DNA of 39,701 bases from Rikenellaceae bacterium DTU049 (GCA_001513285.1 LFTI01000102.1:1-39701), one strand, 5' to 3'. Shown: positions 1 to 39,701, counted from the stretch's first letter. Numbers and translations: made by a program. The notes: generated from the sequence alone by a model not told the origin.

Positions 1-267
1 TTCTACATAGAAGGTTATGAACAAAGACAAAAAGAAGGCTTACCACAAAAACAATTATCTAAAGAATTTGTTCGCCAGTGGCTTATGGATCAAGGATTCT
101 CTGGACAAGATAATCAAAAAGCTCCTATCATGCCACCAGAGATTATTCAAGAAGTTTCTCATAGATATATTGAACTATACGAAATGCTGACAGGTAAAGT
201 CTTTCAACCTATTAATTATAATAATTTGGAAGACGAAATGCAAAAAAATATTTTGAAGTATTTATAA
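1..267 (+). CDS. purC: Phosphoribosylaminoimidazole-succinocarboxamide synthase, C-terminal part (5' truncated by window edge)
   Basis: Frame 1 reads FYIEGYEQRQKEGLPQKQLSKEFVRQWLMDQGFSGQDNQKAPIMPPEIIQEVSHRYIELYEMLTGKVF; SKEFVRQWL...SHRYIELYEMLTG matches the PurC C-terminus. Confidence 0.85.
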   Translation, partial: FYIEGYEQRQKEGLPQKQLSKEFVRQWLMDQGFSGQDNQKAPIMPPEIIQEVSHRYIELYEMLTGKVFQPINYNNLEDEMQKNILKYL

Positions 268-438
268 AAGATAGTTCTCTAAAATTATCTTTATTGAGAT
301 AGGCGTTTAGATAATAAAGTCTTTTCAGCTTTTTATATTAAAAGAATACCTTTAAAATAATTATTGATCTATAGCAAATTCGTATTGGGAAATGATTTGT
401 AATGAAACAAACATGCCGTGTAGGATAGAAACGATTTT

Positions 439-466
439 GTAGGGGTTTAAAATTTTAAACCCCTAC
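439..466. terminator. Perfect 28-bp palindrome at the pepC stop codon, likely terminator
   Basis: gtaggggtttaaaa|ttttaaacccctac, 14-bp arms with no spacer, reaching the minus-strand stop codon at 466. Confidence 0.6.
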
Positions 467-1848
467 TATTCATCCATTCTGTACATTGGATCCCAACTAG
501 GCAAAAGTATTGGTTTTTGTTCTAACAATTTTAAAGTTTCAGCAGGGAAATATTTTTTATTGACAACTAATCTAAAAAGATATTCATCCATCCATTTATC
601 AGTCATTATTAATTTACCATTATATCCCGCATTACCCCAGCTATTTTCTATTAACCAGCGAATAGGTTCATCATTAGCATCAGTATCTACACCAATTATG
701 TTCATACCATGAGAAGATCCACTAGCAAAGGTTAATATTCTTTGTTTTTTATCCATTCTGAAAGGCATATTAAATAAAGTGTCGTACATATAATTATTTA
801 CATCTAATAGACCTATATCATTATTTAATTGTTTACCTACATCACATGAGAAATACATTGGCATGGAATCTTTAAGAGATTTTAAAGCTAATGCTTTTAT
901 TTCGTTCATAGGTAGATTGAGATATTTCCAATTTATACCTTCTACCATATTCCTATCATATTCTATCTCATAAACCTTATAATACGGTCTAGTAGGGTCA
1001 TTCATAAGCATGACAAAATCATCGAAATTTATTTCTATTATTTCTTTATAAAAGCTCATAGGAGTATATGTTTTCATATCAGTAGGTTTATTACTTTTAT
1101 CAACAAATCTATAAGAAAATGTTGTAGGAGGCTCACCAAAAGCATAGACTAGGATGCGATAGATTTCACTTAAAGCTTCTAATTTCATTTTTTGTAGATC
1201 TACTTTTTTATTATTATTGTATGCTTCTCTCATCATAATGCCATGTTCTCGTAGTTTAGTAGCTAAAATTGATGAAATCTCACTCGTATTATTACTATGA
1301 TATGTTTCTGGCATAACCTCTGCTGGTACCAGTCCATATTTATTTACTAAATTTACAAAACTAGACCATACACCACCATCACCTATAGGATTTTTGAACC
1401 ACCACTCTACTTGTCTATCGTCCATAGGCTTATCTATTGTAGTGATTATTCCCTGTAAAAATAAATTAGCTTTTTCTAATTGATCATAAAAAAACAAATA
1501 AGCATAAGAAAATTCGAAATTTGATAAATTATATTTTTGAATTACAAAAGGACGAATAGTATTCATACTTGCAAACATCCAGCATCTACCAGAGCGTTTT
1601 TGATCAGTTGGCTTTCCTGTTTGTATTTGATATTTGAAATATGGGTCTGGCTGACTACGTAATTGTGGATTTAAGGACAATTTTTTAATTGAATTTTCTA
1701 CTATAGCTGATTGAATGCCAGGATGAAATTCTTTATAAGCATTTTCTTTTATTTTGGCTAATTCTACATTTGTTATAGTATTTTGTGCCCATAAATTTAT
1801 TAATGAAATTAGAAAAAATAAACAAAAAATTATTGATTTGGATTTCAT
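466..1848 (-). CDS. pepC: Secreted C1-family aminopeptidase C / bleomycin hydrolase-like peptidase
   Basis: Signal peptide; Cys motif QKRSGRCWMFASMN, His motif HGMNIIGVD, Asn motif WLIENSWG. Confidence 0.88.
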   Translation of the reverse strand: MKSKSIIFCLFFLISLINLWAQNTITNVELAKIKENAYKEFHPGIQSAIVENSIKKLSLNPQLRSQPDPYFKYQIQTGKPTDQKRSGRCWMFASMNTIRPFVIQKYNLSNFEFSYAYLFFYDQLEKANLFLQGIITTIDKPMDDRQVEWWFKNPIGDGGVWSSFVNLVNKYGLVPAEVMPETYHSNNTSEISSILATKLREHGIMMREAYNNNKKVDLQKMKLEALSEIYRILVYAFGEPPTTFSYRFVDKSNKPTDMKTYTPMSFYKEIIEINFDDFVMLMNDPTRPYYKVYEIEYDRNMVEGINWKYLNLPMNEIKALALKSLKDSMPMYFSCDVGKQLNNDIGLLDVNNYMYDTLFNMPFRMDKKQRILTFASGSSHGMNIIGVDTDANDEPIRWLIENSWGNAGYNGKLIMTDKWMDEYLFRLVVNKKYFPAETLKLLEQKPILLPSWDPMYRMDE

Positions 1849-1979
1849 AATTTATTTTTTAGCAAAGATAAAAAGTTTTTTTTGATTTCAGAAAATGAAA
1901 AGACTTAATTTCATAAAAAGTTTAAATATATAATTTATTCAAAAATATTCATTAATTTTACATAGTAAAATATTGTTTT

Positions 1980-2117
1980 ATGATTATCGCCTTGAAGTTA
2001 TACACCGAGACCAACTACAAGTATTTCAGGGCGAGATACTATGATTTAGATATAGATTACACGAATTACTTAAAAAAACGCTTTGTCAAATCCGCATTGG
2101 GAAATATTCCTTTATGA
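1980..2117 (+). pseudogene. Possible Rhs/YD-repeat core remnant
   Basis: Short [61 protein letters not shown] resembles the Rhs core motif ETGLYYFRARYYDP; no surrounding Rhs sequence. Confidence 0.35.
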
Positions 2118-3374
2118 GCCGAAATCATCAAAAGCTATATTCTCTGGAGGTACACCTAAGCTATCTAAGAGGTTTAGTACAGCATTTAGCATAGCTGGAG
2201 GACCACAGATATAATATTCACATTCTTCTGGTTCAGGATGATCTTTTAAATAATTTTCATATAAAACCTGGTGAATAAAACCAACAGAACCGTTCCAATT
2301 ATCTTCAGGTTTTGGTTCAGATAGAGCAACAACAAATTTGAAATTAGGATTTTCGGCTTCTAATTGTTTATATTGATCTACATAAAATAGTTCTCTCAGA
2401 GAGCGACCTCCATACCAAAAAGATACTTTACGCTGAGTATGTAAGGTTTTAAAAAGATGAAAAATATGACTTCGCATAGGAGCCATACCTGCACCACCAC
2501 CAATAAATATCATTTCTTTATTAGTATCTTTTAAATGAAATTCTCCATAAGGTCCAGATATTTTAACTTTATCACCTGGTTTTAATGAAAAAATATAGCT
2601 AGAGCAAATGCCAGGAGGAACATTCATAAATTTATTCTTTTTTTTATCCCATGGTGGAGTAGCTATACGAACGTTAAGAATTACAATATCGTTTTCTGCA
2701 GGATAATTAGCCATAGAGTATGCTCTGAAAGTGCTTTCTTTATTTATCAATTTCAAATTCCATACACCTAGTTTATCCCATTCATCTCTAAATTCATCCT
2801 CAACATAAATATCTTTGGAGTAATCTATATTAAGATTTTCAGGCACATAAATTTGAATATATTCCCCGCTTTTAAAGTTTAATATTTCACCATCTGGTAA
2901 TTTCAGGACTAATTCTTTTATAAAAGTAGCCACATTTTTATTGGATACGACTTCACATTCCCATTGTTTAACACCTAGGACACTCTCTGGCACTTTAATT
3001 TCTAAATTTTCTTTTACTTTTACTTGACAGCCTAGTCGCCACTTATCTAAGATTTGTCTTCTATTAAAAAAACCTAATTCTGTAGGTAAAATACTTCCAC
3101 CACCATTTAAAACTTGCACTTTACATAGTCCACAGGTGCCACCACCACCACAAGCTGAAGGCAAAAAAATGGAATTATTAGATAAAGTCATTAATAAATT
3201 ATTTCCAGGTTCAGTAATGATTTCCTTTTCTCCATTAATATTTATTGTAACAGTTCCTTTAGGAGTGAGTTTACTTTTAGCAAAAAGCAAACCTATTACT
3301 AATAAAATTATAATAATACCAAAAACAAGGAAACTAATTAATATATAATTGAATAAAGACATTAAGACTATCAT
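2112..3374 (-). CDS. nqrF: Na+-translocating NADH:quinone oxidoreductase subunit F
   Basis: N-terminal TM helix, 2Fe-2S ferredoxin motif [16 protein letters not shown] reductase domain ([31 protein letters not shown]). Confidence 0.93.
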
Positions 3375-3387
3375 AAATAATGAATTT

Positions 3388-4005
3388 TTAAATTGTGATG
3401 CCTAAAAAACTCATAAAAGCTATTGACATTAAGCCAGTAATAATGAAAGCTATACCTGCACCCTGTAATGGTTTTGGTATATTGCTATAAGATAATTTTT
3501 CTCGAATAGCTGCAATAGAAATAATAGCTAACCACCAACCAATGCCGCTACCAAAAGCAAAGAAGAAACTTTCACCAAAAGTTTGTAAACCCCTCTCTTG
3601 CATAAATAATGATGCTCCCATAATTGCACAGTTTACAGCTATTAATGGTAAAAATATGCCCAAAGAGTTATATAGTGAAGGTGAAAATTTCTCAATTACC
3701 ATCTCCACTAATTGTACAATGGCAGCAATGACAGCTATAAAAATTATAAAACTTAAAAATCCAAGGTCTACATTGGCAAAAGCAGGACTAATAAAAGATA
3801 AAGCTCCTGGCGATAAAAGATATTTATTAATTAAAAAATTGACTGGTACAGTAATAATTAATACAAAAATGACTGCTAACCCTAATCCATTACTAGTTTT
3901 AACTGTTTTGGAAACTGCTAAATATGAGCACATACCCAGAAAATAAGCAAATATCATATTATCTATGAAAATGCTTCTAACAAATATATTAATTAAGTCT
4001 TGCAT
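3388..4005 (-). CDS. nqrE: Na+-translocating NADH:quinone oxidoreductase subunit E
   Basis: Multi-TM protein, NqrE-type order directly upstream of nqr[29 protein letters not shown]. Confidence 0.92.
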
Positions 4006-4011
4006 ATACTC

Positions 4012-4668
4012 TTAATTTTTGTCAATTAATTCTTTATTAAAACTTCTATGAATCCAGATTATCACACCTATTAATATTAAAGCCATAGGAGGTAAAATCA
4101 TTAGTCCATTATTTACATATCCTACATTATATAATGCTTGAGGTATAATGTGATAGCCTAATAGAGTACCACTACCGAGAAGTTCTCTAACAAAAGCAAC
4201 TATAATTAAAATCAATCCGTAGCCTGCACCGTTACCTATTCCGTCTAAAAATGAAGCCCAGGGACTATTATTACTTGCAAAAGCTTCTAATCTACCCATT
4301 ATCATACAATTAGTAATTATTAAACCTACAAATACAGATAACTGTTTACTCACATCATAAACAAAAGCTTTTAATATTTGATCAACTAATATAACTAAAA
4401 ATGACACAATGACTAATTGTACAATAATCCTAATACTAGGTGGGACAGTTTTTCTAATTAGTGAATAAATAAGATTAGATAATGCAACAACAACAGTAAC
4501 TGATATTGCCATTACAATTGCTGGTTCTAACTTAGCAGTTACAGCCAATGCACTACATATTCCTAAAATCAGTACTATTACAGGATTATTATTACTTAAA
4601 GGATCAGTTAAAGGTTTTAAATTCGTTTTAGAAAATATTGATTCTCTAACTGGTTTATTTTCATCCAT
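4012..4668 (-). CDS. nqrD: Na+-translocating NADH:quinone oxidoreductase subunit D
   Basis: Multi-TM protein; [33 protein letters not shown]; upstream of nqrE. Confidence 0.92.
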
Positions 4669-4930
4669 AATTATGCAGATTAAAAATTTTATTGCAAAAA
4701 TATAATTTTATTATTTTTTTAAAAAAATTTTTACAAGTAATCATTGTAATATTATTCCAAAATATAGATTGAATGAGCTTTTTACAGGAAAAATGATATT
4801 TAACATCTTTTTTTTAATTTGATATATTTGCAGTGTAGATTTTAAATTTTATATTATAAATCTCTGATTAAATCATCAGTTTTAAATATTTTGAAATTAT
4901 CTAATTAAAATTAAATTTCTCGTATTTATT

Positions 4931-4942
4931 TTTTAAATTTGC
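4931..4942 (+). promoter_or_regulatory. Bacteroidota-type -7 element for purF
   Basis: TTTTAAATTTGC 10 nt before the ATG; matches TAnnTTTGC. Confidence 0.5.
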
Positions 4943-4952
4943 AAAAAAATAA

Positions 4953-6869
4953 ATGAGTGAATTTATAGCTCATGAGTGTGGTATAGTACTCCTACGCTTA
5001 TTAAAACCATTAGAATATTACATAGAAAAATATAATTGTGCTTATCATGGACTAGATATGCTATATTTATTGATGGAAAAGCAACATAATAGAGGACAAG
5101 ATGGTGCAGGAGTAGTATCTGTAAAATTGGATGTAAATCCAGGATATAAATATTTAGATAGAATCAGATCTAATGTAGATTCACCAATAATAGACATTTT
5201 TCAAAAAATATATCGACCATTACGAACTTTGGAGTCAAACAATTCACCATTATTGTATGATGGAAAATATCTAAAACAAGATATCCCTTTTATTAGTGAG
5301 TTGTATCTTGGACATTTGCGATACGGTACCTATGGTAAATATCAGATCGAATATGTACATCCACATTTGCGACAGAGCAACTGGCGTACACGTACTTTAG
5401 CTTTAGCAGGTAACTTCAATCTAACTAATTCGAAGCAATTATTTCAAGATTTAATCAATTATGGGCAGCATCCTATCGAGACTTCAGACACAGTAACTGT
5501 ATTAGAAAAATTGGGATACTATTTAGATGAGATGAATAATGATTTATATGAAAAATATAAAGCAGAGGGATATACTAAAGCTGAGATCTCACCGATGATA
5601 GCAGATAATTTAGATATAGCCTCTATTGTGAGAAAAGCAACACTAAATTTTGATGGTGGTTATGTGATGGCTGGAGTTTTAGGACACGGAGATTCGTTTG
5701 TGTTTCGCGATCCACGAGGTATTAGACCAGCATATTATTATATGAATGATGAATTTTTTGTAGTTACTTCTGAAAGACCTCCTATACAAACTGCTTTTAA
5801 TGCTAAAACAGATGATATAAAAGAAATGCCTGCTGGACATGTATTAATATTAAAAAAGAATGCAGAACTCTCAATAGTCCCCTATATAGAGCACATACCT
5901 GAAAAAAAATCTTGCAGCTTCGAACATATATATTTCAGCCGTGGAACAGACAGAGACATTTATAAAGAAAGAAAAATGCTTGGAGCAATGTTGGCAGAAC
6001 CTATACTCCAAGCTATTGACAATGATATTGAAAATACAGTTTTTACTTATATACCCAATACATCTACAGTTGCTTTTTTAGGATTATATGCTGAAATAGA
6101 AAAATGGTTAGATTCACAAAAAAAGGAAAAAATATTAAATTTAATTAATACTGATAAAAACATTACAGATAAGGATTTACGTGATATTTTAAATTCTCAT
6201 GCACGCGCAGATACTTTAGTAGTAAAAGATCTAAAACATCGTACTTTTATAACAAAAGAATCTAAACGTAACGGTTTAGCTAGTCATGTGTATGACGTTA
6301 CTTATGGAGTGGTAAGGCCAAATATTGATAGAGTTGTAGCAATAGATGATAGTATAGTACGTGGCACTACTTTGCAAAAAAGTATTATCACTATGCTTAA
6401 TAGATTAGAACCTAAAGAAATAATAATAGCTTCTACAGCTCCTCAGATTAGATACCCAGATTGCTATGGAATAGACATGGCAAAGTTAGAGGAATTTATT
6501 GCTTTTCAAGCTGCTATCGCACTACTCAAAGAACGCCATCAAGATAAATTGATAAAATATGTTTATGATAAATGCAAAGAACAAGATTCTTTACCTGATG
6601 ATAAATTAGAAAATTATGTTTCATTGATTTATAAACCTTTTACTGATGATGAAATAACACGGAAAATCGAAGAATTAGTTACCCCGCTTGGAAATAAAAC
6701 TAAATTAACAATTATCTTTCAATCTCTCGAAGGCCTTCATAAAGTCTTGGTAGATAATAAAGGAGACTGGTATTTTACTGGCGATTTCCCTACCATCGGA
6801 GGATATAGAGTCATTAATAATGCATTTATTAATTACTACGAAGGTAAAGATCAGAGAGCTTATTTTTAG
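4953..6869 (+). CDS. purF: Amidophosphoribosyltransferase-like class II glutamine amidotransferase (638 aa)
   Basis: ECGIVLLRL nucleophile Cys after a short propeptide, EKQHNRGQDGAGVV, FRDPRGIRPAYYY, PRTase motif VVAIDDSIVRGTT; longer than canonical PurF. Confidence 0.85.
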   Translation: MSEFIAHECGIVLLRLLKPLEYYIEKYNCAYHGLDMLYLLMEKQHNRGQDGAGVVSVKLDVNPGYKYLDRIRSNVDSPIIDIFQKIYRPLRTLESNNSPLLYDGKYLKQDIPFISELYLGHLRYGTYGKYQIEYVHPHLRQSNWRTRTLALAGNFNLTNSKQLFQDLINYGQHPIETSDTVTVLEKLGYYLDEMNNDLYEKYKAEGYTKAEISPMIADNLDIASIVRKATLNFDGGYVMAGVLGHGDSFVFRDPRGIRPAYYYMNDEFFVVTSERPPIQTAFNAKTDDIKEMPAGHVLILKKNAELSIVPYIEHIPEKKSCSFEHIYFSRGTDRDIYKERKMLGAMLAEPILQAIDNDIENTVFTYIPNTSTVAFLGLYAEIEKWLDSQKKEKILNLINTDKNITDKDLRDILNSHARADTLVVKDLKHRTFITKESKRNGLASHVYDVTYGVVRPNIDRVVAIDDSIVRGTTLQKSIITMLNRLEPKEIIIASTAPQIRYPDCYGIDMAKLEEFIAFQAAIALLKERHQDKLIKYVYDKCKEQDSLPDDKLENYVSLIYKPFTDDEITRKIEELVTPLGNKTKLTIIFQSLEGLHKVLVDNKGDWYFTGDFPTIGGYRVINNAFINYYEGKDQRAYF

Positions 6870-6911
6870 TAGATCATTTTTTTAAAAAGAGTATTTCTAA
6901 ATAAAAAACTG

Positions 6912-8201
6912 ATGATATTTGCTGAAGCTGAAAAATATATTATGGAGCAGCTGCCAATGTATGAAAGACAAGGTATTGCTGGTTATCAAGGTGGCTTAGA
7001 AAAAACATTATTGCTACTTGAAAAATTTAATAATCCACATTATAAATTTCCTTCTATCCATATTGCTGGTACTAATGGTAAAGGTAGTGTGAGTAGCATG
7101 ATAGCTTCGATATTACAAGAAGCTGGTTATAAAGTTGGTCTATATACTTCACCACATTTAAAAACTATGCGTGAGAGAATAAAAATAAATGGACAAATGA
7201 TACCAGCACACTGGATAACTAATTTCACAAAAAAAAATTTACATTTAATAGAACAAATAAAACCTAGTTTTTTTGAAATAAATACTGTAATGGCTTTTTG
7301 CTATTTCGCAGAATCAGATATAGATATAGCTATTCTAGAAACTGGACTAGGAGGCAGATTAGATGCTACAAACGTTGTTACACCATTAGTATCAATAATT
7401 ACAAGTATTTCTTTTGATCATATGAAATTGCTGGGGGAAACATTACAAAAAATTACAGCAGAAAAAGCTGGAATTATTAAACCTAATGTACCTTGCGTAA
7501 TAGGAGAGAAGAATTTAGAAACAATGCCAGTTTTTACGCAATATGCTAAAAAAAATAACGCTCCTATTACTTTTGCTACAGATAAATTTGTTACTAAAAA
7601 ATTTTATCAATCTCTAATACCTCCTATTTTAAAGGTAGAATTAAATGATGAAAATAAAAATATATATAAACTCACATCTCCATTAGTAGGCAAAGTACAA
7701 ATAGAAAATATGAAAACAGTACTATGCACTATAGAAATTTTAAAATCTTACAAATATAAAATTAACTATAATCACATCAAAAAAGGTTTTATAAAGATAA
7801 ATAAAAATACTGGTCTATTTGGTAGATGGAGCTATGTACCAAACGATGTTCCGATAATAATGGATATAGGGCATAATGTAGGTGCTGTAAGTAATCTAGT
7901 AGATTTGCTAAACGATGTCAAAAAAGAAAGATTGCATATTGTATGGGGAATGATGGCAGATAAAGATGTAGAAGGTATATTAAAATTACTACCCTCAGAT
8001 GCTCAATATTATTTTTGTAGTCCACATGTACCGAGAGCTCTAGATTTAAGAATTTTATTAGAAAAAGCTAAGAACTTAAATTTAAATGGGAAAGCCTATA
8101 AATCTGTTAGAAGGGCACTGTATGAAGCAAAAACACATGCAAATAGTAAAGATTTAATATTTGTAGGGGGTAGTGCATTTGTAGTAGCAGAAGCGATGTG
8201 A
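6912..8201 (+). CDS. folC: Folylpolyglutamate synthase / dihydrofolate synthase
   Basis: HIAGTNGKGSVSSM P-loop, LETGLGGRLDATNVV, SFDHMKLLGETLQKITAEKAGI. Confidence 0.93.
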   Translation: MIFAEAEKYIMEQLPMYERQGIAGYQGGLEKTLLLLEKFNNPHYKFPSIHIAGTNGKGSVSSMIASILQEAGYKVGLYTSPHLKTMRERIKINGQMIPAHWITNFTKKNLHLIEQIKPSFFEINTVMAFCYFAESDIDIAILETGLGGRLDATNVVTPLVSIITSISFDHMKLLGETLQKITAEKAGIIKPNVPCVIGEKNLETMPVFTQYAKKNNAPITFATDKFVTKKFYQSLIPPILKVELNDENKNIYKLTSPLVGKVQIENMKTVLCTIEILKSYKYKINYNHIKKGFIKINKNTGLFGRWSYVPNDVPIIMDIGHNVGAVSNLVDLLNDVKKERLHIVWGMMADKDVEGILKLLPSDAQYYFCSPHVPRALDLRILLEKAKNLNLNGKAYKSVRRALYEAKTHANSKDLIFVGGSAFVVAEAM

Positions 8202-8283
8202 AATGAAATGGGGTAGAGGGAAGAGGTAGTAAATAAATTTTTTATGTTGTCAAAAATCAAGTTTTTTGTATAATAAAAATTCA

Positions 8284-8292
8284 TATATTTGC
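8284..8292 (+). promoter_or_regulatory. -7 element upstream of the IS1595-like gene
   Basis: TATATTTGC, 15 nt before the likely ATG at 8308. Confidence 0.45.
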
Positions 8293-8307
8293 AAAAAATT
8301 TATTGTT

Positions 8308-9315
8308 ATGGATAAAATATTTGAAAACCCAACTAAAATATTTACCCTTACTAAAGAAGGTACACGCGAGTTCTACGACAATCTTTATGATAAAATGGTT
8401 GAAGAAGGCAAAGATGTCGTCGATTATCAAAAAATCAAAGCAATGGCTACAGGTCTACTTTGTCCAGAATGCAATAGCAGCCATGTAATTAAAAACGGTT
8501 TGCAAAGTGGAGTTCAAAATTACCGTTGCAAAAACTGTGGAAGACAATTCAGAGTTACCACTGGCACATTTATGTATGGGGTTCATGAAAAGGGCAAAAT
8601 GCTCGAATATATTAAATGTATGAGTGCAGGCATGAGCTTGAGAGAGTGTGCAAGAATTGTCAATATTAGTCTCACAACGAGTTTCTTTTGGCGTCACAGA
8701 ATACTATGTGCTTTGGATTCTTTTGAAGATAATGTTAATTTCTTTGGAATAGTAGAATTAGAGGAACTTCTAATGAACTATTCAGAAAAAGGTAAAAAGA
8801 AACGAGACAAGAAAGAATTAAAAAAGCTAAAGAAAAAGAAGCCAGATAAAGTAGCAATATTAGCAGCCACAGATAGAAGTGGAAATATTTTGTTCAAAAA
8901 ATTAGAAGATAAAAGAGTGCAAGCCGAGCATGTATCAGAATTCCTAAAATCACGTATATCCAAGGATTCTGTGGTATGTGGTAGTAATAAAAAAGCTTTC
9001 AAAACTGTTAATGCAGAACATATAAAACACAAAGAAATAACTAATAAAAATAAGATGAAGAGAGGAATATACAGTGTATCAAATGTTCATAAGAAGATAA
9101 CAGATTTTGTGGGCTGGATATATTATAAGTTTCGTGGTGTTGCAACTAAATATTTAACAAACTACATAATGTGGTTTGTTATTAAGGGGAAGTATCTGGC
9201 GGATAAGATTATAGAAGACACTGGGAGGTTGCTGAATTTGGCGGCGTCGGATAGGCGGGCATGGGAGCGGTACAGTGATCTGATGTATCAAACATATTTA
9301 ATATATAACATTTAA
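8308..9315 (+). CDS. IS1595-like (ISXO2-like) transposase-derived protein, catalytic residues apparently altered; start at 8308 preferred over 8266
   Basis: N-terminal zinc ribbon CPECNSSHVIKNG...YRCKNCGRQF, HTH-like GMSLRECARIVNIS, SFFWRHRIL, RGVATKYLTNYIMWF; motifs VELEELL and VCGSNKKAFK replace expected VEADE and CSDGxxxY. Confidence 0.8.
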   Translation: MDKIFENPTKIFTLTKEGTREFYDNLYDKMVEEGKDVVDYQKIKAMATGLLCPECNSSHVIKNGLQSGVQNYRCKNCGRQFRVTTGTFMYGVHEKGKMLEYIKCMSAGMSLRECARIVNISLTTSFFWRHRILCALDSFEDNVNFFGIVELEELLMNYSEKGKKKRDKKELKKLKKKKPDKVAILAATDRSGNILFKKLEDKRVQAEHVSEFLKSRISKDSVVCGSNKKAFKTVNAEHIKHKEITNKNKMKRGIYSVSNVHKKITDFVGWIYYKFRGVATKYLTNYIMWFVIKGKYLADKIIEDTGRLLNLAASDRRAWERYSDLMYQTYLIYNI

Positions 9316-9469
9316 AAAATTATTTTACCTATCTCCATTTAAAATTTGTCTTATTTCTTTCTCATTTTACTACTTATTAATTTTGCCAATACTTTGCAAC
9401 TCAAATATTTTTTAAATATAAAATTTAATTATTATTTTTTTAATATCTTTGTAAAAAAAATTAATAATT

Positions 9470-9958
9470 ATGGGAAAGAAATTTATTAGCTTTTTTTTAA
9501 TGGCTACAATATTATTAGCTTTGCCTTCGTGTAAAAAAATTAATACAAATAAAGTAATTGAATTCAATAACAAATTAGTTGATGATCAACAAACAGTTTT
9601 GCAGCATGAGGCTAAGTTGTATTTTGCTATTTATGAAAGTAAACCCACAGATACATTGAGAATACTTTTACGTGAATATCAAACTGTGTTAGATACAATT
9701 ATTAAAAAGTATGAAAAACCATTTAAGGTAGAGGATACATTTAGACAAGGAGCTCTTGAACTTTTTAGAGTTTATAATGATATAGCTAAAAATACTTATC
9801 CACAATTAATATCTTTATTAGATAGTGCAAATGAAGGCGCAGCAATTGAAAGTCAAAAGATAATTGATTTAATGATGATGATTGATAGCACAGAGGATAT
9901 GTCAAATAAAAAATTATTAAATTTACAGCAATATGTAATGGATAAATATAAAATTTAA
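9470..9958 (+). CDS. Hypothetical lipoprotein
   Basis: Signal peptide with lipobox LALPSC; -7-like TATCTTTGT upstream. Confidence 0.7.
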   Translation: MGKKFISFFLMATILLALPSCKKINTNKVIEFNNKLVDDQQTVLQHEAKLYFAIYESKPTDTLRILLREYQTVLDTIIKKYEKPFKVEDTFRQGALELFRVYNDIAKNTYPQLISLLDSANEGAAIESQKIIDLMMMIDSTEDMSNKKLLNLQQYVMDKYKI

Positions 9959-9977
9959 GTTTTTAAAAATGTGAAAT

Positions 9978-10724
9978 ATGAAAACTTTGGTATTAGTGAG
10001 ACACGGTGAAAGTGTATATAATCGTGCTAATATTTTTACAGGATGGACAGATGTACCATTAACTCTTGAAGGTGAACAAGAAGCTATAGAAGCTGGTAAA
10101 ATTTTACTAGAAAAAGGCTTTGATTTTGACATAACATATACATCTGTATTAGAAAGAGCAATTAAAACACTCTGGTTAATTTTGGAACAAATGGATAGAA
10201 TGTGGTTACCAGAAATAAAAACATGGAGACTAAATGAAAAGCACTATGGTAAATTGCAGGGGTTGAATAAATCTGAAATGGCAGCTCAATATGGAGAAGA
10301 ACAAGTTCTTTTATGGCGACGTGCTTATGATGTTCGTCCACCACTACTTTCTGAAGATGAAATAGCAGACATGAGAAAAGAATCTAGATATGCTGATGTG
10401 GATAATATACAATATATGCTGGGTGAGTCTTTAAAAGATACTGTAGAGAGAGTTATTCCTTTATGGGAAAATCAAATAAAATATGATTTGCTTAATAATA
10501 AAAGAATCTTGATATCTGCTCATGGTAATAGTTTACGCGGAGTTGTAAAATATCTAGATCAAATGAGTGAAGATGAAATATTGCATTTTAATATTCCTAC
10601 TGGCATTCCTCTTGTATATCAATTAGATGATAATTTAAAACCAATTAACAGATATTTCCTCGCAGATGAAGAAAAATTAAAAGCTGCTATAAACAAAGTA
10701 GCCAATCAAGGAAAAGCAAAATAA
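9978..10724 (+). CDS. gpmA: 2,3-bisphosphoglycerate-dependent phosphoglycerate mutase
   Basis: LVLVRHGESVYNRANIFTGWTDVPLT, LNEKHYGKLQGLNKSE, ISAHGNSLRGVVKYLD. Confidence 0.95.
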   Translation: MKTLVLVRHGESVYNRANIFTGWTDVPLTLEGEQEAIEAGKILLEKGFDFDITYTSVLERAIKTLWLILEQMDRMWLPEIKTWRLNEKHYGKLQGLNKSEMAAQYGEEQVLLWRRAYDVRPPLLSEDEIADMRKESRYADVDNIQYMLGESLKDTVERVIPLWENQIKYDLLNNKRILISAHGNSLRGVVKYLDQMSEDEILHFNIPTGIPLVYQLDDNLKPINRYFLADEEKLKAAINKVANQGKAK

Positions 10725-10730
10725 TAATTT

Positions 10731-12122
10731 ATGCCACTTATTAAATCTATTTCAGGTATTAGAGGTACCATAGGAGATAGTGATGGTTTAGATCCTATAA
10801 ATGTAGTAAAATACTCTTTAGCCTTTGCTACTGTTATTAAAAATCAATATCAAGATGCTTTACCCAAAGTCATTGTCGGTAGAGATGGTAGAATATCAGG
10901 ATATTCTATAAAAAATTTAGTAATAAATAGTTTGATATGTACTGGTATTGATGTGTTTGATGCAGATTATAGCACCACTCCTAGTATGGAAATGGGAGTT
11001 AAGTATTTAAATGCTCAAGGTGGTATAATGATAACTGCTAGTCATAATCCTCAAAATTGGAATGCTCTTAAATTTTTTAATGATAAAGGTGAATTCATTA
11101 CTGAAGATATTCTGAATAAAATTGAAACCATTGCTAATGATACATCATCTATTTCTCTTGTTAAAGAAGAAAAATTTGGACAAATTTATGAGGCTCCAAA
11201 TTTGATAGATTATCATATAAATGCAATTTTAGATTTACCTTATGTTAAAAAAGATTTAATCAGACAATCTAATTTTAAAATTATAGTTGACACTATTAAT
11301 AGTACTGGTAGTATAGCTATTAGAAAATTATTTGATGCATTGGGAGTTGAAAATTATATTTTGTTAAATGATGAATTAAATGGTATTTTCGAACATTCAC
11401 CAGAACCATTACCTGAAAATTTATCTCAATTATCATTTAATGTGAAAACTAATAAAGCAGATGTAGGTTTTGCAGTAGATCCAGATGTTGATAGATTAGC
11501 TATAGTTTGTGATAATGGAGATATGTTTGGTGAAGAATATACCATTGTAGCCGTTGCTGATTATATTCTGGAAAATAAACCCGGCCCTGTAGTTGTTAAT
11601 TTGAGTACAACTCAAGCAGTTAAATTCATAGCTGATAAATATAATTGTCCTTTATATTATTCAGCAGTAGGAGAAATAAATGTAGTGAATAAAATGAAGG
11701 AAGTGGGAGCAGTAATAGGTGGCGAAGGCAATGGAGGAGTCATTTTACCAGAATTACATTACGGCAGAGATGCTATCCTAGGAATTGCCTTGTTTTTAAG
11801 TTTTTTAGCTAATAAACAAAAGCCTGTATCGGTCATCAAATCTTATTATCCTTATTATCATATGATAAAATCTAAAATTGAAATTAGCAATTTTAATTTG
11901 CCTATAGATTATATTTTAAATGAAATTCAAAAACGTAATTCTCAATTTGACTTCATTAATATTGATGGACTTAAACTAACAAATAATGATGATACATGGA
12001 TACATATGAGGCCATCTAATACTGAACCTATTATTCGCATTTATGTAGAAAGTAGTAGTAAGTCTAAAGCTGAAAATTTTTTATATAAAATAATGCAAGA
12101 TGTTAATGAAATTATAAAATAA
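10731..12122 (+). CDS. glmM: Phosphoglucosamine mutase / phosphohexomutase
   Basis: SISGIRGTIG, ITASHNPQNWNALKFF, VDPDVDRLAIV, GGEGNGGVI, RPSNTEPIIRIY. Confidence 0.88.
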   Translation: MPLIKSISGIRGTIGDSDGLDPINVVKYSLAFATVIKNQYQDALPKVIVGRDGRISGYSIKNLVINSLICTGIDVFDADYSTTPSMEMGVKYLNAQGGIMITASHNPQNWNALKFFNDKGEFITEDILNKIETIANDTSSISLVKEEKFGQIYEAPNLIDYHINAILDLPYVKKDLIRQSNFKIIVDTINSTGSIAIRKLFDALGVENYILLNDELNGIFEHSPEPLPENLSQLSFNVKTNKADVGFAVDPDVDRLAIVCDNGDMFGEEYTIVAVADYILENKPGPVVVNLSTTQAVKFIADKYNCPLYYSAVGEINVVNKMKEVGAVIGGEGNGGVILPELHYGRDAILGIALFLSFLANKQKPVSVIKSYYPYYHMIKSKIEISNFNLPIDYILNEIQKRNSQFDFINIDGLKLTNNDDTWIHMRPSNTEPIIRIYVESSSKSKAENFLYKIMQDVNEIIK

Positions 12123-12129
12123 CTTTATC

Positions 12130-12396
12130 ATGTCAAGGAAAAAAGCTAAATATAGAAAATATAAGTTTGCTATTCCTAATAGCGCAGCAATTAAATTTGA
12201 AGAATTTTGTAAAATTAGTGGTACTACTCCTAATAAATTTATTAGAACTATTATTAATGATTTTATTCAAAATAATGACCCACATTCTTTACATTATTTT
12301 TATAAGAAGGAAAATCATGAATATAAAGTTAATAACAATAAAAACCAAACTATCGAAAAGAAAGTCAATCAATTATCCTTATTTGATGATTTTTAA
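12130..12396 (+). CDS. Small basic protein (88 aa), possible ribbon-helix-helix-like fold, C-terminal QLSLF motif
   Basis: SRKKAKYRKYKFAIP...FCKISGTTPNKFIRTIINDFIQ and C-terminal NQLSLFDDF; 7 bp after glmM; followed by a strong terminator. Confidence 0.65.
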   Translation: MSRKKAKYRKYKFAIPNSAAIKFEEFCKISGTTPNKFIRTIINDFIQNNDPHSLHYFYKKENHEYKVNNNKNQTIEKKVNQLSLFDDF

Positions 12397-12415
12397 TAAT
12401 TATGAATATATTAAT

Positions 12416-12443
12416 AAAAAAAGCCTCAATTGAGGCTTTTTTT
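12416..12443. terminator. Bidirectional rho-independent terminator
   Basis: aaaaaaagcctcaa|ttgaggcttttttt between convergent genes. Confidence 0.9.
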
Positions 12444-12465
12444 ATTAAATTTATCTATGAAAAAA

Positions 12466-12957
12466 TTATTTTTTCATAGATTCGAAATCTTCTAATAGAT
12501 TTTCTAAATCATCTTCGTGCTCCACCTCGTCTTCTAGAATTTCACGAATTAGATGAAAAGTAATAGGATCATTACCTCCGATGAATTCTAATAATTTATT
12601 GTAAACACCAATAGCACATTGTTCACCTTTAATGTTTTGTTTTAATAATGCTTCAGTATTAGGATTTTCTGGAGCTTCATATCCGCAATTGCACATCTTG
12701 TACCAATCTTCTGGTTTAATGATAGGTGTTCCACCTAATTGTAGAATGCGTTCAGCTAATTTATCTGCATGTTCTAATTCTTCATTAGCATGTTCCATCA
12801 GCTCATTAGCTACTGGTTCTCTCATTATACCTTTAGCTACTTTTGCCCCTACCCAATACTGATAATAAGCTAACCATTCATCTGCATAAGCTTTGTTTAA
12901 TAATTCTAAAAGCTTGTTTACATCTAACTTAACGATAGATTTACCTCTTGTTCCCAT
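12466..12957 (-). CDS. Dps-like / thioferritin-type (DPSL) ferritin-like protein
   Basis: DEWLAYYQYWVGA, ELMEHANEELEHADKLAERI, CNCGYEAP and C in KGEQCAIGVY, EILEDEVEHEDDL. Confidence 0.82.
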   Translation of the reverse strand: MGTRGKSIVKLDVNKLLELLNKAYADEWLAYYQYWVGAKVAKGIMREPVANELMEHANEELEHADKLAERILQLGGTPIIKPEDWYKMCNCGYEAPENPNTEALLKQNIKGEQCAIGVYNKLLEFIGGNDPITFHLIREILEDEVEHEDDLENLLEDFESMKK

Positions 12958-12961
12958 AATT

Positions 12962-12970
12962 ACCTCCTTA
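12962..12970 (-). promoter_or_regulatory. Strong Shine-Dalgarno site for the DPSL ferritin
   Basis: mRNA sense TAAGGAGGT-AATT-ATG. Confidence 0.75.
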
Positions 12971-13077
12971 TTTTTTGATTAATTGTTATTGCAAATATAA
13001 AAATTTATTTTTTTATAAAATAAAAAAATGATTTTTATTATAAATACTGTGAAAATATTAATTATTAATTTAAAAAG

Positions 13078-13151
13078 GGTGGATGATGGGACTTGAACCC
13101 ACAACTTCCAGATCCACAATCTGGTGCTCTAACCATTGAACTACATCCACC
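13078..13151 (-). tRNA. tRNA-His(GTG)
   Basis: Minus strand ggtggatgtagttcaatggttagagcaccagattgtggatctggaagttgtgggttcaagtcccatcatccacc; loop TTGTGGA; G-1 opposite C73. Confidence 0.95.
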
Positions 13152-13450
13152 ATTTATTTTGCAAAATTAAATAAAATTTTTAAATCAAAATTAAATAAAA
13201 TTTAAAATAGTAAAAAATTGTTTAATATAGTTGGCTTTTATTAAAAATTATTGTTAAGAAATTAGTTTAAACAAAAATATTCAAAGAAATTTATTAATAA
13301 AAGGTTATAAATTTAAAATATTGAAATAAATAGTAATGAGGTAAAAAAAGTGATGTTGGGTAAAGATGACAAAATACTAGCATATAAAATTTTATACATA
13401 ATTATAATATCTAACATCCCATCCTTCACTCGAAATTATTTTTTTGATTA

Positions 13451-14641
13451 TTAGAGATTAAGAGCTTTTATGCATTCTATGACTTCATCTAATGAATTTG
13501 CTGGTATTAATTTTAAATTTGATGATTCTAAAATTTCTTTAGCTAATTGTGCATTTGTGCCTTGTAGACGAACAATTATAGGAATATCAATATTTTCTAC
13601 ATTTCTGTATGCTTCTATGATACCATTAGCTACTCTATCGCATCTTACAATACCTCCAAAAATATTAACTAAAATAGCTTTTACTGAGGGATCTTTTAAT
13701 ATTATTCTAAAGCCTTTTTCTATTTGTTCAGAACTTGCTGAACCACCTACATCTAAAAAATTGGCCGGTTTAGCTCCAGCTATAGCAATTAAATCCATGG
13801 TAGCCATAGCTAGGCCTGCACCATTAACCATACATGCTACATTACCATCTAATTTTACGTAATTCAATCCAACAGAATTTGCTTCTAATTCTAATTGATT
13901 TTCTTCTTCTAGGTCGCGTAAACCACTAAGCTCGGGGTGTCTATAAAGTGCAGAATCATCTAAAACAATTTTAGCATCTGCAGGATATATTTGATTATCA
14001 CTAGTTTTCAAAACTGGATTTATCTCTATTAATGACGTATCTATACCTATAAATGCTTGATATAATTTAGCAATAAAATCTAGCATATCATTAAAAGCAT
14101 CACCGTTTAATCCCAAATTAAATGCAATTTTACGTGCTTGATATGGCATCAACCCAGTTATGGGATTTATAAATTCTTTAAAAATTAAATTTGGGGTTGT
14201 TTCAGCAACTTTTTCTATCTCTATTCCACCTTGTGTAGAGTATAGTATTACATTTTTTTCATTTTTACGATCACAGGATATGCTCATATAAAATTCTTGA
14301 ACATTTTCTTTTCCTTCATAGTATAAATTTTGCTCTATTAAAACTTTTCGAACTAATTTACCATTTTCATCAGTTTGTGGTGTTACTAATCTCATTCCTA
14401 TAATTTGTGCAGTTAATTTTTTAGCTTCTTCAGGTGATTTAGCAATTTTTACGCCGCCGGCTTTTCCTCTGCCGCCAGCATGCACTTGAGCTTTTACTGC
14501 ACAAATTTCTGAGCCTGTTAATTCTTTTAAATTTAAGGCAGCTTCATAAGCTTCGTCTGGATTATATGCTAGAAATCTTTTTCCAACTTTAATGCCGAAT
14601 TGTTCTAATAGGTTTTTTGATTGATATTCATGCAAATTCAT
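13451..14641 (-). CDS. sucC: Succinyl-CoA synthetase (ADP-forming) subunit beta
   Basis: MNLHEYQSKNLLEQFGI, KAQVHAGGRGKAGGVK, NGAGLAMATMD, FLDVGGSA, NIFGGIVRCD. Confidence 0.96.
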   Translation of the reverse strand: MNLHEYQSKNLLEQFGIKVGKRFLAYNPDEAYEAALNLKELTGSEICAVKAQVHAGGRGKAGGVKIAKSPEEAKKLTAQIIGMRLVTPQTDENGKLVRKVLIEQNLYYEGKENVQEFYMSISCDRKNEKNVILYSTQGGIEIEKVAETTPNLIFKEFINPITGLMPYQARKIAFNLGLNGDAFNDMLDFIAKLYQAFIGIDTSLIEINPVLKTSDNQIYPADAKIVLDDSALYRHPELSGLRDLEEENQLELEANSVGLNYVKLDGNVACMVNGAGLAMATMDLIAIAGAKPANFLDVGGSASSEQIEKGFRIILKDPSVKAILVNIFGGIVRCDRVANGIIEAYRNVENIDIPIIVRLQGTNAQLAKEILESSNLKLIPANSLDEVIECIKALNL

Positions 14642-14767
14642 TTATCCTAATTTTTTATTTCGTAAAATTAATAAAAAAATGAAAATAAAAACTTGGATTA
14701 AATTGAAGATTTAAAAATTTAAATTTGGTATAATTATAAATTATGTTTAATTTTGCAAAAATCATTT

Positions 14768-14839
14768 GGGCGGTTCGTCTAAGGGCTAGGATCTCAGACC
14801 CTCATTCTGAAGATAGGGGTTCGAATCCCCTACCGCCTA
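14768..14839 (+). tRNA. tRNA-Glu(CTC) with C at position 33
   Basis: gggcggttcgtctaagggctaggatctcagaccctcattctgaagataggggttcgaatcccctaccgccta; anticodon stem TCAGA/TCTGA, loop CCCTCAT, T arm agggg-ttcgaat-cccct. Confidence 0.85.
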
Positions 14840-14867
14840 TTTTTATTTCTCTTTAAATTATCAAATT

Positions 14868-16130
14868 TTAAGTTTTTAATTTTTTCTTTTGTGCAGCAGG
14901 GAAAAGTACATTATTTAAAATTAATCGATAACCTGGTGAATTTTTAAATAAATTAAGGTCAGTAGGAGGATCATAAACAAAATGACGATAATCCTCTGGA
15001 TCATGACCTCCATAGAATGAGAATGTACCTCGACCATATTCACCATGAATATATCTTGCTTCATTGAGAGATTTATTTTCTCCCATTATTAAAATATCTT
15101 TTTTTATTTTACTTTTATTAAAGGCTGTAGATTGTCCCATAAAACCTTTTATTATTCTCTCATGATTTTGACAAAGCATAGTAGGCACTGGATCCCATTT
15201 AGCTGAAAATTCAAATAAAGCAAAATAATCATCCTCTTCACGTATCTGAGGACGAGTCATAGTAACGTCTATATCTGATTTAGCATAAATATAAGGATTG
15301 GTATAAATTTTGAAATTTGTAAAAGCAAAAGTTTTACTATAATCTAATTTGTCTTGTGCATTAGGATCTGGTGGATCTCCATCAAATGGTACATCACATA
15401 TGTCTACACCATCGGCAGCTAAAGCTATATCTATACTTTCTGGTGCACTGCACATAGCAAACAAATAACCACCTCCAGCTACATAATCTCTAATATTTTT
15501 AGCTACAGCTAGTTTAAGTTGAGATACTTTTGTAAAGCCTAATGATCGTGCTAGCTGCTCTGCATATTGTTGATCTTTTTGATACCATTCCGTGTTTTTA
15601 TACTGTGCCCAAAATTTACCAAATTGTCCAGTAAAATCTTCATGATGTATGTGTAGCCAGTCATAAGTGGGCAAAATACCTTGCAAAACTTCTTTGTCAT
15701 ATATCTGATCATACGGTATACCTGCATATGTTAGTACTAATGTTACTGCATCGTCCCACGGTAAATTTGTAGGTGGCGCATAAACGGCTATTCTAGGAGC
15801 TTTGGTTAGCTTAATAATGTCTGCATTGATTGATGGGTCAGCTATGTATTCATATATTGCAATTGCTTGAGATTCTGACAATATTTCATAACTTATTCCT
15901 CGCAAAATACATTCTTGGATTAATGGTTTGCCATATGGCATCATAAAACTGCCGCCTCGATAATTTAATAACCACTCCACCTCAAAACCATTCTCTAACA
16001 TAAAATATGTAAGGCCATAAGCTTTTAAATGATCATTTTGTGCATTATCCATTGGTATTAATACCTTTTGACTATGCAGAGTTATACTCAAAAAAATTAA
16101 TATTAAAACTATTATATTATTTTTTTTCAT
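14868..16130 (-). CDS. Secreted conserved protein of the family commonly labelled 'asparagine synthetase B' in Bacteroidota; function unknown
   Basis: Signal peptide; KVLIPMDNAQNDHLKAYGLTYFMLE, LLNYRGGSFMMP, CQNHERIIKGFMGQST, FYGGHDPEDY, NSPGYRLILNNVLFPAA. Confidence 0.75.
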   Translation of the reverse strand: MKKNNIIVLILIFLSITLHSQKVLIPMDNAQNDHLKAYGLTYFMLENGFEVEWLLNYRGGSFMMPYGKPLIQECILRGISYEILSESQAIAIYEYIADPSINADIIKLTKAPRIAVYAPPTNLPWDDAVTLVLTYAGIPYDQIYDKEVLQGILPTYDWLHIHHEDFTGQFGKFWAQYKNTEWYQKDQQYAEQLARSLGFTKVSQLKLAVAKNIRDYVAGGGYLFAMCSAPESIDIALAADGVDICDVPFDGDPPDPNAQDKLDYSKTFAFTNFKIYTNPYIYAKSDIDVTMTRPQIREEDDYFALFEFSAKWDPVPTMLCQNHERIIKGFMGQSTAFNKSKIKKDILIMGENKSLNEARYIHGEYGRGTFSFYGGHDPEDYRHFVYDPPTDLNLFKNSPGYRLILNNVLFPAAQKKKLKT

Positions 16131-16165
16131 TTATTTTTTTATGTAAAATTAATAATAAATTTTTA

Positions 16166-16246
16166 GTTTTATAACGTTTATTATGGGTAAATTATTTTAA
16201 ATATTCAATTTTTTGATTAATCCACAAATGCACACAAATGAGCACA
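16166..16246. repeat. Repeat family copy 1 (partial): left end plus one arm of the CACAAAT-type core
   Basis: agttttataacgtttattatgggtaaattatttt...ttaatccacaaatgcacacaaatgagcacaaat; no matching right end found. Confidence 0.7.
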
Positions 16247-16258
16247 AATAATAAATTC

Positions 16259-16320
16259 ACCCCGTGAGATATATAGTAAATTATATATTAAAAGTAAAAT
16301 AACTATTTATCTCACGGGGT
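16259..16320. repeat. 62-bp hairpin element with CCCCGTGAGAT arms
   Basis: accccgtgagatatatagt / actatttatctcacggggt, 18 of 19 bp paired, 24-nt AT-only-rich loop. Confidence 0.8.
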
Positions 16321-16352
16321 AAATCCCAAAATCCTTTAATCCCAAAAATCCC
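16321..16352. repeat. Short-period ATCC repeat
   Basis: aaATCCcaaaATCCtttaATCCcaaaaATCCc, four ATCC units spaced 8, 8 and 9 nt. Confidence 0.6.
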
Positions 16353-16395
16353 AGTTCAGACAATAAAAAGTAGATTATTAACCCTGACCTTAGTA

Positions 16396-16989
16396 CTATT
16401 TTATAATATCTGATTTTATTTTGTCGAAATCTATTATAATTTTGTCTATAAATGCAAAAAAATCATTTTCAATTTCTGTATAATACTCTTCTAATATTTC
16501 AATAGAATTTGTTAAATTAGCTTCAAAAGAAGCACGTGTATCCATCCATTCAAATATATGTTTTAGTCCAGATAAGTCTTTGTACATCATTAGCCAATTA
16601 TTTTTTATCATATGGTCGACTGCTCTTTTAGCTTTATTTGGTAAAATATTATAATTATTATTTAAAATAATATAGAACTCATCTATTGTATTAATTAATG
16701 TTTTTTTAGAAAATTTTTCCCAATTATTTGCCATGAAATGGTCATAAATTACATCTATAGCCACTGGTGCATAATGTTTTAGTGATGGACTAAATATAGA
16801 AATAGATTTTTTAACAATTATATTATTATCAGAATAATTATCAATCCATTGATGAAGTTTAATGCCAGATTGTATTTGAGGCGGATATTCTTTTATTCTA
16901 TTAATGCCTCTAATGTAATCTGCTATAAAATTTCCCAAAATTATATTTTCATCATTTTGTGAAAAAAATAAGTGGATTAAAATATTCAT
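16396..16989 (-). CDS. Acyl-carrier-protein phosphodiesterase (AcpH-like)
   Basis: MNILIHLFFSQNDENIILGNFIADYIRG; IQSGIKLHQWIDNYSD; VAIDVIYDHFMANNW. Confidence 0.85.
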   Translation of the reverse strand: MNILIHLFFSQNDENIILGNFIADYIRGINRIKEYPPQIQSGIKLHQWIDNYSDNNIIVKKSISIFSPSLKHYAPVAIDVIYDHFMANNWEKFSKKTLINTIDEFYIILNNNYNILPNKAKRAVDHMIKNNWLMMYKDLSGLKHIFEWMDTRASFEANLTNSIEILEEYYTEIENDFFAFIDKIIIDFDKIKSDIIK

Positions 16990-17054
16990 TTTTTTTACTT
17001 CATAAGCAAATTTAATATAATTTTTTCAATTTTGCAATATTTCTAATAAATTAA

Positions 17055-17272
17055 TGGTTCTATAATGTTTATTTTGGGTAAATTATTTTACCACAAAGAA
17101 CACAAAGATGTTACACAAAGTTCACAAAGTTTCATTTATATGCCTTTTAATTTTATCATTCTCTGTGTTCTTTGTGAATTCTTTGAGAACTTTGTGGTTA
17201 ATATTTAATTGTCCAATAATAAATAAAATTACTCTCTTTTAATCTTTACCCACTCAAAACGTTATATAACCT
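17055..17272. repeat. Repeat family copy 2: imperfect TIRs around an inverted CACAAAG-type core
   Basis: Left end tggttctataatgtttattttgggtaaa; right end RC aaggttatataacgttttgagtgggtaaa; core accacaaagaacacaaag...ttctttgagaactttgtggtt. Confidence 0.85.
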
Positions 17273-17727
17273 TAAAAATCTTTGTTTTTAGTATCCATAA
17301 TTATTGTAACAGGTCCATCATTCACTAGGTCTATTTGCATATTTGCTCCAAAAATTCCTTTAAATATTATTTTATTGAAACAATTTTGTAAAATTTCAAG
17401 AAATGTGTTGTAATATTTTTCACCAATTTCATAAGAAGCTGCACGTGAGAAAGATGGCCGATTACCTTTTTTAGTCCAAGCATACAATGTAAATTGGCTA
17501 ACAACTAAAATATCACCATTGATATCTGCAACTGATAAATTCATTAATCCATCAGAGTCATTAAATATACGTAAATTAATAATTTTATTAGCTAACCATT
17601 GCATATCTGCAGTAGTCTCTTCTTCTTCAAAACCAACAAGTAATAATAAGCCTTGATTTATAGAACTAATTACATCATTATTAACCTTGACAGCAGCACT
17701 GTTGACACGTTGAATGACTACTCGCAT
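17272..17727 (-). CDS. dtd: D-aminoacyl-tRNA deacylase
   Basis: MRVVIQRVNSAAVKV, LVVSQFTLYAWTKKGNRPSFSRAA, GIFGANMQIDLVNDGPVTIIMDTK. Confidence 0.95.
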   Translation of the reverse strand: MRVVIQRVNSAAVKVNNDVISSINQGLLLLVGFEEEETTADMQWLANKIINLRIFNDSDGLMNLSVADINGDILVVSQFTLYAWTKKGNRPSFSRAASYEIGEKYYNTFLEILQNCFNKIIFKGIFGANMQIDLVNDGPVTIIMDTKNKDF

Positions 17728-17729
17728 AT

Positions 17730-18731
17730 TTATTTTTCATTATATATCAAATATGCTAAAACATTGCCTACGGCAGCCAAGGTATTTTTATCTATTTTGT
17801 CTATATCATCGCCCATTGTATGCCAGTAAGGATAAAAACCTGTTGAGCTATTTTTATCTTGATGAACTATATTGATAGTAGGGATGTTTGCAATAGTATT
17901 TAGATACAAATGATCATCAGTAATAGGCGCTGCATTTTCTGGGATGAAATATTTATTATAACCTAATTTAGCCGCAATATCCCAAACTTTTTTTAATATT
18001 GATGGTGCATATTCATTAGAAATACCTTCATAATAAAAAGTGGCATCACTAGCTCCAACCATGTCTAGAAGAATCCCATAATTGGCATTATAATTAAAAG
18101 GTACTTTATTTCTACTCCAATATTGGCTACCAAGACACCAAAATTCACCATTTTTAGTTTGTACACTTCGAGGTTCCCCCCAATCTTCTATATCCCAAAG
18201 AGCAATATCTATGCCGATAGATGGCGGATTTTCGTTGAGCAAATTTGCTAATTCTAACAAGATGCCCACACCTGATGCACCATCATTAGCTCCTGGAATA
18301 GGTGAATTGTGATTATTAGGATCAGGATCATAATCTGCATAGGGACGACTATCCCAATGAGCAGAGAGTAAAATTCTTTTTTTAAGAGTTGGATTAAACT
18401 GTGCTATAATGTTTTTACCTTCTTTGACTTCACCAGAATAAATGCGAGTTTTAAAAGTTTGCACATATACAGTGTCTGCCAAACTATCTAATTTGTTTAT
18501 TAACCAATTACCACAGAGATCATGAGCATTAGTACCAGCCACTCTAGGACCAAAAGAAACTTGTTTAGCTATATATTCATAAGCTCTATCAGCATTAAAA
18601 GTTGGTACTTTAATTTCAGTTTTTTGCTGTGTATCCGTACCTTTATCAATATTTTTTTTGCAACTTTCTAAAAATAAAGCTGAAAAAAACAATAATATTA
18701 TAAAACTTTGTATTAATCTTCTATTTCCCAT
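17730..18731 (-). CDS. M28-family metallopeptidase / glutaminyl cyclase-like lipoprotein
   Basis: Lipobox FLESC; FGPRVAGTNAHD, LLSAHWDSRPYAD, GANDGASGVGILLELA, NIVHQDK...YWHTMGDDIDKID. Confidence 0.85.
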   Translation of the reverse strand: MGNRRLIQSFIILLFFSALFLESCKKNIDKGTDTQQKTEIKVPTFNADRAYEYIAKQVSFGPRVAGTNAHDLCGNWLINKLDSLADTVYVQTFKTRIYSGEVKEGKNIIAQFNPTLKKRILLSAHWDSRPYADYDPDPNNHNSPIPGANDGASGVGILLELANLLNENPPSIGIDIALWDIEDWGEPRSVQTKNGEFWCLGSQYWSRNKVPFNYNANYGILLDMVGASDATFYYEGISNEYAPSILKKVWDIAAKLGYNKYFIPENAAPITDDHLYLNTIANIPTINIVHQDKNSSTGFYPYWHTMGDDIDKIDKNTLAAVGNVLAYLIYNEK

Positions 18732-20185
18732 GTATATTTATCTTTATTATCATTAACAACGACACCCAAATTTTTTAAACGACTCCTTATTTCATCAGCC
18801 AAAATATAATTTTTTTGCTGTTTTAATTGTGTTCTAATATCTAAAATTAATTCAATAAAAGGAGCAATATCATGTGTATTTTGAGATTTTTCTAACTTAA
18901 GACCTAAAATATTTTCGATAAAAATATTTTTCATCCAATGTAGTATTTCAATATCATTATTATCTAAATTAATTTTTTGTTCATAAGCCAAATTGATAAT
19001 TTTAACTGCTTCGAAAAGATTAGCAATAGCTATAGGAGTGTTTAGGTCATCATTTAAAGCATCTAAAATCTTGTTTTTAATTTCAAATAAATTTGAATTA
19101 GAAATCTCTACATTTGAAGATAATTTATCAATTTTATTAAAAGCTTTTGATAATCTATCTAATCCACTTTCAGCAGCTTTCAAGGCTTCATTAGAAAAAT
19201 CTAGAGGACTTCTATAATGAGCTTGTAAAATAAAAAACCTAACAACCATTGGTGAGAAAGCATTTTCTAGAGCTGGATGAGTACCATTGAAAAGTTGCTC
19301 GAGAGTAATAAAATTATTGAGACTTTTGCTCATTTTTTGTCCATTGATAGTGATTAGATTATTATGTACCCAGTATTTAACAGGTTGCACGCCTTTAGCA
19401 GCAACAGATTGAGCTATTTCGCACTCATGATGAGGGAATTGTAAATCTAAACCACCGCCATGAATATCAAATGGCACTCCAAGATATTTAGCACCCATTA
19501 CAGAACACTCTAGATGCCAACCAGGAAAACCTTTGCTCCAAGGAGAATTCCACTGCATGATATGCTGTGGAGATGATTTTTTCCACAAAGCAAAGTCATA
19601 AGGACTTCTTTTCTCTTCTTTACCTTGCAATTCTCTAGTATGAGCTAATAGATCTTCTAATTTACGACCACTTAAAATGCCATATAAATTAGTATCATTT
19701 TGATATTTAACAACATCAAAATATACTGAACCATTAGAAATATAAGCATATCCATTATTTAGAATTTCTTGGATTAATTCAATTTGTTCAGGTATATGAC
19801 CTGAAGCAAAAGGCTCGATAGAAGGAGGCAAAGTATTGAGCATATCTAAAGCTTGATGATATCTACGAGTAAAGTAATTTACTATTTCCATTGGTTCTAA
19901 CTGTTCTAGACGAGCTTTTTTTTGAATTTTATCTTCACCTTCATCAGCATCATTTTCTAAATGTCCTACATCTGTAATATTGCGAACATAGCGCACTTTA
20001 TAACCTAGTTCTTTCAAATATCTAAATAAAACATCAAAAATTATAGCAGGACGAGCATGTCCTAGATGTGGATCACCATAAACAGTGGGGCCACAAACAT
20101 AAAGACCCACAAAAGGCTCATTAATAGGGACAAATTGTTCTACTTTTTTAGAAAGACTATTGTATAAATGAAGTGGATGATTCAT
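18713..20185 (-). CDS. cysS: Cysteinyl-tRNA synthetase
   Basis: VCGPTVYGDPHLGHARPAI (HIGH), GGLDLQFPHHECEIAQS, QKMSKSLNN (KMSKS). Confidence 0.96.
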   Translation of the reverse strand: MNHPLHLYNSLSKKVEQFVPINEPFVGLYVCGPTVYGDPHLGHARPAIIFDVLFRYLKELGYKVRYVRNITDVGHLENDADEGEDKIQKKARLEQLEPMEIVNYFTRRYHQALDMLNTLPPSIEPFASGHIPEQIELIQEILNNGYAYISNGSVYFDVVKYQNDTNLYGILSGRKLEDLLAHTRELQGKEEKRSPYDFALWKKSSPQHIMQWNSPWSKGFPGWHLECSVMGAKYLGVPFDIHGGGLDLQFPHHECEIAQSVAAKGVQPVKYWVHNNLITINGQKMSKSLNNFITLEQLFNGTHPALENAFSPMVVRFFILQAHYRSPLDFSNEALKAAESGLDRLSKAFNKIDKLSSNVEISNSNLFEIKNKILDALNDDLNTPIAIANLFEAVKIINLAYEQKINLDNNDIEILHWMKNIFIENILGLKLEKSQNTHDIAPFIELILDIRTQLKQQKNYILADEIRSRLKNLGVVVNDNKDKYTWEIED

Positions 20186-20263
20186 AAAAATTACAAATTT
20201 TTTTCGAAATTAACAGAAAAAAATGAAATGATGAAAAAGTGTAAATAATGAAATACAAAATTT

Positions 20264-20490
20264 TGGTTCTATAACGTTTATTGTGGTTATATTATTTTAC
20301 TACAAAGAGCACAAAGATATTACACAAAGTTCACAAAGTTTCATTTTTAAGCTTTTTAATTCTATCATTCTCTGTGTTCTTTGTGCCTTCTTTGAGAACT
20401 TTGTGGTTAATATTTAATTGTCTAATAATAAAATACATTTTTATAAAATTATTTTTTTAATTTTTACCTATATAAAACGTTATAGAACCA
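20264..20490. repeat. Repeat family copy 3: perfect 16-bp terminal inverted repeats around an inverted CACAAAG-type core
   Basis: tggttctataacgttt...aaacgttatagaacca; interior closely similar to copy 2. Confidence 0.9.
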
Positions 20491-20514
20491 TTTTTAATTT
20501 TAAAAATCATAGTT

Positions 20515-21321
20515 TTATTCTATTTCAGTAAAATCTAGCTCGCTACCTAGTAAACTATGTGGTATGAAATATATTAAAATTTGTATAGCTGATGCCACTA
20601 GAATCCATGTTTTATAATGAGCTTTATTTTTTCTCATTTGCCAAATAGCTATAATCCAAAATATCAGTGATATCAGTGTTTTAGTATCAGTGAGATCATT
20701 ACCTACTGGCCAGCCTGTCCAGTATGCACCGAATGCGTATTTCTGCACTATTGGTCCTAATATAATTCCTCCAAGCAAAATGGAAATAAAAGCTCCATAA
20801 ACAAAATTGTGCAACTGTTTTTCTCTATTAAAAATTACAAAAAATATTGAACCTATGGCGAAAAATATAGATAAAAACATTAACAAAATATGAGGTATTA
20901 AAACATATGCTGGGACAGGATCTTTGTATCTCAATATCACATGTTTCCCTTTATTATTTAGAATTATTTGTTTATCATGATCCTTTAGTACAACCTCATA
21001 GATCATTTTTCCAGCTGCTGGTAATTGTGGTAGTGAGCCTATCAACTTGCCATTTTCGTATTTCATAGTCTGTATTTGCCAATCATCATTACTTTTGAAT
21101 CTTTTGTAAATAAGAAGACCATTAGCTGTCGTATCTCCTACTTCTATCACTATCTCAGCATTATTATTAGTATCTGCGCTGCGAGGAAGCTCATATTTAA
21201 TTTCATTTCCTTTATAATACACTTTGTCGTTTACTGGATTGGTAGGTCCAGTAATTCTTTGGAAATAAGCTATAGCACATGCAAAAATTATAGAAATAAT
21301 ATAAATAATCCAATTTCTCAT
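20515..21321 (-). CDS. Conserved multi-TM membrane protein, function unknown (internal start MRNWIIY preferred over 21360)
   Basis: N-terminal TM, soluble segment, then 4 TM helices with FGAYWTGWPVGNDLTDTKT. Confidence 0.7.
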   Translation of the reverse strand: MRNWIIYIISIIFACAIAYFQRITGPTNPVNDKVYYKGNEIKYELPRSADTNNNAEIVIEVGDTTANGLLIYKRFKSNDDWQIQTMKYENGKLIGSLPQLPAAGKMIYEVVLKDHDKQIILNNKGKHVILRYKDPVPAYVLIPHILLMFLSIFFAIGSIFFVIFNREKQLHNFVYGAFISILLGGIILGPIVQKYAFGAYWTGWPVGNDLTDTKTLISLIFWIIAIWQMRKNKAHYKTWILVASAIQILIYFIPHSLLGSELDFTEIE

Positions 21322-21343
21322 ATTAAAACAATTTATTTTGATA

Positions 21344-23443
21344 TTAAAAATCCATACCAAGATTAAACATCATAAAAGCAAAAACATCTGTTACCTCATC
21401 TATTACTTTAGACATTGGTTTGCCACCACCATGACCTGCTTCAGTTTCTATTCTTATCAAAACAGGATTATTACCAGTTTGTTTTTCTTGTAAAGTAGCA
21501 ATAAATTTAAATGAATGAGCGGGCACTACTCTATCATCGTGATCAGCAGTAGTTACTAAAGTAGCAGGATATTCTACACCTTCACGAATATTATGAAGTG
21601 GAGAATAAGCATATAAATATTTAAAATCTTCAGGATTATCGCTACTGCCATAATCTCCTACCCATGCCCAGCCAATTGTGAATTTATGATAACGTAGCAT
21701 GTCCATCACACCTACAGCAGGCAGAGCTACTTTAAATAAATCTGGTCTCTGAGTCATCACTGCACCAACTAATAATCCACCATTAGAGCCACCATTTATA
21801 GCTAATTTAGATGGTGAAGTATAATTATGTGAGATTAAATATTCTGCAGCAGCAATAAAATCATCAAAAACATTTTGTTTTCTCTCTTTTGTACCTGCTT
21901 CATGCCATTCTTTGCCATATTCTCCACCACCACGTATATTGGGCACAGCATAAATACCACCTTTTTCTAAAAAAGGAATTATTTTTGTGCTAAATGTCGG
22001 CAATACACTAATATTGAAGCCACCATATCCATATAGCAATGTAGGATTATTCCCATCCAATTTAATATCCTTTTTATGTGTTATAAACATTGGAATTTTT
22101 GTACCATCTTTTGATGTGTAAAATACCTGTTCAGTGATATAATTGTCTGGATTAAAATTTAATGATGTTTTGAAAAATTCTGTTAGTGTTTTGGCATCTG
22201 CATTATATTTAAAAATAGTAGGTGGATATATATATGAAGTAAAAGTAAAATAAATATTATTATGCTCATAATATGTACTAACACCTGTAACTGTCCCCAT
22301 TGCTGGTATTTCAATTTCATTCAATATTTTACCCGTTTTATCAGCTAAATACATTTTACTTTTCACATCTACTTGATAATGAATCACCCAATAGTCTTTA
22401 GTAGCAGATATGCCATTTAAAACATTTTTGCTCTCATTAATAACTGTTTCTATTGTGAATGGTTGTTTATCTAAAGCTACTTTGATCAATTTATAATTAG
22501 GAGCATTATCATTTGTCATAAAATAAGCTACATTGTCAATAATATCTACTAGAGAATAATCATTTTCGAAACCGCTAAATAGTAATTGGAAACTATTATT
22601 TTTGATTGGCAATTTAGATACATATAATTGCAGACCACTGGTAGCCTCAGTTTCATATAAAAAAGCATATTTTTCATTTCTATCAGTTTGGATAACGTAA
22701 TTTCTTAGAGGATAATCATTATTCTCATAGATTAATTTATCTTTTTGCTGTGTAGTTCCTATCTTATGATAATAAACTTTGTGATATTCATTTTTTGCTG
22801 TTAGAGCTTTAGAACTGTCTTTGATTTCATAACCACTATAAAAGAATCCATCTTTATACCAAGCAATATTAGTAAACTTAGCCCATTTGATATGATCTGG
22901 TAGTAATCGCATTGCAATCATGTCAAAAACAAAAATTTCTACCCAATCGCTGCCAGCTTTTGAAATACCATAAGCTAGATATTTATTGTCAGGAGAAAAA
23001 GATAAAGCACTTAATGAAGTTGTACCCTTGGCATCCCATTGATTAGGATCTAAAATTACACGTTTTACGCCAGATTTAATATCTTTTTGGTAGAACACAC
23101 TTTGATTTTGCAAACCTGTATTTTTGAAATAATATATTTTATCTTGTCTTTCGGATGGCGTACCCATACGTTCGTAATTCCATATTTCTTCATAATATTT
23201 TCTTAGTTTTTCTCTAAAAGGAATTTTTTCTAAATATGAAAAAGTGAGTTTATTTTGCTCTTGTATCCACTGTTTTGTTTCTGGACTGTTTTCGTCTTCT
23301 AACCATCGATATGGATCAGCCACCATCGTACCATGGTAATTTTCTACAATATCTACTTTTTTAGTTTTAGGATATTGCAACTGTTGTGCATTAATTATAT
23401 TCATAGTTATTAACATTAAAACAAGGAAAATAATTTTTTTCAT
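21344..23443 (-). CDS. Secreted prolyl oligopeptidase (S9A)
   Basis: Signal peptide; DPYRWLEDENSPETKQWIQEQN, NGGSNGGLLVGAVMTQRPDLF, DHDDRVVPAHSFK, EAGHGGGKP. Confidence 0.94.
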   Translation of the reverse strand: MKKIIFLVLMLITMNIINAQQLQYPKTKKVDIVENYHGTMVADPYRWLEDENSPETKQWIQEQNKLTFSYLEKIPFREKLRKYYEEIWNYERMGTPSERQDKIYYFKNTGLQNQSVFYQKDIKSGVKRVILDPNQWDAKGTTSLSALSFSPDNKYLAYGISKAGSDWVEIFVFDMIAMRLLPDHIKWAKFTNIAWYKDGFFYSGYEIKDSSKALTAKNEYHKVYYHKIGTTQQKDKLIYENNDYPLRNYVIQTDRNEKYAFLYETEATSGLQLYVSKLPIKNNSFQLLFSGFENDYSLVDIIDNVAYFMTNDNAPNYKLIKVALDKQPFTIETVINESKNVLNGISATKDYWVIHYQVDVKSKMYLADKTGKILNEIEIPAMGTVTGVSTYYEHNNIYFTFTSYIYPPTIFKYNADAKTLTEFFKTSLNFNPDNYITEQVFYTSKDGTKIPMFITHKKDIKLDGNNPTLLYGYGGFNISVLPTFSTKIIPFLEKGGIYAVPNIRGGGEYGKEWHEAGTKERKQNVFDDFIAAAEYLISHNYTSPSKLAINGGSNGGLLVGAVMTQRPDLFKVALPAVGVMDMLRYHKFTIGWAWVGDYGSSDNPEDFKYLYAYSPLHNIREGVEYPATLVTTADHDDRVVPAHSFKFIATLQEKQTGNNPVLIRIETEAGHGGGKPMSKVIDEVTDVFAFMMFNLGMDF

Positions 23444-23730
23444 AGTTTTTTTTACAAATATAAGTTAAAATTTAGTAAGTTATTATATTTATTAACTTAT
23501 ATACCTAAAAATAAAATTTTCCTTATAAAACATTTCAAAATATTTATAAAAAAGAAAAAATGTTATATAAAAATTTTTCATAAATTTGTATTAATAAAAA
23601 ATATTATTATCAATGATATATAGGAGCTTAACAAAAAAACTTTTAAAATAGTCTAAAATAATATAAAAATTTTTTATTTGTAAAAAAATTAATAACTTTA
23701 CAAAAAACCAAGAAAAAAAACGTATTTGTA

Positions 23731-25959
23731 ATGGAAAGTGAAACTATCGGAACAAAGAATATAACAAGAGAAGACATCTATCATGTGCTAAAGACTGTAT
23801 TTGGTTATGATAATTTCAAACTATATCAGGAAGAGATCATTAATAGTTTGCTAAATGGTAAAGATACTTTTGTAGTGATGCCTACTGGTGGAGGTAAATC
23901 TCTTACTTATCAATTACCAGCATTATTATGTGAAGGAACAGCAATAATCATTTCTCCTTTATTAGCATTAATGAAAAATCAAGTAGATATTATCAGAAAT
24001 ATTTATGCTGATGACAAAATAGCACATATGCTTAATAGTACTTTGCCACGTAGAGAACTAAAACAAATATTTGAAGATCTATCTAGTGGTAAAACTAAAA
24101 TGCTTTTTATAGCTCCAGAATCATTAAAAAAAGAATCTTATACAGAATTTTTCAAAAATTTGCATATATCTTTTTTTGCTGTCGATGAGGCACATTGCAT
24201 CTCTGAGTGGGGGCATGATTTCAGACCAGAATATCGAATGATCAGACCAATGATAGATACCATAGGCCAAGATGTACCTGTCATTTCTCTCACTGCTACA
24301 GCTACTCCTAAAGTACAAGAAGATATTATTAAAAATTTAAAATTAATAAATCCAAATATTTATATTTCTAGTTTTAATAGACCAAATCTATATTATGAGG
24401 TGAGACCTAAAACTAAAAATATTAATAAAGAATTGATACAATTAGTGAGAGAAAGAGAAGGTAAAAGTGGCATAATTTATTGTATGATGAGAAAAACTAC
24501 TGAAAAAATAGCAGAAATGTTACAAGCTAATGGTTTCAACGCATTACCATATCATGCTGGCCTGAGTGGAGCTGTGAGACGTCAAACGCAAGACTTATTT
24601 TTAAGACAAGATATAGACATTATAGTAGCTACAATAGCTTTTGGCATGGGAATTGATAAACCTGATATCAGATTCATTATTCATTATGACATGCCCAAAA
24701 GCCTGGAAGCATATTATCAAGAGACGGGGCGTGCGGGCAGAGATGGTGGTGAAGGTGATTGTATTGCTTTTTATAATGAAGATGATTTAATTAAGTTTAA
24801 TAAAATGGAGCAAAATAATCGTGGTGTCGCTGAAAAAGAAATTTCTGACTTGATAATGTATGAGACTATTTCTTATGCAGAGAGTACTATCTGTAGAAGA
24901 AAATCGCTTTTGCACTATTTCGGTGAAGATTATAAAGAAGATAATTGCCATAGCTGCGATAATTGTATATATCCTAAAACACAGTTTGATGCAAAAAAAG
25001 AAATTTTAACAGTTTTGAAAGCTATCGATGAGACCAAAGAGCAGTACAAAGCTAAAATGATTGTGAAAATTCTTATAGGTAATGACAAAGATAAAGCTTC
25101 ATTGAAACATTTCAAAGCTGAAAAACTGAAAAGTTATGGTGCTGGTGCAGAAAACGACGAAAAATTTTGGAATTCAATTATTAGACAAATATTAATTTTG
25201 AATTTTTTAATGAAAGATATCAATAATTATGGTGTCTTAAAAATAACAGATAAAGGAAGAGAATTTTTAACAAATCCGAAAAGTATTATGCTTACAAGAG
25301 ATAGAGATTTTTCTGATGATTATGAGGGTTTAGATGACGAAATGAAGATGAAAGGTGGTTCTGGCGCTGATACTATATTGCTTAAAATGCTTAAAGATCT
25401 TCGCAATCAAATAGCAAAACAAAATAATCTACCACCATTTGTCATCTTTCAAGATCCCTCATTAGAGGAAATGACTATACAATATCCTATTACACTGGAT
25501 GAATTGCAAAATATTACTGGTGTAGGTGTAGGAAAAGCTCAAAAGTATGGTCAGCCTTTTGTAGATCTGATAAAGCAATATGTAGATGAGAATGAAATAG
25601 AACGTCCTAATGATATTATCATTAGGTCATCTGCCAATACTTCTAGTCTTAAAATATTTATTATTCAAAGCATCGATCGTAAAATCCCACTAGATGAAAT
25701 AGCAAATGCCAAAAATTTAACTTTTGAAGAATTACTCGATCAAATCGATAAAATCGTTGCTAGTGGTATACGAATTGATATAGATTATTTCATCGATGAA
25801 GTCATAGATCCTTATCATCAGGAAGAGATTTATGATTATTTCAGAACTGCTAGCACAGATGACATTCAGCAAGCTCTTGAGGAACTTGGTGAAAATGAAT
25901 ATACTGAAGAAGAAATTCGTCTAATGCGCATAAAATTTATCTCAGAAATGGGTAATTAA
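23731..25959 (+). CDS. recQ: ATP-dependent DNA helicase RecQ
   Basis: VMPTGGGKSLTYQLPAL, FAVDEAHCISEWGHDFRPEY, QETGRAGRDG, C-terminal zinc-binding, WH and HRDC-like regions. Confidence 0.95.
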   Translation: MESETIGTKNITREDIYHVLKTVFGYDNFKLYQEEIINSLLNGKDTFVVMPTGGGKSLTYQLPALLCEGTAIIISPLLALMKNQVDIIRNIYADDKIAHMLNSTLPRRELKQIFEDLSSGKTKMLFIAPESLKKESYTEFFKNLHISFFAVDEAHCISEWGHDFRPEYRMIRPMIDTIGQDVPVISLTATATPKVQEDIIKNLKLINPNIYISSFNRPNLYYEVRPKTKNINKELIQLVREREGKSGIIYCMMRKTTEKIAEMLQANGFNALPYHAGLSGAVRRQTQDLFLRQDIDIIVATIAFGMGIDKPDIRFIIHYDMPKSLEAYYQETGRAGRDGGEGDCIAFYNEDDLIKFNKMEQNNRGVAEKEISDLIMYETISYAESTICRRKSLLHYFGEDYKEDNCHSCDNCIYPKTQFDAKKEILTVLKAIDETKEQYKAKMIVKILIGNDKDKASLKHFKAEKLKSYGAGAENDEKFWNSIIRQILILNFLMKDINNYGVLKITDKGREFLTNPKSIMLTRDRDFSDDYEGLDDEMKMKGGSGADTILLKMLKDLRNQIAKQNNLPPFVIFQDPSLEEMTIQYPITLDELQNITGVGVGKAQKYGQPFVDLIKQYVDENEIERPNDIIIRSSANTSSLKIFIIQSIDRKIPLDEIANAKNLTFEELLDQIDKIVASGIRIDIDYFIDEVIDPYHQEEIYDYFRTASTDDIQQALEELGENEYTEEEIRLMRIKFISEMGN

Positions 25960-25990
25960 TTTCTAATAACATTATTAAAAAAATAAAATT

Positions 25991-26677
25991 ATGGAAGAAG
26001 AACAAGATTTAATTAATAACAATAGCAATAATGAGTCAGAGAATAATTTTTCTGATCCTATCGCAAATCAAGAAACTCAATCAACTAAAAAATGTAAAAA
26101 TAATTATAACTTTTGGTGGCAATTAATACTTTCTATTTTGGTAATAGCATTAATAATATTACAATTTGTACCAATAAAAAAATCTCCAAAATCAATAATT
26201 ACTCCAGCCACTTCAAGTAAAATTGCTCATATTAATGTAGATACTATCATGTTTAAATATCCATTAGTAGATACTTTACATAATAGATTACAAAGACAGA
26301 TAACTTCATTAGAAACAGATTTGATAAATAAGCAAAATAGCTTACAAAAAAATATGCAAGCATACCAAGATGATATGCAAAGTGGAAAAATTATTACTAA
26401 AGATGAAGCTAATAGACGTGAACAACTATTGATGAATGAACAACAAGAGCTCTTAACTCTACGCGATCAATATGATGCCCAAATTCAGCGATTACAAATG
26501 TCTATGCAAACCGAAATATTAGATAGTATAAAAAGTGCTATTAAAAATTTACCTCCTGAAAAAAGTTTTGATTATGTTTTAGGATATTCTAATGAAGGAG
26601 CAATATTTTATGCTAACCCTAGTTTTGATATAACTAATGATGTATTAACGGTTTTAAATAAAAGATTTAAAAAATGA
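25991..26677 (+). CDS. OmpH/Skp-like protein with single TM anchor
   Basis: TM WWQLILSILVIALIILQFV; IAHINVDTIMFKYPLVDTL then coiled coil; C-terminal FDYVLGYSNEGAIFYANPSFDITNDVLTVLN. Confidence 0.75.
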   Translation: MEEEQDLINNNSNNESENNFSDPIANQETQSTKKCKNNYNFWWQLILSILVIALIILQFVPIKKSPKSIITPATSSKIAHINVDTIMFKYPLVDTLHNRLQRQITSLETDLINKQNSLQKNMQAYQDDMQSGKIITKDEANRREQLLMNEQQELLTLRDQYDAQIQRLQMSMQTEILDSIKSAIKNLPPEKSFDYVLGYSNEGAIFYANPSFDITNDVLTVLNKRFKK

Positions 26678-27096
26678 GAAATAAAACAAAATTTATTTTT
26701 ATTTTGTTTGCTATCACACTATTTACTAATTGTAAACAAGAATTAAAAAAACTAATAGAAGAATCATATCCAGATGGTAACCCAAAGATTGTATATTACT
26801 TAGATAAAGATGATAATAAAGTAAAAATAGAGGAATACTATCCCAATGGGAAACTACAATATACGGGCGGCTTAAATAATGAATTGCGTCATGGTGAATG
26901 GAAATATTATCACCCAAATGGAAAATTGTGGTCCGAGGGCAAATATGAAAATGGAACAAGAATAGGCAAAAGTGTAACCTATTATGAAAATGGTAACATT
27001 CGCATTAAAGGTACTTACAAAGATGGAAAACCATATGGCAAATGGTATTTTTATGATGAAAATGGAAACTTAATTGAAACAAAAAATTTCGATTGA
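26674..27096 (+). CDS. MORN-repeat lipoprotein
   Basis: Lipobox LFTNC; repeats YYPNGKLQYTGG, YYHPNGKLWSEGKYENG, YYENGNIRIKGTYKDGKPYGKWYFYDENG. Confidence 0.8.
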   Translation: MRNKTKFIFILFAITLFTNCKQELKKLIEESYPDGNPKIVYYLDKDDNKVKIEEYYPNGKLQYTGGLNNELRHGEWKYYHPNGKLWSEGKYENGTRIGKSVTYYENGNIRIKGTYKDGKPYGKWYFYDENGNLIETKNFD

Positions 27097-27102
27097 TTTA
27101 CA

Positions 27103-27684
27103 ATGGCAGATAATTCATATTTAGTCGTGGGGCTTGGAAATATTGGCTATGAATATGAACATTCTAGACATAATATAGGTTTCGATGTTTTAGATTATTT
27201 TGTAGAAAAATATTCCTCCAGTTTTAAGCAAGATAGATATGTTTTACGAGCTGATGTAAAAATTAAAAATAAACTATTTATTTGCATAAAACCAACTACA
27301 TATATGAACCTTAGTGGCAAAGCAGTAAATTACTGGTTAAAAATACTTGAAATACCTTTATCAAATATTATAATTATTTATGACGATTTTGAATTACCAT
27401 TGGGTAAAATTAGAATAAAAGCAAAAGGAAGTGCTGGTACTCACAAAGGACTAGAAAATATTATAGAAACATTGCGAACTGAACAAATACCTCGTATGCG
27501 TATTGGTATAGACAATAATTTTTTGCCAGGACAGCAAATAGATTATGTTTTAGAAAAATGGCCAAAAGATCAATGGGAAAAAATATCCAAAGTTTTTCCA
27601 GTAGCTTCTGATGCTCTTTATACCTGGGCTTTTGAGGGTATAGATAGAGCAATGAATAAATACAACAATATTGTAATTGAGTGA
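27103..27684 (+). CDS. pth: Peptidyl-tRNA hydrolase
   Basis: LVVGLGNIGYEYEHSRHNIGFDVLD, KPTTYMNLSGKAV, IYDDFELPLGKIRIKAKGSAGTHKGLENI. Confidence 0.95.
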   Translation: MADNSYLVVGLGNIGYEYEHSRHNIGFDVLDYFVEKYSSSFKQDRYVLRADVKIKNKLFICIKPTTYMNLSGKAVNYWLKILEIPLSNIIIIYDDFELPLGKIRIKAKGSAGTHKGLENIIETLRTEQIPRMRIGIDNNFLPGQQIDYVLEKWPKDQWEKISKVFPVASDALYTWAFEGIDRAMNKYNNIVIE

Positions 27685-27727
27685 TTCTTATACATTAAAT
27701 AAATTTAACTAATTAAAACTTTGTAAA

Positions 27728-29113
27728 ATGGCTAAAATGCTAGATTTAACAAAAGGAGATGAGCGTAAGACTATTATCAAATATGCAGTTCCATTAATAT
27801 TAGGTAGTGTCTTACAAAATCTATATTCACTAATTAATAGTATCATAGTCGGCAATTACTTAGGAAAAGAAGCATTAGCAGCAGTAGGAATATCATTCCC
27901 ACTAATATTTGCTGTTATTTCTTTAATAATAGGCTTTACAATTGGATTATCTATAGTTATCGGACAATATTATGGTAGTAAGCAATATGATAATTTGAAA
28001 AAATCTATTAGTACAAGCTACATAGTATTGGTGATTTTCGCTGTAATAATGACCACCTTTTCTATAGCTACTGGAAAATATTTATTACAACTATTAGGAG
28101 CACAACCAGAAATATTATCTCAAGCTACCTCATATTTTAATGTATTTTGTTTAGGTTTTTTATTTGCTTTTCCTTTTAATGCTACCAATGCAGTTTTAAG
28201 AGGTGTGGGAGATTCAGTGACACCGCTATATTTTTTGATTTTTAGTATTATTGTAAATTTTGTTTTAAATTATGTGTTTGTAGCTATATTACATTTTGGC
28301 TTAACATCTACTGCTTGGGCGAGTGTAATAAGTCAGATATTAGCATTGATACTGATGATAGTTTATATAAACAAAAGACATCCTTTTATCTCAGTAAAGA
28401 TAAAAGAAATGAAATTTTATAAAAATATTTTTAAATATATAATGAAAATTAGCTTACCTAGTGGCATTCAACAATTTGTCATAGCTATTAATGCAGTAGT
28501 TTTAATGAGTTTAGTAGCATCATTTGGTACAGATGCAATTGCTGGCTATTCAGTAGCTACTAGGGTCGATGCTATAGCTGGAATACCTGCATTCATTTTT
28601 TCATCTGCATTAGCTAATTTCGTAGCACAAAATGCTGGAGCTTTAGAATTTAAAAGAATTAAAAATGGCTTAAGAGAAACTCTACGTATGACTGTCGGCA
28701 TGACAATTATTATATCTATATTGATAATTATTTTTAGTAAATCTATAATGACTATTTTTACTAAAGATATAAATGTAATTAATATAGGTAGTGAATATTT
28801 GAGGGTAATAAATTATTTTTATGTATTATATGCAGTGATGTTTGCTTATCAGTCAGTATTCAGAGGTAGCGGCGATACTATGATAAGCATGCTAATAACA
28901 CTTGCAGCTATATGGATAGTACGTATTCCTTTTTCTTATATGCTTTCTAAACATTTAGGAACCTTAGGTATATGGCTAGGAATACCAATTGGTTGGTTTG
29001 TAGGAGTAATACTATCGTATAGCTATTATAAATCGAGGAGATGGGAATTAAAATTTGTAATGCAAATGCGTGAAAGACATACACCTCCACCAGAATTGGC
29101 AGATAACATTTAA
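27728..29113 (+). CDS. MATE-family efflux transporter
   Basis: IIKYAVPLILGSVLQNLYSLINSIIVGNYLGKEALAAVGISFP, 12-TM pattern, GRGSGDTMIS-like FRGSGDTMISM. Confidence 0.93.
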   Translation: MAKMLDLTKGDERKTIIKYAVPLILGSVLQNLYSLINSIIVGNYLGKEALAAVGISFPLIFAVISLIIGFTIGLSIVIGQYYGSKQYDNLKKSISTSYIVLVIFAVIMTTFSIATGKYLLQLLGAQPEILSQATSYFNVFCLGFLFAFPFNATNAVLRGVGDSVTPLYFLIFSIIVNFVLNYVFVAILHFGLTSTAWASVISQILALILMIVYINKRHPFISVKIKEMKFYKNIFKYIMKISLPSGIQQFVIAINAVVLMSLVASFGTDAIAGYSVATRVDAIAGIPAFIFSSALANFVAQNAGALEFKRIKNGLRETLRMTVGMTIIISILIIIFSKSIMTIFTKDINVINIGSEYLRVINYFYVLYAVMFAYQSVFRGSGDTMISMLITLAAIWIVRIPFSYMLSKHLGTLGIWLGIPIGWFVGVILSYSYYKSRRWELKFVMQMRERHTPPPELADNI

Positions 29114-29332
29114 TATCAATTTTTAAATTTTCATTTTAAACTATGAATTAGGAATTTTTTAACATTGTTAATTCATTACAAAGTATATATTTATTATTAC
29201 AACTTTTACAATTAATGAATTAAAGAAAAAAATCTATACTGATGTTAAAACTTCTGTCTCGATTTCACTTATACAAATGGGCGTCATAATGGTTAAAAAA
29301 CTAAGCAAAAATGAATGAAAATAGTAGAAAGA

Positions 29333-30598
29333 TTAAATATTTCTTACAATAGCATTAGCATATGAATACCAAGATTTTTCTTGAGCAATTTTATCTATAT
29401 TTGTTCTATCAATGGGCTGCTTAATAATTTTGTTCATAGCTTCTGCCATAGAATGTATATCATGAGCATCTGCTAGATAGCCATTTACACCATTAATAAT
29501 AGTCTCGGGGAAATGTCCGACAGCAGTAGCTATGATTGGAATTCTAAAATTATATGCCATAGATTCTACACCAGAGGGAGTAGCATATTCATAAAACAAA
29601 ACAATAGCATCACTTACCTGAAAATATTTATATACTTCTTCATTTGGCACATATTCTATTACAGATACTACTTTGTCTTGTATGCCTAATTCAGTTATCA
29701 ACTCTAGTGGACGATAATTATCTTCACTTTCAGTATTTTTTCTGAAAATGCTTTGAGCAATATTAAAAATCCACTTTTTGGCTCTTGTAGTCCATTTTTT
29801 CTTATCTAAAGTAGACCAAAAAGCTTCACCTACAATCAGTAAGGAGACATCGTTTCGCTCTTTTGCTAATTCTGCAAAAGCCTTTATAGCATTATGTAAG
29901 CCTTTATATTTGCGAATAAATCCAAAAAATAGAAATACATATTTTCGCAATCCTAGTTCATTTTTGAAAGCTTCTACATCAAAATTTTCATTAGGCTTAA
30001 ACATGTCATAGATAGGATGATAGAGATGTATCACTTGTGAATTTTTATTTTTAGGATCAAATTCAGAAACTAAATTAAGTTGCCTATTGTGTAAAACATC
30101 ACAAAGTTCATCGTAAGTTTTTTTAGAATGAACAATAAAATGAGGGACATGCTTGAGAGCAAATTTGGTAAAAAATTTGTCTAATGAACTGCTCTCTTTT
30201 TGCACCACAAAATGGAGATCAAAAATTATATTTATATTAGAATGTTTTTTTAACCACGTAACAATATATTTCAGTGGTAATCCCTGCAGAGCAATAGACC
30301 ATTGAAAAATAGCTACATCTGGATTAATGTCTTTAATAAGTTTAGCAGTTTTTGTCCAACTAAAAGGATTATTGTAATTAGTCAGATAATGTACTTTGAT
30401 ATCAGTGTCTTTGATAGCATTGTATCTACTTTTTCTGTCAATAAAATCGCGTGGTATAATAGAGGGATATTGATTTGTCCATGAAACTATATGTACCTCT
30501 GAGTTGTCAAATTCGCTAAAAGCTTTTGATAGAGATGTATTATAATTAGCTAGTCCTCCTTTAAATTGAGGACCAGGACCGAAACAAACTATCCTCAT
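29333..30598 (-). CDS. Glycosyltransferase family 4-like
   Basis: GPGPQFKGGLANYNTSLSKAF; LFFGFIRKYKGLHNAIKAF; ATPSGVESMAYNFRIPIIAT. Confidence 0.87.
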   Translation of the reverse strand: MRIVCFGPGPQFKGGLANYNTSLSKAFSEFDNSEVHIVSWTNQYPSIIPRDFIDRKSRYNAIKDTDIKVHYLTNYNNPFSWTKTAKLIKDINPDVAIFQWSIALQGLPLKYIVTWLKKHSNINIIFDLHFVVQKESSSLDKFFTKFALKHVPHFIVHSKKTYDELCDVLHNRQLNLVSEFDPKNKNSQVIHLYHPIYDMFKPNENFDVEAFKNELGLRKYVFLFFGFIRKYKGLHNAIKAFAELAKERNDVSLLIVGEAFWSTLDKKKWTTRAKKWIFNIAQSIFRKNTESEDNYRPLELITELGIQDKVVSVIEYVPNEEVYKYFQVSDAIVLFYEYATPSGVESMAYNFRIPIIATAVGHFPETIINGVNGYLADAHDIHSMAEAMNKIIKQPIDRTNIDKIAQEKSWYSYANAIVRNI

Positions 30599-30603
30599 AA
30601 AAA

Positions 30604-31659
30604 TTATTTATTTTGATTTAATTTATCTAATTGTGCTTTATAAACTCTATACATACCCTCTTCTAAGCTAATTTTTGGACGCCAATCGAAGGTAGAAAAT
30701 ACTTTAGTCATATCCGCATAGCGAGAATGGACCCCCATAGGTTTATCTATTAGTGGCTTAATAGTAGGTTTATAACCAGCAAATTTACTAAATAAGTCTA
30801 TTATCTCTAAAAATGATGTAAGTTTACCTGAACCGATATTCCATCCTGAGCCATCTTGCACATTATCCATTAAAACAAAAATAAAATCGATAATATCATC
30901 AATATGAATAAAATCTCGAGCTTGCTTGCCAGTGCCCCATACAACAAAAGGATTTTCTTTAGCAGCAGCACGAGCAGCTAAGGCAGGTACTGGATAACTG
31001 AGATCTTGATCTTCGCCATAACCACTAAATGGTCTGATACATACTACTTTGAGTCCATAATGTTTAGCAGCTATCTTTGCTAAAAATTCACCAGTAAGTT
31101 TTGACCAACCGTAGGTCATATCTGGCACACCGATACGTAATGAATCAAAATCGATATATTCTTCTTTGAGAGCTAGAGCAGTATCCTCAGTTTGCAAATC
31201 TACAGGATATGCAGCACTACTACTAGGATAGAGAAGTCTATCAGGCATATTACGTACTGCCCAATAAAATAGTTCAGCATCAATAGATAGATCTAATCCC
31301 ACTTGTATAGGATCTCCATCTATTTTCATTCGTCCACCAACTATTGCTGCAAAATGGAATACATCTGAAAATTTATCAAAATCTAATTTGTAAGTATCTT
31401 GAATATATCTAGGATTTTCTCGAAAATTAAAGAGCAATTCTCTTAAATCACCTTTCCAGAAATAAACTCTTTTATCAGGATCTAAAACTTCTAAACCATT
31501 ATAATCGGATGGATGATAATTTGTGAACCATTCTCTTGGATGAATGCCGATGCTTAAGTCATCAACCATAAAAATATGATCTGTAGTAGTGGTGTACAGC
31601 CTTTTAACCATATTTCTACCTACAAATCCACATGCTCCAGTTACAAGATTTATTTTCAT
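30604..31659 (-). CDS. NAD-dependent epimerase/dehydratase (extended SDR)
   Basis: VTGACGFVGRNMVKRL, YPSSSAAYP, YGWSKLTGE, RDFIHIDDII, NIGSGKLTSF. Confidence 0.9.
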   Translation of the reverse strand: MKINLVTGACGFVGRNMVKRLYTTTTDHIFMVDDLSIGIHPREWFTNYHPSDYNGLEVLDPDKRVYFWKGDLRELLFNFRENPRYIQDTYKLDFDKFSDVFHFAAIVGGRMKIDGDPIQVGLDLSIDAELFYWAVRNMPDRLLYPSSSAAYPVDLQTEDTALALKEEYIDFDSLRIGVPDMTYGWSKLTGEFLAKIAAKHYGLKVVCIRPFSGYGEDQDLSYPVPALAARAAAKENPFVVWGTGKQARDFIHIDDIIDFIFVLMDNVQDGSGWNIGSGKLTSFLEIIDLFSKFAGYKPTIKPLIDKPMGVHSRYADMTKVFSTFDWRPKISLEEGMYRVYKAQLDKLNQNK

Positions 31660-31865
31660 ATTATTTTAATTTTTAGCAAATTTACTTTAATTTATTTAAA
31701 GGAAATTATAATTTTTTTAAATGTTAGTGAATTATAGTTAATTTTCTAGTTTATTACTAGAATGAGTATATTTTTTTGAATATAATATAAAAAATGATTT
31801 AGCTCCAACCTTTCTTACATTTTTTTAAATTGTTTTTACTCTTCTTTTTGTAATTTTACAAAAAA

Positions 31866-32717
31866 ATGACTTTAGGTGAAGCTAAGAAAATTTTAAATGA
31901 GTTCATACCTAAGTATTACTATTCTGATTCTGTAGAACCTTTAGTAAGAGATTTATTAATGTATATTCTAGATATAAGCAAAATAGAATATTTATGCTTA
32001 ACTTCTAATTATATTTTGACTAATGATGAATTATTAAAATTTGAAGATGTAATCAAGCAATTAAAAGATGAAAAACCTATACAATATATTTTAGGCGAGG
32101 TAGATTTTTTAGATTTTAAATTTCAAGTAAACGAAAATGTCCTAATTCCTAGACCTGAAACAGAACAACTTGTATTATTAGCAAAAAAAATTTTAGATTC
32201 GGATAGTTATGTTCCAAATACAATTGTAGATATCGGAACTGGTAGTGGATGTATAGCTATAGCTATGAAAAAATTGTTTCCCAAAAGTAATGTTTTCGGT
32301 ATTGATATATCAAAAGCTGCTATTGATTTAGCACAAAATAATGCTCATAAATATGAATTGAATGTGGAGTTTTATCAATTAGATATTTTAAAGGATGATT
32401 TTAATTTGTTTAATTATGATGTACTCATAAGTAATCCTCCTTATGTTTTAGAATATGAAAAAAATGAAATGAATGATAATGTAACTAGGTGGGAACCTCA
32501 TTTAGCTCTTTTTGTGCCTAATGATGATCCTATAATTTTTTATAAAAAGCTAATTACTAATTTTTTTGAAAATAGAATGTCAAAATTTGCTTTTTTTGAG
32601 ATTAATCCATTGAGTTATAATTTATTAGTTGATTTTTTAAATAGTTATTCATTGTTTTCATATTCTTTTTTTAATGATTACAAAGGTGAAATAAGGTATT
32701 TAGTTATAAAAAAATAA
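31866..32717 (+). CDS. prmC: Release factor glutamine methyltransferase
   Basis: PIQYILGEVDFLDFKFQVNENVLIPRPETEQLV, VDIGTGSGCIAIAM, ISNPPYV. Confidence 0.93.
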   Translation: MTLGEAKKILNEFIPKYYYSDSVEPLVRDLLMYILDISKIEYLCLTSNYILTNDELLKFEDVIKQLKDEKPIQYILGEVDFLDFKFQVNENVLIPRPETEQLVLLAKKILDSDSYVPNTIVDIGTGSGCIAIAMKKLFPKSNVFGIDISKAAIDLAQNNAHKYELNVEFYQLDILKDDFNLFNYDVLISNPPYVLEYEKNEMNDNVTRWEPHLALFVPNDDPIIFYKKLITNFFENRMSKFAFFEINPLSYNLLVDFLNSYSLFSYSFFNDYKGEIRYLVIKK

Positions 32718-32742
32718 AGGGGTTCATTTTGCGAACCCCTTT
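32716..32742. terminator. Terminator hairpin overlapping the prmC stop codon
   Basis: aaaggggttc-attttgc-gaaccccttt between convergent prmC and hsp20. Confidence 0.85.
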
Positions 32743-32769
32743 ACTTCCTGCCATTTGCAAGCAATTTTA

Positions 32770-33207
32770 TTATTTAATTTTAATTTCTTTACCTTTCTTT
32801 TCGATTCTTTCTTTTATTTTAGGTAGATTGAGATACAAGATACCATCTTTATATTCAGCTTCTATTTTGTCTTTATCGATATAATCTGGTACTATAAAGC
32901 TTCTGCTAAAGCTTTGATAGTTAAATTCTCTACGTCTGTAGCGTTTGTCTTTTTCTTCTTTTTCCTGTGACTTTTCAGTGTAGATAGTTAAAACATCATT
33001 GTCTAGAGATACTTTGAAATCATCTTTATTAAAGCCAGGAGCAGCTACTTCTATTTGAAATTTATTCTCATCTTCGCTTACATTAACAGCAGGTGCATTA
33101 AATTGTTCAGGCATATAAAAGAATTCTTTTAAAAAATCATCACCAAAAAATTCATCAATTATTCTTGGCAGGAAGTTTTCACTTCTGGATGCAGGTAATA
33201 ATGCCAT
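32770..33207 (-). CDS. Hsp20/alpha-crystallin small heat shock protein
   Basis: PAVNVSEDENKFQIEVAAPGFNKDDFKVSLDNDVLTI; FSRSFIVPDYIDKDKIEAEYKDGILYLNLPK. Confidence 0.95.
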   Translation of the reverse strand: MALLPASRSENFLPRIIDEFFGDDFLKEFFYMPEQFNAPAVNVSEDENKFQIEVAAPGFNKDDFKVSLDNDVLTIYTEKSQEKEEKDKRYRRREFNYQSFSRSFIVPDYIDKDKIEAEYKDGILYLNLPKIKERIEKKGKEIKIK

Positions 33208-33215
33208 ATTTTTCT

Positions 33216-33225
33216 CCTCCTTTCT
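33216..33225 (-). promoter_or_regulatory. Extended Shine-Dalgarno site for hsp20
   Basis: mRNA sense AGAAAGGAGG, 8 nt before ATG. Confidence 0.75.
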
Positions 33226-33458
33226 TTTTTTATTTCTATTTATTCAATATCAATTTTTATACCAGTGGATTTTTTATTAGTTATAATTTATTGATTTACT
33301 TTAATTTATGTTTGAATTTTAGAATTAATTACTGCCAAAATGACATTAATTTTGTTTGTTTTTAAAATATTATGCTAATTTGACATACTAAAATCATTTA
33401 ATACATATCGAATGTAGAGATAATAAACTATGAGATATAATCTATATAAAGTAAACTT

Positions 33459-34820
33459 TTATAATTTATTATTTTTTAATAATTCATCAATATTTAGTTG
33501 CCAATTATCGAAATTGCCACTACTCATCAGGAGTATCACAGCTGGAAACTTAATGTTTTTATTAATATAATTTTGAATTTCATTAATATCTGTAGTTACA
33601 AACAAATTAGGATGATCAAAAGCTGCCAGTACATCATCAGTAGATAAATCTGGTAATTGTTTTAAAGTAATGGCGTGTTTACTATAAAAAACTATTGGAA
33701 GATCAGCATTTACTAATGAATTTCGGTATTGAGGAATAAAAATTTTATTTAAACTGGAGTAGGTATGTAATTCAAAAACTGAGATAAGTTGCCTATCTGG
33801 ATAACGTTCTTTGACAGCATTTATTGTAGCTTTCACCTTTGATGGTGCATGAGCAAAATCTCTATAAATTAATAATTTGTCATTTTCAAAATATTTTTCT
33901 AATCTTTTTTCGGCAGATTTATAGCTCATCATAGCTTGGCAGAAAGATTTAGTGTCTATTCCCAGATACTCACAAACGCAGTGAGCAGCTGCGATATTTT
34001 GCATATTATGTTTCCCGAAAATTTGCAAAGGGAATAATTCTCCTAAATAATTTAAATAAAAGATACCTTTATTTACGACATATGAGAAAGTAGAATAATA
34101 TTGAGGAGAAACATTCAAATTAGTATTGTCTAAAATGCTATGTACAGTAGGTTCATCTACGGCAAATAGAGCACCGTCCGCAGGAATAATTTCTGCAAAT
34201 TTTTTAAATTGTTCTAAATATATATCTAAGGTAGGAAAAACATTAGCATGATCCCAATCTATACCATTTATTATGCCTATATTTGGTCTATAAACTAAAA
34301 ATTTGGGGATAGGGAGCTCTGCACTAGCCAAATATTCATCACCTTCGATAATGATAAAAGGTGCATCACTGCTTAATTTTACATTATATTCAAAGCCATT
34401 CACTTTAGATCCTACTAAATAGTCAAAAGACATATTTAAGTAATTACATATATGCATTATCATTCCAGTTACAGAGGTTTTGCCATGACTACCACCAATG
34501 ACTATTCTTATTTTATTTTTAGAATGTTCATAAATAAATTCTGGTAATGATAAAATTTTGATGCCAAGTTCTTTTGCTTTATGCAATTCAGGATTATCTG
34601 CTCTAGCATGCATCCCTGAGATAATCAAATCAATATCTGGAGAAATATTTTCTGACCAAAACCCAATATATTGAGGTAATAAATTATATTTTTTTAAGTT
34701 ATCTTTTGCGGGATTAAAAATTTCATCATCAGAGCCGCTAACAACATGTCCTGCTTGCTGTAGAGCAATTGCCAATTGATGCATTACTGCGCCACCTATA
34801 GCTATTATATGTATTCTCAT
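33459..34820 (-). CDS. mpl: UDP-N-acetylmuramate:L-alanyl-gamma-D-glutamyl-meso-diaminopimelate ligase
   Basis: MRIHIIAIGGAVMHQLAIALQQAGHVVSGSDDEIF, GGSHGKTSVTGMI, EGDEYLAS, YRDFAHAPSKVKATI. Confidence 0.92.
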   Translation of the reverse strand: MRIHIIAIGGAVMHQLAIALQQAGHVVSGSDDEIFNPAKDNLKKYNLLPQYIGFWSENISPDIDLIISGMHARADNPELHKAKELGIKILSLPEFIYEHSKNKIRIVIGGSHGKTSVTGMIMHICNYLNMSFDYLVGSKVNGFEYNVKLSSDAPFIIIEGDEYLASAELPIPKFLVYRPNIGIINGIDWDHANVFPTLDIYLEQFKKFAEIIPADGALFAVDEPTVHSILDNTNLNVSPQYYSTFSYVVNKGIFYLNYLGELFPLQIFGKHNMQNIAAAHCVCEYLGIDTKSFCQAMMSYKSAEKRLEKYFENDKLLIYRDFAHAPSKVKATINAVKERYPDRQLISVFELHTYSSLNKIFIPQYRNSLVNADLPIVFYSKHAITLKQLPDLSTDDVLAAFDHPNLFVTTDINEIQNYINKNIKFPAVILLMSSGNFDNWQLNIDELLKNNKL

Positions 34821-34847
34821 AAATTATCTATTTTTTTAGTATAGTAT

Positions 34848-35834
34848 TTAAGAATCTAATTTCACATTTAAATAATTTAGATAAGATTTTACTAAATCAA
34901 GCGGGTACAATTGATAGCTTTGATTAGCTAATTCTAAAGATTTATCCAATTGCCCCATAAATTCGTAGATTATAGCCAAGTTGTAAAGAGCTTTTGCTAG
35001 TATTATTTTATCATTTTCATTATCAATACCAATATTAATATATTTTTCATAAATTGCTTTAGCATTATCAATATCTTCGATTTTGAGTAATTTAAAAGCT
35101 TTTTTAAAATCTTTATTTGTATTAGTATATATGCCTCTCACTGTTGTCATTTGAGGTGGAGAAAGTTGCTTAATGACACTTCGTGCAAATGAATATCCCC
35201 AATCTACTGTGAAGTCTTGAGTTTTGAAAATATTTTTCAATGCTTCAGCTTTTGTGTTACCAGTAGCATTAAAAATAGGTTCCTGCGAAAAATCAAAATG
35301 TCGAACTGATCCATTTCTATCATAAATGCGCATAATAGCTCTGAAAACTCCTTTTCGTGAAGCATAATAAATAGTTGTACCACCATAATCTATAGAAGTT
35401 TCTTGCCTGTTTTCCTGAATATTATTATCAAAAAAAGCTTTAAAATAATCTAGGGTGATTAACCAACAAGCATTATTGTTGTTCAAAATATATTGAGCAG
35501 TATCAGCACTCAATGTATCATCCAGATTATTAATATTTGCAATGGGCAATTCTATTAATTCTACATCAAAATTTAATTTTTTTAAAGTATCCAATAAAAA
35601 ATTAATCGTAGCTATAGATCCCTGTCTCTCTAAGCCTCTGAAAAGGTAGTCTAAGGACTCAACCTGCTCTAAATCTTTGTCTTTTGTAATCCTATTGGCT
35701 ATAAGAAATTTTTTTGTTGTACAATTATCATCAGATAAATAAAATTGTGAAGAACGCTCCCATTTATAATATTTCACTTCTGTACATGACAATAAAAAAA
35801 CAAATGCAAAGAAAATAAAGTATTTGAATTTCAT
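34848..35834 (-). CDS. Conserved Bacteroidota lipoprotein with C-terminal TPR-like region (possibly DUF6340-like)
   Basis: Lipobox LLSC; KFLIANR; ALYNLAIIYEFMGQLDKSLELANQSYQLYP. Confidence 0.6.
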   Translation of the reverse strand: MKFKYFIFFAFVFLLSCTEVKYYKWERSSQFYLSDDNCTTKKFLIANRITKDKDLEQVESLDYLFRGLERQGSIATINFLLDTLKKLNFDVELIELPIANINNLDDTLSADTAQYILNNNNACWLITLDYFKAFFDNNIQENRQETSIDYGGTTIYYASRKGVFRAIMRIYDRNGSVRHFDFSQEPIFNATGNTKAEALKNIFKTQDFTVDWGYSFARSVIKQLSPPQMTTVRGIYTNTNKDFKKAFKLLKIEDIDNAKAIYEKYINIGIDNENDKIILAKALYNLAIIYEFMGQLDKSLELANQSYQLYPLDLVKSYLNYLNVKLDS

Positions 35835-36153
35835 TTTTATAAGTTATTTCGTTCAAAATTATTAAAATAATTAAATATATCTATGTTTAAATTTAAAATA
35901 TGAAATATGGTAAAACCTGATCACGAATAAATTTTGTTTTTACAAAAATACTAAATTTTATATCAGTTAAATTGCATTTTATTACTATTATTTGACTGAA
36001 ATATAGTCTCATGATAATTTTATTAAGTTGATTAATTATTTTTTCAGAAGATTTTTTTAATATCTTCTAGATGCTGCTATTATATTTATCATTTGTAAAG
36101 ATTATTATAGATACTTAATATAATTTTGCAAAAATCAATATTAATATAATATT

Positions 36154-37797
36154 ATGAGTAAAAAAGTTGTAATTATAGGTGGAGTAGCAGGTGGAGCCTC
36201 TACTGCAGCTAGATTGAGAAGATTAGATGAGAATACAGAAATCAAAATTTTCGAACGTGGTAAATATATCTCGTATGCTAATTGCGGATTACCATATTAT
36301 GTAGGGAATATTATTAAAGAAAGAGACTCATTGCTTGTGCAGACAACTCAAAAAATGAAAAAAAGATTTAATATTGATATTTATACTTTGCATGAAGTCC
36401 TTAAAATAGATAGAGCAAATAAATCATTAATAATTAAAAATTTACAAACTAATGAAATTTTTCAAGAAACTTATGATATTTTAGTTTTATCTAGTGGAGC
36501 CGAACCTATTAAGCCGCCAATAAAAGGAATAGACACTGCTAAGAATGTTTTTAACCTTCGTGATATTCCTGATGCAGATAAAATAAAAAATTTCATAGAA
36601 ACTAAAAATCCTAAAAAAGCTATAGTCATTGGTGGTGGATTTATTGGCATAGAGATAGCAGATAATTTGTTTGCAAGAGGTCTAAACGTTACACTTGTAG
36701 AAAAGGCCGACCAGATTTTAGTCCAATTAGATAAAGAAATGGCTACTATTTTACATAAACATATAATAGACAAAGGAATAGAATTAATCTTATCTGATAG
36801 TGTAGAAGAATTTAAAAATAATGGAACTACATTAGTGCTTAATAGCGGCAAACAAATAGATTCAGATCTTACAATTTTATCTATTGGCGTTAAACCAGAA
36901 AGTAATTTAGCTAAAGATGCGGGATTAGACATAGGTATCACTGGAGGAGTACAAGTAAACGAATATTTACAAACTTCAGATGAAAGTATTTATGCTATCG
37001 GTGATGTGATAGAAGTGAGAGATTTCATAACTGGATTGCCTGCATTAAAGCCATTAGCTGGTCCGGCAAATAAACAAGGCAGAATAGTAGCTAATAATAT
37101 TTGTGGGAAAAATGAAAAATACTTAGGTACTATAGGCACCTCAGTAGTCAAGGTTTTTGATATGACAGCAGCCTCAATAGGTAATAATGAAAAAATGTTA
37201 AAAAATGCAGGAATTTCTTATGAAACTGTACATATTTCGCCACCTTCTCATGCAACTTATTATCCAGGAGCAACCACTATTTTTATGAAATTAATTTTTG
37301 ATAAAAATAATGGTAAAATATATGGTGCTCAAGCCGTAGGATATGATGGAGTAGACAAAAGAATAGATGTGCTATCGACTGCTATTAGGGGAGGTATGAC
37401 TGTGATGGATTTGCAATATTTGGAATTAGCTTATGCACCTCCTTTCTCATCAGCTAAAGATCCTGTAAATATGCTTGGTTATGTAGCTACTAATGTGATA
37501 GATGGTGATTTAGAAATAATTTATTGTGATGAATTTATTAATTTGAAAAAGGATAATGTAGTTATAGTAGATGTATGTGAACCTATAGAGAGAGTAGAAG
37601 GCTACATAGATGGTTCTATAAATATTCCTCTGAATGATTTGAGAAATAGATTAGATGAGCTACCTAAAGATAAAATGATTTATGTCTATTGCCAGCAAGG
37701 CTTGAGATCTTATATAGCTTATAGAATTTTGAAACAAAATGGTTTTAACGTTAGAAGTCTTGATGGTGGATACAGATTCTATCTTAATTACATTTAA
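36154..37797 (+). CDS. CoA-disulfide reductase-type FAD/NAD oxidoreductase with C-terminal rhodanese domain
   Basis: IIGGVAGGASTAARLRRLDE, SYANCGLPYYVG redox Cys, AIGDVIEV; C-terminal VDVCEPIERVEGYIDGSINIPL...VYCQQGLRSYIAYRIL. Confidence 0.93.
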   Translation: MSKKVVIIGGVAGGASTAARLRRLDENTEIKIFERGKYISYANCGLPYYVGNIIKERDSLLVQTTQKMKKRFNIDIYTLHEVLKIDRANKSLIIKNLQTNEIFQETYDILVLSSGAEPIKPPIKGIDTAKNVFNLRDIPDADKIKNFIETKNPKKAIVIGGGFIGIEIADNLFARGLNVTLVEKADQILVQLDKEMATILHKHIIDKGIELILSDSVEEFKNNGTTLVLNSGKQIDSDLTILSIGVKPESNLAKDAGLDIGITGGVQVNEYLQTSDESIYAIGDVIEVRDFITGLPALKPLAGPANKQGRIVANNICGKNEKYLGTIGTSVVKVFDMTAASIGNNEKMLKNAGISYETVHISPPSHATYYPGATTIFMKLIFDKNNGKIYGAQAVGYDGVDKRIDVLSTAIRGGMTVMDLQYLELAYAPPFSSAKDPVNMLGYVATNVIDGDLEIIYCDEFINLKKDNVVIVDVCEPIERVEGYIDGSINIPLNDLRNRLDELPKDKMIYVYCQQGLRSYIAYRILKQNGFNVRSLDGGYRFYLNYI

Positions 37798-37849
37798 TGT
37801 AATTTTTCAAATTTTCTAAAACTTTTATTTTTAAATATTTTGACAGTTA

Positions 37850-38215
37850 AATATTAACCACAAAGTTCTCAAAGAATTTACAAAGAACACAGAGAATAAT
37901 AGAATTAAAAGGCTGAAAAATAGTACTTTGTGAACTTTGTGTAATATCTTGGTGCTCTTTGTATGCATTTGTGGATTAATAAATATCTAGCCCACAATGT
38001 TTATAATTTCATCCACAGATTTACACAAATTAACACTAATGATTTAGTTTTCTGAGTGCTTTTGTAAATTAAATTACTAATATCTTGTTAAAATAATCAA
38101 CTCCTCAACTAATCAACATATATCTTTAATTTGTGCTCATTTGTGTGAATTTGTGGACAATAATAACAATTGGAAAATTAAAAATAATTAACCCACAATA
38201 AACATTATAGAACCA
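37850..38215. repeat. Repeat family copy 4 (inverted relative to copies 1-3): CACAAAG-type and CACAAAT-type cores in tandem, one clear terminal repeat
   Basis: Right end acccacaataaacattatagaacca; CACAAAG core approx 37855-37962; CACAAAT core 38011-38157. Confidence 0.85.
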
Positions 38216-38221
38216 TTATTT

Positions 38222-39469
38222 TTATTTTTTGAAATTGATCAATTTTTCAAAATCCGGATATAGAGAATTACCTTTATTGATATAATAATTAACCTTGCTA
38301 GTGTCATTCTTTTTTTGGTACCATTTCACTTGAAAATATAACATGTCTCTATTGTTAGGCTCAATATGTTCATAAATCTTTAAAATTTTAGTTAATAAAG
38401 GGCTATTTTGTTGATATAGATTTACAGTAAATGAATACGAAACGATTCCAATATAAGCTAATAAACGTTGAGAAAGTGCATAATTCATTTCATCATTTAT
38501 TTCATTTGCATTTAGCTTTATTGCTCTGAGAGAATCTATCATTTTGATTAAAGCTTCATCATCAGCATTTTGGAAATATTTGATAATATTTTGTTGTTTA
38601 GCCCATTCCAGATCTATAATATCAGATAGTAAAGGCATGGTTGTATTTGTAAAAATACGTTGTGATTCATTAATCATTGAGGTAGGAACTTTTAAATTAA
38701 AATATTGCAAACTTAAAAGGGTAGGATAGAGGAAATAATAAGGAATAGAATCTAAAGAATTTTGTAAATCAACTTTTTTATTTTTTTTATTTAATAGCAT
38801 AAGCATTGACAAGTTAGCAGTATTCTGTGGAGGCCAATCATGTTTACCGCTGAAAAATATAAATCCCAAATTATTAGAATTAATATTTTGAGTAAAAATA
38901 GGGAATATTTCAGTAAAATTAAAATCATACAATCCAACAATATGAATTATGGGTGTCAAATTATTAGTAAAAAAATTTTGATTATATGCAGATGCTCCAG
39001 ATAGAATAATGCCCTTAGCTATATGATATTGTTCTTGTATCATAGTAGCTATTCTACTACCACCAGAGAAACCAAAGAAAAATAATTTGGAAGTATCTAT
39101 AGGTAATTTCAGATTAATATCTCGGATAAAACTTTTGAAATATGATAATGAAAAATTGGCTGGTGTCTCATTAGATGATAGATTGTAACCTACTAAAATT
39201 ATACCTAAACTATCTGCAATATTTTGATATTTTTTCAATGCAATTTCGGGATGTGCATGTGGATCAAAAAAAATAAATATGGGCAATTTTTTTAGTTTAT
39301 GATTCATTGGTATATATGCAGAATAATAATATTGCGAGTTTGCTAATTTTATACTGTCAATAAATTCACCTTTATATTCTGCACTACAATAAACACATTT
39401 AGCATTATTGCAAGATAAAAAGCAAGAAATAATGAAAACAATAGCAAAAATCAAATAGAATCTTTTCAT
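38222..39469 (-). CDS. Alpha/beta-hydrolase-like lipoprotein
   Basis: Lipobox CFLSC; IFIFFDPHAHPEIALKKYQNIADSLGIILVGYN; nucleophile elbow FFGFSGGSRIA; FFSGKHDWPP. Confidence 0.7.
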   Translation of the reverse strand: MKRFYLIFAIVFIISCFLSCNNAKCVYCSAEYKGEFIDSIKLANSQYYYSAYIPMNHKLKKLPIFIFFDPHAHPEIALKKYQNIADSLGIILVGYNLSSNETPANFSLSYFKSFIRDINLKLPIDTSKLFFFGFSGGSRIATMIQEQYHIAKGIILSGASAYNQNFFTNNLTPIIHIVGLYDFNFTEIFPIFTQNINSNNLGFIFFSGKHDWPPQNTANLSMLMLLNKKNKKVDLQNSLDSIPYYFLYPTLLSLQYFNLKVPTSMINESQRIFTNTTMPLLSDIIDLEWAKQQNIIKYFQNADDEALIKMIDSLRAIKLNANEINDEMNYALSQRLLAYIGIVSYSFTVNLYQQNSPLLTKILKIYEHIEPNNRDMLYFQVKWYQKKNDTSKVNYYINKGNSLYPDFEKLINFKK

Positions 39470-39619
39470 TTTTTTGTTTTTACAAATATATTGTTTTTTT
39501 AAAATTTTTTTTAAAAAATTTTAAATAGTTTTATAAATCAAAGGTATAATAAGTTTTTGAAAAAATAAAATCCAAAATAATATTATTTTAGTAATTTTAT
39601 AAATAAATTTCTATTTAAT

Positions 39620-39654
39620 TTACTTTTCTTTGTCAGCCACACAAAGAAAAGTAA
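39620..39654. repeat. Perfect 14-bp inverted repeat with 7-nt loop
   Basis: ttacttttctttgt-cagccac-acaaagaaaagtaa. Confidence 0.8.
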
Positions 39655-39701
39655 CAAAAGAAAAGTCTCCGCTGGGGAAATGATTTGATAAAACTACGCA
39701 A

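Follow-up and report, generated by a model that had tools for sequence, protein, structure and literature searches.

Four intergenic repeats in the 39,701-nt stretch of DNA from Rikenellaceae bacterium DTU049 that was analysed here (the window) are very probably MITEs with IS1595-type ends, which are moved in trans by an IS1595-family transposase and whose interior descends from a nuclease module. The MITE itself is of a standard kind; the new part is the origin of its interior, a nuclease gene that the preliminary description of these repeats overlooked.

Structure and mobility of the repeats

All four previously described copies were found on reading the window, and their limits were refined as follows.

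Copy 1, 16165..16364 (right limit approximate), plus strand: one-ended, only the left end AGTTTTATAACGTTT kept
Interior of copy 1: type II iterons (CACAAATG-type) at about 16220-16248, then two more palindromic modules; right end lost
Copy 2, 17056..17271, plus strand: 216 bp, both ends, type I iteron arms, tail codons of a GxxExxY ORF on the minus strand
Copy 3, 20265..20489, plus strand: 225 bp, perfect inverted ends, type I iteron arms
Left terminal inverted repeat of copy 3, 20265..20279, plus strand: GGTTCTATAACGTTT
Right terminal inverted repeat of copy 3, 20475..20489, minus strand: exact reverse complement of the left
Copy 4, about 37811..38214, minus strand: left end degenerate, right end clear
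Interior of copy 4: type I arms with ORF tail at 37853-37963, then a type II iteron section at about 37964-38160

The outer ends of the element are GGTTCTATAACGTTT..AAACGTTATAGAACC. The perfect inverted ends of copy 3, the single clear ends of copy 1 (left) and copy 4 (right), and the direct contact of copy 2 with the stop codon of a minus-strand gene (17272) are all as first reported. Copy 3 forms a long hairpin on folding (z = -6.5).

Several copies contain additional modules. A separate palindrome, ACCCCGTGAGATAA..TTATCTCACGGGGT, occupies positions 16255-16324 of the window within copy 1 and is also present in the loop of other copies (L028, L030), indicating that further small palindromic elements are nested in the MITEs. 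Another module, AATCCCAAAATCCTTTAATCCCAAAAATC..GTTCAGACAA (window 16322-16364), takes the place of half of the interior in several MITE copies (L022, L023, L024, L026, and L027), and L017 and L021 have in common an insert, tcatcctgttaaatgcaaagcaattccgcttatgcggaat, at the same arm position after the type I arm.

A search of the strain's own genome assembly (G000; 1.54 Mb, 64% complete) with copy 3 gave 55 BLAST matches and revealed dozens of copies with the same ends. The 15-bp end, with at most two mismatches, matches G000 at 110 sites (55 + 55), whereas the reversed-sequence control gives 24 (13 + 11), leaving approximately 43 end pairs above background; chance similarity of AT-rich ends is ruled out by this control. 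Three of the congeners (G003, G004, and G005) are comparable in copy number and G001 has fewer copies. In the sampled genera outside the genus only short matches were obtained, mostly to the iteron part, and none of these genera yielded a full-length copy.

Insertion leaves a duplication of constant length. Among 90 paired-end elements extracted from G000, G003, G004, and G005 (median length 242 bp), the identity between left and right flanks peaks sharply at 8 bp (0.683, versus a maximum of 0.519 in 300 partner permutations), and perfect 8-bp target duplications flank 16 of 65 copies against 0.49 expected. The target duplication sought for these repeats is thus present at the level of the family but absent from the window copies, none of which has kept a clean 8-bp duplication, and this counts against the MITE reading. 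Insertion polymorphism was observed at three of the window sites: that of copy 1 is filled in G000 and G005 and empty in G001, G002, and G004; that of copy 2 is filled in G000 and G004 and empty beside the same gene end in G001, G002, and G005; and that of copy 3 is filled in G000 and G005, with the left junction uninterrupted in G001 and G004.

Full-length elements with the same ends and an IS1595-family transposase gene between them were found in two congeners. Element L284 of G001 carries a 330-aa transposase gene within these ends and is flanked by a perfect duplication, AATTAAAT, and L283, also in G001, is a second transposase element with the same ends. Three 1.5-kb elements of G003 with these ends encode a transposase of 332-336 aa, and one of them (L236) has a perfect duplication, AAAAAAAT. 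The G003 transposase was assigned to the IS1595 family by profile search (NF033547, E = 1.2e-35; NF050000; PF12762, E = 1.6e-8; zinc-binding domain), and the G001 transposases are its homologues at approximately 50% identity. Since the G003 transposase unit is enclosed by two partial copies of the MITE, and since these ends are missing from most other copies of the transposase, the 1.5-kb elements are composites, and we rejected them as the simple parent IS; L284 and L283 of G001 make better candidates for an autonomous element. In the 64% complete assembly of G000, no transposase gene bounded by these ends was found, a further point against the MITE reading.

IS1595-type transposase genes as such are abundant in the genus. 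One is situated in the window itself (8308-9300; 335-349 aa) and is among 63 matches in G000, and the congener genomes contain between 39 and 140 matches each, fragments included. Most of these genes in G000-G005 are without the GGTTC ends, and several are closely bounded by an inner inverted repeat, e.g., TGTTATACTTTA..TAAAGTATAACA.

The duplication at L284, L236, and the MITEs has the 8-bp length that is typical of IS1595 (PMC8101967, PMC12561309). Together with the IS1595 match of the transposase that shares the ends, this makes the assignment of the window repeats to IS1595-type MITEs well supported. As a family they are short and non-coding, have terminal inverted repeats, occur in many copies with a constant-length duplication and insertion polymorphism, and have an autonomous partner in congeners. 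The earlier interpretation as a non-autonomous element is hence borne out by the further copies, the empty orthologous sites, the 8-bp duplications, and the transposase-bearing elements with the same ends. The transposase probably acts in trans on the window copies.

Origin of the repeat interior

A search of G000 with PF13366 identified a gene inside a repeat copy (G000:C73:34152-34502). The complete element is 579 bp long and consists of an end, an iteron arm, a 126-aa GxxExxY ORF, a second iteron arm, and the other end. A sub-family of approximately 242-273 bp retains the ORF start and the codons for INFN..LLKDGIK, and in the commonest class (approximately 216-232 bp), which includes copies 2-4, only the last codons (IKR..) are left and run into the arm. 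The full ORF in one copy and partial ORFs in the shorter ones identify the MITEs as internal-deletion derivatives of a nuclease-carrying element. The repeats had been described as encoding no protein; they are indeed non-coding now, but they do have a coding history, since the final codons of the GxxExxY nuclease gene survive in copies 2, 3, and 4.

A second, different GxxExxY subtype was found in a 922-bp element of G005, where it lies between CACAAAT-type arms; remains of arms of this type, like those of the second subtype, are present in window copies 1 and 4. Both cargo ORFs are clear GxxExxY members (TIGR04256; PF13366, PDDEXK_3, a PD-(D/E)XK nuclease), with profile scores of 128 bits against a cut-off of 22 (Pfam) and 132 against 35 (NCBIfam), and the PD-(D/E)XK residues D67, E77, K79, Q91, and Y95 are kept in 96-100% of 136 proteins. 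The structure model of the nuclease, with a pLDDT of 55, is too weak to draw on, and PDB sequence searches with the protein returned nothing meaningful. At L031 (1858-1869) and at type I GxxExxY loci, the end of the ORF, made up of its last codons and the stop, runs up to or into the first iteron downstream, GGCACTTTGTGA; gene and arm therefore share sequence.

We propose that the ancestral element would have carried the GxxExxY PD-(D/E)XK ORF tightly between inverted iteron arrays (ACCACAAAG-NN-CACAAAG..). Successive internal deletions would then have removed the ORF, shortening the element from 579 bp to approximately 242-273 bp and further to approximately 216-232 bp, and the iteron arms left behind could fold as a long hairpin. 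An IS1595-family DDE transposase would move the resulting GGTTCTATAACGTTT-ended non-autonomous elements in trans, inserting them into AT-rich intergenic DNA and duplicating 8 bp.

The nuclease module and its iterons outside the MITEs

The iteron palindromes also exist without IS1595-type ends. Mucilaginibacter genomes contain arrays of up to 4 + 4 units, with neither gene nor IS ends, a short distance behind stop codons, and Mucilaginibacter psychrotolerans has 44 iteron sites, mostly gene-less where read, so that gene-less palindromes far outnumber gene-flanking ones of the same sequence. At four loci of this species (L327, L338, L339, and L341), back-to-back iteron palindromes lie inside different MITE-like ends, GAGGCTGTATCATAAAT..TGATACAGC, from which it follows that more than one kind of MITE has taken up the arms. 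At one Mucilaginibacter site, a GxxExxY module lacking IS ends has arrived recently: it lies between two genes of M. psychrotolerans that in 21 related genomes are only 12-224 bp apart with no module between them, one of the 21 having an iteron hairpin without the gene at this position. We infer that gain and loss of the nuclease module take place without IS1595 ends; a target duplication could not be defined for the module by itself.

Two further observations concern such sites. The intergenic site of the L066 GxxExxY module contains unrelated CCTCTCCAAAGGAGAGG-kind palindromes in other Mucilaginibacter species (L351 and L360) and thus collects several kinds of palindromic elements. Iteron pairs were also seen in regular steps of approximately 177-240 bp (G228:C1:2706624-2707355; G261:C4:188927-189478; G260:C2:72-517), which suggests tandem amplification.

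These findings bear on the possibility that the main agent of the repeats' spread is the GxxExxY nuclease, through its action on the iteron palindromes, in the manner of REPINs and RAYTs, the IS1595-type ends being secondary baggage. The occurrence of the palindromes with and without the gene in many genera that lack these ends, the newly arrived Mucilaginibacter module, and the unfailing agreement of protein clade and iteron dialect documented below all speak for such spread; within the repeats' own genus, however, the target duplication is placed precisely outside the GGTTC ends and has the IS1595 value of 8 bp, and G003, which is 97% complete and rich in copies, lacks a GxxExxY gene. We therefore regard it as very improbable for the window repeats and retain the movement of IS1595-type MITEs by their transposase.

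Could the GxxExxY ORF instead have been a chance passenger of one IS1595 element, with no special tie to the palindromic arms? Own-genus genomes contain the gene in one copy or none, and IS1595 elements with extra genes are known. We nevertheless think this very unlikely, since GxxExxY ORFs have these same arms around them across many genera and in several phyla. We collected 80 nuclease relatives from genome contigs with one query, and they are hence mutually related; they come mainly from Bacteroidota, with further representatives in Ignavibacteria, Planctomycetota, Neomarinimicrobiota, and Cloacimonadota. In most of them the ORF is set between inverted arms. There are 2.8 copies of the unit CRCWRAG per 200 bp upstream and 3.3, inverted, downstream, versus 0.07 in control stretches taken from these loci, i.e., the 7-bp units are 40- to 50-fold enriched within 200 bp of GxxExxY ORFs. 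None of the 77 testable loci is without a unit, and at 58 of them there are at least two per side in the right orientation. The spacing of the units is mostly 9 bp, and the downstream arm often starts a few bases past the stop codon. A second set of loci, obtained with the family profile and with the other subtype, gave the same picture. Across whole genomes, 101 of the 198 Bacteroidota sampled have the family (PF13366), comprising 58 of the 63 with an iteron pair and 43 of the 135 without (odds ratio 25, p = 2e-16).

The arms also differ in sequence with the enzyme that they flank. Protein clade and iteron dialect match at all 116 classifiable loci (first subtype with CRCNRAG, n = 86; second with CRCNRAT, n = 30), 22 loci with too few units having been left out of this classification. 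The split holds for loci that the first query did not retrieve (11 + 30, p = 3e-10), and the two arms of a locus agree in dialect (rho = 0.82, p = 9e-18). As the dialect changes once on the tree, these matches reflect faithful co-inheritance over a deep divergence and not repeated independent change. Plasmids and phages were rejected as vehicles, nuclease relatives being found in only 7 of 72,556 plasmid records and in none of 50,697 phage records.

In the arms at GxxExxY loci, G.U pairs (217) are no more frequent than A.C pairs (223), and both strands fold equally well, which favours recognition as DNA over recognition as RNA; a structured RNA was rejected on this lack of strand asymmetry and on an Rfam search at the repeats, in which no family matched. 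A transcript-end or 3'-UTR RNA element conserved by selection, the alternative raised in the preliminary description, can be dismissed as scarcely credible: the copies do adjoin stop codons and fold strongly, but such an element predicts none of the further copies, empty orthologous sites in congeners, target duplications, and transposase-bearing elements, and it is at odds with the same Rfam result and pair counts. A later terminator role of inserted repeats is possible.

The nuclease, to go by these patterns, presumably recognises its iteron arms as DNA, and it would most likely bind and cut its own iteron palindromes, much as RAYT enzymes relate to REPINs. We tentatively suggest, with confidence a little short of even, that GxxExxY and its iterons may constitute an unrecognised, multi-phylum, REPIN-like kind of mobile DNA, in which the nuclease would recognise its own CRCNRA(G/T) dialect and spread or maintain both itself and gene-less palindromes, while unrelated MITEs, such as those of the window, would in turn capture the palindromes.

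Comparison with known systems

The pairing ties the CACAAAG-type palindromes of many Bacteroidota and beyond to an enzyme family annotated only as 'GxxExxY protein', and it gives this widespread, uncharacterised nuclease family a concrete, testable role. It also offers a source for a class of intergenic repeats. Our literature search found no description of the repeat, nor of flanking iteron palindromes or gene-less derivatives for the GxxExxY family, which is no proof of novelty.

The intervening sequences of 23S rRNA that contain the ORF of the S23 protein (e.g., PMC4990558) resemble the nuclease module in that they form a long hairpin with a small ORF in its loop. The protein fold is a different one, however, and the module is located outside rRNA genes and shows no RNA strand asymmetry in its arms.

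The window repeats share with IS1595 and its derived MITEs (PMC8101967; Siguier et al., 2009, cited in PMC12561309) the transposase family and ends starting with GG, as well as AT-rich 8-bp duplications, intergenic insertion, and short non-coding derivatives. In contrast to those MITEs, what has been deleted from their interior is not a transposase gene; it is a nuclease module, which has iteron palindromes of its own, so that selfish DNA is nested here two deep, with the palindromes of a nuclease inside IS1595-type MITEs.

REPINs and their RAYT (TnpA-REP) enzymes differ from the GxxExxY system in several respects: RAYTs are HUH Y1 transposases, whereas the enzyme here is a PD-(D/E)XK nuclease (PF13366); REPINs consist of single REPs with a GTAG tag, whereas the arms here are arrays of 7-bp units; and movement driven by the GxxExxY nuclease is putative. 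The two systems nonetheless have the same overall organization, with many gene-less palindromes, a few endonuclease genes flanked by the same palindromes, and a location of the palindromes mostly at gene ends (PMC3116915, PMC8266576).
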